Source of the DNA: Nonlabens sp.
GTDB taxonomy: Bacteria > Bacteroidota > Bacteroidia > Flavobacteriales > Flavobacteriaceae
DNA: 64,000 bases
Direction of reading: 5' to 3'
Assembly (NCBI GenBank): GCA_020630715.1
Contig: JAHDIQ010000008.1
Coordinates: forward strand, 62,001-126,000
Positions 1-64,000 of the stretch are shown piece by piece. Position numbers and translations under genes: made by a program. The notes beneath the pieces were generated by a model. The model was not told where the DNA came from, did no database searches, and saw nothing but the letters and a program-made list of their open reading frames with translations. The first letter of the stretch is position 1; the number at the start of each line of letters is the position of its first letter.

Positions 1-1
1 A

Positions 2-772
2 CTACTAGATGAACATCGGTCACTTTCTACAGAAACTTTAAATGCATTTAAAAAAGTAGCTCATTTACCTGTGATATTGATTTCTGCACGTATGCCACAG
101 GCGATGTATTACTTACAAGAATTATTGAACCGCAGTGAAATGCCTGTGATTTGTTATAACGGTGCATTGATAAAGGATCAGGATGAGGTGATTTATAGCA
201 CCACGATAGAATATGCATTATTAGAGCAATTAGCTCAAATAGCTGTAAACCATAACCTTCACGTTAGTATTTACAGAGATGATGAATGGTTTGTGCCAGC
301 ATTAGATTTCTGGGCACAGCGAGAGATTAACAATACCAGAGTTCAACCTATCGTTCAAGAGGTTAGTGATACATTGGAATATTTTAAACATACTCGAGAA
401 AAAGGTGGTGCTCACAAAGTGATGTTTATGGGCGATGAGGTTGCTATGAATCTCGCTTTCGCGAAAGCGGAATCACTTCCATCTTCCCTGCATTTATATA
501 GATCTAAGAATACCTACACAGAGATATCACCCGTTAGCATTTCAAAGAAAACCGCATTAGAATTAGTCTTGCAAAGCAAATTCCCGAAAGTAGTAATCGA
601 GAATGTTGTGGCTTTTGGCGATAATTATAATGATGTAGAAATGATCGATGCGGTAGGCTATGGCGTCGCGGTGTCAAATGCTCGTGATGCTGTGAAAAAA
701 GTAGCACGGTTTGAAACCGCACATCACAAAGAACATGGCGTTGCGTTATGGATCGAGAAATATGTAAAATAA
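2..772 (+). CDS. Cof-type HAD-superfamily phosphatase, 5'-truncated by window edge
   Basis: The reading frame is open from the first bases of the window: residues LLDEHRSLST read directly into the rest of the protein, so the DxDGT nucleophile motif that precedes LLD in this family lies just outside. The apparent GTG start at 71 is therefore internal. Visible family features are the S/T motif II (LISAR), a cap-domain middle part and the C-terminal motif GDNYNDVEMID, which binds Mg2+ in HAD IIB (Cof/YidA-type) sugar-phosphate phosphatases. About 256 residues are inside the window. Cytosolic; the exact phosphorylated substrate cannot be told from sequence. The gene carries a copy of the 16-bp palindrome read as AFAKA. 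It converges on the next gene through a shared hairpin. Confidence 0.85.
   Translation, partial: LLDEHRSLSTETLNAFKKVAHLPVILISARMPQAMYYLQELLNRSEMPVICYNGALIKDQDEVIYSTTIEYALLEQLAQIAVNHNLHVSIYRDDEWFVPALDFWAQREINNTRVQPIVQEVSDTLEYFKHTREKGGAHKVMFMGDEVAMNLAFAKAESLPSSLHLYRSKNTYTEISPVSISKKTALELVLQSKFPKVVIENVVAFGDNYNDVEMIDAVGYGVAVSNARDAVKKVARFETAHHKEHGVALWIEKYVK
454..469. repeat. CGCTTTCGCGAAAGCG palindrome, perfect copy
   Basis: Exact 16-bp copy inside the HAD phosphatase gene, read as A-F-A-K-A in the cap domain. Confidence 0.9.
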
Positions 773-776
773 AAAA

Positions 777-799
777 TGCGACTTTTTACAAAAGTCGCA
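777..799. terminator. bidirectional hairpin terminator
   Basis: A 10-bp stem (tgcgactttt / aaaagtcgca) with a 3-nt loop sits between two convergent genes (stops at 772 and 822), so it can serve both. The flanking T/A runs are part of the stem. Confidence 0.7.
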
Positions 800-821
800 C
801 CTATATAAATTGAGTTAGATA

Positions 822-1361
822 TTACTCTATAACAATAATATCTGATTCACTAATCTTACCTACATTGATTACGCTATTGTAATCTGTGATGTCTAGAGTA
901 GGATCGTTAGCAAGATCTACGGGCAGTATTACTATCCTAAAAATTTGATTATCAATATCTGCTGGGGCCAACAGGTTAAAATCTGTACTCGCAGGACCGT
1001 CTAGAAATATGTCGACATCTATGAAGGTAGATTCATAATTATAGGCAAATTCACCAAAATCGCTGTATACAGTTTGTGGTAGTAATCGCCAGATATCTAT
1101 AGTACCACCATCAGTAGCAGGTACTTCATCCCATAGAATGTATACCAATATCATATCTGTTTCTAAAACTTCAATGTCAGTAGGATGGTCTATCCTAAAG
1201 CCATAATCAGGTGCTGTAAAATTTCGTTGAATCTCGTACGATTGTGCGACAATATTCTGTCCATCAAGACCATTTATACCGTTTAATCCAGGAGGACCTG
1301 ATGGTCCAGTACAAGAAATGAATGCTGCTGTAATTGCTAAAAGTAAAATTATCTTTTTCAT
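822..1361 (-). CDS. lipoprotein with short collagen-like repeat
   Basis: 179 residues. The N-terminus is a lipoprotein signal (MKK, hydrophobic core, then FISC), so the mature protein should start at Cys17 and be anchored in the outer membrane or exported. Directly after the cysteine come six Gly-x-y triplets (GPS GPP GLN GIN GLD GQN), a collagen-like stretch that is common at the start of Bacteroidota surface lipoproteins. The remaining ~140 residues are acidic and beta-rich in appearance and match no family I recognise. Transcribed divergently from the TPR gene, with only 52 bp between the two start codons. Function unknown. Confidence 0.75.
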   Translation of the reverse strand: MKKIILLLAITAAFISCTGPSGPPGLNGINGLDGQNIVAQSYEIQRNFTAPDYGFRIDHPTDIEVLETDMILVYILWDEVPATDGGTIDIWRLLPQTVYSDFGEFAYNYESTFIDVDIFLDGPASTDFNLLAPADIDNQIFRIVILPVDLANDPTLDITDYNSVINVGKISESDIIVIE

Positions 1362-1413
1362 AATACATCTATTTGTCTTTCGTTATTCAAATACCTTGCC
1401 TAAATTTAGTTCT

Positions 1414-2559
1414 ATGAAAAAAAAGTTGCTATTTATTACGATTTATCTTTTTGTGTTAAACAGTTTCTCACAAATCAAAAGTGGTGACAGCCTATTAAGT
1501 TTAGGAGACTACAAGTTGTCAATAACAGCTTACGAGAAAGCACCTCATTCTGCTTTAAAACAATTTAAAATCGCCAAAGTGTACCAGCAACTAGGTGCAA
1601 CTGCTAAGGCTTTAGCGTTTTATGAGACAGGATTTCAATCAGACAGTTTAAGTATTCAACCTCGCTTTAATTATGGTAAGCTATTATTGAATACACAACA
1701 GCCTGTTCTTGCGATTAATGTCTTTTTAAAATTAACTCAGGATCAACCTAATAACGCTAGTTTTCATTATTATCTAGGCAAAGGATATGAAACAATTACT
1801 CAACCAGATGGTGCAGTAGCATCTTATAAAATAGCAATAAGCTTAAATAATGATTATAGAAATGCACACCTAGGAATTGTGAAAAATCAGATCGTTCAGA
1901 AAAAATATTTAGAAGCTATCGCATACAGCAAGGAATATTTAAATAATCATCCTAATGATGCTAGGATGTTAAGTTATAATGCACAGGCTGGACTTAAAGC
2001 AAAATGGTATAGCAACGCTTTAAAAAGTTTTAAAAAACTAATTGAGCTAGAAAAAACAACTGATTTTAATATCAAGGGAATTGCCACTTGTTATCTTCAA
2101 GAAACAGAGTATGAAAAGGCGTTAGAATATTTAGATATGTACATTAATAGGTATGACGATAATGATTCAGGTGTTTATTTTCAAAAGGCCGTAGCATATA
2201 TGAAGTTAGAGCGTTATGAAGAAGCCATAAAAGCGATGGAGACTTCTATCGCTATTAAGCGTCCAGCGCTAGATCAAGAGTACTTACAACTAGCATCCAT
2301 TTATGCGCGTAAAAGCGATCTGGCAAATGCCTTTAAATCACTAGAAACTGCCCACAAGGAAAATCGCAAGGATCCATTAATAGCATATCAACTAGCTATT
2401 GCTGCAGATCGTTATTTTGCAGATAAGAATACGATCATTAGTTATTACCAGCGTTATGTAGACCAGTTTGGTAATACTACAACTTACGGTGAATTAGCAG
2501 CAGCTAGATTGTCAGATTTAAAGAAAGATGTCTTTATGAACGGTGCACAAAAGAAATGA
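1414..2559 (+). CDS. secreted tetratricopeptide (TPR) repeat protein
   Basis: 381 residues from the ATG at 1414; the frame is open 32 codons further upstream, but that stretch overlaps the divergent lipoprotein gene and 1414 starts a clean Sec signal peptide (MKKKLLFITIYLFVLNSFSQ). The rest is a series of degenerate 34-residue TPR helices (for example the runs around AKALAFYETGFQSDS, AIASYKIA-like and YEEAIKAMETSIAIK), which form a superhelix for protein-protein contacts. Probably periplasmic. The next gene starts in its stop codon (ATGA) or 18 nt on, so the two are co-transcribed. A -7-like box TAAATTTA lies at 1401-1408. Partner unknown. Confidence 0.8.
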   Translation: MKKKLLFITIYLFVLNSFSQIKSGDSLLSLGDYKLSITAYEKAPHSALKQFKIAKVYQQLGATAKALAFYETGFQSDSLSIQPRFNYGKLLLNTQQPVLAINVFLKLTQDQPNNASFHYYLGKGYETITQPDGAVASYKIAISLNNDYRNAHLGIVKNQIVQKKYLEAIAYSKEYLNNHPNDARMLSYNAQAGLKAKWYSNALKSFKKLIELEKTTDFNIKGIATCYLQETEYEKALEYLDMYINRYDDNDSGVYFQKAVAYMKLERYEEAIKAMETSIAIKRPALDQEYLQLASIYARKSDLANAFKSLETAHKENRKDPLIAYQLAIAADRYFADKNTIISYYQRYVDQFGNTTTYGELAAARLSDLKKDVFMNGAQKK

Positions 2560-2573
2560 TTACTTTTAACTTC

Positions 2574-3053
2574 ATGAAATTCAAATTATTTGTTGTCTTT
2601 TTTGTTGCGACGATAGCGCTTACTGTCTCTTGCGTTTCTAAAAAAGAACAAGAACAGCAAGCGACAGAATTGGCAAAACAACAATTTGATAGCATCGACT
2701 TATCTACTCCAGATAGCTATCCACAATTTAAAGGTTGTGATGAGTTACAAAATGCCAAGGATTGTTTCTACGAAAATTTATACAGTCATATTAATACTAG
2801 GTTACAGTCAGAACCTATTGATATTCAAATCGCAAAAGTAGATACTGTAAATGCAGTGATTACCGTTTCTAATACTGGAAAAGTAAGTTATGTGGCATTG
2901 AAGGACAATAACCCTACAGCATATAACTCAATGATTGATTCCTTATTAAAAGCAAGATTGTCTGATTTAGGTAGTGTTCATCCTGCTATTAAACAAGGCG
3001 TTCCTGTAGGAAGCTCTTATTTACTTCCTATTATTATCAAACCTAGGCAGTAG
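2574..3053 (+). CDS. lipoprotein with TonB C-terminal-like domain
   Basis: 159 residues from ATG 2574, which begins the lipoprotein signal (MKFKLFVVFFVATIALTVSC); an ATG at 2556 would add six residues and overlaps the upstream stop as ATGA. The mature part contains a YPQFKGC-then-CFYENLYSHIN pattern, very like the flavobacterial 'energy transducer TonB' relatives that read FPGC...C...I...F, followed by a beta-rich segment with VSNTGKVSYVALK as in the TonB carboxy domain. It has no N-terminal TM helix of the usual TonB kind, so it is not the energy transducer itself. Co-transcribed with the TPR gene. Role unknown. Confidence 0.6.
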   Translation: MKFKLFVVFFVATIALTVSCVSKKEQEQQATELAKQQFDSIDLSTPDSYPQFKGCDELQNAKDCFYENLYSHINTRLQSEPIDIQIAKVDTVNAVITVSNTGKVSYVALKDNNPTAYNSMIDSLLKARLSDLGSVHPAIKQGVPVGSSYLLPIIIKPRQ

Positions 3054-3054
3054 A

Positions 3055-4209
3055 TCAATCATTGATCGTACGATTTGCCCATTGGACTTTTTGGGTGCTT
3101 TTTAATGCAACTGCGATTACTATAAATGGATATAAAAAGAGTTGTGGTAAAAGATAAAGAGACCATTTTTTATTCTCAAAAAAACGATGTCCTACTACCA
3201 GAACAATAGTGTCTACAAGTATTTTAGGTAATAAAATCAATACCAGTACTATAAAAGAAACAATACCCATAACAAACAATAATGGCGTGATTACAAATGC
3301 CAGATTCATAAGCAATATCTGAAAGCTAACCAATTTGTTGAGGTTACTTTTAGTCTGTGTGCCTTTTTGTGCCCAGCGAGCTCGCTGTGAAATCATACTT
3401 TTAAAATCCGTTTTAGGAAAGGTCTGTACGATGGCATCTTCTGATTTTAAATAATGGCAATTCATCACATCTTCTGCAACTAGTTTTTCAAGTAAGAAGA
3501 TGTCATCGCCACTAGAAATATGATCGTTACCGTCGTAACCATCTACTTCTAGGAAAGCATTTTTTGTAAAAGACATATTAGCACCATTACACATAAACGG
3601 TTGACGTTGTGAAAATGCTCCTATACTTACCATTTGTAGTGCGACCATTTCGGCATGCTGTAATTGTGTGATAATGGAATCATTTGTGGTAATTTGAACA
3701 GGTCCAGCTACAAAATGTGCGTTCTCATGAAAATGATATAAATCATTATAGCTATTAATCCATGCGCTAGGTAGGATCACATCTGCATCTGTGCAAATGA
3801 TGTGTTGGTTTTTTGTGAGAGCGACCGCTTGTGTAATTCCATCTTTTTTTGCGCTGGCACTTTTCTTAATTCGGTTAATGCGGTGAATATTCCATTGCTT
3901 ATGATTGCTGGTGAACTCTTCTAAAATATGATTACTATCATCCGTTGAATGATCGTTGATGAAATACCATTCCACTAATTCTTTCTGATAATTTAAACGT
4001 AATAAACTGGCCAAAAATGCTGGCAAATGATCTGCTTCATTCCTGTAATTTACTATGATGGTGAATGGTAAAAAGCCTTTAGTGGTTTGCGCATCTGTCA
4101 CGAGATCTGTAGGTCGTTTTCTAAAGGTTTTGTACAAAAAACCATCTAAAGCTAAACTTAGGATGATTAAGATATATCCTAACGAAGTTATGATTGCTAG
4201 CCACATCAT
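3055..4209 (-). CDS. membrane glycosyltransferase, family 2
   Basis: 384 residues. An N-terminal TM helix (residues ~3-25) is followed by a GT-A domain: FTIIVNYRNEADHL at the nucleotide-binding start, DADV as the metal-binding DxD, GDDIFLLEK as the acceptor/catalytic region and SQRARW as the Q-x-x-R-W motif of processive-type family 2 enzymes. Three to four hydrophobic helices follow (about 295-345 and 355-375). It should transfer a sugar from a nucleotide donor to a lipid or glycan at the inner membrane. Its start codon overlaps the stop of the upstream flippase-like gene (ATGA), so the two form one unit and probably one envelope-glycan or glycolipid step. Confidence 0.85.
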   Translation of the reverse strand: MMWLAIITSLGYILIILSLALDGFLYKTFRKRPTDLVTDAQTTKGFLPFTIIVNYRNEADHLPAFLASLLRLNYQKELVEWYFINDHSTDDSNHILEEFTSNHKQWNIHRINRIKKSASAKKDGITQAVALTKNQHIICTDADVILPSAWINSYNDLYHFHENAHFVAGPVQITTNDSIITQLQHAEMVALQMVSIGAFSQRQPFMCNGANMSFTKNAFLEVDGYDGNDHISSGDDIFLLEKLVAEDVMNCHYLKSEDAIVQTFPKTDFKSMISQRARWAQKGTQTKSNLNKLVSFQILLMNLAFVITPLLFVMGIVSFIVLVLILLPKILVDTIVLVVGHRFFENKKWSLYLLPQLFLYPFIVIAVALKSTQKVQWANRTIND

Positions 4210-5111
4210 ACCACGCTTACTTTAAACTTGTAAAACGGTAAAATTATAGCACCTATTACAGTAGGAATAATGCTGTTTGTAAACCACACGATAGTCGTTG
4301 CGATCAGTATCATTTCATCTGGTAATACAGAACCCGAAAACACAAAAGTGGCAACGGTCCATCGTACAGGAATATCCAGAAACTGAATAACAGGAATGAT
4401 AGAGAATAGGAAATACATCACCGCCGTTTTTTGTGCGATTAAAAAAACCGAATCCGTACAACCTAATGCTTTTAAAATAATGATCCAGTTTACCGCAAAA
4501 AGCAGATATCGTACAAAAGAATAAAGAGTAACAACCACCAGCTTATTTATAGGTAGTGCCGTAAGACTCCATTTTTTAAATACCCAAATGCCAAAAACCA
4601 CCACTAGCATAAAAAGAGCAATCACCACTATGTAGACCATAAAACTAAGATCCAGCGTGTCTAAAACAAAAGAACTACCTAACAATCCTAAAATCAATGT
4701 AATGGATAGCTGTGATAGATTGCCTACCAGCACGTGTCCTGCGATTTCTTTGCGTAAGGTTGCGGGAAAGAGCGCTGTTTTGGTTGCAAATTCTCCCGCT
4801 CTAAATGGCGTGATATAACTTGCGGTTTGAGCAATTAGGTTTTGAATTACGCTTTCGCGAAAGCGTAATTTCCACAAATCATCTATTAAATATTGCCATT
4901 TCTTACTTTCCACCATCCAGCTAGAAAGACTAAAGCATATCATTAGCGGAATCACATACCACGAGAGATGAGCAAGATCATTTTCTAGCTTGCTTAATTC
5001 AATAGGACGTTGTTGCCATTGATAGATAATTACAGCAATGCATACTGCTGTAACTAGGATTTTAATCGCAGGTACTAGGAATTGCTTAGATTTGTTCCAC
5101 AGGGCTTTCAC
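4206..5111 (-). CDS. flippase-like / LPG synthase TM-type integral membrane protein
   Basis: About 301 residues if started at the GTG at 5111; longer readings would run into ruvC, which starts at 5131 on the other strand. There are seven to eight hydrophobic helices, and the pattern (TPFRAGEFATKTALFP, then a conserved region ending in an inner-membrane helix) is that of the UPF0104/lysylphosphatidylglycerol-synthase TM family, often annotated as flippase-like. Paired by a 4-nt overlap with a family 2 glycosyltransferase, it may move or modify the glycolipid product. It holds a perfect copy of the 16-bp palindrome, read RFRES. Confidence 0.75.
   Translation of the reverse strand: MKALWNKSKQFLVPAIKILVTAVCIAVIIYQWQQRPIELSKLENDLAHLSWYVIPLMICFSLSSWMVESKKWQYLIDDLWKLRFRESVIQNLIAQTASYITPFRAGEFATKTALFPATLRKEIAGHVLVGNLSQLSITLILGLLGSSFVLDTLDLSFMVYIVVIALFMLVVVFGIWVFKKWSLTALPINKLVVVTLYSFVRYLLFAVNWIIILKALGCTDSVFLIAQKTAVMYFLFSIIPVIQFLDIPVRWTVATFVFSGSVLPDEMILIATTIVWFTNSIIPTVIGAIILPFYKFKVSVV
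4850..4865. repeat. CGCTTTCGCGAAAGCG palindrome, perfect copy
   Basis: Exact copy in the flippase-like gene; symmetry extends to 26 bp (4845-4870, aatta on the left, taatt on the right). Read as R-F-R-E-S. Confidence 0.9.
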
Positions 5112-5130
5112 GCCTTGAAAAATACGACAA

Positions 5131-5685
5131 TTGGCAACAGAAAAAATCATTTTAGGAATTGATCCAGGAACAGCGTTGATGGGTTTTGGAGTGATTAAAG
5201 TCACGGGAAAGAAAATGACATTTCTGCAAATGAATGAGTTAGACCTGCGTAAGTACAAAGATCATTATGTGAAACTGCGTAAGATTTTTGAACGTACTTT
5301 AGAATTAATTGACACCTATAATCCTGATGAAATTGCGCTGGAAGCGCCGTTTTTTGGCAAAAATGTGCAATCCATGCTTAAATTAGGTCGCGCACAAGGA
5401 GTTGCTATGGCAGCAGGATTATCAAGAGATATTCCAGTAACAGAATATGCGCCACGACGTATCAAGCAATCCATAACTGGTCGTGGTACCGCAAGTAAAG
5501 AGCAAGTCGCCCAAATGTTACAAAGCATTTTAGGTTTTAAAGAAATGCCTAAAAACCTAGACATGACAGATGGACTTGCCGCAGCAGTTTGTCATTTTTA
5601 TTCTAGCGGTAAAGTAGTAGGCGGTAAAAGCTATACGGGCTGGGCAGCCTTTGTAAAGCAGAATGAAAAACGAGTGAAGAAGTGA
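5131..5685 (+). CDS. ruvC: crossover junction endodeoxyribonuclease RuvC
   Basis: 184 residues, usual length. RuvC resolves Holliday junctions with RuvAB. The four acidic metal ligands are visible: D11 in LGIDPGT, E71 in IALEAPFFGKN, and D144/D147 in LDMTDGLAAAV; the DNA-contact segment SITGRGTASKEQV is intact. The start is a TTG at 5131: an in-frame stop lies at 5116-5118 and there is no ATG before the GIDPGT motif. Only 19 bp separate it from the divergent GTG of the flippase-like gene, so the promoters must overlap the coding ends. Confidence 0.95.
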   Translation: MATEKIILGIDPGTALMGFGVIKVTGKKMTFLQMNELDLRKYKDHYVKLRKIFERTLELIDTYNPDEIALEAPFFGKNVQSMLKLGRAQGVAMAAGLSRDIPVTEYAPRRIKQSITGRGTASKEQVAQMLQSILGFKEMPKNLDMTDGLAAAVCHFYSSGKVVGGKSYTGWAAFVKQNEKRVKK

Positions 5686-5688
5686 ATT

Positions 5689-5756
5689 CAGTCCTCAGTT
5701 AACAGTCCTCAGTAAAAGTTCTCAGTTAACAGTTTTCAGTTGAAGTAATCAGTTCA
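5689..5756 (+). repeat. degenerate tandem repeat, five units of 13-14 bp
   Basis: Five consecutive units related to cagtcctcagttaa lie immediately after the ruvC stop (5689-5702, 5703-5716, 5717-5729, 5730-5743, 5744-5756). Noncoding; of the low-complexity type often seen between flavobacterial genes. Confidence 0.8.
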
Positions 5757-5905
5757 TAAATTCTAGTTGCAGTGTACTGTCTATGGTATTATGAACTGTT
5801 ACTTATTCCTGCACATTGTGAGGAGCGCAGCAACTCGGCAATCTGTTGTTATCATTCTTAACTTCCATATTCTATACTCCATATTCAAAAATCTAAAATC
5901 TAACT

Positions 5906-5961
5906 TCTCATATCTCATATCTCATATCTCATATCTCATATCTCATATCTCATATCTCATA
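5906..5961 (+). repeat. perfect tandem repeat, eight copies of tctcata
   Basis: Eight exact head-to-tail copies of the heptamer fill 56 bp, 58 bp before the next start codon. The rest of the 334-bp gap between ruvC and the glycosyltransferase gene (5686-6019) holds the degenerate repeat above and AT-rich low-complexity sequence; a weak -7-like box (CATCTTTG, 6006-6013) precedes the next gene. Confidence 0.9.
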
Positions 5962-6019
5962 TAATCTTTTCACGCTATCGTAACATTCTTGTGATAGAAA
6001 TTCCACATCTTTGAATTCT

Positions 6020-6634
6020 ATGAGTAATTGCTTAATCATATTTACACGTAATCCAGAATTAGGAAAAGGAAAACGCCGTCTTGCCGCTACGGTAGGTGAT
6101 CAGGCAGCCTTTGATATTTATAAGTTCTTGCTAGCGCATACCAGAAAAATCACTAGAGATCTGGATGCCGTAAAACAGGTGTGGTACAGTGAGCAATTGC
6201 ATCTGGATGACGACTGGGATAATGCAGTTTATGAAAAGTATGTTCAGGCTGGTGAGGATTTAGGTGATCGTATGAATTACGCTTTTGCAAAAGCGATAAA
6301 AGAACACTCAAAAGTAATCATCATAGGAAGTGATTTACATGATTTAAACCAACGAGATCTAGAACAAGCTTTTAAATTGTTAGATGATCATGACGCGGTG
6401 ATAGGACCAGCAACAGATGGTGGTTATTACTTATTAGGTTTTAAAAATGAAGTGCCAGTAAATCTATTCTCAAATAAAATTTGGGGAACAGACACGGTTT
6501 TAAACGAGACTTTAAAAGATTTAGAAACATTAAACTATGCGACGTTAGCACCACGTAATGATGTAGATTATTATGAGGACATTAAAGACGTTCCCGCATT
6601 TCAACCTTATTTAAAAAATATACATGTTAAGTAA
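6020..6634 (+). CDS. TIGR04282 (DUF2064) arsenosugar-type glycosyltransferase
   Basis: 204 residues from ATG 6020 (a TTG at 6011 would add three residues). The protein is a small GT-A-like nucleotidyl/glycosyl transferase: MSNCLIIFTRNPELGKGKRR at the start, GDLGDRM in the middle, then GSDLHDL and a GPATDGGYYLLGF signature, which together define the DUF2064/TIGR04282 family. In characterised gene neighbourhoods this family occurs with arsenosugar biosynthesis genes, and here the following genes (purine nucleoside phosphorylase, DUF547, TIGR04283) repeat that order. It overlaps the next gene by 11 bp. A variant palindrome is read AFAKA. Confidence 0.8.
   Translation: MSNCLIIFTRNPELGKGKRRLAATVGDQAAFDIYKFLLAHTRKITRDLDAVKQVWYSEQLHLDDDWDNAVYEKYVQAGEDLGDRMNYAFAKAIKEHSKVIIIGSDLHDLNQRDLEQAFKLLDDHDAVIGPATDGGYYLLGFKNEVPVNLFSNKIWGTDTVLNETLKDLETLNYATLAPRNDVDYYEDIKDVPAFQPYLKNIHVK
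6280..6295. repeat. palindrome variant CGCTTTTGCAAAAGCG
   Basis: Two symmetrical changes from the consensus keep the dyad perfect. It lies in the TIGR04282 gene, read A-F-A-K-A. Confidence 0.75.
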
Positions 6635-7442
6635 AAAGCAATTACAAGATTCTATAGATTATTTAGTAGGTCAAGGATTTGATCAACCAGAAGTAGGAAT
6701 CGTTTTAGGAACTGGTCTAGGACAATTAGTAAATCATATTGATAACCAGAAAGTAGCACATTACAATAACATTCCGTCGTTTCCACTGGCAACGGTAGAG
6801 TTTCATACTGGCAAATTAATTTATGGAGATCTAGGTGGAAAAAAGGTCGTGGTGATGCAAGGTCGCTTTCATTTATATGAAGGTTATGACTTTCTAGATA
6901 TTACGTATCCTATCAGAGTAATGCATGGTTTAGGAATTAAAAACTTATTAGTTTCAAATGCCGCTGGTGCTGTAAATCTGGATATGAAAAAAGGAGATAT
7001 GATGGTGATAGATGATCATATTAATTTACAAGGTGGAAGTCCGCTAGCGTTTAAAAATGTGGCAGAATTTGGTGAGCGTTTTACTGATATGAGTGCGCCT
7101 TATGATAAAGCAATGAATGAAAAATTGTTAGCGATAGCTGGTGAACATAATTACACGGTTCATTCTGGTGTGTATGCCAGTGTAGTAGGACCACAATTAG
7201 AAACCAGAGCAGAATACCGCATGCTTAAAATCTTAGGTGCAGATGCAGTAGGAATGAGTACAGTACCAGAAATTATCGTTGCAAATCATTTGAACCTTCC
7301 TGTTTGTGCTGTTTCTGTGCTAACAGATGAATGTGATCCGGATCATTTAGAACCTGTGAATATTGAAGAAATTATCGCCATCGCTGGTGAAGCAGAACCT
7401 AAAATGGTACAATTATTCACTAGTTTAATTGGGCAATTGTAA
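6624..7442 (+). CDS. purine-nucleoside phosphorylase (trimeric type)
   Basis: 272 residues. The enzyme splits purine (deoxy)nucleosides with phosphate to base and (deoxy)ribose 1-phosphate. Family marks are GIVLGTGLGQL (phosphate site), VVMQGRFHLYEGY, the VSNAAGAVN loop, GPQLETRAEYRM and the C-terminal N residue context VSVLTDECDP. Length and motifs match the trimeric, human-type PNP rather than hexameric DeoD. Start overlaps the TIGR04282 gene by 11 bp. In an arsenosugar context the enzyme could remove adenine from a 5'-deoxy-arsinoyl-adenosine intermediate, but a general salvage role is equally possible from sequence. Confidence 0.9.
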   Translation: MLSKKQLQDSIDYLVGQGFDQPEVGIVLGTGLGQLVNHIDNQKVAHYNNIPSFPLATVEFHTGKLIYGDLGGKKVVVMQGRFHLYEGYDFLDITYPIRVMHGLGIKNLLVSNAAGAVNLDMKKGDMMVIDDHINLQGGSPLAFKNVAEFGERFTDMSAPYDKAMNEKLLAIAGEHNYTVHSGVYASVVGPQLETRAEYRMLKILGADAVGMSTVPEIIVANHLNLPVCAVSVLTDECDPDHLEPVNIEEIIAIAGEAEPKMVQLFTSLIGQL

Positions 7443-7539
7443 GTTGAAAGGAACAATTTATCATGCTTCAGGAACTTTCTAGATGTTAATGAGCATATCG
7501 TGGCGTTACTTTTGAAGTATCCTTTTTAAATAAATTATT

Positions 7540-8313
7540 ATGAGATCTATTATCGTTTTATTTTTAGCTTTTTCTTTGTGGTCATGCGCTTCAAATGGTG
7601 AATTATATTTTGACCTAGAAGAGAATACTACAATTAGTGAAGCTACCGCTACAACATTAGATCACAGTTCGTGGGACGCACTTTTAAAAAAGTATGTTGA
7701 CAATAAAGGAAATGTGAATTACACAGCTTTTAAGTCAGATCTCCCAAAACTAAAATCTTACCTCAATTATCTATCAGATAATGAGCCTGATAAATCCTTT
7801 TCAAAGGCAGAGCAGTTTGCTTATTACATTAATTTATACAATGCGGCGACGGTTTTCTTAATTCTAGATAATGATATACCAGAAAGTATTAAAGACATTT
7901 CTGGACCATTTGGTCAAGTGTGGTTAAAAAAGTTTTTTACCATAGGAAAGAAAAAATACAGTTTGAACAACGTAGAAAAAGGAGTGTTACTTAAAATGGG
8001 AGAACCACGAGTACATTTTGCCATTAATTGCGCGAGTTACAGTTGTCCAAAACTTCAAAACACAGCCTTTACTGCTGGGAATCTAGAAAAGTTGTTAGAT
8101 AAAGGTGCGCGTGAATTTGTAAATTCTGATAAGAATGATTTAAGCGATGCTAATAATCCTAAACTTAGTAAGATTTTTGACTGGTATAAAAGCGATTTTA
8201 CCGACTCTGGTGAAAGCTTAATTACCTATATCAATCGTTATGCGAGTACTAAAATTGCTTCAGATGCGTCTATTGATTATCTAGATTACAACTGGTCTTT
8301 AAATAAACAATAG
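7540..8313 (+). CDS. DUF547 lipoprotein
   Basis: 257 residues. The N-terminus is a lipoprotein signal (hydrophobic core then SLWSC). The mature part is the DUF547 domain: WDALLKKYVDNKGNVNYTAFK near the start, AYYINLYNAATVF, then the histidine/cysteine segment VHFAINCASYSCPKL and the C-terminal DWYKSDF and LDYNWSLN. The conserved His and Cys residues suggest an enzymatic site, but the reaction is not known. Such proteins recur in arsenosugar gene clusters of flavobacteria. A 97-bp gap separates it from the phosphorylase gene, so it may have its own promoter; it is followed 39 bp later by the TIGR04283 gene. Confidence 0.85.
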   Translation: MRSIIVLFLAFSLWSCASNGELYFDLEENTTISEATATTLDHSSWDALLKKYVDNKGNVNYTAFKSDLPKLKSYLNYLSDNEPDKSFSKAEQFAYYINLYNAATVFLILDNDIPESIKDISGPFGQVWLKKFFTIGKKKYSLNNVEKGVLLKMGEPRVHFAINCASYSCPKLQNTAFTAGNLEKLLDKGAREFVNSDKNDLSDANNPKLSKIFDWYKSDFTDSGESLITYINRYASTKIASDASIDYLDYNWSLNKQ

Positions 8314-8352
8314 TCTATAAAACCGCACTTCCTTTTTTCTCGTAAATATCGT

Positions 8353-9090
8353 ATGATCAGTATTATTATTCCTGTTTTTAATGAAGAGCATACGATTGTT
8401 GAATTGTTAAATCATTTGGTTGAAAAAGCAAGTCAGCCTGATCACCTAGAGTTAATCGTAGTAGATGGTGGTAGTGTGGATAAAACGAGTTCTAAAGTTT
8501 ACGCTTTCGCGAAAGCGAATCCAGAATTATCATTGCAGTTTCAACAAGCCTCTAAAGGTCGTGGATCACAAATGCACGCAGGCTCGCAAATTGCCAAAGG
8601 CGAAATTCTATATTTTCTTCACGCAGATTCGTTCCCGCCAAAAGATTATGACAAGCATATCGTAAATGCAGTAAAAAATGGACATCAAGCAGGATGTTTT
8701 AGGATGCGTTTTGACAGCTGGAACTGGTGGCTCATCATCATAGGATGGTTTACGAGATTTTCATGGCGCGTAAGTCGTGGTGGTGATCAATCACAGTATA
8801 TTACGAAAGAATTGTATGAGGAAATAGGTGGTTACAACACTAGTATTCCTATTTATGAAGACTATGATTTAATTCATAAGTTATATGAAAATGAAACTTT
8901 TCATGTCATACCTAAATGGCTTACAACTAGCGCGCGCAGATATAGGGAAATAGGTGTTTATAAGTTACAATGGTTCTACATCACGATTTACTGGAAAAAG
9001 CGTAATGGTGCTAGTATAGAAGAGATTTACCAGTATTATTTAGAATGGTGTGAAACCTCAAAGCCAGAAAAGGTAATAAGCTCATCTTAG
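8353..9090 (+). CDS. TIGR04283 arsenosugar-type glycosyltransferase, family 2
   Basis: 245 residues. GT-A fold: ISIIIPVFNEEHTI at the start, VVDGGSVDKT, FLHADSFPP in the metal-binding DxD position, and GGDQSQYITKELYEEIGGY then IPIYEDYDL, all marks of the TIGR04283 subfamily. No TM helix is obvious beyond a short hydrophobic stretch (WWLIIIGWF). It is the fourth gene of the run and ends 4 bp inside the convergent HD gene. A perfect 16-bp palindrome is read AFAKA. Predicted to add a sugar in the arsenosugar pathway by family and context only. Confidence 0.8.
   Translation: MISIIIPVFNEEHTIVELLNHLVEKASQPDHLELIVVDGGSVDKTSSKVYAFAKANPELSLQFQQASKGRGSQMHAGSQIAKGEILYFLHADSFPPKDYDKHIVNAVKNGHQAGCFRMRFDSWNWWLIIIGWFTRFSWRVSRGGDQSQYITKELYEEIGGYNTSIPIYEDYDLIHKLYENETFHVIPKWLTTSARRYREIGVYKLQWFYITIYWKKRNGASIEEIYQYYLEWCETSKPEKVISSS
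8502..8517. repeat. CGCTTTCGCGAAAGCG palindrome, perfect copy
   Basis: Exact copy in the TIGR04283 gene, read A-F-A-K-A in a variable part of the GT-A domain. Confidence 0.9.
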
Positions 9091-9749
9091 CGTTCACCAT
9101 TCCATTCTGCATAGAATTGATCTATGAAATTTACCATATAATCATGGCGTTGTTGTGCTAGTTCTTTTCCAGTTTTTGTATTCATTAAATCTTTAAGCAA
9201 TAGCAACTTTTCATAGAAGTGATTTATGGTAGGGTCGTCACCTTTTTTATATTCTTCTTTAGACATGTTGAGTTTTGGGGCGATTTCTGGATCATATAAT
9301 TTATTGCCTTTAAAACCACCATAATTAAATGTACGTGCTATGCCTATGGCGCCTATCGCATCCAGTCGATCTGCATCCTGAACAATGTCTAGTTCATTAG
9401 TGGTATAACTTTGATCTTGATGTCCACCTTTAAAAGAGATATACTTAATAATTTGGCTAACTTCATAGATGATAGTTTCATCGATTTGTTGCTCTTCAAG
9501 GAATTGTCTCGCAATTTTAGGTCCTATCGATTCATCACCATTATGAAATTTAGAGTCGGCTATGTCGTGGAGTAGTGCGCCTAATTCTATGATGGTAAGA
9601 TTTGCATCTGGTTCATGAGAAGCAATGAGTTTTGCATTTTTCCACACACGTTCTATATGAAACCAGTCGTGTCCACCTTCGGCAGATTGCAAGGTTTCTT
9701 TTACAAATGCAATGGTGTTATGGATGAGGTGTTGGTGGTTATCGCTCAC
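9087..9749 (-). CDS. HD-domain phosphohydrolase
   Basis: 220 residues. The HD metal-binding residues are visible: HDWFHIERV at the start, LLHDIADSKFH in the middle, and QDADRLDAIGAIGIARTF later, the arrangement of the YedJ/PF01966 group of nucleotide or phospho-ester hydrolases. The substrate is not predictable. It lies 18 bp downstream of the BLUF photoreceptor gene on the same strand, so the two are very likely one transcript, and a light-linked function is possible. Converges on the TIGR04283 gene with a 4-bp overlap. Confidence 0.85.
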   Translation of the reverse strand: MSDNHQHLIHNTIAFVKETLQSAEGGHDWFHIERVWKNAKLIASHEPDANLTIIELGALLHDIADSKFHNGDESIGPKIARQFLEEQQIDETIIYEVSQIIKYISFKGGHQDQSYTTNELDIVQDADRLDAIGAIGIARTFNYGGFKGNKLYDPEIAPKLNMSKEEYKKGDDPTINHFYEKLLLLKDLMNTKTGKELAQQRHDYMVNFIDQFYAEWNGER

Positions 9750-9767
9750 AGAAAAATATGTAATTGA

Positions 9768-10178
9768 TTAGGAACTTTCTTTTATGAATTTACGAGTAAG
9801 CTGGATGAGTTGATCTGCTGGCAGGTATTCTGCATTTTTAATCCATGAAAAATAGGTGTTTAATTTATGAGTGTCATTTGATCTTTCAAAGACTTCAAAA
9901 ACACCGCTGTTGTAGTCGTTAAATACGCGATCCTTTAAATCGATTTCTAATAGCTTAATAACATCTAGGTGTCTGGTATCTATTTTAATTTTTTCATATA
10001 GTTCATCGATTAAATGATTCTCACCTTCTATAACCTGAAAAAAATGTTTGTTTCTAATGATTAAAACACCAGTAATGTTGTTGAGCCTATTATTAAAGCT
10101 TACATAATCAATGAGATTAGTGATACCACCGTTAGTAATGTCATTTGCAAACCTACTAACGTAACAAATTGCTTTCAT
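9768..10178 (-). CDS. short BLUF-domain blue-light photoreceptor
   Basis: 136 residues when started at MKAICYVSRF (seven extra residues are possible from 10199). One BLUF flavin-binding domain fills most of the protein. The light-switch residues are present: Y6, N30 and Q48 in the FFQVIEG motif, with NITGVLIIRN as the ITG strand and DTRHLDVIKLL as the RH helix. The Trp and Met usual in the fifth strand (W-S-M-G-F) are replaced (D-Y-N-S-G-V-F), which in BLUF proteins affects signal output. No effector domain is attached, so it should act through a partner; the HD hydrolase directly downstream is the obvious candidate. A promoter lies in the shared 100-bp divergent region. Confidence 0.85.
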   Translation of the reverse strand: MKAICYVSRFANDITNGGITNLIDYVSFNNRLNNITGVLIIRNKHFFQVIEGENHLIDELYEKIKIDTRHLDVIKLLEIDLKDRVFNDYNSGVFEVFERSNDTHKLNTYFSWIKNAEYLPADQLIQLTRKFIKESS

Positions 10179-10196
10179 ATTAATTCTTAGGAGCAC

Positions 10197-10229
10197 CAAA
10201 TTAATATTTTTTCATTCTAATTAAATCAA
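10197..10229 (-). promoter_or_regulatory. candidate promoter of the BLUF-HD operon
   Basis: On the minus strand: TTG (10229-10227), 22-nt spacer, TTAATTTG (10204-10197), one change from the TAnnTTTG consensus. The predicted transcript starts about 12 nt before the BLUF ATG. Confidence 0.5.
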
Positions 10230-10232
10230 AAA

Positions 10233-10250
10233 TTTCAATAATTATTGAAA
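10233..10250. promoter_or_regulatory. 18-bp perfect palindrome, likely GbsR/MarR operator
   Basis: TTTCAATAATTATTGAAA is identical to its reverse complement. It overlaps the -33 TTG of the regulator gene's own promoter and sits 3 bp upstream of the -33 element of the divergent BLUF promoter, so a bound dimer could block both. A 16/18 copy lies at 10807-10824. Winged-helix MarR-type dimers commonly bind dyads of this length. Confidence 0.6.
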
Positions 10251-10274
10251 GTTTAAAATATTTGTGTATATTTG
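10245..10274 (+). promoter_or_regulatory. Bacteroidota-type promoter of the GbsR/MarR gene
   Basis: TTG (10245-10247), 19-nt spacer, TATATTTG (10267-10274): a full match to TTG-N17-23-TAnnTTTG. The start codon at 10279 is only 4 nt further, so the mRNA would be leaderless or nearly so. Confidence 0.75.
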
Positions 10275-10278
10275 ACCT

Positions 10279-10785
10279 ATGAAATTAGAAGAAGGAAAAT
10301 CGCGATTTATTCAGGCTTGGGGTTCTTTAGGAAGTTCATGGGGAATTTCTAAGTCTATGGCACAAATTCATGCGTTATTACTTTCATCACCAGATGGATT
10401 AAGTACTGACGAGATCATGGAGCAAGTGCAACTGTCTCGTGGTAATGTTAATACTAATGTACGTGAGTTGATCAACTGGCGATTAGTGCGCAAGGAAACG
10501 GTGCTAGGTGAGCGCAAAGAGTTTTTTGTTGCCTTACATGATGTACATTCCATTGCCCAAAACATCATGGAAGAACGCAAGCGTCGTGAGTTAGAACCTG
10601 TGCGTAGATTACTTAATGAATTAAAAACTGCTACTATAGATGGTGACAAAGATGAAGTAAAACATTTTCAGTCATTAATAAGTGACTTATCTGATTTTGT
10701 AAGCCAAATGGAAAATCTAACAAACCTAATGACACGTATTAATAGCAATAACTATTTACAGAAAATGATCAAGGCGATATCATAG
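10279..10785 (+). CDS. GbsR/MarR-family transcriptional regulator
   Basis: 168 residues. The N-terminus (SRFIQAWGSLGSSWGISKSMAQIHALLL) and the winged helix-turn-helix (GLSTDEIMEQVQLSRGNVNTNVRELINWRLVRKE) are those of GbsR-type MarR relatives; a helical C-terminus should form the dimer. GbsR proteins repress choline or osmolyte genes in Bacillus, but in flavobacteria the ligand is unknown and no osmolyte gene is present here. The gene has a clear promoter overlapped by an 18-bp palindrome, pointing to autoregulation, and lies between the BLUF operon and the DCC/TIGR01777 genes, which are its probable targets. Confidence 0.85.
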   Translation: MKLEEGKSRFIQAWGSLGSSWGISKSMAQIHALLLSSPDGLSTDEIMEQVQLSRGNVNTNVRELINWRLVRKETVLGERKEFFVALHDVHSIAQNIMEERKRRELEPVRRLLNELKTATIDGDKDEVKHFQSLISDLSDFVSQMENLTNLMTRINSNNYLQKMIKAIS

Positions 10786-10806
10786 CCTTTTTTATTTCAA
10801 ATAAAC

Positions 10807-10824
10807 TTTCAGAAATTATTGAAA
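10807..10824. promoter_or_regulatory. second copy of the operator-like palindrome
   Basis: TTTCAGAAATTATTGAAA matches the 10233-10250 palindrome at 16 of 18 positions and sits 17 bp before the DCC-family start codon. I see no TAnnTTTG box after it, so it may act as an added operator for an internal transcript or be a remnant. Confidence 0.5.
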
Positions 10825-10841
10825 CTTTTAAAAATAAAATC

Positions 10842-11669
10842 ATGATAAAAAATCATAAACTCCTCATCGATAAAAATTGTCCTATGTGTAACATCTATGG
10901 CAAAACGTTTAAGAAGTTAAATATGGTAGATCAGGACACCATTAGTCCATACCAGCTGGTAGGAGAAGATCTTACTTGCTCTATCGACATGCATCGTGCG
11001 CAAAATGAAGTCGCTTTACACGATACGGTAACTGGAAAAACCATTTATGGTCTGGATTCTATGGTTGCTATTTTCACCCAAGGCAATCGATGGATGACCA
11101 GATTCCTGCAATTTCCTTTGGTATATAAACCGTTACTCCAACTCTATAAATTCATCACTTATAATAGAAAAGTGATTGCTGGTAACCAGAAGAGCCCAGC
11201 AACAGATCGAGTTTGTGAACCAGATTTCAACTACTTCTATAGAACGCTGTTTATAGTTTTATCAGCTTTATTTACAGGACTAGTTTTGAATAATTATGTA
11301 AGTCATATTACCAGTTATTTTGGATTCACAACGCCATGGTATGTAGAGTATATGATATGTTTTGGTCAGGTAGTATGGCAAGGAATCATGATTAACCTGT
11401 GGTCACGTAAAAACAGTTGGGATTATCTAGGTAATATGAGTGCTGTTTCTACCTTAGGTGGTTTGTTGCTACTACCGCTATTGCTTTTAAACAATTATAT
11501 GCACTTCTCAGGTCTTACGTTTTTGATCTATTTTACGGTTGTTGTTAGTATGATGCTGTTAGAACATTTACGTAGATGTCGCAATATGGATTTAGGTCTG
11601 TTACCTACCATTTCATGGATTGCTTTTAGAACTGTTGTGTTAGGAATTATTTTAAGTGTATTTGTATGA
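10842..11669 (+). CDS. DCC-family (DUF393) thiol-disulfide-like protein with membrane domain
   Basis: 275 residues. The N-terminal ~110 residues are the DCC domain, with the signature D-x-x-C-P-M-C (D10, C13, C16 in LLIDKNCPMC), a redox-type CxxC. The C-terminal half has five hydrophobic helices (from about residue 128 to the end), so it is an integral membrane protein of unknown reaction. It ends in a 4-bp overlap (ATGA) with the TIGR01777 gene, and a palindrome like the regulator's operator precedes it. The set regulator, DCC, TIGR01777 is probably one regulatory unit. Confidence 0.8.
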   Translation: MIKNHKLLIDKNCPMCNIYGKTFKKLNMVDQDTISPYQLVGEDLTCSIDMHRAQNEVALHDTVTGKTIYGLDSMVAIFTQGNRWMTRFLQFPLVYKPLLQLYKFITYNRKVIAGNQKSPATDRVCEPDFNYFYRTLFIVLSALFTGLVLNNYVSHITSYFGFTTPWYVEYMICFGQVVWQGIMINLWSRKNSWDYLGNMSAVSTLGGLLLLPLLLLNNYMHFSGLTFLIYFTVVVSMMLLEHLRRCRNMDLGLLPTISWIAFRTVVLGIILSVFV

Positions 11670-12553
11670 AAATGATCATTGCTGGTGGTACTGGATTTCT
11701 AGGTAAATCCTTATCACGTTATTTTAAAAGTAAAGGAGATGAAGTGATTACGCTTTCGCGAAAGCATAATAAAAACAACACCTACTGGGACGGCACGACC
11801 ATAGGTGACTGGTCACAACATCTAGAAGGTGCAGACGTGCTAATTAACCTAGCAGGAAAGTCTGTAGATTGTAGGTATACCGATGCTAATAAAAAAGCAA
11901 TATTAAACTCACGTATAGATTCAACTCGAGTTTTAAATGAGGCGATGTCGCAATGTAAAACACCGCCCAAAGTGTTTTTAAATGCAAGCACGGCAACGAT
12001 TTATATACATTCTGAAACGCAACTTAATACTGAAGCAAACGGAATCATAGGTGATGATTTTTCTATGGGAATAGGAAAGGCATGGGAAAAAGAATTTTTC
12101 TCTACTACAATTCCAGAAGTTAGGAAAGTAGCCTTGCGTACTTCTATAGTTCTAGGAAATGATGGTGGAGCATTGCCTAAAATGAAAATGATTACTAGAT
12201 TAGGAATGGGCGGAAAACAAGGTCGTGGTCACCAAAAAATAAGTTGGATTCACATAGACGATTTCTGTAAATCGATTGATTTTTTAATCCAGTCAGATCT
12301 GGATGGTGTGGTGAATATTACGGCACCACAACCAGAAACAAACATCGATTTTATGAGCCAACTGCGCAAATCTATGAAGATGCCTTTTGGGATTTCACAA
12401 CCGGTATGGTTATTAGAATTAGGCGCTATGATGATAGGAACTGAGACAGAACTGCTTTTAAAAAGCCGTAATGTTTATCCACAACGGTTGCTGGATAGTG
12501 GATTTGTATTTGAATATGAACAGCTAGAAGATTGCCTGAGCGATCTTATTTAA
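11666..12553 (+). CDS. TIGR01777 family epimerase/oxidoreductase (DUF1731)
   Basis: 295 residues. A Rossmann fold starts immediately (MKMIIAGGTGFLGKSLSRYF, G-x-x-G-x-x-G), with LINLAGKSVDCRYT and the extended-SDR region LRTSIVLGNDGGALPKM; the C-terminal DUF1731 segment is present. Family members (YfcH, SULA relatives) bind NAD(P); no substrate is assured. Overlaps the DCC gene by 4 bp and the convergent M1 peptidase gene by 8 bp. A near-perfect palindrome copy is read TLSRKH. Confidence 0.85.
   Translation: MKMIIAGGTGFLGKSLSRYFKSKGDEVITLSRKHNKNNTYWDGTTIGDWSQHLEGADVLINLAGKSVDCRYTDANKKAILNSRIDSTRVLNEAMSQCKTPPKVFLNASTATIYIHSETQLNTEANGIIGDDFSMGIGKAWEKEFFSTTIPEVRKVALRTSIVLGNDGGALPKMKMITRLGMGGKQGRGHQKISWIHIDDFCKSIDFLIQSDLDGVVNITAPQPETNIDFMSQLRKSMKMPFGISQPVWLLELGAMMIGTETELLLKSRNVYPQRLLDSGFVFEYEQLEDCLSDLI
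11751..11766. repeat. palindrome copy, one change (last base A)
   Basis: CGCTTTCGCGAAAGCA in the TIGR01777 gene, read L-S-R-K-H, the third possible reading frame. Confidence 0.8.
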
Positions 12554-14195
12554 TCTTATAATCCACGTAATAATTGATATCAGTATCAATAGTTGACTTT
12601 TTAGATGGCAATCTCATGGTCTGTTCTTTAGTAGACGGTTTTAATAGAATTGTTTTGCCATCAATGGCAATACGTATGGGCAAATGGAAATGACCAACTG
12701 TATTTTTCCAGTAGTAGGTTAGTTTCTTTTTATGCTTATCTAGGACTAGTTTAGGAATGCGAGTATCGCGCAGGTATTGGTCAAAAAAGCCAGTTAAATC
12801 CACACCTATTTCTTGTTGTAAATAATCCTCGATTTGCTGAGTTGTGACCGTTTGATGGTAGAATGTTTTGTTCATTCCTCTAAGAATACTGCGCCATTTA
12901 TCATCATCGTTCACGACGGTACGTAAGGTATGTATAAGGTTAGAACCTTTATAATACATATCACCACTACCTTCATGATTTACGTCGTATTCACCTATTA
13001 ATGGTCTGTCATTACTAACATTTTTCCGAGTGCCTATCACATATTCAGCAGATGCTTTTTTTCCATAATGATAGTCTAAGAATAAGTTTTCGCTATAAGC
13101 GGTAAAACCTTCGTGAATCCACATATCTGCGATATCTTTATTTGTAATGCTATTTGCAAACCATTCATGACCAGCTTCATGGATAATAATGAAGTCAAAT
13201 TTAAGTCCCCAACCAGTACCTGATAAATCACTTCCTAAATAACCATTGCGATATTGATTTCCATAGGTAACACTACTTTGATGTTCCATGCCTAAATAGG
13301 GAACTTCTACTAGTTTAAAACTATCCTCATAAAACGGATATGGACCAAACCAGTGTTCAAAAGCCTTCATCATTTTAGGAGCATCCTTAAAATGAACCTT
13401 TGCTTTATCCAGATTATAATCCAGTACGTAATAATCCATGTCTAGTGCTCCTTTTTCACCATCGTAGACTTCGCTAAAATTCACGTAATTTCCTATGTTG
13501 ATATTCACACCATAGTTATTAATAGGATTTTCAACGATCCAGACATAGGTTGAGGTATTGTTTTCTTTATTCTGTTGATCTACGATCCGGCCATTTGCAA
13601 CGGCTTTAAGATCAGATGGAACATTTACGGCGATGGTCATTCCGCTTTCAGGCTCGTCATACATGTGATCTTTACAAGGCCACCATACGCTAGCACCTAG
13701 ACCTTGATTAGAAGTGGCTACAAATGGTCTTCCTTGTTTATCTTTTTTCCATGAAAAACCACCATCCCATGGTGCTCTTTTAGCTTCTCTAGGATGTCCT
13801 TCAAAATGAATGTGGATGGATTCTTTATTTCCTTTTAGTTGTTCTTTTTTTAAGGTGATGTAATAAACGTTCCCATCACGTTCATAATCTAGCGTTTCGT
13901 TTTCCTGCGATACACTAGTGATTTTCATAGGTTCTTGAAGATCTATTTGCATGCGTTGTTGCGACTCTAGAACTGTGTAAGTCACCGTATTTGTTCCTTT
14001 AATAAACTTATCATCAATAGCGACTTCCACAAATAAATCATAGCGATGTAAATCCCACCATTCACGTTCTGGTGTTATAGAACCACGTAAAGAATCTTGT
14101 TTAGTAAATTGATGTTTGCCTTTTAATAATTGGGCACTGGTAAAATGGCCACTTACTACAACAAGTAAAATTAATATGATTTGCAATCTCTTCAT
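12546..14195 (-). CDS. M1-family zinc metallopeptidase (aminopeptidase N-like), exported
   Basis: 549 residues from ATG 14195, which opens a signal peptide (MKRLQIILILLVVVSGHFTSAQ); the frame runs 23 codons further without sign of coding. The zinc site is intact: HEAGHEW at H339/E340/H343 and the third ligand E362 in WIHEGFTAYSE. YLGMEHQSSVTY corresponds to the GxMEN exopeptidase motif, with E-H in place of E-N. The N-terminal beta-sandwich domain is present, but the large ERAP-type C-terminal domain is absent, as in the short bacterial M1 group related to LTA4 hydrolase. Periplasmic or secreted peptide hydrolysis is likely. Converges on the TIGR01777 gene. Confidence 0.88.
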   Translation of the reverse strand: MKRLQIILILLVVVSGHFTSAQLLKGKHQFTKQDSLRGSITPEREWWDLHRYDLFVEVAIDDKFIKGTNTVTYTVLESQQRMQIDLQEPMKITSVSQENETLDYERDGNVYYITLKKEQLKGNKESIHIHFEGHPREAKRAPWDGGFSWKKDKQGRPFVATSNQGLGASVWWPCKDHMYDEPESGMTIAVNVPSDLKAVANGRIVDQQNKENNTSTYVWIVENPINNYGVNINIGNYVNFSEVYDGEKGALDMDYYVLDYNLDKAKVHFKDAPKMMKAFEHWFGPYPFYEDSFKLVEVPYLGMEHQSSVTYGNQYRNGYLGSDLSGTGWGLKFDFIIIHEAGHEWFANSITNKDIADMWIHEGFTAYSENLFLDYHYGKKASAEYVIGTRKNVSNDRPLIGEYDVNHEGSGDMYYKGSNLIHTLRTVVNDDDKWRSILRGMNKTFYHQTVTTQQIEDYLQQEIGVDLTGFFDQYLRDTRIPKLVLDKHKKKLTYYWKNTVGHFHLPIRIAIDGKTILLKPSTKEQTMRLPSKKSTIDTDINYYVDYKIK

Positions 14196-14349
14196 TTTTC
14201 TCTTTAATAGTTTATTACACGCCAGAATGAATTCTACTACTACATAGTTTATTTGTCGCCTCACGGCGTTCTATTTTTTGCGGTATAAATTCCGCTGAGT
14301 GTTAGTCTTTTAAAACTATAATTTTTCTAAATTCTAAATTCTAAATCCT

Positions 14350-14973
14350 CTATTCGCAATTTTCATTGTAGTAATCCACAACTTGAAATACATATTTAAA
14401 ATCCTTTTCTAATATCTTGTTTTGAACCTCTGGACAGTCAGATAAGTAATTACTCAGTGCTTTCTTTGCCACGTTCCATACACCATAACTTGAACGTAAA
14501 AAATACGTTTCATCAGCTTTTTTTACTAGATCCATGGATGTTAAATCATTATTATCTCTATCAATCCATTCTAAATGATAGAGCTGTAATTTCCCTTTGC
14601 TACCAACTTTTAAAAAATGCTGGTCGCCATCATTATCCATAACGTATCTGGTTTCCATTACACTACCGTTAGTAAAATACCTTGACTGTTCTTTTAGCAT
14701 GAAGCTTTCATAATTTGCACCATCCACTTGATAGGACACCACGTTTTTTCTCTTAAATCTTCTCTTCTTTCCCTTAGTATCTGTGAGTCTTATTTTTCTG
14801 TAAAATTCACTAATCACATATTCTTCCTTAAAATAATCTACCTTACCATATAAGGTATCTCCTGTAACTAAAACGATATGATCTAATGGTTCATTATCTG
14901 GAATAGATAAAGTCTTACAAGACCCGATAATTAGCAGGAACACGATAAGAAACGGATATATTTTAATGAGCAT
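14350..14973 (-). CDS. lipoprotein of unknown function
   Basis: 207 residues with a lipoprotein signal ending LIIGSC (Cys19). The mature part begins TLSIPDNEPLDHIVLVTGDT; the phrase VTGDTLYGKVDYFKE resembles the short beta-strand start found in several Bacteroidota outer-membrane-associated proteins that read a 'gdtl.Gkv' motif, and the middle is lysine/arginine-rich (KGKKRRFKRKNVVSY). No domain family can be named. It lies 45 bp downstream of the GH113-like gene on the same strand and may be co-transcribed. A short attctaa repeat (14330-14348) follows it. Confidence 0.65.
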   Translation of the reverse strand: MLIKIYPFLIVFLLIIGSCKTLSIPDNEPLDHIVLVTGDTLYGKVDYFKEEYVISEFYRKIRLTDTKGKKRRFKRKNVVSYQVDGANYESFMLKEQSRYFTNGSVMETRYVMDNDGDQHFLKVGSKGKLQLYHLEWIDRDNNDLTSMDLVKKADETYFLRSSYGVWNVAKKALSNYLSDCPEVQNKILEKDFKYVFQVVDYYNENCE

Positions 14974-15018
14974 GTAATTATTGATGTTTTATTTCTGGTT
15001 TTTCAATATGACGTATAA

Positions 15019-16026
15019 TTAATAACTGCCATACGCTTTAATAATCACTTCTTGTGCCATTTTATCCTGTGGTGTAAATCGCTTTTCAAATCCACGCCAT
15101 CTACTTTGTTCTGCGTGATATTTCCATATAAAACCACCAGCCATCCATTCCTCATTCCATATAGATTCATATAAACCTTTGAACAAATTTGCTTGCGCTT
15201 GCTGGTTTACCGCACGGTCGTCACCAGCATTTTTCCACGGTTCTTTACCAGCATAATCTGCACTAATGTAACCGTATTCAGTAAAAAGGATTTTTTTATT
15301 CCGATTTCGCGAAAGCGAACTCAAATCAACTTTCCATTTTTCCCACGATGCTTTTATACTAGCTAGCGACGGCGTTTTTTCTTCACTCATAGGAAAATAA
15401 GCATCTACACCTATAAAATCCAGTTGTTCCCAGAAATGTACCTGATCATAATTATCCCAATTAGCCGCATAAGTCAATTTACCCTTGTAAATTTCACGGA
15501 TGTCTTTAATAAGTTGATCCCAATAAGCAGGACGTTGTTTCACAAAGGAATCCAGCTCTGTACCTATACAAAACATCTCAATATTTTCTTGAACTGCAAT
15601 ATGGACAAATCGCATGATGTAATCTGTATAGGTTTGCTCCAGTATGCTCCAGTCTGCTTCTGATATTAAATTGATATCACCAGTATAAGCACCGCGACCT
15701 ATCCATAGTTGAGGTTTAAGCAACACCTTTAATTGTTGCTCTTTCATCAATGCATTGGTTTTTTTAACACCATGAGGTTTCTCGCCCCAGTCGCCACGAT
15801 TTTCATCATAATAAATCTGCGGTTCCTCCAGACTTTTCATCCATGCGTAAGGAACAATGACTGCATAATTTGCATTAAAATTTACAATAGGAGTAATCGC
15901 TATTGAATCTATAGGATTGTTTGTAGCAACTAGGGTAATGCCATTGATTTTTTCAGGCACTTGTGATTCTAAGTTTTCACAGCTTAGTGTAATTACTAAA
16001 GTTAATATAACAACTATTGCACGCAT
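15019..16026 (-). CDS. glycoside hydrolase family 113-like lipoprotein
   Basis: 335 residues with a lipoprotein signal (VITLSC, Cys16). The rest is a TIM barrel: VLLKPQLWIGRG, FCIGTELDSF with the putative acid/base E157, FIGVDAYFP and KILFTEYGY with the putative nucleophile E250, a clan GH-A layout as in GH113 beta-mannanases. WAGGFIWKYH-like sequence near the end (GGFIWKYHAEQ) completes the site. It probably acts at the cell surface on a beta-linked polysaccharide, but no transporter or sulfatase genes are nearby, so it is not in a polysaccharide-utilisation locus here. A one-mismatch palindrome is read LSRNR. Confidence 0.8.
   Translation of the reverse strand: MRAIVVILTLVITLSCENLESQVPEKINGITLVATNNPIDSIAITPIVNFNANYAVIVPYAWMKSLEEPQIYYDENRGDWGEKPHGVKKTNALMKEQQLKVLLKPQLWIGRGAYTGDINLISEADWSILEQTYTDYIMRFVHIAVQENIEMFCIGTELDSFVKQRPAYWDQLIKDIREIYKGKLTYAANWDNYDQVHFWEQLDFIGVDAYFPMSEEKTPSLASIKASWEKWKVDLSSLSRNRNKKILFTEYGYISADYAGKEPWKNAGDDRAVNQQAQANLFKGLYESIWNEEWMAGGFIWKYHAEQSRWRGFEKRFTPQDKMAQEVIIKAYGSY
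15302..15317. repeat. palindrome copy, one change
   Basis: CGATTTCGCGAAAGCG in the GH113-like gene, read (minus strand) L-S-R-N-R. Confidence 0.75.
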
Positions 16027-16199
16027 GAATATTTAAAATATGCAGTAAATATAATGGTTAGATCTAACTATAATCCTGCTTTAGGTTATGTTTAAGAAAG
16101 CCATAACGGGAAGAATGCATAAGACGATTAGTTAAATTTATAACTATGGTTGTGATAACTATTTCTTAATTTGTGTCCTTAAAGATTAAACAATCTTAC

Positions 16200-17498
16200 A
16201 TGGAACACATCGTCATCATAGGAAATGGCATCGCTGGCGTCACCGTTGCGAGACATATCCGTAAATTATCTGATAAACGTATTACTATCATTAGTGCCGA
16301 GTCAGAGTTCTTTTTCTCACGTACCGCACTAATGTATGTGTATATGGGACACATGAAATTTGAACATACGCAACCGTATGAAAATGATTTCTGGTCAAAA
16401 AACCGCATTGAACTGGTTCATGATTACGTTCATACCGTAGAAACAACAGCTAAAAAAGTGCATCTCAATTCTGGTCGTGATATTATTTATGATAAGCTTG
16501 TTCTCGCTACTGGTAGTATTTCAAATAAATTTGGCTGGCCTGGTCAGGACTTAGAAGGTGTTCAAGGATTAGTTTCAAAACAAGATCTGGAACAATTAGA
16601 AATCACAGCGCCTAATAATAAAATATGTAAACGTGCCGTCATCATAGGTGGTGGACTGATAGGAGTAGAGCTGGCAGAGATGATGGCGTCTCGACATATT
16701 CCCGTTACATTTTTAATACGTGAAAAAGGATTCTGGAGTGGCGTACTTCCTATGCCTAATGCGCAATTGATATCTAGACATGTAAAATCTCACCATATTG
16801 ATTTAAGAGAAGAAGAAGAAATGGCCGAAATCATTCCAGATGATTCTGGAAAGGTAAAAGCCATCATTACTAAAAAAGGCGAAACCATTCCATGTGATTT
16901 TGTAGGTCTGTGCGCTGGTGTAAGACCACGTATTTCATTTCTAGAAAATTCTGGTATAGAATTACAACGCGGTATTCTAGTTGATCGACATCTAGAAACG
17001 AGTGTAAAAGATGTTTATGCCATAGGTGATTGTGCCCAGCAACGCGAGCCAGTAGGAGAGCGTAAACCTATAGAAGCGGTGTGGTACACAGGTCGTATGA
17101 TGGGAGAAGCGCTAGCGCAAACTATTTGCGGTAATCCTACACAATGGAATCCAGGACACTGGTTCAATAGCGCAAAATTCTTTGACATTGAATATCAAAC
17201 TTACGGTTGGGTATGGAGTAATCCTAAGGAAGGTCACGCACATTTTCACTGGGAACATGAGGATGGAGTGAGAGCGGTAACCATAGAATATGATGTCGCA
17301 ACCAGAAAATTCATTGGGATCAACACCTTTGGAATCAGGATGAAGCATGAGGTTTTTGATCAATGGCTTACAGATCAGAAAACTGTAGATGAGGTCGTAG
17401 CAAGTTTAAAAGAGGCCTGTTTTAATCCAGAGTTTTTTAATAGACCGTTTGACCTTATCAAAAAAGAGTTTCAAGCTACACAAAACGCAACTGCATAA
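16200..17498 (+). CDS. NAD(P)/FAD-dependent pyridine-nucleotide-disulfide-type oxidoreductase
   Basis: 432 residues from ATG 16200. Two dinucleotide folds are clear: HIVIIGNGIAGVTVARH for FAD and AVIIGGGLIGVELAE for NAD(P)H, and the C-terminal FAD contact DVYAIGDCAQ. There is no active CxxxxC disulfide near the N-terminus, so it belongs with the rubredoxin/nitrite-reductase-like reductases that pass electrons to another protein. An extra ~110-residue C-terminal part follows (from about GHWFNSAKFF). The polyferredoxin gene starts 49 bp downstream, and the two probably make an electron-transfer pair between NAD(P)H and a membrane Fe-S protein. Confidence 0.85.
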   Translation: MEHIVIIGNGIAGVTVARHIRKLSDKRITIISAESEFFFSRTALMYVYMGHMKFEHTQPYENDFWSKNRIELVHDYVHTVETTAKKVHLNSGRDIIYDKLVLATGSISNKFGWPGQDLEGVQGLVSKQDLEQLEITAPNNKICKRAVIIGGGLIGVELAEMMASRHIPVTFLIREKGFWSGVLPMPNAQLISRHVKSHHIDLREEEEMAEIIPDDSGKVKAIITKKGETIPCDFVGLCAGVRPRISFLENSGIELQRGILVDRHLETSVKDVYAIGDCAQQREPVGERKPIEAVWYTGRMMGEALAQTICGNPTQWNPGHWFNSAKFFDIEYQTYGWVWSNPKEGHAHFHWEHEDGVRAVTIEYDVATRKFIGINTFGIRMKHEVFDQWLTDQKTVDEVVASLKEACFNPEFFNRPFDLIKKEFQATQNATA

Positions 17499-17547
17499 AT
17501 TAATTACCATCCATACAGGTTGTAAAAGCCTGAAAAAACTATAAAAT

Positions 17548-19140
17548 ATGAGTGTTTATCAACGTAATATGTCCTTAACGGGTGAACCGCCTAAGGCACT
17601 GTCTAGGTCAGAAAAAGTAGCGAGCGCTATAGGAATGATCGGCTTGTTTATTTTGGTTCTGGCGTTTTTTAACGTGAATCTACCATGGAAAGGTGCGTGG
17701 CTCACTGCCTCTTTAGTATTGATATGTGGTGGTGTTATCGCTTTCGCAAAAGCGCAATACGGCAACAAACAAGCTGGTATTAAAAACGATGGTGTATGGT
17801 TTAAAGACTTATCCAGTCGCGGATTTTACGGTTGGGTACTCGCCATTTTTCTAACCTCTTTTTACATCGTTCTCTATTTCTATGCAGAATTGTTAGGGCA
17901 AGGAGCAAATGGAGCGTCAAATACAGGATTAATCGGTTTATTTGATCCATTGTCATACTTGTTGAAAGGGAAACCAGCAAGCCAGTGGTTTGTTTACGGA
18001 ACTTTATATACAGTTGCTATTCTATCATTTGGGATCAAGTTTATCTGGAAATATAGGCATAACAGTTATGAGGTGATCCGTACAGGAAGCGTGATGTTTT
18101 TCCAGACGGCTTTTGCGTTTTTTATTCCAGAGATTATGGCTGGATTAAATGCTACAAAGGATTTACCTTATTACGATCTTAAAAATGTATGGCCATTAAA
18201 TTATTACCTTTTTGATCAGTGGAATATCGACCAGCTACTGGCAAATGGTAGTTTAGGATTAACGATGTTGCTTTTTGGGATTGCATCCATCTTTGTGATC
18301 ACACCTATATTGACTTATAAGTATGGGAAGCGCTGGTATTGCAGTTGGGTTTGTGGTTGTGGTGGACTGGCAGAAACTGCTGGTGATGCCTTTAGACAGC
18401 TCTCTGATAAATCTACTAGAGCATGGAAAATAGAGCGCTGGTTAATACATACAGTTTTGGTTTTTGCAGTAATCTCTACTGTAGGTGTGATTCATTCTTA
18501 TCTAGGAAATGATGGGAAATACTGGTTAACCGCAACGAGCTTTTTAATAAGCGTTGCTGTTTTTCTTACGGTGCTTTTTGCGCTTATCTGGATATTTAAA
18601 AGAGATGAATTACAACAAGATGCAAAATACGGTGCGATAGGTTTTCTAGTAATTATTCTAGCATTTATCGCCATTCATTTTATGGCAGGTACAGAATCGT
18701 TATTTTTCTTTAAACATTATGCAGTAAGATCCACTTACGGATTTTTAATAGGTTCTATTTTTTCTGGTGTGATAGGTACCGGTTTTTATCCTATTTTAGG
18801 TAGTAGAGCTTGGTGTCGTTTTGGATGTCCTATGGCGGCGATCTTAGGAATGCAACAACGTCTGTTTTCTAAATTTAGAATTACCACAAATGGTGGGCAG
18901 TGTATATCCTGTGGTAACTGTTCTACTTATTGTGAAATGGGAATAGACGTAAGAGCTTATGCCCAAAAGGGCGAAAATATCATCCGTTCTAGTTGTGTAG
19001 GTTGTGGTATTTGTAGTGCGGTATGTCCGCGTGGTGTATTAAAATTAGAAAATGGACCGCTAGAAGGAAGAATAAATAGTAAAGCAGTCCTTTTAGGACA
19101 AGATCCTGATTTGATGGAGTTGTTGAGTGGTAAAAAATAG
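17548..19140 (+). CDS. membrane-bound 4Fe-4S polyferredoxin (NapH/YccM-like)
   Basis: 530 residues with about eight TM helices. Cysteine motifs in order: WYCSWVCGCGGLAE and WCRFGCP, the paired CxxxC-type motifs of NapH/CcoG-like membrane Fe-S proteins, then two ferredoxin sites near the C-terminus, CISCGNCSTYCEMG and CVGCGICSAVCPRG, each with the C-x2-C-x2-C-x3-C pattern for one [4Fe-4S] cluster. It should move electrons across or along the inner membrane. It directly follows the FAD oxidoreductase. The acceptor is not identified; no terminal reductase is encoded nearby. A one-mismatch palindrome is read AFAKA, another lies just after the stop. Confidence 0.85.
   Translation: MSVYQRNMSLTGEPPKALSRSEKVASAIGMIGLFILVLAFFNVNLPWKGAWLTASLVLICGGVIAFAKAQYGNKQAGIKNDGVWFKDLSSRGFYGWVLAIFLTSFYIVLYFYAELLGQGANGASNTGLIGLFDPLSYLLKGKPASQWFVYGTLYTVAILSFGIKFIWKYRHNSYEVIRTGSVMFFQTAFAFFIPEIMAGLNATKDLPYYDLKNVWPLNYYLFDQWNIDQLLANGSLGLTMLLFGIASIFVITPILTYKYGKRWYCSWVCGCGGLAETAGDAFRQLSDKSTRAWKIERWLIHTVLVFAVISTVGVIHSYLGNDGKYWLTATSFLISVAVFLTVLFALIWIFKRDELQQDAKYGAIGFLVIILAFIAIHFMAGTESLFFFKHYAVRSTYGFLIGSIFSGVIGTGFYPILGSRAWCRFGCPMAAILGMQQRLFSKFRITTNGGQCISCGNCSTYCEMGIDVRAYAQKGENIIRSSCVGCGICSAVCPRGVLKLENGPLEGRINSKAVLLGQDPDLMELLSGKK
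17739..17754. repeat. palindrome copy, one change
   Basis: CGCTTTCGCAAAAGCG in the polyferredoxin gene, at the end of a TM helix, read A-F-A-K-A. Confidence 0.8.
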
Positions 19141-19148
19141 TTTGATTT

Positions 19149-19164
19149 CGCTTTCGCGAAAGCA
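19149..19164. repeat. palindrome copy, one change, intergenic
   Basis: CGCTTTCGCGAAAGCA starts 9 bp after the polyferredoxin stop. The remaining gap to 19316 shows no gene; an actcaaag direct repeat lies near 19283-19300. Confidence 0.8.
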
Positions 19165-19316
19165 AAAGTAAGGGCGGAATTCGTTCCGTTATAATTAAAG
19201 AACATAGGTGGATTAATTCTGCCCAAACTGGAAACCTACGGGAATTAATTACTCTCAAAACAATACAAGCTTAAACTTACAAACTCAAAGACTCAAAGAC
19301 TCCAAAACTAATAACC

Positions 19317-19733
19317 ATGTCAGAAAATAAAACCAAACCAACTCAACAAAGCCCAGCAGATTATTTAGCTCAAATCAAACCAGAGCAAAAACGATTAGAC
19401 TGTATAGAACTAGATAAAATCATGCAGGAAATATCTGGTCATAAATGTGTGATGTGGGGAAATATGTTCGGTTATGATCAGTATCATTACAAGTATGATA
19501 GCGGTAGAGAAGGAGATATCTTCTTAATTGGCTTTGCATCTAGGACCAAAAACATCGCTATCTACGCAGCAGCTTATGATGATGAGTTAGATCAAAAGAA
19601 AGCAGAACTAGGTAAGGTTAAACTAGGGAAGTCCTGTATTTATATCAATAAATTGGCAGATATTGATATCAATAAATTAAAAGAGCTACTTAAAGAGTCG
19701 ATGCGTATTACTAGAGAGCGTTATCCTCAGTAA
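19317..19733 (+). CDS. DUF1801 domain protein
   Basis: 138 residues. The whole protein is the DUF1801/YdhG fold: ADYLAQIKPEQKRLD at the start, the segment KCVMWGNMFGYDQYHY, GFASRTKNIAIYAA and the end KLGKSCIYINKLADIDINKLKELL. No catalytic residues are known for the family. Single-gene unit converging on the DUF4174 gene, 5 bp from its stop. Confidence 0.85.
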   Translation: MSENKTKPTQQSPADYLAQIKPEQKRLDCIELDKIMQEISGHKCVMWGNMFGYDQYHYKYDSGREGDIFLIGFASRTKNIAIYAAAYDDELDQKKAELGKVKLGKSCIYINKLADIDINKLKELLKESMRITRERYPQ

Positions 19734-19738
19734 AAACA

Positions 19739-20185
19739 TCAATTTTTTCTTCTTATTTCTGCTTTTCTCATAGACATACCGTCAATGATGGTGAATAATT
19801 CTTGAGTAGAAAATAGATTAGTTCTAGTCTCTTTAATCGAACCGTCCAGACCTATAAGCACGACTTTAAAAGGTGTTTTTTCCTGATGGTATAGGGAAAA
19901 TAAAGAATCACTTTTAATCCAACTTGTCTCATTACGATTCCTAGTATTTACACAACGGTATTCATTTGGCAATATGTAATAGATAACTATTTTACGATCT
20001 GCTAGACCATCGATATGATTTTGAAGCTCATTGACCTGATTTAAGTAAGTGTTAGGGATTTGGTCAGTTTTAAAATCCTCGCTTATGACCAGTAGAATTC
20101 GGTCATTCCATTGATGTTTACTCAGATCTTGCGCGTTTGAGTAATGTATCAATAAAATAAAAAATAAGATGAAATTATACTTCAT
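19739..20185 (-). CDS. DUF4174 exported protein
   Basis: 148 residues with a Sec signal peptide (MKYNFILFFILLIHYSNAQ). The mature part starts HQWNDRILLVISED and contains LADRKIVIYYIL and PFKVVLIGLDGSIKETR, the pattern of DUF4174, a thioredoxin-like-fold family without the CxxC pair. Function unknown. The 185 bp upstream (20186-20370) hold no recognisable gene. Confidence 0.75.
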   Translation of the reverse strand: MKYNFILFFILLIHYSNAQDLSKHQWNDRILLVISEDFKTDQIPNTYLNQVNELQNHIDGLADRKIVIYYILPNEYRCVNTRNRNETSWIKSDSLFSLYHQEKTPFKVVLIGLDGSIKETRTNLFSTQELFTIIDGMSMRKAEIRRKN

Positions 20186-20370
20186 ATTTAAAGATAATTC
20201 ACACTTTAATACATCTATACTAAAAGAAAACTAAATCTATTATGGAATCAACTGATTGAGCCCAAAATAGTATAATAAAACGAACTGTTGGTCTCCATCC
20301 AGTTATAAACTATTAAGTGTATAATCTAGGTACTTACAACTAAAAGACTCACCAACTAAACGACTAAAGC

Positions 20371-21027
20371 CTAGTTCACCATTGCTCGTAAATCCTTAAT
20401 CGTAGTTATAGCATCATCTGATTTAAAGACATAACTACCAGCGACTAGCACATCTGCGCCAGCGTCTACCAGTTGTTTTGCATTTTTATTAGTTACTCCA
20501 CCATCAATTTCTATTAGAGTATCACAACCTTTATGCTCAATAAGTTTTTTAAGTTGGCTCACTTTATCATAGGTATTCTCAATAAAACTTTGCCCGCCAA
20601 AACCAGGATTCACACTCATTAAACACACCATGTCTATGTCCTGAATGGTATCGGTTAGTAAATGCACGCTAGTATGAGGATTAAGAGCCACACCAGCTTT
20701 CATACCGTGCGATTTAATGAGCTGTAGCGTTCTATGTAAATGCGTGCACGCTTCATAGTGAACAGTAAGAATATCGCAACCTAAATCTGCAAAAGTCTTT
20801 ACATAACGATCAGGATCTATAATCATCAAATGACAGTCTATGGTTTTAGTCGCATGCTTCACAATATCTCTCAGAACTGGCATCCCAAAAGAGATATTAG
20901 GTACAAAAACACCATCCATAATATCGATGTGAAACCAGTCTGCATCAGAGCGATTGACCATTTCTACATCTCGTTGTAGGTTAGCAAAATCTGCGGCTAG
21001 AATGGATGGGGCAATTAAGTTAGGCAT
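20371..21027 (-). CDS. rpe: ribulose-phosphate 3-epimerase
   Basis: 218 residues from ATG 21027 (MPNLIAPSILAADF); eight more codons upstream are open but not family-like. The enzyme interconverts ribulose 5-phosphate and xylulose 5-phosphate in the pentose phosphate pathway. TIM-barrel marks: the start SILAADFANL, WFHIDIMDGVFVPNISFG with the metal-binding His and catalytic Asp, HLMI, SVNPGFGGQSF, and IEIDGGVTNKNA with the second catalytic Asp and phosphate site. A perfect palindrome lies 41-56 bp before its start. Confidence 0.95.
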   Translation of the reverse strand: MPNLIAPSILAADFANLQRDVEMVNRSDADWFHIDIMDGVFVPNISFGMPVLRDIVKHATKTIDCHLMIIDPDRYVKTFADLGCDILTVHYEACTHLHRTLQLIKSHGMKAGVALNPHTSVHLLTDTIQDIDMVCLMSVNPGFGGQSFIENTYDKVSQLKKLIEHKGCDTLIEIDGGVTNKNAKQLVDAGADVLVAGSYVFKSDDAITTIKDLRAMVN

Positions 21028-21067
21028 GATGGAAGTTTTATCGTTGTGCAAAGTTAGAGTTTTATTT

Positions 21068-21083
21068 CGCTTTCGCGAAAGCG
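21068..21083. repeat. CGCTTTCGCGAAAGCG palindrome, perfect copy, intergenic
   Basis: Exact copy between rpe and a terminator hairpin; symmetry extends to tttcgc...gcgaaa. Confidence 0.9.
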
Positions 21084-21100
21084 AAACGAAAGTGATAAAA

Positions 21101-21130
21101 AAATCCCTCTTGAATTTTTAAGAGGGATTT
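21101..21130 (-). terminator. intrinsic terminator of the TMEM175-like gene
   Basis: 11-bp stem (aaatccctctt / aagagggattt) with an 8-nt loop, followed on the minus strand by a run of T. The stem is the same as that of the terminator at 23576-23607. Confidence 0.85.
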
Positions 21131-21151
21131 GCTTTTTGAAAAGATTAATAA

Positions 21152-21808
21152 TTAGTTGTTTTCAACTTCCTGAGTTTCATTTTTTTCTTCTGAGTATTTT
21201 TTATCGTGATATTTACCGTAAAGGAATATGAATAAACCTATAGAACCATAAATGAAACCTGGCAAGCCTATTTTTATTCCTATTTCAAAGTATGCCAAAA
21301 CAATTGATATTATTCCCACCATGCTAATAATTAGGAAATGATTTGCACTGTAAAGCATGTCGCTTTTAATGACAGTATCAAATTTCTCATGTAGCTGTCT
21401 CCTATACATTAGTGATGTCGTTATAAACATGATTACAAATCCAGCTCCATACCATATCCAGAGTTTGGCAAACTGACTCAGATTTATTTTATCAGTTGCA
21501 CCTATCGATAAATTAGAAAGGAATTTCAATGGATAAACGTAAAGAAGAAGCACGAATAATAGAATGAAATTCAGTATAATAATAATGTAATCTATCTTTT
21601 TGATTTTTCTGAAGTAGTTGTAATGTGTAATCCAGATTAAAACTAGTGCAAAAAAACTTAGAGCAAAACTTAATAAGTTAGTAAGCATGGATTCTAAATC
21701 TTGAAATGATTTAGGCACCTCTAATGAGACTACAATTAGGGTTGCTGCAAATGCAAACATACCATCACTGATAGATTGTAGTCGCGATTTATCATGTAAA
21801 TATTTCAT
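21152..21808 (-). CDS. TMEM175-family (DUF1211) membrane protein, possible K+ channel
   Basis: 218 residues, six hydrophobic helices. The first helix carries RLQSISDGMFAFAATLIVVS, matching the R-x3-(F)SDG-x-F-A-x2-(T)L motif that lines the pore in bacterial TMEM175 channels. A K+-conducting homotetramer is the family expectation; the first motif residue F is I here. Ends in an acidic tail. Monocistronic, with its own terminator. Confidence 0.8.
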   Translation of the reverse strand: MKYLHDKSRLQSISDGMFAFAATLIVVSLEVPKSFQDLESMLTNLLSFALSFFALVLIWITHYNYFRKIKKIDYIIIILNFILLFVLLLYVYPLKFLSNLSIGATDKINLSQFAKLWIWYGAGFVIMFITTSLMYRRQLHEKFDTVIKSDMLYSANHFLIISMVGIISIVLAYFEIGIKIGLPGFIYGSIGLFIFLYGKYHDKKYSEEKNETQEVENN

Positions 21809-21976
21809 ACTAGGATATATTAATTATGCATTGATGTTTTCAATATTTGTTTTAAAAACAATGATGTCTTGGTCATTTGTTTTACGGATATTTTTATCAA
21901 TAGCAATTTGTTTAAAATGGACTTATACTCTCCAACTAATAAATACCAGTTAAATTAAGAAAATCCAGAAAGCGAT

Positions 21977-22753
21977 TTATAATCCGTAAACAAGGAATCT
22001 ATTAAGAGCGATTATTGTTATTAATAGAATAATTAAACTGTAAGAAAATTGACTGTTTATTGATGTACCATCTAAATCTTTATTTATTTTTTCTTTTTTA
22101 CCCATAAATGTTCCGAAAACTGCCATTATGGAGAATGGAGTACATACAGTTGCTATAATACTTGCAATGTGCGGGATAGGAAATTGAAAAAGAGAGACTA
22201 TAACAATGGTGATAAGAAGAGGAATTAGAATTAGCGAAAAAGACCATTTCTTTCTATTTTTTTGAATAGAACCATAATCTTCCCATGCATATCTTTCAAA
22301 TTCTGGAGTAGATTTGATTAAAATGATCGTTATTGTAAACAGAGATAAAATTGCAATAATGATCTGAATCGAAATAGGTATGTTAAGTAGATTAAATACT
22401 TTTCCAGTATCACCCACAGTAACTACTGGTGCTATTATTAGGTAACCAAAAAAAGTAATCATTCCAGCTAGACCAAACCATAACATGAACAATGATTTTG
22501 AACTTGTCTTAAGAAGTTTAGCGCACTTATAGGCTACAATTCCTTGAACTAGTGAAAATACAGGAGCGATTCCAGCGATTAAAACTTCATCACTTTTGAT
22601 ACCAGTCGTTTTAGTAAAAACTCTGTTATGATATAATACAGCTTCATAATTAAGTGCTATGGACATTAAATAATGCGCTATTTCATGTAGAATTATAGTC
22701 AACAAAAAGGCTGCTGTAAGTCCAATAGTTGAATTACATGTGCTTTTGATCAT
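21977..22753 (-). CDS. multi-pass membrane protein with HExxH motif
   Basis: 258 residues, about seven hydrophobic helices. The first helix contains HEIAHY (residues ~23-28), the zinc-binding HExxH form found at the start of M50-type intramembrane metalloproteases, but I see no clear second motif with the third ligand (an NPDG-like sequence). It could be a distant M50-like protease or a DUF3267-like relative. Nearby genes give no hint of substrate. Low-GC compared with neighbours. Confidence 0.55.
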   Translation of the reverse strand: MIKSTCNSTIGLTAAFLLTIILHEIAHYLMSIALNYEAVLYHNRVFTKTTGIKSDEVLIAGIAPVFSLVQGIVAYKCAKLLKTSSKSLFMLWFGLAGMITFFGYLIIAPVVTVGDTGKVFNLLNIPISIQIIIAILSLFTITIILIKSTPEFERYAWEDYGSIQKNRKKWSFSLILIPLLITIVIVSLFQFPIPHIASIIATVCTPFSIMAVFGTFMGKKEKINKDLDGTSINSQFSYSLIILLITIIALNRFLVYGL

Positions 22754-22986
22754 TAAATTTTATTCATTAATTGCAAACGGGAATAATAGTCAATATTAAT
22801 TATCCCTAACTTAAAGATAATAAATAAGTTGCAAATTATTAAAACGCTTTATAAGTGTTTTTTTTGTTACATACATTTGAGATGGCACCATTGTGTTTGT
22901 GATAACCACAAAAATTAAAACTATTACATGCGATTCACGTCATTTGAATAGTGATTAACGAATTATTATTGTCGAAAATCATAATC

Positions 22987-23520
22987 ATGAAATCACTACT
23001 TCAATTACTAAATATTTGTGTTCTATGCTCTAGTTGTTATACAGCTCAATCGCTACATAAAGCGGTACAGAAGCAGGATCGTGAAATAGTATCTACTGAT
23101 ATTAAAGGAATTTATGAACTCACAGATAGTAGATATGATGCTAATTTATATAATCTTTTAAAAAGTAATACATCTTTTGATTATAAGAAGCGTATGGTAG
23201 ATAATGCGAAAGCAAAAATTGCTCTTATAGATTCCACAGCGATCTATATTTCATTAGTAAAAGATGGTTTGGAAATAGAGTCTTTTGAATTAAAAGGAGA
23301 AATCACAGCGTATGGTTTCTTAACACATCGACTTAAGAAAATTTATCCGTTTTGGCCTATATTTTATATTCATTGGGAGAATAGAATTTTACTAGGTCTG
23401 GATAATCAAAATCATTTATTACTCTCTTACGGCAGTCAAAGCGGCGGTATGATCTTATTTTATGGTGCAGGAAGTGGTTTTAAGAAAGTACATGTTTTCA
23501 GTCAATTAGATAATGATTGA
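22987..23520 (+). CDS. lipoprotein of unknown function
   Basis: 177 residues from ATG 22987 (the frame is open from a GTG at 22951, but the signal starts here). Lipoprotein signal MKSLLQLLNICVLCSSC. The mature part includes DIKGIYELTDSRYDANLYNLL and IYPFWPIFYIHWENRILLGLD. No family recognised. Followed within 100 bp by a palindrome copy and a bidirectional terminator shared with pnp. A -7-like TACATTTG lies at 22872-22879, without a matching TTG. Confidence 0.6.
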   Translation: MKSLLQLLNICVLCSSCYTAQSLHKAVQKQDREIVSTDIKGIYELTDSRYDANLYNLLKSNTSFDYKKRMVDNAKAKIALIDSTAIYISLVKDGLEIESFELKGEITAYGFLTHRLKKIYPFWPIFYIHWENRILLGLDNQNHLLLSYGSQSGGMILFYGAGSGFKKVHVFSQLDND

Positions 23521-23543
23521 TAACAACATAATTGATAAAGTTC

Positions 23544-23559
23544 CGCTTTCGCGTAAGCG
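23544..23559. repeat. palindrome copy, one change, intergenic
   Basis: CGCTTTCGCGTAAGCG between the lipoprotein stop and the shared terminator, the same arrangement as at 21068/21101. Confidence 0.75.
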
Positions 23560-23575
23560 AAATAAACAATAACAA

Positions 23576-23607
23576 AAAATCCCTCTTGAAATTTCAAGAG
23601 GGATTTT
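23576..23607. terminator. bidirectional terminator, 32-bp perfect dyad
   Basis: 16-bp arms (aaaatccctcttgaaa / tttcaagagggatttt) meet without spacer between convergent genes (stops at 23520 and 23651). Confidence 0.85.
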
Positions 23608-23650
23608 AAGGTTATAATAATTGCAAGCATTGAGGTGCTCGAAATGCAAT

Positions 23651-25915
23651 TTACTCTTCAGATTTACTCTCAGAAGAAGAATCATTATCACGGTGTGGTT
23701 TATCATCGCGACGTCTATCGTTTCCACGACGGTCATCACGTCTTCCACCGCCACGGCGATCATTACCTCTACGATCATCACGCTGGCGTGGTGGACGCTC
23801 AACCCAACCTTCTGGTTTAGGCATTAAGGCCTTGCGAGATACTTTTTGCTTTTTAGTACGTGGATCTACGCCCATATACTTCACATCTAGTACATCACCT
23901 ACACTTAATACGGTAGATGGGTCTTCTATACGCTTGTAATCAAACTCACTTACGTGAAGTAAGGTTTCTTTACCAGGCTTAAATTCTACTACAGCACCAA
24001 AGTCTAGCATCTTCACAACTTTCACCTCATAAACGCTACCTACTTCTGGTTCAAAAATGATATTTCTAATTCTTTCAAGAGCTGCTTCAATCTTAGAACG
24101 ATCTGTACCTGCGATTTCGATCACACCCATATCATTCACTTCCTCAATATTGATAACCGTATCGGTTTCTTTTTGCATCTCCTGGATAATTTTTCCACCA
24201 GGTCCTATCACAGCACCTATGTACTTACCTTCTATCTCCATAGATTCCATCTTAGGAGCATGAGGCTTCACATCTGCAGCTGGTGTTGCAATAGTATCTG
24301 TTAATTTCCCTAGGATATGCATACGTCCGTCGCGTGCTTGCATTAAAGCATTTGTAAGGATTTCATAAGAAAGACCTTTTACCTTAATATCCATTTGACA
24401 AGCGGTGATACCATCTTCAGTACCTGTTACTTTAAAGTCCATATCTCCTAAGTGATCTTCATCACCTAAAATATCTGAAAGTACCGCGTACTTTTCACCA
24501 TCTGTAATTAATCCCATGGCAATACCAGAAACTGGTTTTTTCATAGGTAAACCAGCATCCATAAGAGCCATAGTACCGGCACAAACGGTTGCCATAGAAG
24601 AAGAACCATTAGATTCTAAAACTTCTGATACGACACGTACCGTATAAGGTAAATCTTCTGGTAACATTTTCTTTAAAGCACGTTGTGCTAGGTTACCATG
24701 TCCTATCTCTCTTCTAGAGGTTCCACGTAGTGGACGCGCTTCACCTGTTGAGAATGGTGGGAAATTGTAATGTAAATAGAAACGCTCTTCTCCTTCTTGA
24801 GATGCCATGTCTATCACATTTGCATCTCTAGAAGTTCCTAATGTTACTGTCGCTAGCGCTTGAGTTTCTCCACGAGAGAAAATCGCACTACCGTGAGTAG
24901 ATGGAAGGTAATCTACCTCACACCAGATATCACGTATGTCTGTAGTCTTACGACCATCTAGACGGATACCTTCATTTAGTAGTACATCACGTACTGCTTT
25001 CTTATGTGACTTATCAAAATACTTACCTATAAGTTTACCGCGTTCTTCCACGGTTGCCTCATCAAAAGTTTCGAATAAAGCTTCTTTAATTTCTCCAAAA
25101 GCAGCAGAACGTTCTTTCTTTCCGCTTCCTTTTTTAGCTACATCGTATACTTTGTCATAAGTGAATTCGTGAACTTTTGCTTCAATATCAGCATCTTCAT
25201 CTTCACCTTCATACTCACGTACTTCTTTTTTACCTACTTGCTCTGCAAGGGCAACTTGAGCAGCACATTGATCTTTGATCGCTTCATGAGCAGCTTTAAT
25301 TGCTGCGATCATTTCTTCTTCAGAGATTTCTTCCATCTCACCTTCTACCATCATCACGCTGTCTGCGCTAGCACCTATCATCATTTCTAGATCTGCAACT
25401 TCTAATTGTGCATAACTAGGGTTGATCACAAACTCTCCATCCACACGTGCAACACGCACTTCAGAAATAGGACATTCAAATGGAAGATCTGATAATTGAA
25501 TCGCCGCACTAGCAGCAAGACCAGCCATTGCATCTGGCATTACCTCATCATCATGAGACATTAATTGAATCATTACTTGTACTTCACTGTGATAATCCTT
25601 AGGGAAAAGTGGACGTAATACACGGTCTACTAAGCGCATGGTAAGTACTTCACCATCGTTAGGACGTGCCTCACGTTTGAAGAATCCGCCTGGATATTTA
25701 CCAGCTGCGGCAAATTTCTCACGGTAATCTACAGTAAGTGGTAGGAAATCTAAACCTGTAGATCTGTAATTAGATACTACGGTTCCTAGTAGCATTGCTT
25801 TTCCACATGTGATCACGACAGATCCATGCGCTTGTTTTGCAAGTGCTCCAGTTTCAATAGTGATATCTGGCCCATTAGCCATTTTAATCACTTGTTTAAA
25901 AACTTGTGGTTTCAT
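23651..25915 (-). CDS. pnp: polyribonucleotide nucleotidyltransferase (PNPase)
   Basis: 754 residues. PNPase degrades RNA 3'-5' with phosphate. Two RNase PH domains (starting at [20 protein letters not shown] and, in the second, [11 protein letters not shown] with the phosphate-site [14 protein letters not shown] and [15 protein letters not shown]), then the KH domain with [10 protein letters not shown] and the S1 domain ([19 protein letters not shown]). The end is a 45-residue Arg/Asp/Gly-rich tail with repeats of R-R-G-N-D-R-R, which is beyond the E. coli length and may add RNA binding. Follows rpsO as in many bacteria, after a 247-bp structured gap. Confidence 0.97.
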
Positions 25916-26133
25916 AAAAAATATTAAACGTTAATCTCAAGTTGTGTGTGGTAGAGAAGGCGTTATGGACATGAATTCGGTTCTCGACTTTCGCTCGAAC
26001 TCGAATTACATGTATCTGACTTTATGAGAAACCAGCTTTGATTTGCAGCGCAATGATTGCGCTGTGTCGCGATGGATATTTTTATTACGCTTTCGCGAAA
26101 GCGTAATCAGGACTCACCTGAATGTTATGGTAT
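25916..26133 (-). promoter_or_regulatory. structured pnp leader region
   Basis: Between the rpsO terminator and the pnp start there is an imperfect 17-20-bp stem (25969-26013, arms acatgaattcg-gttc / gaac-tcgaattacatgt), an 8-bp stem with 3-nt loop (26046-26064, cagcgcaa-tga-ttgcgctg) and a perfect palindrome copy (26088-26103). pnp mRNA leaders are known sites of PNPase autocontrol in E. coli; the form here is inferred only. Confidence 0.45.
26088..26103. repeat. CGCTTTCGCGAAAGCG palindrome, perfect copy, intergenic
   Basis: Exact copy; symmetry extends to 24 bp (26084-26107, atta...taat) in the pnp leader. Confidence 0.9.
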
Positions 26134-26158
26134 AAAAAAGGGGACGTAATGTCCCCAA
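26134..26158 (-). terminator. intrinsic terminator after rpsO
   Basis: On the minus strand: ggggac, loop attac, gtcccc, then six T. It lies 4-5 bp after the rpsO stop, so full read-through into pnp must be limited. Confidence 0.85.
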
Positions 26159-26162
26159 TTTA

Positions 26163-26432
26163 TTACTTTCTAATACCTAATTCCTTAATCAACTCACGAT
26201 AAGCAACGATATCTTTCTTCATTTTATAATCAAGAAGGGAACGTCTTTTACCTACCAGTTTAACCAGGCTACGCTCTGTGTTAAAATCGTGACGGTTTTG
26301 CTTAAGGTGTTCTGTTAAGTGGTTGATACGGTAAGTGAATAATGCGATTTGCGCATCTGTGTTACCGGTGTCGTTTGCATCTTTTCCATACTTAGAAAAG
26401 ATCTCTGCTTTTTTTTCTGGGCTCAAATACAT
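26163..26432 (-). CDS. rpsO: 30S ribosomal protein S15
   Basis: 89 residues, standard length. S15 binds the central 16S rRNA three-way junction. Family sequence throughout: MYLSPEKKAEIFSKYG at the start, NDTGNTDAQIALFTYRINHL, KQNRHDFNTERSLVKLVGKRR and the end YRELIKELGIRK. Gene order rpsO-pnp is widely conserved. Preceded by a promoter and a leader stem-loop. Confidence 0.97.
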   Translation of the reverse strand: MYLSPEKKAEIFSKYGKDANDTGNTDAQIALFTYRINHLTEHLKQNRHDFNTERSLVKLVGKRRSLLDYKMKKDIVAYRELIKELGIRK

Positions 26433-26484
26433 GCCAAAATTATTTTAAATAATGAATATTATGTACGTCAGGTGATCTGACAGT

Positions 26485-26520
26485 GCTTAAAAGGTGTTCT
26501 TTTAAGCGGATGCAAATATA
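26485..26520 (-). promoter_or_regulatory. rpsO promoter -7 box and leader stem-loop
   Basis: TATATTTG on the minus strand (26520-26513) fits the -7 consensus; a TTA rather than TTG lies at the -33 distance. Just downstream in the predicted transcript is a 9-bp stem with 5-nt loop (26507-26485, gcttaaaag-aacac-cttttaagc), a candidate for S15 feedback. Confidence 0.5.
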
Positions 26521-26583
26521 GCTTTATTTATTGGTTTTTAAGTTGTTGCTATGCTTAATTTATTTCATTTACTTTTTCCTATC

Positions 26584-26815
26584 AACATGCCAAGTATTCG
26601 TCTTGGCATGTTTTAATTTGTGTTTAGTGTTTAAGACAATGCCAACACCAATAGTTGGCATGTCTAGGAGAATGGAAACGAGTAATCGATATTATCATTT
26701 CAATTTCAAACCTTTCCGTCTTCGGCTTAGACCGAGTCCACCTTTCCTTAACCAAGGAAAGGAGCTTTAAGTCGTAACCACATACTGCAATCTCGGCTAA
26801 GCCGAGAAATGCAGT
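26584..26815. other. gene-free stretch with four strong inverted repeats
   Basis: The ~480 bp between the rpsO promoter and the next gene hold no credible gene. Stem-loops: 26584-26612 (11-bp arms around catgccaag/cttggcatg), 26635-26664 (atgccaac/gttggcat plus gac/gtc), 26741-26762 (cctttcctt/aaggaaagg) and 26784-26815 (outer actgca/tgcagt, inner tctcggc/gccgaga). The first two share TGCCAA/TTGGCA arms. From 26820 to 26958 the sequence is AT-rich and holds nothing recognisable. Confidence 0.6.
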
Positions 26816-26958
26816 CTCTTGTTTAAAAATTAAAAATAATTGGAATAAATTTCATTAAACACCACATTAACAATAGGTTAAAAATATTTTAAAACTGATT
26901 TAAAGAGTTCTTAAGGCCTTGGAAGAAAGCATTTTTTTTTGTTTTGTTTTGAAAAGTT

Positions 26959-26990
26959 TTGCAAGACAATTTAAATAACTGATAACTTTT
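26959..26990 (+). promoter_or_regulatory. promoter of the Cys-rich lipoprotein gene
   Basis: TTG (26959-26961, in TTGCAAGA), 21-nt spacer, TAACTTTT (26983-26990, one change from consensus). A T-rich tract lies just upstream (26930-26950). The TTGCAAGA element recurs before the second copy at 47588. Confidence 0.5.
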
Positions 26991-27003
26991 AAAAATTTAT
27001 GAA

Positions 27004-27600
27004 ATGAAAAAGTATTTTAGGTTTTTACCGTTTTTATTATTGAGTTTTTGTGTAGTATTGAATTCTTGTAGTGAGGAAAACATGAATGAAGAATACGTAG
27101 CGGATGATAAATTAGAGATTGTCAGCAAAAACAACACTTTCCAGTATGTCTATAAGTCCGAGACCATAAGCACATTCGATTTGGGTAATGAAAAAGGTAT
27201 TGCTACACCTGAAAACGCAAAAGAAGATTTATTACACGTGTCCTTTCATACTGATCTTTATTTGCCTCAACAAAATAATTTTGATTTAGAAAATTATTTG
27301 TTCGAAAATGTTGAGGAAGTCAATGGAGTTTTAGAAATATATGATAATAATGTCCTTATTAGAACAGATATTATACAATCAGGTGTGGTGGTAGAGTCTG
27401 ATTGCGAAAATCCTCATGATAGGCATTGTGATGATGACTACCCAGGGATGGATGAATGTTCTTACGAAGGTTTAAGACAGTGCGTTCGTCATAACCTTTT
27501 TGAGGCATCAGTTGTCTCAAGATTGATTTGTTCCTTCGGTTTTTATGCTTGCGCTGCCGAAGAATTAGCCACTTGTATTGAAACAAATTGTGTAAATTAA
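27004..27600 (+). CDS. lipoprotein with cysteine-rich C-terminus (copy A)
   Basis: 198 residues. Lipoprotein signal MKKYFRFLPFLLLSFCVVLNSC, then ~115 acidic residues without recognised domain, then a C-terminal ~50 residues with cysteines spaced C-x7-C-x15-C-x6-C-x7-C-x4-C and two residues to the end; two more cysteines lie just before. The second locus at 47.6 kb has the same length, signal sequence and six-Cys ending. Such a hydrophobic, disulfide-ready end on an exported precursor looks like a secreted peptide (HalC8-like bacteriocins are a loose comparison, not an assignment). A small membrane-protein gene follows 4 bp later. A two-codon ORF (26999) overlaps its start. Confidence 0.7.
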   Translation: MKKYFRFLPFLLLSFCVVLNSCSEENMNEEYVADDKLEIVSKNNTFQYVYKSETISTFDLGNEKGIATPENAKEDLLHVSFHTDLYLPQQNNFDLENYLFENVEEVNGVLEIYDNNVLIRTDIIQSGVVVESDCENPHDRHCDDDYPGMDECSYEGLRQCVRHNLFEASVVSRLICSFGFYACAAEELATCIETNCVN

Positions 27601-27604
27601 AATT

Positions 27605-27898
27605 ATGAAATATATAATTGAACCGTTCAAACAAATTTTGAACACTACTGGAAAAGCCAACAAAAAAGAATTTTTTATTTTCTTTTTTTTTACGATTCTC
27701 GTGGCCGTTGTTCTTGGTTTTTTTAAAAAACCTTTAGGTATCCCAGAAAGTGTTAGTCTTCTAGTGAGATTAATATTTTTAGTACCCTTAATAACTTTAG
27801 GCTTCCGTCGACTGAATGAGGCAGGTATTCTTAAGTGGTTATTTTTAATTCCAATAATCAATGTTTTTATAGCACTTTCTCCTGCAAAAAAGACATAG
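27605..27898 (+). CDS. small DUF805-like membrane protein
   Basis: 97 residues with two to three hydrophobic helices (about 24-40, 50-66, 76-92) and a GFRRLNEAGILKW segment like the RRLhD.G..gW signature of DUF805 proteins. It begins 4 bp after the Cys-rich lipoprotein gene and is followed by a strong terminator, so the two form a two-gene unit. Small multi-helix proteins next to exported peptides are often immunity proteins; this is inference from placement. Confidence 0.7.
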   Translation: MKYIIEPFKQILNTTGKANKKEFFIFFFFTILVAVVLGFFKKPLGIPESVSLLVRLIFLVPLITLGFRRLNEAGILKWLFLIPIINVFIALSPAKKT

Positions 27899-27936
27899 TA
27901 TTCTATTTATATTATATATGCTTTGTTTAAATATTC

Positions 27937-27973
27937 AAAAAACTGCTGTTAGTAATGCTAACAGTAGTTTTTT
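27937..27973 (+). terminator. intrinsic terminator of the two-gene unit
   Basis: 16-bp stem (aaaaaactgctgttag / ctaacagtagtttttt, one G-T pair), 5-nt loop, ending in a T run. The 170 bp beyond it, up to accD, show no gene; a 26-codon open stretch on the minus strand is too short to call. Confidence 0.85.
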
Positions 27974-28145
27974 AGAATAGAGGAGTTCGCAGTTTTATCT
28001 AGTCTTCTACGAGGTATGTGTTAATGCTTATATCGAATTTGTTGAGAATTCTTACAACCGCTAGTTCTTTTTTATTGCATATTTAATTGATATATAAATG
28101 TGTCTGATACCATGTCTTTGTTATTTGTATGTACTGTTGTGATGT

Positions 28146-29009
28146 TTAAGATAAAATTCCAACCTCACGATTGAGAATCAAATTCAAATACAAATTCACT
28201 TTTTCTTTTAGTTCGTGTCTAGGGACGATAAAGTCTAGAAAGCCTTTTTCTAATAAGAACTCTGCAGTCTGGAATCCTTCTGGTAATTCTTTACCAGTCG
28301 TATCGCGTACCACTCGCGGTCCTGCAAAAGCAATCAGCGCACCTGGTTCACCAATGTTGATGTCACCTAGCATAGCAAATGATGCAGTCGTTCCACCAGT
28401 TGTAGGGTCTGTACAAAGTGATATATAAGGAATTCCAGCTTCTGATAGTTGGGCCAGTTTTGCACTCGTTTTTGCTAGTTGCATTAAAGACAATGCTGCT
28501 TCCATCATACGTGCGCCACCAGATTTTGAGATGATCATAAATGGAATGTTGTGTTTTAAAGAATGGTCTGCCGCACGAGCAATTTTCTCTCCTACCACAC
28601 TTCCCATAGATCCACCTATAAAAGCAAAATCCATACAAGCTACTACTAGATCATGTCCGCCAGACTTACCTACTACCGTGCGTACAGCATCTTTAAGACC
28701 AGACTTTTCTTTTGCCGCTTTTAGACGATCTGCATATTTCTTTGAATCTTCAAATTTCAATGGATCCTTTGAAGTCATGTTAGGATTTAACTCCTTATAC
28801 TTATTATCGTCAAAAAGGATCTCAAAGTATTCTTTACTACCTATACGCACGTGATATCCATCTTCCGGACTTACGTAGAAGTTGTTTTTCAATTGCTCTG
28901 AATCGACAACCTTACCAGTAGGCGATTTGTACCATAAACCTTTAGGTGTGTCTTTCTTTGCCTCTGTAGGCGTGGTGATTCCTTTTTTATCTCTTTTAAA
29001 CCAAGTCAT
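28146..29009 (-). CDS. accD: acetyl-CoA carboxylase carboxyltransferase subunit beta
   Basis: 287 residues. AccD with AccA transfers the carboxyl group from biotin to acetyl-CoA in fatty-acid synthesis. The crotonase-like core is intact ([48 protein letters not shown]). The N-terminal zinc ribbon, usually C-P-x-C...C-P-x-C, has lost its four cysteines: the region reads [11 protein letters not shown] and [13 protein letters not shown]. So the fold seems kept without metal. No SD-type site; an AT-rich 88-bp gap separates it from fbaA upstream, so the two may be co-transcribed. Confidence 0.95.
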
Positions 29010-29097
29010 ATTGTCTAGTTAACTGTTATTAGTGAACTTATAATAATTGAGCCGTTGTTTTTTTGCTGTTTTAAACTTAAACTTAAGTTTAAACTTA

Positions 29098-30165
29098 TTA
29101 AAGCGTATTCACATTATTTAAGTCTTCAAAGGCTTTTTGTAAACGCGCTTTAAAGCTTTCTTCTCCTATACGTAACCATTTACGTGGATCGTAATATTTC
29201 TTATTAGGTGAATCTGCTCCTGTAGGATTTCCTATTTGCGAAAGTAGAAAATCATTATTAGTATCCATATAACCTTTAATACCAGTGGCAAATGCCCATT
29301 GTAAATCTGTATCAATGTTCATTTTTACTACTCCATAACCTATAGATTCTCTAATTTCTTCTAGAGTAGATCCAGAACCACCATGAAATACAAAATCTAT
29401 GTGGTTATGTTCTACACCATATTTTTGAGTAATGTATTCCTGTGAATTTTTCAGGATTTTAGGAGTAAGCTTTACATTTCCTGGCTTATAAACACCGTGA
29501 ACATTCCCAAAAGCTGCTGCAATCGTAAAACGATCACTTACTTTCTTAAGTTCCTCATAGGCATAAGCAACTTCTTCTGGTTGTGTATATAATTTTGATT
29601 CATCTACATCGCTATTATCTACACCATCTTCCTCACCACCAGTGATTCCTAGTTCTATTTCTAGGGTCATGTCCATTTTGGACATACGCTCTAGGTATCT
29701 TTTACAAATTTCTATGTTTTCCTCTAGCGGTTCTTCACTTAGGTCAATCATGTGTGAAGAGTATAAAGGTGTTCCGCTTTCGCGAAAGCGTAATTCACTA
29801 GCATCTAGTAATCCATCGATCCATGGAAGTAATTTTTTAGCACAATGGTCTGTGTGAAGAATCACCGTTGCACCATAAGCTTCTGCCATTTGGTGAACGT
29901 GATGTGCACCAGCAATACCACCTAAAATAGCACCGCGCTGTCCTTCATTTCCTAATCCTTTTCCCGCATTAAATTGCGCACCACCATTTGAAAACTGAAT
30001 AATTACTGGAGCGTTTAAAGCAGCGGCAGTTTCCATGACAGCATTCATACTATTACTACCTATAACGTTTACCGCTGGTAACGCATAGCCATTAGCTTTT
30101 GCATGATTAAAAATTTCTTGAACTTGGTTCCCAGTAGCTACACCAGGTTTTATATTGTGACTCAT
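29098..30165 (-). CDS. fbaA: fructose-bisphosphate aldolase, class II
   Basis: 355 residues, very close to E. coli FbaA. It cleaves fructose 1,6-bisphosphate to DHAP and glyceraldehyde 3-phosphate. Zinc ligands lie in LHTDHCAKKLLPW, the ELGITGGEEDGVDN loop and the two histidines of FGNVHGVYKPG and FVFHGGSGS; YGVVKMNIDTDLQWA is the substrate-phosphate region. A perfect palindrome lies at 29775, read RFRES in place of HFAAT in the E. coli sequence as I remember it, without a length change. A -7 box is seen 20 bp upstream of the start. Confidence 0.97.
   Translation of the reverse strand: MSHNIKPGVATGNQVQEIFNHAKANGYALPAVNVIGSNSMNAVMETAAALNAPVIIQFSNGGAQFNAGKGLGNEGQRGAILGGIAGAHHVHQMAEAYGATVILHTDHCAKKLLPWIDGLLDASELRFRESGTPLYSSHMIDLSEEPLEENIEICKRYLERMSKMDMTLEIELGITGGEEDGVDNSDVDESKLYTQPEEVAYAYEELKKVSDRFTIAAAFGNVHGVYKPGNVKLTPKILKNSQEYITQKYGVEHNHIDFVFHGGSGSTLEEIRESIGYGVVKMNIDTDLQWAFATGIKGYMDTNNDFLLSQIGNPTGADSPNKKYYDPRKWLRIGEESFKARLQKAFEDLNNVNTL
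29775..29790. repeat. CGCTTTCGCGAAAGCG palindrome, perfect copy
   Basis: Exact copy in fbaA, read (minus strand) R-F-R-E-S on a surface-type helix between the zinc-site segment and SSHMIDLSEE. Confidence 0.9.
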
Positions 30166-30184
30166 AGTTTCTTAAATTGAGCTA

Positions 30185-30192
30185 CAAAAGTA
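30185..30192 (-). promoter_or_regulatory. -7 box of fbaA
   Basis: TACTTTTG on the minus strand, 19 bp upstream of the fbaA ATG; no TTG at the usual distance. Confidence 0.4.
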
Positions 30193-30208
30193 AGTAAAAA
30201 ACGCGTGC

Positions 30209-32764
30209 TTAAAATGGGTAGTTGATTCCTACATTAAGGACTGCTCTAGATGGTGATATTTCTTTAAACCAGCGTCTTCCTTCTGGTAAAGCAGGATTGT
30301 AGGTTTTAAAACCAGCGTCCAGTCTAATCACAAAATAATCAAAGTCATATCGCACACCAAAGCCAGTTCCTACTGCAATGGCACCTAAATCTTCCAGTGA
30401 TTGAAACTGTGCATCTGGATCATCTTCATTATCCAGCACATTCCAGATATTTCCGGCGTCCACAAATAAGGCTCCTTTAAAAGCTCCTGCTAGCGTAAAA
30501 CGGTATTCACCGTTAAGCGCGATTTTCATATTTGCTTCATTAAAATCATTGATACCACCAGTTCTACCAGGTCCTAATTCGTAGGCTTGCCAGGCGCGAT
30601 TGTCATTAGGTCCACCTGCAAAAAAAGATCTAATAAAAGGAATGTTGTTTGAATTTCCGTAAGGAATAGCAATACCACCAAACGCTCTTATCGCAAATAC
30701 GTCATCACTAAAAAGTTGCCAGTGTTTTATGTAATCGACTTCTGTTTTTACGTATTGTGAGAACTCTACACCAAAGGCTTCTCTATTACCATTTTCATTT
30801 TCTGGAGAACCTACTAGATTGGTAATTCCCGCAAGTACATTTCCTGCAGATTCTAGTCGAATACTCATTGATGAGTAGTCGTCATCATAAATCCCTTTTT
30901 GGGTATTACGTGCCCAGTTATAACTGGTAGAAATGATAAGATTGTTTTGTGTTAAACGGTCTCTACGTTCTTCTATATTTCGAACTGTTTCTAACTGACT
31001 ATCTACCGTGGCAATGGTTCCATTTAAAACATCATTAGTAAAGCGTCTTGTTCCTTCTGGAATACTTAAATCACCATTATCATTTAAATAAATAGGATTG
31101 TTGATTCCTAATTCTTCTGCAACTGCATTAAGTCCTCTATAGGTATTTGAATAAACGTTGAAGAAATCTGCTGGATCCTGATTGTTTACAAACTGTACAT
31201 CTATGAGATCTAGTTTTACAGAGTTTGTAGCCGTAGGTCGCCATCCATAGCTTAAACTACTATTTAAACTGGTCTTGTCTAGTCCTATATTAGTCTGGCT
31301 AAAATAACCTGCAGCTATTTTAGTGTTAGGTGACATATACTTAGGAATATATCGATCTGTATCAAATGGCAGAAATAGTCTAGGAAGATTTAATCGTGCA
31401 TCTGCACCAAATTCTTGTAGGTCAAAAAACCTAGAATCACCAGTAGCCGTATTTGAGCTCGCACCTATACTTCCTCTAAAGTTAATATCTAATAACTCAC
31501 TACCACGAAATAGATTTCTGATTAACAAAGAAGTGTTCACTCCTATACCTAAGGCCTGGATATTGCTATGAGTGGTTTCTGTACCATACTGCAGTTGAAA
31601 ACGTTTTTGTGAAGATAGGAGAACATTTGCAATTAAGGCTTGTCCAGTAGTATCTGCCGGATCTTCTATGTATCTAATTGTAGGATAAACAAAGCTTTTT
31701 AATTCGGTCAGACGCTTGTAAGATCGATCTCTATCTAGATCACGATACATATCGCCCTCATGAAAAAACATAGCGTCTGTAAGTACCTCATCTTTATACT
31801 TGCGCTTACCATATCTTATAATATTGTAACCATCATAATTAGTGGTATCAGGAACTATAAATTCATCTAGGGCATTTTGATAATCTGGCAGGATGTTTAC
31901 TTTGCTTATATGGTGCTTTAAGAACGGTTTTTCTATTATAGAGTCTGCTACTTTTATTTCTCTATTTTTAATAAGCAACCTGATGTTTGCTTTATTATTA
32001 GTTTTTACGGTATCGCCTTCAAATTGAATATACTCTTTACCCATGTAGTACAGACCGTTATTACGGAATTCCTTATTAAGTCTTTCACGTTCTAAATTAA
32101 AGTTACTAGTGTTATACTGTTCACCGCTGGTAACATAGCCGTTTCTTTTTATTTTTTGGTAAATCGTATCTACAGCAGGCGATTCAATTTTTGCAATTAA
32201 ACTATCTATGATATAAGGATCATTCTTAGTAACGTAATATGTAATAGCTGCACGTTGTTTTTTAGAACGATCTTCAATTTTGTGATCTACTGATACGTTA
32301 AACCATCCTTTGTTCCAATAATATGATTTTAAGCGTTCCTTTGAAATCGTAATTTTTTCATTTGTAATAATCGAAGGAGCTTCACCAGTATTGCGCAACC
32401 ATTGATTAAACTTTATCAATGATTCACCTAAGCGCATGTGTTGTTTTTCTGATAGAAAGTTATTTCTACGCTTAGTTTGTTCTGGGTTTTCTTGTAGGTG
32501 CTTAAGAAAAATAGAATCTCTATTAGGTCTAGCCAGATTATATACATGTAATCCTAATGGAATACTTAATATCCGTTTATTAGGTTGAAAAACAAGATTG
32601 TTTTCTACGATACCACTTTCTGGCGCAATACTATCCACCACCACATTAGTTTTTACAAGTAACTTTTGATCAGAAGGAACTCTTTTAACTGCATTACATG
32701 AAACCAGTATTATGGTAAGCCATATAAATAAAGCTATTTTTGCATGTAAAGTGTTGTTCTTCAT
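30209..32764 (-). CDS. tamL: TamL-type BamA/TamA-family outer-membrane lipoprotein
   Basis: 851 residues. A lipoprotein signal (IILVSC, Cys23) leads into POTRA-like segments (WFNVSVDHKIEDRS, FRNNGLYYMGKEYI) and a C-terminal beta-barrel of the Omp85 superfamily (from about residue 400) that ends SPSRAVLNVGINYPF with the terminal aromatic. Lipidated TamA homologues of this kind are called TamL in Bacteroidota and act with TamB in envelope assembly. tamB is not in the window. Start codons of this gene and the divergent RNA methyltransferase are only 23 bp apart. Confidence 0.85.
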   Translation of the reverse strand: MKNNTLHAKIALFIWLTIILVSCNAVKRVPSDQKLLVKTNVVVDSIAPESGIVENNLVFQPNKRILSIPLGLHVYNLARPNRDSIFLKHLQENPEQTKRRNNFLSEKQHMRLGESLIKFNQWLRNTGEAPSIITNEKITISKERLKSYYWNKGWFNVSVDHKIEDRSKKQRAAITYYVTKNDPYIIDSLIAKIESPAVDTIYQKIKRNGYVTSGEQYNTSNFNLERERLNKEFRNNGLYYMGKEYIQFEGDTVKTNNKANIRLLIKNREIKVADSIIEKPFLKHHISKVNILPDYQNALDEFIVPDTTNYDGYNIIRYGKRKYKDEVLTDAMFFHEGDMYRDLDRDRSYKRLTELKSFVYPTIRYIEDPADTTGQALIANVLLSSQKRFQLQYGTETTHSNIQALGIGVNTSLLIRNLFRGSELLDINFRGSIGASSNTATGDSRFFDLQEFGADARLNLPRLFLPFDTDRYIPKYMSPNTKIAAGYFSQTNIGLDKTSLNSSLSYGWRPTATNSVKLDLIDVQFVNNQDPADFFNVYSNTYRGLNAVAEELGINNPIYLNDNGDLSIPEGTRRFTNDVLNGTIATVDSQLETVRNIEERRDRLTQNNLIISTSYNWARNTQKGIYDDDYSSMSIRLESAGNVLAGITNLVGSPENENGNREAFGVEFSQYVKTEVDYIKHWQLFSDDVFAIRAFGGIAIPYGNSNNIPFIRSFFAGGPNDNRAWQAYELGPGRTGGINDFNEANMKIALNGEYRFTLAGAFKGALFVDAGNIWNVLDNEDDPDAQFQSLEDLGAIAVGTGFGVRYDFDYFVIRLDAGFKTYNPALPEGRRWFKEISPSRAVLNVGINYPF

Positions 32765-32774
32765 AAGTGGAGCT

Positions 32775-32782
32775 CAAAAATA
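32775..32782 (-). promoter_or_regulatory. -7 box of tamL
   Basis: TATTTTTG on the minus strand fits TAnnTTTG, 11 bp before the tamL ATG, so the 5' leader would be very short. It lies within the short gap shared with the methyltransferase start; a CAA for -33 is at a poor distance. Confidence 0.4.
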
Positions 32783-32787
32783 CGTAT

Positions 32788-33519
32788 ATGGTTACAAAAA
32801 GTAGATTAAAACTAATCAAAAGCCTTTCTAGAAAAAAGAATCGTGAGCAACATCAACTTTTTGTAGTAGAAGGATATAAATCTATTCAAGAATTAACCCA
32901 AACTAACCTAGAGCTAGAACAAATTTTAGTTAAAGATGGTAACCATCATCTAGATCATTTAAATGTAGAGCTTATTTCTAAAAAAGAAATGGATCAAATT
33001 TCTATGATGAAAACAGCACCAGGTTATCTAGCTGTTTTTAAAATCCCAGAAGAACTTGATTTACCTAATGACGAATTAGTCGTTGCGTTAGATGATATTA
33101 AAGATCCAGGAAACTTAGGAACCATCATCAGAATGTGTGACTGGTTCAATGTGCGTCATATTATCTGTTCTCTAGAAACTGTAGATGTCTATAATCCTAA
33201 ATGTGTACAAGCTTCTATGGCATCCTTAGGTAGAGTAAGTATCCATTATATAGATTTGAAAGAGTACTTAAAAAAACAGAAGTTACCGCTTTACGCCACG
33301 GCGATGAATGCACCTAGTGTTTATAAAACAACCTTACCTAAAAACGGAATCCTACTTATGGGAAATGAATCTGCAGGTGTTTCTCCAGAATTACTACAAA
33401 TGGGTAATACTATAAGTATTCCTAGTTACGGAGCGTTTAGTACAACAGAAAGCCTGAATGTTGCTACTGCAACGTCGATTTTATTAGCAGAGTGGAGAAG
33501 ATCTACTATTGAAAAGTAA
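32788..33519 (+). CDS. TrmH/SpoU-family RNA 2'-O-methyltransferase
   Basis: 243 residues from ATG 32788 (a GTG at 32767 would overlap the tamL promoter). An N-terminal substrate-binding domain (SRKKNREQHQLFVVEGYKSI) precedes the SPOUT knot: VALDDIKDPGNLGTIIRMCDWF (motif 1), LLMGNESAGVSPELL (motif 2) and YGAFSTTESLNVATATSILL (motif 3, SAM site). Methylates rRNA or tRNA ribose; RlmB versus TrmH specificity cannot be decided. Divergent from tamL, and its end overlaps porT by 14 bp. Confidence 0.88.
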   Translation: MVTKSRLKLIKSLSRKKNREQHQLFVVEGYKSIQELTQTNLELEQILVKDGNHHLDHLNVELISKKEMDQISMMKTAPGYLAVFKIPEELDLPNDELVVALDDIKDPGNLGTIIRMCDWFNVRHIICSLETVDVYNPKCVQASMASLGRVSIHYIDLKEYLKKQKLPLYATAMNAPSVYKTTLPKNGILLMGNESAGVSPELLQMGNTISIPSYGAFSTTESLNVATATSILLAEWRRSTIEK

Positions 33520-34219
33520 AGTTTAAGAAAATTCCTCTAGTTTGCATACTGGCAACATTACCGGTGTAAGGACTGGAAGGATCTGCATCACGGATTAGCT
33601 CATCATTAATCGCAAATACACCTCTAATTGAAGGCGTAAACTTGAAGAAGAATAAGTAGAAATCAATTCCTATTCCTATCTCGTAATTAAACAAATTAGT
33701 ACGCTGTCTGAATTGTCCTGTGCTATTATCATTAGGATTCTCCTCATTACTGGATAAGTTATGAGACCATGAGGCGCCACCTACAATAAATGGCTTCCAG
33801 TTATTTAAACGTTTTGTAGAAAATTTCACTAGTAGTGGAACGTTGATATACGTTGAAGTTACTTCACGTTCAAAATCATTAGGCATCGTAAATGATGGAT
33901 CATTAAAAGTTAAATTACGCGTCACAAAACTAATTCCCGGTTCTAAGCGTAGATTAATATATTCATGAAGCTTTACATCACCTACTAGTCCTACATTAAA
34001 ACCTATTGAGGTTTCTGTGAGGATATCATCTGTTACTTCATTGTAGTCAAATTTATAATCGTACGAATTAAGACCTAAATAATAACCCCATGTATATCGT
34101 TTATCGTCAATTTGACCTAAGCCACCAGTGGCATCATTAGATATTTTTTCTTTTACCCGTTGTCCTTGTACAACAGAAAAAGTTAATAGCATGGTTAAGA
34201 GTAGTACTACTGTTCTCAT
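33506..34219 (-). CDS. porT: PorT-family outer-membrane beta-barrel, type IX secretion
   Basis: 237 residues: a signal peptide ending SVVQGQ, then an eight-stranded-barrel-like sequence (WGYYLGLNSYDYKF..., GFNVGLVGDVKLHEYINLRLEPGISF) ending in GIFLNFTFQ with a terminal aromatic. PorT (SprT) is required for the type IX secretion system of gliding and cargo-secreting Bacteroidota. It is 3 bp downstream of ubiE, the usual flavobacterial neighbour, and convergent with the RNA methyltransferase. Confidence 0.85.
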   Translation of the reverse strand: MRTVVLLLTMLLTFSVVQGQRVKEKISNDATGGLGQIDDKRYTWGYYLGLNSYDYKFDYNEVTDDILTETSIGFNVGLVGDVKLHEYINLRLEPGISFVTRNLTFNDPSFTMPNDFEREVTSTYINVPLLVKFSTKRLNNWKPFIVGGASWSHNLSSNEENPNDNSTGQFRQRTNLFNYEIGIGIDFYLFFFKFTPSIRGVFAINDELIRDADPSSPYTGNVASMQTRGIFLNFTFQ

Positions 34220-34222
34220 TTC

Positions 34223-34954
34223 TTACTTTATCGCTTTATAGATGGTAGACGCACCGTGAAATTGTAAATAGTGATTCACATTATTAAACCCTACTTTCTT
34301 TAAAATATTGTTGAAGCGTTCACCATATGGAAATTTAGAAGCGCTTTCTGATAAATAACCATAGGCGATCTTATCCTTAGAGAATAGTTTTCCTAAAGCA
34401 GGAACAATCAATTTTGAGTAGAAAAAGTAACCTTGTTTAAATGGGAATTTTTCTGGAACACTAGTTTCTAATATCACTAGAATGCCACCAGGTTTAAGCA
34501 CTCGACGTATTTCTGACAATCCTTTTTCAAGATCCTCAAAATTACGCACACCATAAGATACCGTTACCGCATCTATACAATCATCATCTAATTGTAAGTT
34601 TTCACTATCACCTAGAATCATTTCTATGCGGCTGTCTAAATCCTCTTTAGTCACCTTAAGCTTTCCTATTTCTAACATTCCGCTAGAAATATCTAGACCT
34701 ATGAGTTTTTTAGCATCAGTTTTTTGAGCCATTTGAATCACAAGATCACCAGTTCCAGTAGCGATATCTAGAATCGTATCTGGATGTGTAGCCGCGATCA
34801 TATCTACCACATTAGCACGCCATTTCTGGTCTAATCCTAGCGATATCATCCTATTAAGGCCGTCGTACTCACCACTTATGGTGTCAAACATACGCGTTAC
34901 CTGTTCCTTTTTTCCGCCGTCTTCTTCGTTGTAGGGTTTTACCTCTTGAGCCAC
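34223..34954 (-). CDS. ubiE: demethylmenaquinone (ubiquinone-type) methyltransferase
   Basis: 243 residues. Transfers methyl from SAM to demethylmenaquinone as the last step of menaquinone synthesis; Bacteroidota use menaquinone, so MenG is the apt role. Motifs: FDTISGEYDGLNRMISLGLD, ILDIATGTGDLVIQMA (SAM motif I), VTVSYGVRNFEDL and KPGGILVILETSVP. Promoter not evident on the divergent 216-bp gap, which carries a perfect palindrome; downstream porT follows at 3 bp. Confidence 0.95.
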   Translation of the reverse strand: MAQEVKPYNEEDGGKKEQVTRMFDTISGEYDGLNRMISLGLDQKWRANVVDMIAATHPDTILDIATGTGDLVIQMAQKTDAKKLIGLDISSGMLEIGKLKVTKEDLDSRIEMILGDSENLQLDDDCIDAVTVSYGVRNFEDLEKGLSEIRRVLKPGGILVILETSVPEKFPFKQGYFFYSKLIVPALGKLFSKDKIAYGYLSESASKFPYGERFNNILKKVGFNNVNHYLQFHGASTIYKAIK

Positions 34955-35051
34955 CTTTGATCTTTTAAGGTTGCAAAGATAAGGTAGAGTAGTGATGTTA
35001 TTGTAATTACGCTTTCGTACTTCGATAAACTCAGTATAAACTTCTTTATTC

Positions 35052-35067
35052 CGCTTTCGCGAAAGCG
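35052..35067. repeat. CGCTTTCGCGAAAGCG palindrome, perfect copy, intergenic
   Basis: Exact copy with symmetry ttccgc...gcgaaa, between ubiE and trkA; a partial copy (acgctttcg) lies 40 bp to the left. Confidence 0.9.
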
Positions 35068-35120
35068 AAATAAAAAAAGCAAAACAACCACACTAAAATG
35101 CTAAAAACAGCTTTATATTA

Positions 35121-35149
35121 TTGAGTTTTATACGTTTCCAGTATCTTTG
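35121..35149 (+). promoter_or_regulatory. Bacteroidota-type promoter of trkAH
   Basis: TTG (35121-35123), 18-nt spacer, TATCTTTG (35142-35149): a full consensus match, with the start codon 22 bp after the -7 box. Confidence 0.75.
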
Positions 35150-35170
35150 ATATACTACAGAAACGATTTT

Positions 35171-36520
35171 ATGAAAATCATTATCGCAGGAGCTGGTGAG
35201 GTAGGATTTCACCTTGCAAAACTGCTCTCTTATGAATCACAAGATATCACACTTATTGATCCTGTTAAGGAACACCTACATTATGCAGATACTCATCTAG
35301 ATATACGTGCTGTGCGTGGCGATGCTACGTCCATACAAATTCTACGAGATTCTAGAATTAATGAGGCAGATTTAGTGATATCTGTTACCAGTAGCGAGAC
35401 GACTAATATTACGGTATGTGTGCTTGCAAAACAATTAGGCGCAAAACGTACTATTGCCCGCATTACAAATACAGAATTTATAGATTACCAGCATGAGATA
35501 GGTTTTGAAAAATTTGGTATCGATGAATTGATATCGCCAGAATCACTAGCTAGTAAGGAAATAGAATTACTATTAAGTCAAAGCGCCTTTAACGACAGTT
35601 ATGAATTTGAAGAAGGTGCACTTACTATGGTAGGTGTAAGTTTACAACGTACCGCACAGTTTGTAGGTAAAACGGTGCAAGAAGCTGGTGAGATTTTTCC
35701 AGAAGTACATTTTATGCCCATTGCAATACAGCGTTTTGGAACACAGTATACATTAATTCCTCGTGGCGATACTCAATTTAAAGAAGGTGATCAGGTGTAT
35801 TTTATTACCACAACAGATGGTGTGGATGAACTCTATAAACTTACGGGTAAGACTAAACATAACATGCGTAATGTCATGATCCTAGGTGGTAGTAACATAG
35901 GAAAACAAACGGCAAAGCATCTGTCTCAGGCTGGTGTGAACGTAAAGCTGATAGAGCAAGATGCAGAAAAAGCATTTGACCTAGCAGATCAACTTTCTGG
36001 CGTTTTAGTGATCAACGGTGACGGGCGTAATGTAGAATTACTGGATGAAGAAAGTATCCATGAAATGGATGCATTCATTTCTGTTACGGGAAATAGTGAG
36101 ACTAATATATTAAGTTGCCTGATGGCGCGATCTAAAAGTGTGAATAAGACCATAGCACTAGTAGAAAATATGGATTACTTCCAGTTGTCGCATAGCATAG
36201 GTATTGATACTTTAATCAATAAAAAATTACTTGCAGCAAATAATATCTTTAGATATGTGCGCAAGGGTGAAGTTGTCGCTATGACTAAGCTTAACAACAT
36301 GAATGCAGAATTACTAGAGTTTATCGTAAAGCCTAGTAGCGTGATGTGTAACAAGTACGTAAAAGATATTGATATACCACGCAGTGCTATTATAGGTGGT
36401 GTGATTCGTAACGGAATAGGTAATATTGTTCTGGGTAGTTTTAAAATACAAGCTGGTGATCGTGTAGTGATTTGTTGCTTACCTAGATCTATTAATAAAG
36501 TAGAAAAGTTGTTTGTGTAG
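35171..36520 (+). CDS. trkA: Trk system potassium uptake regulatory subunit TrkA
   Basis: 449 residues from ATG 35171 (the open frame starts 24 bp earlier inside the promoter). Two copies of the NAD-binding RCK-N/RCK-C unit, standard for full-length TrkA: MKIIIAGAGEVGFHLAKLL and later NVMILGGSNIGKQTAKHL for the two Rossmann folds, each followed by an RCK-C domain. It gates the TrkH channel in response to nucleotides. The stop is directly followed by the trkH ATG. Strong promoter upstream. Confidence 0.95.
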   Translation: MKIIIAGAGEVGFHLAKLLSYESQDITLIDPVKEHLHYADTHLDIRAVRGDATSIQILRDSRINEADLVISVTSSETTNITVCVLAKQLGAKRTIARITNTEFIDYQHEIGFEKFGIDELISPESLASKEIELLLSQSAFNDSYEFEEGALTMVGVSLQRTAQFVGKTVQEAGEIFPEVHFMPIAIQRFGTQYTLIPRGDTQFKEGDQVYFITTTDGVDELYKLTGKTKHNMRNVMILGGSNIGKQTAKHLSQAGVNVKLIEQDAEKAFDLADQLSGVLVINGDGRNVELLDEESIHEMDAFISVTGNSETNILSCLMARSKSVNKTIALVENMDYFQLSHSIGIDTLINKKLLAANNIFRYVRKGEVVAMTKLNNMNAELLEFIVKPSSVMCNKYVKDIDIPRSAIIGGVIRNGIGNIVLGSFKIQAGDRVVICCLPRSINKVEKLFV

Positions 36521-38017
36521 ATGACTAAGCTTAATTATAAAATCATTCTTCATATCATGGGATTGCTGCTGTTATGCAACGGTGGTTTTATGTTAATATC
36601 TGCAGCAGTAAGCGCGATTTATAAAGAATCAGAAGCTTGGGATATTCTAGCTTCTAGTGGTGTTGCGATGCTATTAGGTGGATTAGTCATGTTCTTAACA
36701 CGCAATCACTTAAAGGAATTACAAAAAAAAGAAGGTTATCTAATTGTTACCTTAGGATGGTTAATCATGGCACTTGCTGGGACCATGCCTTATATGTTTA
36801 CCGGTGCGATTTCTAATTATACTGATGCGTTTTTTGAGACGATGAGTGGTTTTACAACCACTGGTGCTAGTATTATGAATGATATAGAGGTAATGCCTCG
36901 AGGTGTTCTATTCTGGCGTAGTATGACGCACTGGATAGGTGGTATGGGAATTATCGTTCTGGCAGTAGCTATCCTTCCTTTATTAGGAATAGGTGGAATG
37001 CAACTATTTGCTGCAGAAGCACCAGGTCCTAGCGCGGATAAATTACATCCTAGAATCACAGATACGGCAAAACGACTTTGGTTAATCTATGTTAGTTTCA
37101 CAGCAGTTGAAGCGATTCTATTACGTATTGCTGGTATGGGATGGTTTGATGCGGTAAATCATGCCTTATCCACCTTATCTACTGGTGGATTCTCTACAAA
37201 AAACGCTAGCGTTGCCTACTGGAATGACAATCCAGCCATACAATGGATCATCATACTATTTATGTTTATTGCAGGGATGAATTTTGTCCTTAGTTATTTT
37301 GCTTTTAAAGGGAAATTTCAAAAAATCATACGTGATACAGAGTTCAAGTGGTATGCTAGTTTTGTAATAGGATTTTCTGTAATTGCAGGTGTCCTTATTT
37401 ATTTTCAGGCAGATGTGTCATTATCTACTATTAATCATCCTATGGAGTTAGGTGAATTTGAAAGTGCGATGCGCCATGGCTTTTTTCAGGTACTTGCTGT
37501 GATTACAACAACCGGTTTTGTAACCGCAGATTTCACGATGTGGACACCTTTTTTAACCATTATGTTTTTTGGTTTGTTCTTTTTAGGTGGTAGTGCGGGA
37601 TCTACTGCTGGTGGCGTAAAAGTAATGCGACATATCATCCTAATACGTAATGGGATTATGGAATTTAAACGCACCTTACATCCTAGTGCTATTCTACCCG
37701 TACGGTATAATAAAAAAGCACTTACTAGTAATGTGGTCTTTAACGTACTAGGATTCTTTATCCTTTATATGTTATCCTTTATTGTAGGAGCAACTGTTCT
37801 TGCTGCGATGGGATTAGATTTTGAAACGGCGATAGGTGGCGCGTTGAGTTCGCTAGGAAATGTAGGGCCAGCATTTGGTGATTTATCACCAGTAGATAAT
37901 TTTGCAGGATTACCAGATCTAGGGAAATGGTGGTGTAGTTTCCTGATGCTCATCGGGCGATTAGAACTGTTTACGGTATTGATTTTATTTACGCCGTTTT
38001 TCTGGAGGAATAGGTAG
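36521..38017 (+). CDS. trkH: Trk system potassium uptake protein TrkH
   Basis: 498 residues, about ten TM helices. Four selectivity loops of the M1-P-M2 type are visible: MSGFTTTGASI, STLSTGGFSTKNA, VITTTGFVTADF and SSLGNVGPAFGD. K+ import driven by the cation gradient. Abuts trkA without spacing and is followed 4 bp later by a lipoprotein gene, so the three are probably co-transcribed. Confidence 0.95.
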   Translation: MTKLNYKIILHIMGLLLLCNGGFMLISAAVSAIYKESEAWDILASSGVAMLLGGLVMFLTRNHLKELQKKEGYLIVTLGWLIMALAGTMPYMFTGAISNYTDAFFETMSGFTTTGASIMNDIEVMPRGVLFWRSMTHWIGGMGIIVLAVAILPLLGIGGMQLFAAEAPGPSADKLHPRITDTAKRLWLIYVSFTAVEAILLRIAGMGWFDAVNHALSTLSTGGFSTKNASVAYWNDNPAIQWIIILFMFIAGMNFVLSYFAFKGKFQKIIRDTEFKWYASFVIGFSVIAGVLIYFQADVSLSTINHPMELGEFESAMRHGFFQVLAVITTTGFVTADFTMWTPFLTIMFFGLFFLGGSAGSTAGGVKVMRHIILIRNGIMEFKRTLHPSAILPVRYNKKALTSNVVFNVLGFFILYMLSFIVGATVLAAMGLDFETAIGGALSSLGNVGPAFGDLSPVDNFAGLPDLGKWWCSFLMLIGRLELFTVLILFTPFFWRNR

Positions 38018-38021
38018 GATT

Positions 38022-38576
38022 ATGTTTAAAATAAATCTTTTGAATAATTGTAATTTAAATAGAACAATAATTGTACTTGCTCTTGTTTTAGTTGCATCCT
38101 GTTCCTCCATACAAAGGAATATTACTTTGGATCATGACAAGAAAATTAAGAATGCGTACAATTACTTAATGGATAAAAACCTTATCGATAAAAGGATTAT
38201 TGTTTCCGATACTATTGTAAATATTAATATATCTGATTTTACAACTGTGCTTTCTAAGAATAAATCAAAACAAGAAGAATCTAAAATATATGATTCTTTA
38301 CATATCATATCTGGGAAGGTTAATTATAAAAAATATCAATATCCTCTTAAAAGGGAATTAAATAATTTTAATAAAAATAGAAAAGATAATTTTAAAATTC
38401 ACTTTACAAAACCTACTAAAGACTATTTAATGGTTGAAGTTTTTGATATGAATGAATGTTACGGTAGAACCAATTATGAAACCACTTATTATTTAGGATA
38501 TTCAAAAAAATATCTAATCTATTTTAAAGGTAACAAAGTTGAAAAATACTATTTCATTCCTTGGAGATATAATTGA
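38022..38576 (+). CDS. low-GC lipoprotein of unknown function
   Basis: 184 residues with a lipoprotein signal (LVLVASC, Cys27). The mature part is Lys/Asn/Tyr-rich (for example KYQYPLKRELNNFNKNRKDN) and clearly more AT-rich in codon use than trkH, which it follows by 4 bp. That and the lack of a recognised domain suggest a fast-evolving or acquired gene. The 68 bp after it hold the end of the aminotransferase gene's 3' side. Function unknown. Confidence 0.65.
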   Translation: MFKINLLNNCNLNRTIIVLALVLVASCSSIQRNITLDHDKKIKNAYNYLMDKNLIDKRIIVSDTIVNINISDFTTVLSKNKSKQEESKIYDSLHIISGKVNYKKYQYPLKRELNNFNKNRKDNFKIHFTKPTKDYLMVEVFDMNECYGRTNYETTYYLGYSKKYLIYFKGNKVEKYYFIPWRYN

Positions 38577-38644
38577 TAGATTACTATTTTTTATCTTATG
38601 CATTCGTGCAACCTTATAAAGCACGCTGCTTAACAAGTTTTAAC

Positions 38645-39832
38645 CTAACTCAACACCTCTTTAATTCTTTTAACAGCCTCAGTAATCTGCTCAGTACTAG
38701 CAGCATAAGAAATACGGATGCAATTAGGCGCGCCAAAGGCATCACCAGTTACCGTCGCAACCAGTGCTTCTTCTAATAGTAATAATGAAAAATCAGTGGC
38801 GTTTTCTATTTTTTTACCTTTAACGGTTTTGCCAAACCACGCACTTACATCTGGAAATACATAAAAAGCACCTTCTGGAGTATCTGTTACTAAGCCTGGA
38901 ATTTCTGACAATAAATTCAAGATTAAATCCCTACGTTTATGAAACGCATCAATCATGTACTGGATTTTTGATACTGGCGCTTCTAAAGCAGTAATCACCG
39001 CACGCTGTGCGATGCAATTTGTTCCACTAGTGATTTGTCCTTGCATTTTATTACACGCACGAGCAATCCATGATGGTGCGCCTATATAACCTACACGCCA
39101 TCCAGTCATGGCAAATGCTTTACTTACGCCATTTATAGTAACCGTACGATCGTACATACCATCCACTGCGGCCATACTTGCATGGCCACCACGGTAATTA
39201 ATATGCTCATAGATCTCATCACTTACCACAACAATTTGTGGATGATCTTTTAAAACTGCTGCTAGTGCTGTTAATTCTTCATGACTATACACACTACCAC
39301 TAGGATTATTAGGAGATGAGAATAGAATCATCTTAGTTCGTGGTGTGATCGCATCGCGTAATTGTTGTGGTGTAATTTTAAAATTTTGATTGATACCAGC
39401 ACGTACTTCTACAGGAGTACCTTCTGCTAATTGCACGATAGCTGCATAACTTACCCAGTATGGAGCTGGTAAAATACATTCATCACCTTTATTAAGTAAT
39501 ACCATCGCAACATTAGCAATGGATTGTTTTGCACCTGTAGAAACTACAATCTGGTCACGATCATAAGTCAGGTTATTATCACGTTTAAATTTAAGGATGA
39601 TGGCATCTTTTAACTCTGCATAACCATCAACCGGCGTGTAAGAATTGTAATTATCATTCACCGCTTGAATCGCGGCATCTTTCACAAAATCTGGCGTGTT
39701 GAAATCTGGTTCTCCTAGACTTAAACCTATGATATCTTTTCCTTGCGATCTTAATTCGCGTGCTTTTGCAGCCATAGCAAGTGTCGCACTTACAGGCAAT
39801 GCATTTATACGATCTGATAATTGTGATTTCAT
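38645..39832 (-). CDS. aspC: aspartate aminotransferase (class Ib, PLP-dependent)
   Basis: 395 residues. Fold-type I aminotransferase: SYTPVDGYAELKDAI, VVSTGAKQSIANV, SPNNPSGSVYS, VVSDEIYEHINYRGG and the PLP lysine in TINGVSKAFAMTGWRVGYIG; the Arg for the substrate carboxylate is in ACIRIS-like CIRISYAAS near the end. Converts aspartate and 2-oxoglutarate to oxaloacetate and glutamate. The symbol is used for function; the sequence is of the Ib (AspB/AatA) kind rather than E. coli AspC. Divergent from rsmG. Confidence 0.9.
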   Translation of the reverse strand: MKSQLSDRINALPVSATLAMAAKARELRSQGKDIIGLSLGEPDFNTPDFVKDAAIQAVNDNYNSYTPVDGYAELKDAIILKFKRDNNLTYDRDQIVVSTGAKQSIANVAMVLLNKGDECILPAPYWVSYAAIVQLAEGTPVEVRAGINQNFKITPQQLRDAITPRTKMILFSSPNNPSGSVYSHEELTALAAVLKDHPQIVVVSDEIYEHINYRGGHASMAAVDGMYDRTVTINGVSKAFAMTGWRVGYIGAPSWIARACNKMQGQITSGTNCIAQRAVITALEAPVSKIQYMIDAFHKRRDLILNLLSEIPGLVTDTPEGAFYVFPDVSAWFGKTVKGKKIENATDFSLLLLEEALVATVTGDAFGAPNCIRISYAASTEQITEAVKRIKEVLS

Positions 39833-39851
39833 AACGATGCTGATTATAAAA

Positions 39852-39859
39852 CAAAAATA
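39852..39859 (-). promoter_or_regulatory. -7 box of the aminotransferase gene
   Basis: TATTTTTG on the minus strand, 20 bp before the ATG at 39832; no TTG at the expected distance. Confidence 0.4.
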
Positions 39860-39878
39860 TCATTTCAAACGGATCTCT

Positions 39879-39913
39879 TTGCCTAATCGGTAGACTATTA
39901 ATCGTTAATTTTG
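39879..39913 (+). promoter_or_regulatory. promoter of rsmG
   Basis: TTG (39879-39881), 24-nt spacer, TAATTTTG (39906-39913). Transcription would start near 39920, after the TTG codon at 39911, which supports the GTG at 39929 as the true start of rsmG. Confidence 0.55.
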
Positions 39914-39928
39914 CACAAACTATTGACA

Positions 39929-40570
39929 GTGCCTCAACTTATAAAAAAATACTTTCCGCATCTTACAGATCATCAAATGTCGCAATATGCACAACTAGGT
40001 GAACTTTATGAACACTGGAATGCCCAAATAAACGTAATCTCTAGAAAGGATATTGACCAGTTGTATACCAGACATGTCCTACATTCATTAGGGATTGTTA
40101 CGGTAGTGCGCTTTCGCGAAAGCTTACCCAACACACCAGGTGGAACTAGAGTGATGGATGTAGGAACTGGTGGCGGTTTTCCAGGAATACCACTAGCAAT
40201 CATGTTTCCTAAAACGCAATTCCACCTTATTGATGCGATAGGCAAGAAAATTAAGGTGGTAGATGCTGTAGTAGAAGCCTTAGGATTAACTAACGTGACT
40301 ACTCAACATGGACGTGCCGAAAAGGTGAAAGGAAAATTTGATTTTATTGTAAGTCGCGCGGTGACAAATATGCCAGATTTTGTAAAATGGACTCGTAATA
40401 AAATACGTAAGGATAGTTATCACGAAGTGGAAAATGGGATTCTTTATTTAAAAGGTGGTGATTTAAAAGAAGAATTAAAACCATTTCCTTATGCTGATGT
40501 GTATGAATTACCAAATGCTTTTGAAGAAGCATTTTTTGAAACCAAAAAAGTGGTACACTTACCACTATAA
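39929..40570 (+). CDS. rsmG: 16S rRNA (guanine-527 N7) methyltransferase RsmG
   Basis: 213 residues from GTG 39929 (PQLIKKYFPHL), chosen by promoter position and family length. SAM-binding motif VMDVGTGGGFPGIPLAI, then KKIKVVDAVVEALGL and VSRAVTNMPDFVKW. Methylates G527 of 16S rRNA. Between RHVLHSLGIVTV and RVMDVGTGGG the family normally has a short linker; here it is about seven residues longer (RFRESLPNTPGG) and contains a palindrome copy, so the repeat may have brought an insertion. Ends at a strong terminator. Confidence 0.93.
   Translation: MPQLIKKYFPHLTDHQMSQYAQLGELYEHWNAQINVISRKDIDQLYTRHVLHSLGIVTVVRFRESLPNTPGGTRVMDVGTGGGFPGIPLAIMFPKTQFHLIDAIGKKIKVVDAVVEALGLTNVTTQHGRAEKVKGKFDFIVSRAVTNMPDFVKWTRNKIRKDSYHEVENGILYLKGGDLKEELKPFPYADVYELPNAFEEAFFETKKVVHLPL
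40109..40124. repeat. palindrome copy, one change, in rsmG
   Basis: CGCTTTCGCGAAAGCT, read R-F-R-E-S, within the extra linker of RsmG. Confidence 0.8.
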
Positions 40571-40575
40571 TTTAC

Positions 40576-40608
40576 AAAAAAAGAGCCTCAACTTGAGGCT
40601 CTTTTTTT
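40576..40608. terminator. bidirectional terminator
   Basis: 15-bp stem (aaaaaaagagcctca / tgaggctcttttttt) with a 3-nt loop between convergent rsmG and the DUF6029 gene. Confidence 0.9.
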
Positions 40609-40629
40609 ATTTCTAATTATTGAGGAAAT

Positions 40630-42267
40630 CTAGAAGTTTGTTGAAAGGTTAATCGTAAGTCCAGTGTTTTCTGGTACAAAACGACAAACACCTCCTACAC
40701 AAATTAATCCAGCGCGTTGTCTTCCGTAGTTTAAAGCGACTCTAGTTCTACCACGCGTATAACTTCCTCCTACAGAATAGTAATGGATTTCAGTTTCATC
40801 ATAATTGTAAAGATCGTGAGCATATACACTTAATGATGGACTGAAAGAATATTCTAATGTCGCAGCAGCCCAGTTGCCACGATCCGCATCTGCGGTTAAG
40901 TGTTGAACATCCATGCGTATGCTTCTTCTATTAGGAAGTTTGTAAAGTACGTCTGCAATTAGTGATGTCCCGTTTAAGAAATCTCCAGCACCTTCGATAA
41001 TTTTAGTATTATAACCTGTTTGGATCGCAGTAAAAATCGCAGAAAGTTTTTTGCTGAATCTCTTTTTCACAGCAACACTATATTCTCTAAAGTAAAGCTC
41101 ATTATTAGATAGCGATAGTAGTGTTGCGTTATAAGTATTGTTTGGCACATCAAACTGAGCATCTAAACCACTCCAATGTGCTAAATTAAATTCAAATTTA
41201 GTACCATACTTACCACCTAAAAATGATTTCTTCTTTGCTGTATAGTAAATGTCTATTTGACCACCTATTTCACCTGCCTTGCCTTCTATAGGAGAAACAC
41301 CAGCCTGCGGATTATAAACGTAAATGTTTGCAACAGCGTAATCTTGTTGTTTTGTGTATCCAGGTACATAGTTAACTGTTCCTAGCAAGAAAGCATTTCC
41401 TACTAATTCACGATTAGAATAAAAAGTCATATTCTCTACCGCTCTAAATGTACCGTTGATTCCTAGACCTTTTGAAGCAAAACCTGTGTTTACTAGTAAA
41501 GCTCGACCATCTTGATAGTTATTGTTACTCACATTACCATCTAAAACAAAAGCATCAGCCTCTTTGTAGACATATTCAGCTCCGATAAAAAATTTATCAA
41601 AAGTAATATCTGCTCTACCGCTATAAGCACCTATATCAGCTGGAAAGTTTAAATCTGGACTACCGCTATCTTGATATCGGTTTACATAACTCGCACCTAC
41701 ATTTATACCTGTTTCAATATCTAGCGCTTGAGAGATGTCAATTTCAGTATTTAAACCAGTAACTGTGCATTCTGAAATTTCAAAACCTAGACGTTGATTT
41801 CCAGTAAATCCAGTTACATTAAAATAATCGTTAAATTCATAGTGTACTCTAACTCCTCTTAATGAGTTGTCGATACCAATTTGACGATCTTCCCAAGATC
41901 TATAGATTAGACCACTACCAAATTGATCGTAAAAATGTCCACCTGTAATATCTAGGCCTTTGTGCTTAAAGTTGAGAAAGTATGTACCGATTTCATTACC
42001 TTCAAAACCTTCAAAATATCCAAGTAATGGCGATGGTGCAAACGATTCATATTGAATTCCAGCACTAAATTTGTCGTAAGAGTATTTAAGGTTAAAATAA
42101 TTGTTAGCTCTAAATTGATCTCTAGGCGCAAGTGCTCCTAAACCTTGATCGTCCTGATACCATTGAGAATTAGACTCAAATCCACCTGCAAAAGTTCCAG
42201 TTTGTGCTTGTGAAAAGCTCAGCTGTGCCGTACCTATAGTTAGCAGGGCAAAAATTAATTTGTTCAT
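40630..42267 (-). CDS. DUF6029 outer-membrane beta-barrel protein
   Basis: 545 residues: signal peptide ending QLSFSQ, then a long run of alternating beta-strands (FRANNYFNLKYSYDKF, GTYFLNFKHKGLDITGGHFYDQFGSG, NSLRGVRVHYEF) and a C-terminal strand ending NLSTNF with a terminal Phe. The pattern is that of DUF6029, a Bacteroidota outer-membrane protein of unknown role. It is 20 bp downstream of the TlpA-like gene in the same direction, and Omp28 lies divergently, a set repeated in other flavobacteria; a shared redox/outer-membrane task is inferred. Confidence 0.8.
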   Translation of the reverse strand: MNKLIFALLTIGTAQLSFSQAQTGTFAGGFESNSQWYQDDQGLGALAPRDQFRANNYFNLKYSYDKFSAGIQYESFAPSPLLGYFEGFEGNEIGTYFLNFKHKGLDITGGHFYDQFGSGLIYRSWEDRQIGIDNSLRGVRVHYEFNDYFNVTGFTGNQRLGFEISECTVTGLNTEIDISQALDIETGINVGASYVNRYQDSGSPDLNFPADIGAYSGRADITFDKFFIGAEYVYKEADAFVLDGNVSNNNYQDGRALLVNTGFASKGLGINGTFRAVENMTFYSNRELVGNAFLLGTVNYVPGYTKQQDYAVANIYVYNPQAGVSPIEGKAGEIGGQIDIYYTAKKKSFLGGKYGTKFEFNLAHWSGLDAQFDVPNNTYNATLLSLSNNELYFREYSVAVKKRFSKKLSAIFTAIQTGYNTKIIEGAGDFLNGTSLIADVLYKLPNRRSIRMDVQHLTADADRGNWAAATLEYSFSPSLSVYAHDLYNYDETEIHYYSVGGSYTRGRTRVALNYGRQRAGLICVGGVCRFVPENTGLTINLSTNF

Positions 42268-42287
42268 ATTTGGTTGGGTTATGATTG

Positions 42288-42770
42288 TTATTCTCCAGCT
42301 AGTTCTTTGAATTTTTCAAACAATTGATCTTCGGCACCAGGAGTAAAACTTGAATGTCTAAATAAAATCTCGCCATCCTTTACAATCATGGTTAGTGGTA
42401 CAGCAGGATTTCCTAAATGTCTTCTAACGTCATTATTAGGGTCTAGTAGTACTGTGTATTCCCATCCTTTGCCCATCACAGCAGGTTTCACGCGTCGAGT
42501 CGATCTAGCGTCATCCACTGATATAGCTATTAATTCAAAATCCATTTCTTCTTGAAGCTCTTCGTAATCTTCGGCGATAGTGTCTAATTCACGAATACAG
42601 GGAACACACCATGTCGCCCATAAAGAGACAACAACTGTTTTTCCTTCACTTATAGAAGCTAGGGAAATCTCATTTCCTTTAAGATCCTTTAAGGTTAGAT
42701 CCGGCAATGAGGTTTGAGATTGTGCGAATGCGAAGCTTAAAAAAGCTATAAATATTATTAATTTTTTCAT
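42288..42770 (-). CDS. TlpA-like thioredoxin-fold disulfide protein
   Basis: 160 residues with a signal peptide (MKKLIIFIAFLSFAFAQSQ). Redoxin fold: LTLKDLKGNEISLASI, the active-site CVPC in WATWCVPCIREL, and the cis-Pro segment NPAVPLTMIV. The periplasmic TlpA/ResA type reduces or sorts disulfides of exported proteins. First gene of a two-gene unit with DUF6029. Confidence 0.9.
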   Translation of the reverse strand: MKKLIIFIAFLSFAFAQSQTSLPDLTLKDLKGNEISLASISEGKTVVVSLWATWCVPCIRELDTIAEDYEELQEEMDFELIAISVDDARSTRRVKPAVMGKGWEYTVLLDPNNDVRRHLGNPAVPLTMIVKDGEILFRHSSFTPGAEDQLFEKFKELAGE

Positions 42771-42938
42771 AATGGGATGTTTGAATTAATTATGCAATTA
42801 TAAATAGAAATAAAGTAATTATCGTGCCAAATTTGTTTACTTACTTAGAATTCAAAGGATTTCTATTAAAACTATGAAGATATTGATATTATCTATTATA
42901 TTTGAAATATATAAATTCATGTTAAAAAAATATTTTCA

Positions 42939-43976
42939 ATGAAAACAGCAAACTTTTTCAAAATGATCGTGTTATTCCTAGCGATAGGAATTACATCTTG
43001 TACTTCAGAATCTACAGATGATGGTGGTAATGGAGGTGGTTCAGGTAGTGGATCCCTAACTATTGAAGTAGATAAGTCTAGAGTGTATGACAACACACTT
43101 GTAAATTTTATAGTAACTGACGCATCAGGTGCTAATGTTACTTCTCAAGCAACTATTTCTATTGACGGTACTCCTATTACTGGAAGTTCTGCTTTAATGT
43201 CTGGTGTAGGTGTTAAAGATGCTTCTGCAGCTCTAGCTACAGATGTTTCAAACACAATTCAAATCGAGGTTATAACTCCATCTTTTACAACCAAAGCACT
43301 GATTGAAGATTACACTGGTGCATGGTGTGGATGGTGTCCACGTATTTCACAAGGAATTATAGACGTGCACAACTCTGCTAATGGTGAGAATGTAATAGCT
43401 GTCGCAGTACATAATGGTGATTCAATGGCATTTCCATTAGAGTCACAAATGAGAAGTCAATTTGGAGTAACAGGTTTTCCTACTGGGATATTAAATAGAG
43501 CAGCAACTTGGAGTTCGGTAAGCGGTAATGCAATGAATATTAATCAACCATTACAACTTCTTAATACGAGTCAAGAAGTAGGTCTTGCGATCAATTCTTC
43601 TACTAGTGGTGGAACTATAACTGCAGATGTGAAGGTAGGTTTTGATCTAGATCAATCAGGTCTTGAGTTAGTTGTTTTTCTATTGGAAAATGGAGTTATA
43701 GCACCTCAAACTAATTATACTTCTAATTTTGGAGGTGGTAGTACTATTTCAAATTTTGAGCACAATGATATTCTTAGAGCTTCGTTTACCGATGTTTTTG
43801 GAGATGCTATCCCTGCTGCTGATCAAGTAGGTGGAGGAGAATATTCAGTATCCTTTTCTACAACTTCTAGTTTAACAGCTAGTAATGGAGATATCGTTGC
43901 TTTTGTAGTTGACGCTTCTGGTGAAGTAGTTAATGTACAAAAGGCTGCCGTAGGTGAAAACAAAGATTTTGACTAG
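42939..43976 (+). CDS. Omp28-related outer-membrane lipoprotein, thioredoxin-like
   Basis: 345 residues with a lipoprotein signal (LAIGITSC, Cys21) and a Gly/Ser linker (GGNGGGSGSGS). The central Omp28 domain starts KALIEDYTGAWCGWCPRI, a C-x-x-C thioredoxin-type site, and goes on with VAVHNGDSMAFP and GVTGFPTGILNR (cis-Pro). P. gingivalis Omp28 is the family founder, a surface lipoprotein. Divergent from the TlpA-like gene. A -7 box TATATTTG lies at 42897-42904. Confidence 0.85.
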   Translation: MKTANFFKMIVLFLAIGITSCTSESTDDGGNGGGSGSGSLTIEVDKSRVYDNTLVNFIVTDASGANVTSQATISIDGTPITGSSALMSGVGVKDASAALATDVSNTIQIEVITPSFTTKALIEDYTGAWCGWCPRISQGIIDVHNSANGENVIAVAVHNGDSMAFPLESQMRSQFGVTGFPTGILNRAATWSSVSGNAMNINQPLQLLNTSQEVGLAINSSTSGGTITADVKVGFDLDQSGLELVVFLLENGVIAPQTNYTSNFGGGSTISNFEHNDILRASFTDVFGDAIPAADQVGGGEYSVSFSTTSSLTASNGDIVAFVVDASGEVVNVQKAAVGENKDFD

Positions 43977-44002
43977 TATTTAGTCTTTATTAATATTAAT
44001 AG

Positions 44003-44026
44003 AAAGTGCATCTTATGATGCACTTT
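44003..44026 (+). terminator. intrinsic terminator after the Omp28 gene
   Basis: 10-bp stem (aaagtgcatc / gatgcacttt), 4-nt loop, followed by T-rich sequence on the + strand. Confidence 0.85.
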
Positions 44027-44066
44027 TTTATTTTAAAGTGTAAAAAATATGAGGTCGTTTAAACAT

Positions 44067-44096
44067 AAAAACCAGTTGCATTAACAACTGGTTTTT
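44067..44096 (-). terminator. intrinsic terminator after pruA
   Basis: 12-bp stem (aaaaaccagttg / caactggttttt) with a 6-nt loop, placed 25 bp after the pruA stop on the minus strand. Confidence 0.85.
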
Positions 44097-44120
44097 AGTT
44101 TTCTTATAATTAAATGAGTA

Positions 44121-45749
44121 CTACTCTCCTAAAAAAGGATATCTATAGTCTGTAGGAGTTACAAAGGTTTCTTTAATCATACGTGGTGAAACCCATCGTA
44201 GAAGATTTAATTTAGAACCAGCTTTATCATTTGTTCCAGATGCTCTCGCACCGCCAAATGGTTGTTGACCTACAACAGCTCCTGTACATTTATCATTTAT
44301 ATAAAAATTACCAGCACAGTTTTCTAATGCTTTAGTAGCTTGCTGTACTGCATAACGATCTTGTCCCATAATAGAACCAGTTAAGGCATACTCGCTAGTT
44401 TCGTCCACTAATTTTAAGGTAGCTTCATAGGCATCATCTTCATAAACAAAAATGGTAATAACAGGACCAAAAAGTTCTGTTTCCATCGTTGCGTATTTAG
44501 GATTAGTAGTTACGATTACCGTAGGATCTACAAACCATCCTTTAGACTTATCGCAATTTCCGCCTATGATAACCTCTGCATCTGTATCTTGTTTTGCATT
44601 ATTGATGTAAGATTCTAGCTTGTCAAATGATCCTTCATGAATAACTGCAGTAATGAAGTTACTCATATCTTCTGGAGATCCCATTTTAAAACTATCTATA
44701 GCTGCTCGCAGGTGTTTTTCTACTTCTGGCCAGATTGATTTAGGAATGTATGCTCTAGAAGCAGCACTACATTTTTGACCTTGGAATTCAAATGCTCCAC
44801 GTGCTATAGCAGTAGCCACTTGTTTAGGCACTGCACTGGAGTGAGCCATGATAAAGTCCTTACCACCAGTTTCTCCTACGATTTTAGGATAAGTTTTATA
44901 GGTATTAATATTCTCACCTATTTTAGTCCATAACGATCTAAACACTGACGTTGATCCTGTGAAATGAACACCAGCAAAATCCGGATGAGTCATTACTTCA
45001 TCAGTCATCATCACTGGATCTGCATTTACCATATTAATCACACCATCTGGTACTCCAGCCTCTCTAAAAATGTCTACAATAATCTGTGCGCTTAACATCT
45101 GGTGATCACTAGGTTTCCACACACATACATTACCCATAAGTGCTGCACTGGCTGGTAAATTACCTGCTATCGCAGTAAAGTTAAATGGAGATATACAGTA
45201 TACAAAACCTTCTAGCGGTCTGTATTCTAATCTGTTCCATGCATCGCTGGTAGATTCTGGTTGCTCTTCATAAATCTCTGTCATGAATTGCACATTGAAT
45301 CTTAAGAAGTCTATTAATTCACATGCAGCATCAATTTCTGCCTGAAAAATGGTCTTAGACTGGTTAATCATGGTTGCAGCATTAATTCTGTCGCGGTATG
45401 GACCAGCGATTAATTCTGCAGCTTTTAAGAAGATTCCAGCACGATGTTCCCAACTCATTTGAGACCATTGCTTACGTGCTGCTAATGCGCTGTTAATAGC
45501 ATCTTGAACCTCGCTTTTTCCTGCTCTATAGTAAGTTCCTACCACTTTTTGATGATCGTGCGGTGGACGTATGTCGCTAGTATTTCCTGTACGTACCTCT
45601 TTACCGTTAATGTATAGCGGTACTTCTGTATTTGCATTCCATAATTGCTTGTAGGCAGCTAGTACTGATTCTCTTTCTGGTGAACCAGGAGCGTATGATT
45701 TAATAGGCTCATTTACAGCTACTGGTACTTGAAAAAATCCTTTTCCCAT
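44121..45749 (-). CDS. pruA: L-glutamate gamma-semialdehyde dehydrogenase (1-pyrroline-5-carboxylate dehydrogenase)
   Basis: 542 residues. Oxidises glutamate semialdehyde to glutamate with NAD+ in proline breakdown. ALDH marks: KPSDHQMLSAQ, HFTGSTSVFRSLW, the catalytic Glu in KIVGETGGKDF, the nucleophilic Cys in FEFQGQKCSAASRAY, and LFGPVITIFVY. The start MGKGFFQVPVAVNEPIKSY matches the flavobacterial PruA type. No proline dehydrogenase gene is adjacent. Confidence 0.95.
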   Translation of the reverse strand: MGKGFFQVPVAVNEPIKSYAPGSPERESVLAAYKQLWNANTEVPLYINGKEVRTGNTSDIRPPHDHQKVVGTYYRAGKSEVQDAINSALAARKQWSQMSWEHRAGIFLKAAELIAGPYRDRINAATMINQSKTIFQAEIDAACELIDFLRFNVQFMTEIYEEQPESTSDAWNRLEYRPLEGFVYCISPFNFTAIAGNLPASAALMGNVCVWKPSDHQMLSAQIIVDIFREAGVPDGVINMVNADPVMMTDEVMTHPDFAGVHFTGSTSVFRSLWTKIGENINTYKTYPKIVGETGGKDFIMAHSSAVPKQVATAIARGAFEFQGQKCSAASRAYIPKSIWPEVEKHLRAAIDSFKMGSPEDMSNFITAVIHEGSFDKLESYINNAKQDTDAEVIIGGNCDKSKGWFVDPTVIVTTNPKYATMETELFGPVITIFVYEDDAYEATLKLVDETSEYALTGSIMGQDRYAVQQATKALENCAGNFYINDKCTGAVVGQQPFGGARASGTNDKAGSKLNLLRWVSPRMIKETFVTPTDYRYPFLGE

Positions 45750-45843
45750 AATATAATTTCGTTGATTTTAGAAGTTTCGAAAATACAAATTATACACTTG
45801 TAAAGACCTAAAGTAATCTTAAGTAATCGGGATGTGATGATGA

Positions 45844-45859
45844 CGCTTTCGCGAAAGCG
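45844..45859. repeat. CGCTTTCGCGAAAGCG palindrome, perfect copy, intergenic
   Basis: Exact copy between the divergent sides of pruA and apaG, 35 bp from the apaG stop, symmetry extended as gacgc...gcgtaa. Confidence 0.9.
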
Positions 45860-45894
45860 TAATAGAACAAACTTAAATCTTAACAGGGAATTTT

Positions 45895-46281
45895 TTAATT
45901 AAGAGCAAATGGTGCGCTCAATTTAAAAGTAGGAATGTCAACAGTAAACTGCTTAGTAGTGGTGAAATCAACCATAGAATAAAAACCGCCCATATTACCA
46001 AAAGGTGACGCCAGTAAACAGCCACTTTGATACGTATGAGTTTCACCAGGTTTAATTACTGGTTTTTTACCTATCACTCCTTCACCATTAATGTGTTCTG
46101 TGCGACTTAAGCTGTCTTTTATATTCCAGTGTCTATGTACTAATTGCACAGAATTCTTACTTTGATTTTCTATAGAAATCACATAGGCAAAAGCATAGTG
46201 CATCTTATAATTTTTATAAAATGTACCTTCAAAACTGGTATGAACCGAAATTTTGATGCCTCTTGTGATTTGTTGTATCAT
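45895..46281 (-). CDS. apaG: ApaG domain protein
   Basis: 128 residues, full ApaG length. Fibronectin-III-like fold: FYKNYKMHYAFAYVISIENQS near the start, LVHRHWNIKDS, GEGVIGKKPVIKPGETHTYQSGC and GFYSMVDFTT. Linked to Co2+/Mg2+ efflux in enterobacteria and to protein partners elsewhere; the role here is open. It lies 3 bp downstream of the DUF3667 gene. Confidence 0.92.
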   Translation of the reverse strand: MIQQITRGIKISVHTSFEGTFYKNYKMHYAFAYVISIENQSKNSVQLVHRHWNIKDSLSRTEHINGEGVIGKKPVIKPGETHTYQSGCLLASPFGNMGGFYSMVDFTTTKQFTVDIPTFKLSAPFALN

Positions 46282-46284
46282 AGT

Positions 46285-47448
46285 CTATACGCTTGCAAGA
46301 ACACTACCTAAAATAAATAGAGTGCTACTAACAGTAAGTAAAATTACAAAAGCGAAGTTAATCAATAGAAATTTTATGATGGTTTTAAATCTTCTTTGAC
46401 CATAGAATTTACGCATCGCTTTATACAAATAAAATGGACCTATGAGAATAAAGAATATTTTAGCTATGTATGAGGTGTCAAAAATAAAAACCTCTATTAA
46501 TATGAAATACATGGCTAAGAATATAAAACTCAATAAATGGAAATTAAATACCATGTGTTCCATATAATTCCACTTACCACGTATATACAGTAACCAAAAT
46601 ACTAAGCTTATGAAAGGTGCAAAAAAGAATAGAAATAACGGTATTTTAGGTAATAAAATACTTGCGATTTCTGAAGGGTTATTTCCTATTTGATGAAACC
46701 TGATGGCTTTGTTATATCGTGACACGTTAGTATCATCTACTCTATGTTTGAGTTTTTTTAAGGCGTCTTCTGGTTTAAAGTTATCTGTTTCTTTGAAGTA
46801 TTTGTAATAATTATCTAATTGCTCACCTAAGCGATCTAAATAAGACATAGAGTCTAGCTCAGATTGAGTAGCATACTCATTAATTGATGTGATTTTTAAT
46901 TCCTGATTTTCTATTTTTTCAATAGCAGCGTCCATGGCAGCTTTTTGAATAAAGTTTTTAGCACCTTTTAAACTGTCTCTTTGGCTTTTAAGAAGCATTA
47001 AAACTTCTTCTTTTGAAGTGACACTATCATTATCGATACGGAATTTATCATTACCTCCTAAATTAAATTCTATTGCGTTAGAGTTATTGAAGGTAGGATT
47101 GTCTGATTTAAAATAAATTCCAACTTGTAAAATCAAGAAGAACACAATGGATACGGTTAAGAAAAATCGGAATGGATTTGCATACCTAGTGCGTTTACCA
47201 TCGCAGTATTCTTTTGTCACCTGTCCTGGTTTGAAAAGCAAGTCTGTAACGGTGCGCCATACTTTAGAATCATAAGAAATGAAACTTGCAAAGAATTCTT
47301 GAAAAAAGTCTTTTAGAGCGAGTCGTTTTATAGTGTTTAATTGCCCACATTGATGGCAATATTTATCTGCCGTATCTAATGGTGTTTCACAGTTTAAGCA
47401 TTGTTGCCCGCGAAAGTCAAAGTGTTTTCTAGGTAAGTTTTTTGACAT
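46285..47448 (-). CDS. DUF3667 membrane protein with zinc ribbon
   Basis: 387 residues. An N-terminal zinc ribbon (CLNCETPLDTADKYCHQCGQ) is followed by DSKVWRTVTDLLFKPGQVTKEYCDGKRTRYANPFRFF, the DUF3667 hallmark, then a TM helix, a ~150-residue charged region and three to four TM helices from about residue 275. Function unknown; common single-copy gene in Bacteroidota, here upstream of apaG in one unit. Confidence 0.88.
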   Translation of the reverse strand: MSKNLPRKHFDFRGQQCLNCETPLDTADKYCHQCGQLNTIKRLALKDFFQEFFASFISYDSKVWRTVTDLLFKPGQVTKEYCDGKRTRYANPFRFFLTVSIVFFLILQVGIYFKSDNPTFNNSNAIEFNLGGNDKFRIDNDSVTSKEEVLMLLKSQRDSLKGAKNFIQKAAMDAAIEKIENQELKITSINEYATQSELDSMSYLDRLGEQLDNYYKYFKETDNFKPEDALKKLKHRVDDTNVSRYNKAIRFHQIGNNPSEIASILLPKIPLFLFFFAPFISLVFWLLYIRGKWNYMEHMVFNFHLLSFIFLAMYFILIEVFIFDTSYIAKIFFILIGPFYLYKAMRKFYGQRRFKTIIKFLLINFAFVILLTVSSTLFILGSVLASV

Positions 47449-47618
47449 TCAGAAGGTTTAAGTAGTTTTAAATTAAACAACTCTTTTAGATTTAGTTAGT
47501 AGAAAGATTAAAAACATAATAAAGTTATGTTATTCATCTTTATTTTTTTTTTATGTATCAACTTCTTTTTTTTTCTTTGGGGAGTTCTTGCAAGAAAAAT
47601 TAACTTTAAAATAAAACT

Positions 47619-48218
47619 ATAAAAAATAATTTAAAATTTTTACCATTTCTAGTATTAACTTTCTGTTTAATACTTAATTCCTGTTCGGATGAACCGATTA
47701 CAAGCGAAGATCAAATTTCTTTAAATTCAAAACAAGGAGGAATAGTTCAAGATCCAATATTTAATAGTTATGTAGAAAGAAATGATTTGTTGGCTAATAA
47801 TGAATTTGATTTGACTGCATTAAATCAATTTGTGCGAGAGGAATCTACTGATTTAGAAGAATTAAGAATCGCTTTAGGATTTTCTTCTCAATCCGAATTT
47901 TTAGATTTCCAAGAAGCTTGGAAGAGTGATTTATTATACTTAGAAGATACTTATCAAATTAGTGAACTTGATTCAAGTAGCCTAGCTGATTTAATTGCAA
48001 GTGCTCCATTTTATCAAACACAGAGTAATGACAATTGCGATCGATTGAGGAGAAATTGTGTGATTAATGCTTCTGCGGTTTATACATTAGAAGCTTTAGG
48101 TTGTTCTGCTTTAAATTTGACTGTAATTGGTGGTGTTATTTGTTATGGAGTAATAACGGCTCAATATTTGTCTTCGGTAGACACTTGTACTATTCAATGG
48201 GAACAATGTAATGAATAG
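47619..48218 (+). CDS. lipoprotein with cysteine-rich C-terminus (copy B), start codon ATA
   Basis: About 199 residues if read from the ATA at 47619; the open frame runs from 47610 to the stop. From that ATA the frame gives K-N-N-L-K-F-L-P-F-L-V-L-T-F-C-L-I-L-N-S-C, a lipoprotein signal matching copy A (27004) residue for residue at ...KFLPFL...NSC, and the length (199 versus 198) agrees. The C-terminus has C-x6-C-x14-C-x12-C-x14-C-x6-C. No ATG, GTG or TTG lies before the signal; the first TTG (47787) would remove it. So it either uses AUA or has lost its start. The -7 box is also poor. The small membrane gene follows 2 bp on. Confidence 0.55.
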   Translation: MKNNLKFLPFLVLTFCLILNSCSDEPITSEDQISLNSKQGGIVQDPIFNSYVERNDLLANNEFDLTALNQFVREESTDLEELRIALGFSSQSEFLDFQEAWKSDLLYLEDTYQISELDSSSLADLIASAPFYQTQSNDNCDRLRRNCVINASAVYTLEALGCSALNLTVIGGVICYGVITAQYLSSVDTCTIQWEQCNE

Positions 48219-48220
48219 AT

Positions 48221-48481
48221 ATGATTATGTTATTTAAAAAGATAGATAAAAGAACAAAATTTGGTATTGTATATTGGATGTTGCTTGTAATTGGTTTAAC
48301 AATGTTTAGTTTAGAAACAATTCCAGATGAAAATTTGTATAGATATTGCTTTTACGCTGTAATGACTGGATTCGGTTCCTTAATTTTATACAGATATAAG
48401 AATGAAATAAATCTTAAAATGTTTATACTACAATTTTGTTTAGTGTTTTTGGTAATAGCATCAGTTTTGATATTTAATTAA
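48221..48481 (+). CDS. small three-helix membrane protein
   Basis: 86 residues with three hydrophobic helices (about 15-32, 40-57, 66-85). It begins 2 bp after the Cys-rich lipoprotein gene and ends at a terminator, the same two-gene layout as 27004-27898, although the two membrane proteins do not look alike. An immunity or maturation partner is possible by placement only. Confidence 0.6.
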   Translation: MIMLFKKIDKRTKFGIVYWMLLVIGLTMFSLETIPDENLYRYCFYAVMTGFGSLILYRYKNEINLKMFILQFCLVFLVIASVLIFN

Positions 48482-48485
48482 TTAG

Positions 48486-48518
48486 AAAACACCTGAGAAT
48501 TAAATTCTTGGGTGTTTT
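48486..48518. terminator. bidirectional terminator
   Basis: 16-bp stem with two G-T pairs (arms aaaacacctgagaatt / aattcttgggtgtttt) between the small membrane gene and the convergent DUF5103 gene, whose stop lies inside it. Confidence 0.8.
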
Positions 48519-49773
48519 AATTTCTAATAGTAGCGCTATTACCAGCGCCCATTCCTATAAGTCTATCGTAGCGTCCACCTGGTTCTCTATAATAGGCAAG
48601 CACGGTATAGGTGTTTTCTGTTTGCCATAAATTTCCAGATATGAATCCTGGATCTTGTTCACCATTATCATAAACTACAGTATACCTATAATTATAGAAT
48701 CCTTGTTTTAATAAAATGGTAGCTTCATACATACGTCTTTTCTCATTGTAAACCATTTTATTTTCTTCATGCAATTGATATGCATTATAGTTACCCATGA
48801 CATAAATACTGGCATCTGGTGGTAGATTGAATAATGGTGCTAATGCAAAATGAATGTTTACATATTCTGCCTGCACAGCATTATCTTCATTAGTAAGCGT
48901 GGTTACAATAAAATTTCCATTAATATCTGGATTGAAGGTGTACTCATTTCCTATTCTAGGGCGATCTACAAATAGAAAGGCTTCATAAAGATCATTTTTT
49001 TCTACATAATCTATATTCATATTAGGTGCTCTAAAATCCCTGTTTTCAAAATGTAAAAACTCATTTCCAGCCCAGAATGATGATTCACTGTCATAACGGT
49101 ATTCCTGCCTGTTTCCTAAATTGAATTGTGGTTTTAAACCGTAAAGTGCGGTCTCCAGCTCCGTGTTTTGAATTATAACGGTATGCAGTGTTTCTTCTGG
49201 ATTAATGAAATTAATCGTAGGTGAGTCTATAAAAAATTGAACGCGTTGCTGGCTATTGATAAAGTTGTTATCTCTAGCGCGTAAAATTTCAACGCCTACT
49301 TGAGCTTCATTTTCTATGATCATGAATTTGCGTGAAAAGATCAATTCGCGCTTATCATCATAAAAATGAATCATATAATTACCGCTTACCTTAAATCCCT
49401 GCGTGAACTGATTAGGAATGGTTAACATGTAATGAGAGTAAGGTTGTATCGTAGTAAATGAATTACGATAGTCAAAAATCCTCATATCATCAATTCCTTC
49501 TAGAAACTCATTTTTAAATAGTCTACTAGGATTCCAGTTGTGATCGTAATGTTCAAACTGATAGTAGTAATCATGCTCATCACCTATGACATCGTCAAAT
49601 TCAATTCTGATCGTTTCTCCCAACTTATAAACTGGAAGCATATTTTCAGGCGATTTGTTGAACGTTACAGTTTTAATATAGTCAGGATCATCAACAACCT
49701 CATCCATGGTCTGACCGTTTAGTAGAAAAATATTTGTTAAAAGTGTAATCGTTAAAATATATACCGACCTCAT
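48517..49773 (-). CDS. type IX secretion system plug protein (DUF5103)
   Basis: 418 residues from ATG 49773, which starts a signal peptide (MRSVYILTITLLTNIFLLNGQ). The mature protein carries the DUF5103 sequence: DDPDYIKTVTFNKSPENMLPV, an N-terminal beta domain with YYYQFEHYDHNW, then ILRARDNNFINSQQRVQFFID and a C-terminal DUF5103 part ending GRYDRLIGMG. In the structure of the SprA translocon a protein of this family plugs the open channel. With porT and the cargo at 60 kb it shows that T9SS is in use. Confidence 0.85.
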   Translation of the reverse strand: MRSVYILTITLLTNIFLLNGQTMDEVVDDPDYIKTVTFNKSPENMLPVYKLGETIRIEFDDVIGDEHDYYYQFEHYDHNWNPSRLFKNEFLEGIDDMRIFDYRNSFTTIQPYSHYMLTIPNQFTQGFKVSGNYMIHFYDDKRELIFSRKFMIIENEAQVGVEILRARDNNFINSQQRVQFFIDSPTINFINPEETLHTVIIQNTELETALYGLKPQFNLGNRQEYRYDSESSFWAGNEFLHFENRDFRAPNMNIDYVEKNDLYEAFLFVDRPRIGNEYTFNPDINGNFIVTTLTNEDNAVQAEYVNIHFALAPLFNLPPDASIYVMGNYNAYQLHEENKMVYNEKRRMYEATILLKQGFYNYRYTVVYDNGEQDPGFISGNLWQTENTYTVLAYYREPGGRYDRLIGMGAGNSATIRN

Positions 49774-49822
49774 AAGTGTAAAAATCTGTGATAAATATAG
49801 CGTTTTATGTGCTTGTTTATTA

Positions 49823-49838
49823 TGCTTTTGCGAAAGCG
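49823..49838. repeat. palindrome variant, two changes, intergenic
   Basis: TGCTTTTGCGAAAGCG between the plug-protein gene and the nqr operon. Confidence 0.55.
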
Positions 49839-49917
49839 ATGCCAAAACTACATTATTTACTTATTTAGATTTATTCTAAATAAATTTGAACAGCCCGATT
49901 ATGACTGTTTTATCGCG

Positions 49918-49925
49918 TAAATTTG
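49918..49925 (+). promoter_or_regulatory. -7 box of the nqr operon
   Basis: TAAATTTG fits TAnnTTTG and lies 34 bp before the nqrA ATG; a second identical octamer is at 49881-49888. No TTG at the usual distance from either. Confidence 0.5.
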
Positions 49926-49958
49926 CACGATTTTTAAAAGGACTAAATCCATCATCCT

Positions 49959-51314
49959 ATGTCAAAAGACATTAGAATTAAAAAAGGTCTCGATATTAAA
50001 CTAATAGGTGAAGCTCAGCACGAGTTAGATCAATCACCTATGAGTGAATATTATTCAGTAAGACCAGAAGATTTTCACAGTATTATTCCAAAGTTAGTTG
50101 CCCGTGAGGGAACTACAGTTAAGGCCGGTGAAACCTTATTTTATAATAAGGCTAATGAGTCTATGAAATTTGTCGCTCCAGTTTCTGGTGAGGTAGTTGA
50201 AGTAGAACGCGGACCAAAACGTAGAATAGATGCGATCAAAATCAAAGCAGCGGCAACGCAAGAGCATTTAAATCACGGTAAATTTGATCTAGGTAACGCT
50301 ACTGCGGCTAGTGTTAAAGAACATTTACTTGCATCTGGTTGCTGGCCATTTATTAAACAACGTCCTTATGACGTAATTGCTAATCCTGATAACACGCCTA
50401 AAGCGATTTTTGTATCTGCTTATGCAAGTGCACCACTTGCTGCAGACTTAGATTTTACACTAGCTGGTAAAGAATCAGAATTACAAGCTGCTGTTACTGC
50501 TTTAGGAATGCTTACAGAAGGTCAATTACACGTAAGTGTAGGTAAAAAAGCCAACTCACCACTAGCTGGATTAAATGGTATTACGTTGCATAAAGTTTCA
50601 GGTCCACATCCTAGTGGAAATGTAGGTACGCAAATCAATAAAATTGATCCTGTGAATAAAGGTGAGACTGTATGGACAGTTGCCGCACAAGATCTTGTAA
50701 TCATAGGAGAGTTACTTTTAACAGGTAACTTTAATCCACAACGTACGATTGCTTTTGTAGGTTCAGGAGTTTCAAAGCCACGTTACATTCAAACTATTGC
50801 TGGTGCACAAGTCTCTTCTTTTCTTCTCAAGGATGGAGTTGAAAAAGGATCTAATCAACGTGTGATTTCTGGAAACGTACTTTCTGGTAAGCAAATTAAC
50901 GAAGACGGAAATTTAGATTATTATAGCAATATTGTGACCGTTATTCCAGAAGGTGATGATTACGAATTCTTTGGATGGAACAAGCCTGTTTTTGATAAGA
51001 TATCACCATCTAGAGCACTTACTTTTTCATGGTTAACACCTAATAAAAAGTATGATTTAGATACAAACACAAATGGCGAGCATCGCGCATTTGTAGTAAC
51101 AGGTAATTATGAAAACTACTTCCCATTAGATATGTACCCTATGCAATTGCTTAAGGCATGTATGTATCAAGATTTAGATGAAATGGAAGCTTTAGGTATG
51201 TATGAAGTAGCACCAGAGGACTTTGCAATTACAGAGTTTATGTGCGTATCTAAACAGCCACACCAGAAGATAATTAGAGAAGGATTAGACTTAATGCTTA
51301 AAGAAATAGGATAA
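49959..51314 (+). CDS. nqrA: Na+-translocating NADH:quinone reductase subunit A
   Basis: 451 residues, the peripheral quinone-binding subunit of Na+-NQR. RnfC-like start IRIKKGLDIKLIGEA, then SVRPEDFHSIIPKLVAREGTTVKAG and FVAPVSGEVVEVERG (a biotinyl-lipoyl-like fold); the end MLKEIG overlaps nqrB by one base. First gene of a six-gene operon that oxidises NADH, reduces quinone and pumps Na+. Confidence 0.96.
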   Translation: MSKDIRIKKGLDIKLIGEAQHELDQSPMSEYYSVRPEDFHSIIPKLVAREGTTVKAGETLFYNKANESMKFVAPVSGEVVEVERGPKRRIDAIKIKAAATQEHLNHGKFDLGNATAASVKEHLLASGCWPFIKQRPYDVIANPDNTPKAIFVSAYASAPLAADLDFTLAGKESELQAAVTALGMLTEGQLHVSVGKKANSPLAGLNGITLHKVSGPHPSGNVGTQINKIDPVNKGETVWTVAAQDLVIIGELLLTGNFNPQRTIAFVGSGVSKPRYIQTIAGAQVSSFLLKDGVEKGSNQRVISGNVLSGKQINEDGNLDYYSNIVTVIPEGDDYEFFGWNKPVFDKISPSRALTFSWLTPNKKYDLDTNTNGEHRAFVVTGNYENYFPLDMYPMQLLKACMYQDLDEMEALGMYEVAPEDFAITEFMCVSKQPHQKIIREGLDLMLKEIG

Positions 51315-52540
51315 TGAGTTTAAAAAGCAAATTACACGAAATTAAAGAAAGCTTTAAGGGCAAGAAAATGGCACCTGCTTTTAATGCGTTGCATACATTT
51401 TTATACACGCCTAATGAGGTAACACACAATGGTACGCATATTAAAGCAGTAGATGATTTAAAGCGTACGATGAATACCGTGATCATTGCCTTAGTTCCAT
51501 GTTTGATATTTGGAATTTTTAATGCTGGTTATCAGCATTACCTAGCACAAGGAATGATTGAGGCAGCAGATGGGTTCTTAGGAGCTTCATTCTGGACATG
51601 GGATAACTTTGAAATAGGAGCTTGGACCATATTACCATTAGTAGTGGTTTCTTATGGAGTAGGTCTTTTAGTAGAATTTATTTTTGCCGTTATAAAAGGA
51701 CACGAGGTTGAAGAAGGTTACCTAGTAACAGGTATGTTAGTGCCATTAATTGTACCAGTAGATATTCCATTATGGATGTTAGCGGTAGCAGTCGTTTTTG
51801 GTGTAGTCATAGGTAAAGAAGTTTTTGGTGGTACGGGAATGAATATTTTGAATCCTGCATTAACCATTAGAGCATTCTTATTCTTTGCTTATCCTACATG
51901 GATGTCTGGTGATAAGGTTTGGGTACATGGTGCTGTAGAACGTGATCAAATGATCGCAGCTGGTCAAACTAATTTAGATGCTATTTCTGGTGAAACCATT
52001 TTAGGGACGTATGCTCAAAACGGTGTGACAAATTATGATTACTGGGATATGTTCTGGGGAATCATCCCAGGATCTGTAGGAGAAACTTCTAAGTTTTTAA
52101 TCATTATAGGTGCTGCATTCTTAATCTTTTCTAAGATAGGAAGCTGGAGAATTATGTTAAGTACCGTAATAGGAGCGCTAGCGATGGGATTAATTTTTAA
52201 TGCTGTTGTAGATGCTGGTATTATTACAGAGTCGAGTAAATTCTACGGATTGATGGATGTTCCGTTCTGGCAACATTTAATCATAGGAAGTATCTTATTT
52301 GGTGCGGTATATATGGCAACAGATCCAGTAAGTGCTGCGCAAACTAATAAAGGAAAATGGATTTACGGTTTCTTAATAGGTTTCATATCTATTATGATAC
52401 GTGTATTTAATCCAGCTTATCCAGAAGGAGTATTCCTTGCGATATTATTAATGAACGTATTTGCGCCTACTATTGATCACTATGTGGTACAAGGAAACGT
52501 AAAGAAAAGAATGAAGCGTTTAAAAGTTAAAGCCGCTTAA
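51314..52540 (+). CDS. nqrB: Na+-translocating NADH:quinone reductase subunit B
   Basis: 408 residues, about ten TM helices. Marks: HNGTHIKAVDDLKRTMNTVI at the start, GTGMNILNPALTIRAFLFFAYP, and the flavin-attachment region DAISGETILGTY, where the FMN-threonine motif normally reads S-G-A-T; here E replaces A before the Thr. The final helices end FAPTIDHYVVQGN. FMN and riboflavin site subunit. Confidence 0.96.
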   Translation: MSLKSKLHEIKESFKGKKMAPAFNALHTFLYTPNEVTHNGTHIKAVDDLKRTMNTVIIALVPCLIFGIFNAGYQHYLAQGMIEAADGFLGASFWTWDNFEIGAWTILPLVVVSYGVGLLVEFIFAVIKGHEVEEGYLVTGMLVPLIVPVDIPLWMLAVAVVFGVVIGKEVFGGTGMNILNPALTIRAFLFFAYPTWMSGDKVWVHGAVERDQMIAAGQTNLDAISGETILGTYAQNGVTNYDYWDMFWGIIPGSVGETSKFLIIIGAAFLIFSKIGSWRIMLSTVIGALAMGLIFNAVVDAGIITESSKFYGLMDVPFWQHLIIGSILFGAVYMATDPVSAAQTNKGKWIYGFLIGFISIMIRVFNPAYPEGVFLAILLMNVFAPTIDHYVVQGNVKKRMKRLKVKAA

Positions 52541-52542
52541 TC

Positions 52543-53331
52543 ATGGAAAAAAGAACAGATAAAAATTCATATACGATAATTTTTGCAGTGATGATGGTAT
52601 GCGTGGTAGGTGGGATTCTTGCCTTTCTAGCGTCATCATTAAAAGATCGTATAACACAGAATGAAAAGATAGAGAAGCAGCAAAACATTCTTTATGCGCT
52701 AGGAGTTAATAATAACGACGAAGGTTCTGCGGTATTTGTAGATGCTGCAATAGCAGAAAAAGAGTTCCAAGAAAAAGTTACTGAGCAGTTAGTATTAACT
52801 TTTAAAGATGGAAATATTGTTAAGACTCAGACTAGAGAAGAATACATGGCAGAAACAAAACAAGAGCCATATCTAATCGATGTTAAGAAACAACAGACGC
52901 TACAAAAAGAAACAGGTGAACGTAAGTTACCATTATTTGTAGGTAAAAGTCCAGAAGGTGAAACCATTTATGTAGCTCCTATTCGTGGGAAAGGATTATG
53001 GGATGCTATCTGGGGTTATGTTGCTGTTAATGAAGATATGATTGTTAAAGGTGCCTACTTTGATCATAAAGGTGAAACTCCAGGACTGGGCGCAAATATT
53101 AAGCAGCGTTATTTCATGGATGACTTTTATGGTGAGCGTTTATTGACAGAAGCTGGCGTGTTTAAAGGAATCACCGTTGCAAAAGGAAATGCAGATCCTA
53201 CTAATAAAATCAAAGATGATTATGAAGTAGACGCGATCGCAGGATCTACGATTACTGGCGATGGTGTAACAGCAATGATTAAAAAAGATTTAGGACTTTA
53301 CGTTCCTTACTTTAAAAACTTAAAGAATTAA
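52543..53331 (+). CDS. nqrC: Na+-translocating NADH:quinone reductase subunit C
   Basis: 262 residues: one N-terminal TM helix and a periplasmic FMN-binding domain. The flavin-attachment motif is VDAIAGSTITGDGV (S-G-A-T-x-T in most species; A-G-S-T here), and GLWDAIWGYVAV and GETPGLGANI are conserved. FMN is attached by ApbE, which is not in the window. Follows nqrB by 2 bp. Confidence 0.95.
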   Translation: MEKRTDKNSYTIIFAVMMVCVVGGILAFLASSLKDRITQNEKIEKQQNILYALGVNNNDEGSAVFVDAAIAEKEFQEKVTEQLVLTFKDGNIVKTQTREEYMAETKQEPYLIDVKKQQTLQKETGERKLPLFVGKSPEGETIYVAPIRGKGLWDAIWGYVAVNEDMIVKGAYFDHKGETPGLGANIKQRYFMDDFYGERLLTEAGVFKGITVAKGNADPTNKIKDDYEVDAIAGSTITGDGVTAMIKKDLGLYVPYFKNLKN

Positions 53332-53333
53332 TA

Positions 53334-53978
53334 ATGGCATTACTATCTAAAAAAGACAGCAAGTTATTAAAAGATCCTTTACTGGATAACAATCCCATTA
53401 CCATTCAGGTATTAGGAATATGTTCTGCACTTGCGATCACGGCAGAGCTAAAGGCATCTATCGTAATGACCGTTTCTGTACTATTTGTTATGGGTGTAGG
53501 TAACGTCGTTATTTCTTTAATGCGTAATATCATTCCATCTAAAATTAGAATTATCGTACAGCTAGTAGTGGTAGCATCACTAGTAATTATTGTAGATCAG
53601 GTACTTAAAGCCTTTGCTTACGAGCTCAGTAAAACCCTATCGGTATTTGTAGGATTGATTATTACTAACTGTATTATTATGGGACGTTTTGAAGCATTTG
53701 CTTTAGGAAATGGACCCTATAGATCATTCCTAGATGGAATAGGTAATGCAGCAGGATATGGTTTTATACTAATCCTAGTAGGTTTCTTTAGAGAGTTATT
53801 AGGTTCTGGTACTTTATTAGGTATTTCAGTACTAGGTGATCCTATCGCAAAAACTGGATTATACGCAATAGGTTATGAAAATAACGGTTTCATGTTACTT
53901 TCTCCTATGGCGTTGATCGTTGTAGGATTAATTATCTGGGTACAACGTGCTAGAAACAAAGATTTAATAGAAGACTAG
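53334..53978 (+). CDS. nqrD: Na+-translocating NADH:quinone reductase subunit D
   Basis: 214 residues, six TM helices: KDPLLDNNPITIQVLGICSAL at the start, IVGLIITNCIIMGR-type helix (VGLIITNCIIMGRFEAFALGN), and GNAAGYGFILILVGFFRELLGSG. Forms, with NqrE, the inverted pair that holds a Fe-S/Cys site (ICS, TNC). Two bp after nqrC; the next gene starts 63 bp further, after a palindrome copy. Confidence 0.95.
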   Translation: MALLSKKDSKLLKDPLLDNNPITIQVLGICSALAITAELKASIVMTVSVLFVMGVGNVVISLMRNIIPSKIRIIVQLVVVASLVIIVDQVLKAFAYELSKTLSVFVGLIITNCIIMGRFEAFALGNGPYRSFLDGIGNAAGYGFILILVGFFRELLGSGTLLGISVLGDPIAKTGLYAIGYENNGFMLLSPMALIVVGLIIWVQRARNKDLIED

Positions 53979-54007
53979 ATTTATAAGTACTACGCTTTTA
54001 GCAATTT

Positions 54008-54023
54008 CGCTTTCGCGAAAGCG
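54008..54023. repeat. CGCTTTCGCGAAAGCG palindrome, perfect copy, inside the nqr operon
   Basis: Exact copy in the 63-bp gap between nqrD and nqrE, the only sizeable gap in the operon. Confidence 0.9.
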
Positions 54024-54041
54024 TAATTAAAACAACATCAA

Positions 54042-54776
54042 ATGGAACATATAGAATTATTTTTTAAGTCCATCTTTATAGATAACATGGTTTTTGCAAC
54101 ATTCTTAGGAATGTGCTCTTATCTAGCGGTATCTAAAAAAGTAACAACATCCGTAGGAATGGGTGCAGCAGTAGTATTTGTATTAGGAATCACTGTACCA
54201 TTAAACTGGTTACTGGATCAATACATATTACAACCAGGTGCTTTATCATGGTTAGGTGCAGATTTTGCAAGCTATGATTTAAGTTTCCTTTCATTCATCA
54301 TGTTTATCGCAACGATAGCAACGATGGTACAGTTAGTAGAAATTGTGATAGAGAAATTTTCTCCATCATTGTATAACTCTCTAGGTATATTTTTACCATT
54401 GATCGCAGTAAACTGTGCGATTCTAGGTGGATCACTCTTCATGCAATCGCGTGAGATAGCATCGATAGATCTTGCATTTAACTATGGTATATCATCAGGT
54501 ATAGGATGGTTCCTAGCTATCCTTGCTATTGCCGCAATCCGTGAGAAAATACGTTACAGTTCAGTACCAGCACCATTACGTGGATTAGGAATTACTTTTA
54601 TTATTACTGGTTTAATGGCGATAGGTTTCATGAGTTTTGGTGGAATGCTAACCGGTGGTGATGAAGCAAAAGAAGAGAAAAAAGAAGTGGTTGAGAAATC
54701 TGTTATCCTAGAAGATAAGTTATCAGATGATACTACGACTACAGAGTTAGATGATAAGTTAACGCAAGCAAATTAG
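54042..54776 (+). CDS. nqrE: Na+-translocating NADH:quinone reductase subunit E
   Basis: 244 residues. Six TM helices: [24 protein letters not shown] with the conserved [37 protein letters not shown] with VNC, and [21 protein letters not shown]. Typical NqrE ends soon after; here about 40 further acidic/lysine residues ([12 protein letters not shown] and a D/T-rich end) form a soluble tail. Function of the tail unknown. Confidence 0.94.
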
Positions 54777-54780
54777 GAGC

Positions 54781-56091
54781 ATGATGATTTTAGAAGCAGG
54801 AACTTTAGGAACAGTAACGGCAACAGTTGTAGCCTTTTTACTAATCGTATTGTTATTAGTAACACTTTTACTGGTAGTAAAGCAAAAATTATCTCCATCT
54901 GGTCCAGTGACCATTAATGTAAACGGAGAACGTGATCTTACGACAGGATCGGGAGATACGCTGTTAGGAACACTAGGAGCAAATAAATTATTCTTACCAT
55001 CTGCTTGTGGTGGTGGTGGAACTTGTGTACAGTGTAAATGTATCGTTAAAGATGGCGGTGGCGGAATCCTTCCTACAGAAGAACCTCACTTTACACGTAA
55101 AGAAATTGCCGAAGGATGGAGATTAGGATGTCAGGTTAAAGTAAAACAAGACATGGTGATTGAGATTCCAGAGGAAGTTTTTGGTATCAAAAAATGGGAA
55201 GCAGAGGTTGTACGTAATTACAACGTTGCATCATTTATTAAAGAGTTTGTAGTGCGTTTACCAGAGGATATGCACTATGAAGCTGGTGGATACATTCAGA
55301 TTGAAATTCCAGAATGTACGGTGAATTTTAAAGATATGGATATCACAGCACATCCTGAAGAGCATGACACGCCAGATAAGTTTCAGGCAGAATGGGATAA
55401 GTTTAACTTATGGCCACTAGTTATGAAAAACGATGATATAGTGGAGCGTGCCTATTCAATGGCATCTTTTCCAGCAGAAGGTCGTGATATTATGTTAAAT
55501 GTACGTATCGCAACACCACCATGGGATAGAGCGAAGAATGGCTGGATGGATGTAAATCCAGGTATCGCTAGTTCTTATATTTTTAATCAAAAGCCAGGTG
55601 ATAAAGTAACTATTTCTGGACCTTATGGTGAATTCTTCATCAATGAGTCTGATGCAGAGATGCTTTACGTAGGTGGTGGAGCAGGAATGGCGCCTATGCG
55701 TTCACATTTGTATCACTTATTCCGTACGGTTAAAACTGGTCGTAAAGTAACATACTGGTACGGTGGACGTTCTAAGCGTGAATTGTTCTACATTGATCAT
55801 TTTAGAGCACTTGAAAAAGATTTCCCAAACTTTAAATTCTACATGGCATTATCTGAGCCGTTAGAAGAAGATAATTGGAAAGTTAAAGATGGAATAGACG
55901 GTGAAGGTGACGGTTTTGTGGGATTCATACACAATTGCGTTATCGATAACTATTTGAATCATCACGATACACCAGAAGATATAGAACTTTATTTCTGTGG
56001 ACCACCATTGATGAATCAGGCGGTTCAAAAAATGGGAGAAGACTTCGGTATTCCAGACGAGAACATCCGTTTTGATGACTTTGGAGGATAA
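54781..56091 (+). CDS. nqrF: Na+-translocating NADH:quinone reductase subunit F
   Basis: 436 residues. One N-terminal TM helix, a [2Fe-2S] ferredoxin domain with C-x5-C-x2-C ([14 protein letters not shown]) and a later Cys in RLGCQV, then FAD- and NADH-binding domains ([63 protein letters not shown]). Entry point of NADH electrons. Two ATGs at 54781 and 54784; either may be the start. Last gene, followed by a terminator. Confidence 0.97.
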
Positions 56092-56117
56092 TTATATCTT
56101 TAAATTGACATTAGATC

Positions 56118-56146
56118 AACCCAACTCTGTAGAGTTGGGTTTTTTA
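56118..56146 (+). terminator. intrinsic terminator of the nqr operon
   Basis: 11-bp stem (aacccaactct / agagttgggtt) with a tiny loop and a following T run. Confidence 0.9.
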
Positions 56147-56215
56147 TTAGACGATCTTTAAGAAATACATTCAGTTTGCTTTAAATTGATATCTTTAAGC
56201 GAATTATGAAATGAT

Positions 56216-59200
56216 ATGAAAAGAGTGGACATAGTGACTACGTTAAGGTCGTCACTAATTGTTTTGTGCCTTCTTTGTTCGGCGATACTTTATAGTCAAG
56301 TCTATCACGAGGTTTTTACTTCTCGCGATGGTCTATCTATAGATTATGTGGAAGATATCGTTCAGGATGATTTTGGTTTTTTATGGATTTCTGGATCTAG
56401 GCTGGACAATAGAGAAATAATTGCCAAATCCAGTCCCGTTTCTCTTCAACGTTTTGATGGTAAAAACTTCCACAATTTTAATATTCAATTTCAAAAAAAA
56501 CCTATTCAGGTGAGCAAAATGTTACCCTATCGGGACTCGTTACTGTTGCTATATTCAAAGAATGATAATATAGATGTTATAGTTGAATTTAATCCTAATA
56601 GCACTAATTATCAACATATTGAAAATAATGATTTTGAAAATGTTGCAAACGTAAGGAAGGTAGAAGATCATTATTATTTGCTTAATGCTACAGGTACTAA
56701 AATAGATGTATCACATTTTAATGAAGACCATACGGTAGGGTCGTTGTTCTCTTTTGAAAATGAGGTTAATGTTATTAATATCGACCGCAATACTCAGTTT
56801 ATAGCATTTAAGGATTTATTCATTTTTAGTGATAAATACTTTCCTATAGTTATTACAGGTAGAGATGGTGTAGAGGTCAAAAGATTTTCAAATAAAAATT
56901 TTAATAGAGCGCGCAACCTCATTTCAAATAAATTGTGGATTGAGCAACACTTCATCCATGATAATGAGCTATATGCTTTTATGGGTAATGATGATAGGTT
57001 ATATAAATTTAATAAAAACACCTTAAGATTTGAGGTGATTATAGACGGGTATTTTGTAGGTAAAACAGCTCTCAAAACTTTTAAAGACAGCTCTGGAAAT
57101 CTTGTAATTGCTTATATCAGTAATGACAGACTTAACCTAGTAACCATTGATAATGAAGAGGTTGTTCCTATCCATAGTCATACGGTTAACAATTCTACAA
57201 CCATTCAACTATGGTCCCAAAATGTAAAAAATGAATTATGGCTAGCTACAAAAAACGAAATTCATTATTATAAGTTTTCTAACAATCAGTTTGAGAAGTT
57301 TCTATTAGATCATCAAATGCGAGCAATTAAGCGCATTGAAGATGAAAACTACTTAATTGCAACTGAAGATGGTGGCTGGTATTCGTATAATCACTTGAGT
57401 AAAAAGGTGATGAAATTTCCTGTGTTTGAAAATGGTAAGGAAATTATTTTGAATTCTTCTAGAAACATCATTGTAGATAAGGACACCTTGTGGTCTCATT
57501 CTTCTGGTAATATGGTTGCAATACACAGGAAAACGGGTAATACCATATCCTATCGCGATTACCCAGTTCAATGCCTAGAACAGTTAAATGATAGTGTTAT
57601 TGTCTCTGGGACAAAACATTATAACTTAATGAGTTTTAATATCGCTTCAAGAACTTTTGAGGCATTGGTAAAAACAGATTCATTAAATCATATAGATTTA
57701 TCAATAGATCAAGACAAAGAATGGATAGTAACGGCGACTCAACAGGGAATCTTTAAATATAATCTTAAGGATAAAACATCATCTCTTATTTCTACAGGTC
57801 TTAAAGACAACTATTTTCTAGTATCAGATTATTTTAATGACTATGGATTTTTATTAGGAACTAGAGATGGAAATATCGTAAAATTCAATCCACAGGATGA
57901 TACCGTTTCCATAATTTATGAAGATACTTTGAATGCTGGGATTGCAACGATTATACCTTATGAAAATGATTTATGGATCTCTACCTTCAATGGATTAGTC
58001 CATTTTGATCCTATGCTTCAAAAGTCTACCAGATATTCAATTAAAGATGGTTTGTCCCATAATGAAGGTAATAGATATAGTGCATCTTATACTTCTAATG
58101 GTATACTCGCTGGTAGTTTATCAGGAATAAATCATTTTGTGCCTCAAGATTTAGTAGCACAGCAGTCACGTGATTCTTTGAGTTTGCTAAAAATTCGAAA
58201 ATTTAATCCTAAGTTAAACTCTTTTGTTGATGTGTATGATAAGTCCGCTTTCGCGAAAGCGAAAACCATCAAACTACCCGTTGAAAATAAGCAGTTAGAG
58301 CTAGAATATTCTCTTACTGGGTTAGATGTGTTACGTAATGAGTCTTATGAATACAGACTTGATGACAATGATTGGGTAACCTTAGGTGATAAGAAAAAGT
58401 TACAATTTTTAAATCTTGCATCTGGTGAATATGATCTAGAACTAAGAGCAAGAGATTTTTCAGGTGAACTTATAGGAAAACCGTTGTTGTTGAAAATTAA
58501 TTCAGAAGATTTTTTTTATAAAAAATGGTGGTTTATTGTATTGATATCTTTAACCATAATAACACTCTTAGTCTATTTTTTAAAGCAGGAAAAATTAAAA
58601 AAATTGATGCAAGTTCAATTTTCTCAGGATTTAATCGAGAAACAAGAGTTAGAAAGATCAAGAATTGCAAAGGAATTGCATGATAGTGTAGGTCAACAAT
58701 TGACTTTAATTAAACAGACAGCACAGAATGAAGAATTAAATCATATCTCAGTATTAACTAATTCTACACTAGAGGAAGTTCGTAGCATTTCTCGCAACTT
58801 ATATCCTGCAAATCTTCATAGACTTGGTTTTAAAGCTAGTGTTGAGCAATTACTAGAAGATATTGATGAACAGACTGATATGTTTATAGATTTAGAGATT
58901 GAAAACATTGATCGGTTTTTAGATCAAAGAGCTACACTGAATTTATATAGATTCATTCAAGAAGCTGTTTCAAATGTAATTAAACATGCAAGGTCTAAAA
59001 CGCTACAAATACATATTACTAGTGAAACAAATGTTATAAATGTTTCCATTATTGATAAGGGTACTGGATTCAAAAACTCTACAGAATTGATGAAAAACTC
59101 TCTAGGACTAAAAACATTAGAGGAACGTATTAAAATTATTAATGGTAATTTAGAAATCCTAAGTGTCATAGGAAAAGGAACTGAATTAAAATCAACGATT

Positions 59201-59218
59201 CCTAAATCAAAATCATGA
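56216..59218 (+). CDS. two-component sensor histidine kinase with regulator propeller (Reg_prop/Y_Y_Y)
   Basis: 1000 residues. Signal peptide/first helix (to about residue 27), a large periplasmic region of beta-propeller repeats that begins SRDGLSIDYVEDIVQDDFGF-like and ends near residue 690 (WISTFNGLVHFD, YSIKDGLSHNEGNRYS), a Y_Y_Y domain (YEYRLDDNDWVTLG), a TM helix (about 771-790), then the HisKA_3 dimerisation helix with the phospho-acceptor H822 in RIAKELHDSVGQQL and a HATPase domain with the N-box FIQEAVSNVIKHA and DKGTGF. A single polypeptide with sensor and kinase, but the receiver is separate. Overlaps the regulator gene by 4 bp. Palindrome copy at 58246 read AFAKA. Confidence 0.9.
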   Translation: MKRVDIVTTLRSSLIVLCLLCSAILYSQVYHEVFTSRDGLSIDYVEDIVQDDFGFLWISGSRLDNREIIAKSSPVSLQRFDGKNFHNFNIQFQKKPIQVSKMLPYRDSLLLLYSKNDNIDVIVEFNPNSTNYQHIENNDFENVANVRKVEDHYYLLNATGTKIDVSHFNEDHTVGSLFSFENEVNVINIDRNTQFIAFKDLFIFSDKYFPIVITGRDGVEVKRFSNKNFNRARNLISNKLWIEQHFIHDNELYAFMGNDDRLYKFNKNTLRFEVIIDGYFVGKTALKTFKDSSGNLVIAYISNDRLNLVTIDNEEVVPIHSHTVNNSTTIQLWSQNVKNELWLATKNEIHYYKFSNNQFEKFLLDHQMRAIKRIEDENYLIATEDGGWYSYNHLSKKVMKFPVFENGKEIILNSSRNIIVDKDTLWSHSSGNMVAIHRKTGNTISYRDYPVQCLEQLNDSVIVSGTKHYNLMSFNIASRTFEALVKTDSLNHIDLSIDQDKEWIVTATQQGIFKYNLKDKTSSLISTGLKDNYFLVSDYFNDYGFLLGTRDGNIVKFNPQDDTVSIIYEDTLNAGIATIIPYENDLWISTFNGLVHFDPMLQKSTRYSIKDGLSHNEGNRYSASYTSNGILAGSLSGINHFVPQDLVAQQSRDSLSLLKIRKFNPKLNSFVDVYDKSAFAKAKTIKLPVENKQLELEYSLTGLDVLRNESYEYRLDDNDWVTLGDKKKLQFLNLASGEYDLELRARDFSGELIGKPLLLKINSEDFFYKKWWFIVLISLTIITLLVYFLKQEKLKKLMQVQFSQDLIEKQELERSRIAKELHDSVGQQLTLIKQTAQNEELNHISVLTNSTLEEVRSISRNLYPANLHRLGFKASVEQLLEDIDEQTDMFIDLEIENIDRFLDQRATLNLYRFIQEAVSNVIKHARSKTLQIHITSETNVINVSIIDKGTGFKNSTELMKNSLGLKTLEERIKIINGNLEILSVIGKGTELKSTIPKSKS
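58246..58261. repeat. CGCTTTCGCGAAAGCG palindrome, perfect copy
   Basis: Exact copy in the sensor-kinase gene, read S-A-F-A-K-A-K between the propeller and the Y_Y_Y domain. Confidence 0.9.
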
Positions 59219-59847
59219 ATCAACCTTCCATTATAATAGCAGATGATCACCCTATGTTACTTGCAGGACTGCATGCTTCATTAACTTCTAATGGCTTTAA
59301 CGTAGTAGCAATAGCAGAAGATGGTGCAAAAGCCTTAAAATCCATAATGGAATTGGAACCAGACGTTGCATTATTAGATATAGAAATGCCAGTACTTTCA
59401 GGTTTTGAAGTTATTGAAAAGTGTAAAAATAAAGGAGTTAAAACAGCCTTTGTCCTGCTTACTTCACATAAAGAAAAAGGTTTTGTAGCTCAAGCTCAAA
59501 AACTACAGATAAAGGGTTACTTACTTAAAGACGAGCCTTTTGAAGATTTAGAGCGTTGTATTAAATTAGTTCATCAGGGGAAACAATGCTTTAGTAAAGT
59601 ATTTCAAGATGTCTTAGATGATCAAGTACTTCCTGAAATTCAAAAGATCAAACGACTTACATCATCAGAGCGTATTATTATCAATTACATTTCAAAGCAA
59701 TTATCTTCTCAACAAATAGCCGAAGAACTAAGTATATCTATAAGAACCGTGCAGAAACACCGAAGCAATATCATTTCAAAATTAGAGATAAATACTAGCG
59801 ATGATGCACTTAAAAAATGGGTTCAAGAAAATGCTCACTTTCTTTAG
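59215..59847 (+). CDS. LuxR/NarL-family response regulator
   Basis: 210 residues. Receiver domain with the acidic pair ADDHP, phospho-acceptor D55 in ALLDIEMPVLSG, T/S in LLTSHK and K in YLLKDEPF; the C-terminal LuxR-type helix-turn-helix is RLTSSERIIINYISKQLSSQQIAEELSISIRTVQKHRSNI. Partner of the upstream kinase by overlap. It probably acts on the T9SS cargo gene that follows: four TACGTA sites lie 65-101 bp after its stop and in front of that gene. Confidence 0.92.
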   Translation: MNQPSIIIADDHPMLLAGLHASLTSNGFNVVAIAEDGAKALKSIMELEPDVALLDIEMPVLSGFEVIEKCKNKGVKTAFVLLTSHKEKGFVAQAQKLQIKGYLLKDEPFEDLERCIKLVHQGKQCFSKVFQDVLDDQVLPEIQKIKRLTSSERIIINYISKQLSSQQIAEELSISIRTVQKHRSNIISKLEINTSDDALKKWVQENAHFL

Positions 59848-59912
59848 GATTGAATCAATTCTTTTTGAGTTGATCTGAAATACCTTCTTTTAATTATTAC
59901 AAAATTTTCCTA

Positions 59913-59948
59913 TACGTACCCTACGTAGTTATTACGTACAGGTACGTA
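59913..59948. promoter_or_regulatory. array of four TACGTA sites at helical spacing
   Basis: The palindromic hexamer TACGTA occurs at 59913, 59922, 59933 and 59943, steps of 9, 11 and 10 bp, all on one face of the DNA. It lies between the response-regulator gene and the cargo gene and fits a site for an oligomeric LuxR-type regulator. Confidence 0.6.
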
Positions 59949-60002
59949 TTTGATGCCAGCTATAATAAAACTAGCTTGCTCATCGAAAAGAGTAATGGTT
60001 GT

Positions 60003-60029
60003 TAGGGATGTTTATCCCTAGTTTTTTTC
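60003..60029 (+). terminator. hairpin plus T run, terminator or attenuator
   Basis: 7-bp stem (tagggat / atcccta), 4-nt loop, then g and seven T. It is 156 bp after the regulator stop but only 23 bp before the cargo start codon, and no promoter fits into those 23 bp. Confidence 0.75.
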
Positions 60030-60051
60030 TCTACCCGTAACTTATAGAATA

Positions 60052-63000
60052 ATGAAAAGAGTATTACTTATTGCGCTATTTTTTATTACAGGAGTTACGG
60101 CTAGCGCTCAATTATTCACATCAATCCCAGATCCTGCTTTTGAACAAGAGTTAATAAACTTAGGGATAGATTCTCCTGGGCCTAATGGTAGTGTAATTAG
60201 TGCTAGTATTAGAAGTGTTACAACTTTGTCCATTAATAACCCAGCCATTAATGACTTAACTGGTATTGAAGGATTTCAGAACTTAACTACTTTAGTTATT
60301 AGTAATACCAGTATTTCATCTTTAGATGTAAGCACTTTGGAAAACCTTACTGATGTTGTATTAACTAATAATTCAAACCTGAGTTCCTTATCATTAGGTG
60401 ATGATGACTTAGACTTAACTGTAAATAGTAACAGTGGATCACTAACACTACTTGTTGACCTTTTTAAGATTAACCACACTATTCGTCTTTTTGGTAACCA
60501 GAGTGTGGCTTTTATATCATCACTTGCGAGCTTAACGCTTACTCCTTATAATATTACTAGTGTTAGTGTGTCTTCAAATACATTACGTAACCTTAATCTT
60601 TCAAGTATTCCTGATCTCAATAATATCGATTTAGTTATACCTAATATTGAAACTTTAGATATAAGTAATACCAGTATTTCGTCTTTAAACACGACTGCTT
60701 TAATGAATCTAACCAGTTTAGACGTCAGTAATACTAGTGTTTCGTCTTTAAACACGACTACTTTAATGAATCTAACCAGTTTAGACATCAGTGATACTAG
60801 GATTTCTAATTTAGATATATCTAGTTCTCCAAACCTCAATGTTTTAGATGTTAGTTCTAATACGAGTCTTTCAACTCTTAATATACAGAATACAAGCCTT
60901 TCTTTAATAGACCTAAGTACTAACGCAAGCCTTACTGATGTTATATTAAATAATAATTTAAACATGAGTTCCTTGTCATTAATTGATGATAACCTAAACT
61001 TAACTGCAAATAATAATAGTGGATCACTAACACTATCTGTAGACCTTTTAAATACGAGCCACACTATTAATCTAAATGGTAACCGGTTTGTTAGATTTAC
61101 ATCATCACTTCCTAGCTTAACGCTTACTTCTGATACTATTACTAGAGTTAATGTGTCTTCAAATACTTTACGTGACCTTGATCTTTCAGGGATTCCTAAT
61201 CTCAATAGCCTCAACCTCTCCTTTTCTCTTAAATTTAACCTTGAAACTTTAGACATCAGTAATACTGGTATTTCGTTTTTTGACACGTCTAATCTTTGGA
61301 ATCTAACCAGTTTAGACGTCAGTAATACTGGCATTTCGTTTTTAGATACGTTTGATTTAAGCAGTTTAACGAGTTTAGACGTCAGTAATACTAGTATTTC
61401 TTTTTTTTATATATATTCTCCTAACCTCAATGTTTTAGATGTTAGTTCTAATACGAGTCTTTCAACTCTCTATATACAGAATTCAAACCTTTCTTTATTA
61501 GACCTAAGTACTAACACAAGCCTCACTGATGTTACATTAAATAATAATTTAAGTCTGAATTCCATAGCATTAATTAACGATGACCTCAACTTAACTGTAA
61601 ATGATGTCCCATTATTATTAGTTGACCTTTTAAATACTAACCACACTATTAATTTTACTGGTAATAGTTCTCTTGCCTTTACATCATCCCTTGCAAGCCT
61701 AAAGATTACTTCTAATACTATTACTAGTGGTTTTGTTTTTTCAAGCACATTACTTGACCTTGATCTTTCAGGGATTCCTAATCTCAATAATATCAACCTA
61801 TCTACAGTTAATCTTGAAAATTTGGATATAAGTAATACTAGTGTTTCGACATTAAATACGACTACTTTAATGAATCTAACCAGTTTAGATGTCAGTAATA
61901 CTAGTATTTCTAATTTAGACATATCTAACTCTTCTAACCTCAATTTTTTAGATGTAAGCTCTAACGCAAACCTTTTAACTCTTAATGCAAGTAATACAAG
62001 CCTTACTTCACTAGGTCTAAGTTCTAATACGAGCCTTGTTAGTCTAAATCTTAGTGATAACCCTAACATCACAGAATTAAATTTGCAAAATGGATCAAAT
62101 ACAAACATAAGTGGTGCAAATTTTATTAGTATGAATACACCTAATCTTAGCTGTATTCTGGTTGATGACGTGGCTTTTTCCAATATAAATTGGACCAATA
62201 AAGACGCTGCAAATAGTTTTAGTACGGATTGTGGGTTCGCTAATGATTTCATTTATGAAAACAGTGCTTGGACACCTAATGATCCTAGTGACTTATCCAA
62301 CCCAGCAGGATTTAATGACAATGTGATTATTAGAGATGATGTTACTATTAGCTCTGACTTTAGAGCTGAAAACTTAATTATTGAAACAGGAAATATTTTA
62401 ACGTTGAGCAATTTAGAGTTGATAACAAATGGTATAGTTACAAATAACGGCATGTTGAATGCTGCTTCATCTTCAGTAGTTGCTTTTGGTGGTTCTAACA
62501 CTTGGTCTATGGGACAATCCACAATAGGAATATTAGAACTCGCAAATGCAAATCTTACACTCTCAGGAACCGTATCAATTACAGATGCTATTTACAACAA
62601 TGATACTATAAGTACATCTACATTAAACACAACTGGATCTACCGTTACTTTATCTAGTGATGTAAATGGATATGCTATTGTAAGTGGTGCACAGCTTACT
62701 ATTAATGGCGATGTAGTCATAGAAAATTACTTCCCAGATCGTAGAGCATTTGAATTATTAAGTGTGCCATTAACCACAACCACAACAATTTTCCAAAACT
62801 GGCAGGAGAACGGCGCTAGTTCTATGGGCTTAGGGACTCATATTACAGGAAGCGCCGGATCTGCTGGAGGATTTGACGTAACAGGAACTAATAATTCATC
62901 CATGTATTCTTGGGATATGATCAACCAGACATGGGATGCTCAACTATCGACAAATGGAAGTTCAGATACGTTTAATGCTGGTGATTTTTACAGGTTACTT

Positions 63001-64000
63001 ATTAGAGGTGATCGTATGGTGGATCTTACATCCAGTACCAGTAGCTCTTCTACAAAGCTGCGTACCACAGGTCAAGTGTTGAATACAGATTTTATCAATA
63101 CAGGAATATCACTTAGTGCAGGTGATTTTGTTTCAGTTACAAATCCGTATCAAAATACTTATGAATTAAGTACAGCGATGACGGGACTGTTTAATCTTGC
63201 TAGTACAGATATCAATGCAGTAGATCCTAACTTTTACTTTATATGGGATTCACAAGCTGGAACTCGTGGTGCTTATAGAACTTATGATAGACAAACTAAT
63301 ACGCTTATAGGTCCTGCATCAGTAAATTCTAGATTTGTTCCAGGTGTTCTAGCGCCATCGCAATCTGCTTTTATGGTATCATCAGGTGAGGCAAATGCAA
63401 ACCTTATTGTGAGAAAGCCGGATAACTCAATAACGCCACCAGGTTTTATTATGAATCAGACCTTAGACGGTAAACTATCACTGCAACTATTTACTGTAGA
63501 TAGTTCAAATCAGGAAATACCACTGGACGCGATTTTAGTGAAATATTTAACTACAGGAGTAAATGCTGTTGATGATAATGATGCAGTTAAGTTTAGTAAT
63601 ATAGACGAAACTTTATCTGTAAATATTCAATCAGATTATTTATCGATTGAGTCTAGAGCTATGCCACAAGCAACAGATATGACGCCATTAACTCTAACTA
63701 CTTATAGGCATGCAAATTATATCTTTAAAGCACAACCTACAGATTTAGTTGCAGTTGACGCCTATTTAGTAGATAATTATATGGGCACTACTACCATGTT
63801 ATCATCAACTAGTGAGACCGCATATTCATTTACAGTAGACGCGTCAAATGCTGATAGCATTGCGCAAGATCGATTCCATATTATATATCAAAACAGCACT
63901 TTAAGCACTGGTAGTGAAGAATTAGCTGGATTAATTGAGATATATCCTAATCCGGTAATCGACCGTATTGTTTATATCAACATGAATGGATTAACAGGAG
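60052..64000 (+). CDS. large leucine-rich T9SS cargo protein, 3'-truncated by window edge
   Basis: At least 1316 residues, no stop up to the window end. Sec signal (MKRVLLIALFFITGVTASA), a start like secreted LRR proteins (FTSIPDPAFEQELINLGID), then over 600 residues of short leucine-rich repeats of the form L-x-x-L-D-(I/V)-S-N-T-x-I-S. Residues ~101-690 are three tandem copies of a ~195-residue block. A beta-rich region follows, and the last visible residues LAGLIEIYPNPVIDRI are the start of a type A C-terminal sorting domain, so it should be exported by T9SS and held at the surface. Likely adhesion or ligand contact; controlled perhaps by the adjacent kinase/regulator. Confidence 0.9.
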   Translation, partial: MKRVLLIALFFITGVTASAQLFTSIPDPAFEQELINLGIDSPGPNGSVISASIRSVTTLSINNPAINDLTGIEGFQNLTTLVISNTSISSLDVSTLENLTDVVLTNNSNLSSLSLGDDDLDLTVNSNSGSLTLLVDLFKINHTIRLFGNQSVAFISSLASLTLTPYNITSVSVSSNTLRNLNLSSIPDLNNIDLVIPNIETLDISNTSISSLNTTALMNLTSLDVSNTSVSSLNTTTLMNLTSLDISDTRISNLDISSSPNLNVLDVSSNTSLSTLNIQNTSLSLIDLSTNASLTDVILNNNLNMSSLSLIDDNLNLTANNNSGSLTLSVDLLNTSHTINLNGNRFVRFTSSLPSLTLTSDTITRVNVSSNTLRDLDLSGIPNLNSLNLSFSLKFNLETLDISNTGISFFDTSNLWNLTSLDVSNTGISFLDTFDLSSLTSLDVSNTSISFFYIYSPNLNVLDVSSNTSLSTLYIQNSNLSLLDLSTNTSLTDVTLNNNLSLNSIALINDDLNLTVNDVPLLLVDLLNTNHTINFTGNSSLAFTSSLASLKITSNTITSGFVFSSTLLDLDLSGIPNLNNINLSTVNLENLDISNTSVSTLNTTTLMNLTSLDVSNTSISNLDISNSSNLNFLDVSSNANLLTLNASNTSLTSLGLSSNTSLVSLNLSDNPNITELNLQNGSNTNISGANFISMNTPNLSCILVDDVAFSNINWTNKDAANSFSTDCGFANDFIYENSAWTPNDPSDLSNPAGFNDNVIIRDDVTISSDFRAENLIIETGNILTLSNLELITNGIVTNNGMLNAASSSVVAFGGSNTWSMGQSTIGILELANANLTLSGTVSITDAIYNNDTISTSTLNTTGSTVTLSSDVNGYAIVSGAQLTINGDVVIENYFPDRRAFELLSVPLTTTTTIFQNWQENGASSMGLGTHITGSAGSAGGFDVTGTNNSSMYSWDMINQTWDAQLSTNGSSDTFNAGDFYRLLIRGDRMVDLTSSTSSSSTKLRTTGQVLNTDFINTGISLSAGDFVSVTNPYQNTYELSTAMTGLFNLASTDINAVDPNFYFIWDSQAGTRGAYRTYDRQTNTLIGPASVNSRFVPGVLAPSQSAFMVSSGEANANLIVRKPDNSITPPGFIMNQTLDGKLSLQLFTVDSSNQEIPLDAILVKYLTTGVNAVDDNDAVKFSNIDETLSVNIQSDYLSIESRAMPQATDMTPLTLTTYRHANYIFKAQPTDLVAVDAYLVDNYMGTTTMLSSTSETAYSFTVDASNADSIAQDRFHIIYQNSTLSTGSEELAGLIEIYPNPVIDRIVYINMNGLTG
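60352..62110 (+). repeat. three tandem ~590-bp units inside the LRR gene
   Basis: Units start at 60352, 60937 and 61528 (each at an aspartate codon of the block D-V-x-L-x-N-N). They share long DNA matches, for example tagttctaatacgagtct, near 60855 and 61445. Unit lengths are 585, 591 and about 580 bp. The third differs most. Confidence 0.8.

Follow-up and report, generated by a model that had tools for sequence, protein, structure and literature searches.

Why does a single 16-bp palindrome, CGCTTTCGCGAAAGCG, return again and again along one piece of a Nonlabens genome? In the window (i.e., the whole 64-kb stretch of DNA analysed here) it has ten exact copies and eight with one or two changes, six differing at one position and two at two, and all eighteen coordinates given by an earlier sequence-only reading were borne out (sites are listed without strand, ORF strands in brackets):

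454..469: exact, coding in the AFAKA frame, ORF 71..772 (forward)
4850..4865: exact, coding in the RFRES frame, ORF 4206..5258 (reverse)
6280..6295: two compensating changes with the dyad kept, coding, AFAKA
8502..8517: exact, coding, AFAKA
11751..11766: one change, coding in the LSRK frame
15302..15317: one change, coding, LSRNR, ORF 15019..16026 (reverse)
17739..17754: one change, coding, AFAKA
19149..19164: one change, intergenic, 9 bp past the ORF ending at 19140
21068..21083: exact, between ORFs 20371..21051 and 21152..21808
23544..23559: one change, between convergent ORFs 22951..23520 (forward) and 23651..25915 (reverse)
26088..26103: exact, outside ORFs of at least 100 aa, upstream of ORF 23651..25915 (reverse)
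29775..29790: exact, in fba, RFRES frame
35052..35067: exact, between divergent ORFs 34223..34954 (reverse) and 35147..36520 (forward)
40109..40124: one change, coding in the RFRES frame, ORF 39911..40570 (forward)
45844..45859: exact, between ORFs 44121..45749 and 45895..46281
49823..49838: two changes, 5′ edge of ORF 48517..49845 (reverse), which has a TTG start and whose true start may be further in
54008..54023: exact, between ORFs 53334..53978 and 54042..54776
58246..58261: exact, coding, AFAKA, ORF 56216..59218 (forward)

The site at 26088..26103 is present in all four Nonlabens sequences where it was aligned, and the one in fba (29775..29790) is exact in all nine other Nonlabens sequences aligned.

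The first observation of this word was correct, and it was understated. One hundred dinucleotide shuffles of the window give on average 0.10 matches at up to three mismatches, and the excess holds genome-wide, since the 2.98-Mb source genome contains 678 sites with at most one mismatch, against none for a reversed-pattern control over the same genome. The claim had been tied to a count above a third-order Markov expectation; in 464 kb of the source genome TTTCGCGAAA occurs 99 times where that model expects 0.19. In these 464 kb, 65 copies are exact, 35 carry one mismatch, 11 two, 3 three and 7 four, the exact form being a perfect palindrome and its outermost base the most variable; Nonlabens samples hold 216–258 sites per Mb. 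That variants keep the dyad, as had also been proposed, is true of the site at 6280, a perfect dyad, whilst the other seven of the window break one or two pairs. Compensated double changes make up 4 of 11 two-mismatch sites in the 464 kb, 1 of 14 in a Dokdonia sample, 0 of 9 in genome G004 and 0 of 10 in genome G234. So sharp a consensus was counted in favour of a tag for uptake or recombination.

All three coding frames are used, as claimed earlier (RFRES 14, LSRK 15 and AFAKA 35 of the 64 coding sites in the source sample), and the likening of the word to HIP1 of cyanobacteria holds in the broad sense of a palindrome recurring within genes as well as between them, in which the DNA and not the peptide is conserved. 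By simple ORF calling, site density is 0.65–0.97 per kb in intergenic and 0.15–0.20 per kb in coding DNA, i.e., a three- to six-fold intergenic enrichment, which recalls known uptake sequences (under-represented in coding DNA according to PMC7811141) and was therefore counted for the same tag.

The sites lie about every 4,000 letters (mean gap in the source genome 3.4–4.5 kb), and their spacing is unusually even. Its CV in the window is 0.39, an evenness reached in 3 of 100,000 uniform placements; over 108 gaps of the source genome it is 0.51, as opposed to 1.00 when sites are placed at random with a five-fold preference for intergenic DNA, and only 2 of these gaps are under 1 kb where 24.8 are expected, none of 2000 simulations going as low. 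Dokdonia gives a CV of 0.61 over 67 gaps, with 5 short (<1 kb) gaps against 19.7 expected. Sites thus repel each other at short range, and in the source genome long gaps are rare as well as short ones. This regularity goes beyond what the sequence-only reading had noted. Neisserial DUS spacing agrees with the size of conversion fragments (PMC2397512), whilst PMC1939737 cites Karlin for the view that Haemophilus USS are evenly spaced and itself argues that their spacing is too uneven for a role in compaction; the evenness seen here could suit compaction better, a point against the tag. Likened to that of DUS and USS, the even spacing was counted for the tag.

How a site can originate is visible in fba, where orthologues with and without a copy, a comparison suggested earlier as a check, were set side by side. 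The exact word stands in 7 of 7 Nonlabens loci, whereas all 71 readable non-carrier loci (of 72) differ from it at 6–12 of the 16 positions and the single Dokdonia locus at 9 of 16; fba is equally long whether the genome is a carrier or not (355 codons matched over 1065 bases). The fba site arose by in-frame substitution, with the protein sequence overridden, and such overriding in all seven Nonlabens loci was again counted for the tag. At one codon position of comEC the site is found in all eight Dokdonia (seven exact, one with one change) and in G234, and in none of ten Nonlabens and three non-carriers. Sites therefore differ between genera at fba and comEC and are not all ancestral.

Outside the 16 bp there are base preferences and no common sequence: the 5′ flank of each strand is G/T-rich and C-poor, the 3′ flank G-poor. 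The adjacent flank base alone pairs above expectation (z 5.7), positions 2 to 25 pairing at chance (largest z 2.1 of 24). C-poor 5′ and G-poor 3′ flanks that do not pair with each other point to a reader that is a symmetric protein and recognises about 48 bp of double-stranded DNA.

The word is found in all 22 other Nonlabens genomes searched (362–897 copies each), in all 18 Dokdonia genomes (333–939) and in one further genus (377 copies). Other Flavobacteriaceae genomes drawn hold 0–27 copies and those drawn from the phylum at most 8, several of the larger counts outside the carrier genera lying within transferred islands; Leeuwenhoekiella-like genomes, which group with Dokdonia, are near background. 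Full site density is thus confined to three genera among those searched. No other palindromic dialect of comparable strength appeared in seven sets (~1.37 Mb in total); because most of these sets combine ~20-kb pieces from several genera, a dialect could have escaped notice in a genus with few samples. IMG/VR phage contigs carry sites (at least six exact on a 37-kb contig, at least four on a 24-kb contig), as do 78 kb of one island (21 sites), so acquired DNA is not always site-poor; two Nonlabens phages (70.7 kb) have none at up to three mismatches. A gap in exact sites in Dokdonia (G439:C1:282–321 kb) was rejected as an acquired island, since it contains a repetitive ORF of 4,951 codons as well as some sites that are inexact.

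These results suggest that the word is a mark of self read by some protein, most likely in DNA uptake and recombination. Our best explanation, put forward tentatively, is that the palindrome serves as a tag for uptake or recombination and accumulates through biased exchange; the dimeric reader, the role in uptake or recombination and the drive are what we infer. The word would be the core of a two-fold symmetric duplex site of about 48 bp for a dimeric protein, and in the three carrier genera it would label self DNA for uptake, recombination or both. Uptake or recombination would favour fragments that hold a site; through this biased exchange (i.e., molecular drive) sites would spread and be repaired, up to the point where a site lies on most fragments a few kb long. 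It is possible, though we would lean on it less, that in Nonlabens and Dokdonia this palindromic tag of self DNA is read by a dimeric receptor belonging to a transformation system that needs no pilus.

From its sequence alone the word may be likened to the DUS of Neisseriaceae and the USS of Pasteurellaceae, with their role in uptake: hundreds of near-exact, evenly spaced copies, scarce in coding DNA, with extended weak flanks, an origin by substitution (here at fba only) and confinement to a few genera. It differs in being a 16-bp palindrome with symmetric flanks, in its spacing of ~4 kb against ~1–1.5 kb (PMC7811141 and PMC2397512), and in its host, a member of the Bacteroidota, where competent Riemerella transforms naturally with no pilus homologues detected, according to PMC8459023. 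That pilus-less transformation, together with ComEC (PF03772) in 33 of 33 carriers tested, was counted for the tag; ComEC does not discriminate carriers, however, because it is also present in 20 of the 21 genomes tested that fall short of full density. Our literature search on competence in Dokdonia gave no report for that genus among the papers listed. To our knowledge the known uptake sequences are not palindromic, which weakens the tag reading, as do the sites on phage contigs and the island and the lack of any receptor or binder among the candidates tried (ParB, two methylase families and the comEC neighbourhood, syntenic between the source genome and Dokdonia and with no obvious candidate in either). 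Sequence identity as a function of distance from the sites showed no clear recombination signature, with alignments for only 49 of the 162 site-by-sequence cells.

The main rival, which we think rather unlikely, is an anchor site, each copy maintained by selection, at which a dimeric protein of nucleoid-organising or occlusion type would bridge the chromosome or fold it into loops at intervals of a few kb. The palindrome with symmetric, non-pairing flanks would suit it, as would the rarity of both short and long gaps and the near-host density of sites on phage contigs and the island. Selection would, however, have to override codons, as in fba, at hundreds of places, related genera manage without the word, and no gradient is evident in 20-kb samples taken along the 3.19-Mb contig G004:C4, except that one end has a site-poor stretch. 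The parS and Noc-binding sites of the ParB family are likewise 16-bp palindromes with TTTC..GAAA arms, but the copies here are far more numerous, and ParB, the one candidate tested for this rival, was rejected as the reader, with no carrier-wide change in its HTH among the 30 of 41 genomes aligned: six Dokdonia and G234 read GKNRST, as does the non-carrier G029, and GKSRSA occurs only in the three Nonlabens aligned. ParB copy number is one in 36 of the 41 genomes and two in five, extras falling in carriers and non-carriers alike.

A Chi-like palindromic mark of self, stopping or licensing end-processing nucleases and loading RecA in either direction, is improbable. The mean gap of the source genome is near the E. 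coli chi density of about one per 4–5 kb, and the G/T-rich, C-poor 5′ flanks would fit the preference of RecA for GT-rich DNA. Known chi sites, though, are oriented signals of 5–8 nt (the octamer class being read by RecBCD/AddAB), and a 16-bp palindrome is very long by comparison and has no orientation.

Still less probable is an origin like the one proposed for HIP1 in cyanobacteria, in which a DNA methylase acts together with methyl-directed repair. The palindrome with its CGCG core would agree with it, and so would the variable outermost base, a trait of HIP1 and the alternate HIPs (reported for HIP1 in PMC4390886). HIP1 is the best-known palindromic case, and PMC4390886 calls its function a mystery. 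But HIPs are short and number about 1000–2000 per Mb in that paper, the present word being twice as long as HIP1 and about 4–9 times rarer. Nor is there a constant methylase among the two families tested: 10 of 21 carriers lack a match to the C5 family PF00145, 21 of 33 lack one over the cut-off to PF01555, and 6 of the 21 tested for both match neither above cut-off. As constant partners, C5 and N6/N4 methylases are rejected for these two families, which set the scope of the test, and the suggestion of a methylase recognising TTCGCGAA is to that extent unsupported.

A single-strand hairpin or RNA element (terminator-like) is hardly credible: the 24-nt form does fold as DNA (−8.2 kcal/mol, z −2.8 against shuffles), but the covariation sought for a hairpin or cruciform stops at the adjacent flank base, 191 of 304 sites lie in coding sequence, and convergent positions make up only 2 of 34, 9 of 32 and 6 of 43 classified intergenic sites. 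The mini-hairpin property attributed to GCGAAAGC did not emerge in the folding calculation. The dispersed insertion unit (REP- or MITE-like) also considered by the sequence-only reading can be dismissed almost entirely, since, despite the many near-identical copies, it is refuted at fba, the one locus studied in detail, where codons are replaced with no change of length in 7 of 7 loci, and the flanks share no common sequence.

Our literature searches found no published description of the word, in agreement with the earlier statement that it has no named element, and we know of few bacterial groups in which a single long word recurs by the hundred across the genome. This one is twice the length of HIP1, nearly invariant and quantitatively spaced. 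Two genera that have cultured members carry it at full density in all their genomes searched, and Leeuwenhoekiella-like genomes are near background, which should make the reader findable by comparison and pull-down and allow models of drive, compaction and repair to be tested against each other on this word. It also marks DNA exported from the carrier genera, islands in other Flavobacteriaceae suggesting the direction of transfer. If the tag of self DNA, read in uptake, is the true explanation, this would be the first uptake-sequence dialect of the Bacteroidota, with an origin independent of DUS and USS.

The 16-bp palindrome is present at all 18 places of the window where the sequence-only reading had put it (ten exact copies, six with one change and two with two), against 0.10 matches expected by chance from dinucleotide shuffles. 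The proposed excess over a third-order Markov model holds as well: in 464 kb of the genome (the window and 400 kb of further stretches) TTTCGCGAAA occurs 99 times where 0.19 are expected, and all 99 copies of TTCGCGAA fall within it. Sites with 0, 1, 2, 3 and 4 changes number 65, 35, 11, 3 and 7 in this sample, i.e., the consensus is sharp and there is no cloud of half-matches; 23 of the 35 one-base variants are changed at the outermost position, and positions 4 and 5 are invariant among them. Counted genome-wide (our sequence samples cover about 6–16 percent of each genome), there are 678 sites with at most one mismatch, the control giving 0.

Among the genomes searched, such density is a property of few genera. 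The fba gene of the window is 88–93 percent identical to that of seven Nonlabens loci and at most 84 percent identical to the remaining 73 of the 80 loci kept, and the other Nonlabens (22 genomes searched) have 362–897 sites each. Among 397 genomes drawn from the family, full density is reached only by the drawn Nonlabens, by G250 (879 sites) and by G234 (377), the one genome representing its genus; about 85 have 1–27 sites and the rest none. The genus of G250, with 333–939 sites in all of its 18 genomes, we take to be Dokdonia, because one member (G447) and a Dokdonia MAG (L052) have identical fba genes. Among 395 genomes drawn from the phylum the maximum, our own genome aside, is 8 sites. 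In the fba tree a cluster with support 0.99 unites Dokdonia, two Leeuwenhoekiella and G188, a genome with three exact sites within 26 kb of one contig and nine scattered one-mismatch sites (12 in all), in whose genus a second genome has 8, scattered and one-mismatch; Nonlabens is placed weakly (0.09) near that cluster, and G234 branches elsewhere. Judging from these counts and placements, the trait appears patchy and may have been lost, gained twice or passed on, a single gene being a thin basis. In 200 kb of G234 (L119-L128) the density is about half and the exact share lower (8 exact, 16 one-change and 10 two-change sites), and a young or decaying set is suggested.

That the DNA word, and not a peptide, is conserved could be confirmed in fba and comEC, where it overlies codons. 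At one place in fba all seven Nonlabens read CGC TTT CGC GAA AGC G (RFRES); 71 of 72 loci from non-carriers (i.e., genomes below full density) are readable there, and all 71 differ at 6–12 of the 16 bases, the peptide being typically K-H-Y-K-E-T-G-K-like, and Dokdonia L052 has 9 differences from the word. The length of the gene is unchanged, and the word is therefore a product of substitution. In comEC the pattern is reversed: all eight Dokdonia have a site at one codon position (seven exact, one with one change), and none of ten Nonlabens or three non-carriers has it. G234 has a site at the same codon (L304:804) as Dokdonia (L297-L303, L197), though the two are apart in the fba tree; shared descent, gene transfer and a permissive spot are the alternatives. 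Within Nonlabens, sites are retained at one mismatch or less in 41 of 49 aligned site-by-sequence cells, an upper view, as only 49 of 162 cells aligned and alignment favours conserved places; identity in the Nonlabens alignments is 0.92 within sites and 0.68–0.77 within 1.6 kb.

By crude gene calls (a simple ORF search based on ATG starts and 80 codons), coding and intergenic sites number 64 and 36 in our genome, 70 and 33 in another Nonlabens (G004) and 57 and 44 in Dokdonia, with densities of 0.15–0.20 per kb in coding and 0.65–0.97 per kb in intergenic DNA. The AFAKA frame is favoured (35 of 64, 42 of 70 and 34 of 57 coding sites, respectively), and the majority of intergenic sites lie between tandem genes. 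Twenty 20-kb samples along one contig (G004:C4) hold 2–9 sites each at up to two mismatches, the lowest three at one contig end and two of them AT-rich. In a Dokdonia genome (G439), a highly repetitive ORF of 4,951 codons runs across a site-free stretch (L204:5125-19980), beside what are presumably one OmpA-like and one PorP/SprF-like ORF. Two adjacent minus-strand ORFs of similar repetitive sequence in the window (60546-62252) are probably a repetitive gene of the plus strand read in antisense.

The strongest new fact of this analysis is the even spacing of the sites. Over 108 gaps in four contiguous stretches of our genome (sites with up to two mismatches) the coefficient of variation is 0.51, against 1.00 under a null of equal site number and five-fold intergenic weight, and none of 2000 simulations is as low, the exact significance depending on the null (the other spacing tests used uniform or Poisson ones). 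Only 2 gaps are shorter than 1 kb (24.8 expected) and 13 shorter than 2 kb (42.8 expected). Dokdonia behaves similarly (67 gaps in a stretch that includes 5 kb of N, CV 0.61, 5 gaps below 1 kb against 19.7 expected). With exact sites only, gaps below 1 kb are 2 against 12.1 expected in G004 and 2 against 13.4 in G439, where the CV (0.96) is not low.

The sites extend into their flanks. In both Nonlabens genomes and in Dokdonia, positions -16 to -4 have C at 0.05–0.09 and G at 0.26–0.31, mirrored at the right; this bias is equal at exact and one-mismatch sites, weak in G234, and absent around control 8-bp palindromes (396, 556 and 403 controls). T is at its highest at -2 and -1, with a milder excess at -5, -8 and -10/-11, intergenic sites included. 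Compared position by position over 304 sites, the two flanks are complementary only to the extent that their composition predicts, the adjacent base being the exception (z of 5.7; none of the other 24 offsets exceeds 2.1). The sites therefore conserve no long hairpin, and each half is probably read on its own, as would be expected of a symmetric protein on about 48 bp of duplex DNA.

Outside the carrier genera, the fetched site-bearing segments are mostly DNA 67–97 percent identical over kilobases, and at least four non-carriers have in common segments in which a 933-bp pair of sites is identical. In G120 all 21 sites are confined to 78 kb of one contig, at 0.27 per kb, about carrier density. 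The flank signature is retained at 44 sites of such transferred-looking stretches, and we read the islands, from their sequence, as DNA probably once resident in a carrier, a reading which covers those followed up, part of the small non-carrier counts. Two of them (G120:C3:32330-110030 and G330:C5:177798-239844) are 60–80 kb islands at carrier density in a genus otherwise without sites, G330 having further sites on C4 and C9, and a 1460-bp site spacing is common to both. Another, L086:529-8564 (G131:C1; relatives L081, L083, L084, L087, L091 and L093), is a metal-efflux-like island with palindromes and the recurring 933-bp pair, widespread in non-carrier Flavobacteriaceae. Its products include one like a multicopper oxidase together with efflux proteins of RND and outer-membrane type (in L086 itself, judged from sequence, the first of these and an RND efflux-like protein), and a carrier genus seems to be its origin.

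Even with three mismatches allowed, no site is present in the 70.7 kb of the two sequenced Nonlabens phages (P12024S and P12024L), where host density would predict about 15. Exact sites do occur in 41 IMG/VR stretches, and genes for tape-measure, baseplate or integrase proteins lie on two of these contigs; phages can therefore carry sites. Among the matches listed, IMGVR_UViG_3300040781_000495 (37 kb; L166, L149, L169) has at least six exact sites and IMGVR_UViG_3300036669_000050 (L134, L150, L157) at least four, some inside structural genes, in contrast to the site-free P12024S and P12024L.

ParB, found in 41 of 41 genomes, was considered as the reader and rejected: in 30 aligned recognition regions three Nonlabens have their own GKSRSA, and six Dokdonia and G234 have the GKNRST of non-carriers such as G029, so that no change is common to carriers. 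The neighbourhood of comEC, inspected for a reader, is ordinary. In the open-licence literature we found no description of the word, its cores, or Nonlabens or Dokdonia palindromes or repeats, nor any under uptake sequences in Bacteroidetes.

What has to be explained is a long, symmetric and near-perfect site in hundreds of copies, in some genera only, arising by substitution even in fba, and seldom closer than about 1 kb or far apart. Selection of the required strength at each site is hard to credit. Because a process that copies sites would explain the set cheaply, we tentatively favour the word as an uptake or recombination tag, against which stand its palindromic form, the sites on phages, the search for a reader (ParB, two methylase families, comEC neighbourhood) without result, and the lack of pilus homologues in competent Riemerella, as stated in PMC8459023. 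According to PMC1939737, an even distribution used to be seen as pointing to replication, repair or compaction, and that paper argues that the Haemophilus sequences are insufficiently even for such a role. Regular spacing would also be expected of compaction, and the sites here are very even; we consider that role, the main rival, rather unlikely. A chi-like role, which fits the site density and the G/T-rich flanks, seems improbable. The methylase which the sequence-only reading had suggested looking for is a very improbable reader, neither of two families tested being a constant partner: 10 of 21 carriers lack PF00145, 21 of 33 give no PF01555 hit above the cut-off, and neither family is present in 6 of 21. 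If the word is an uptake or recombination tag, a second site in a fragment would add no benefit, resulting in repulsion between sites, and a long site-free gap would be a disadvantage and so get filled.
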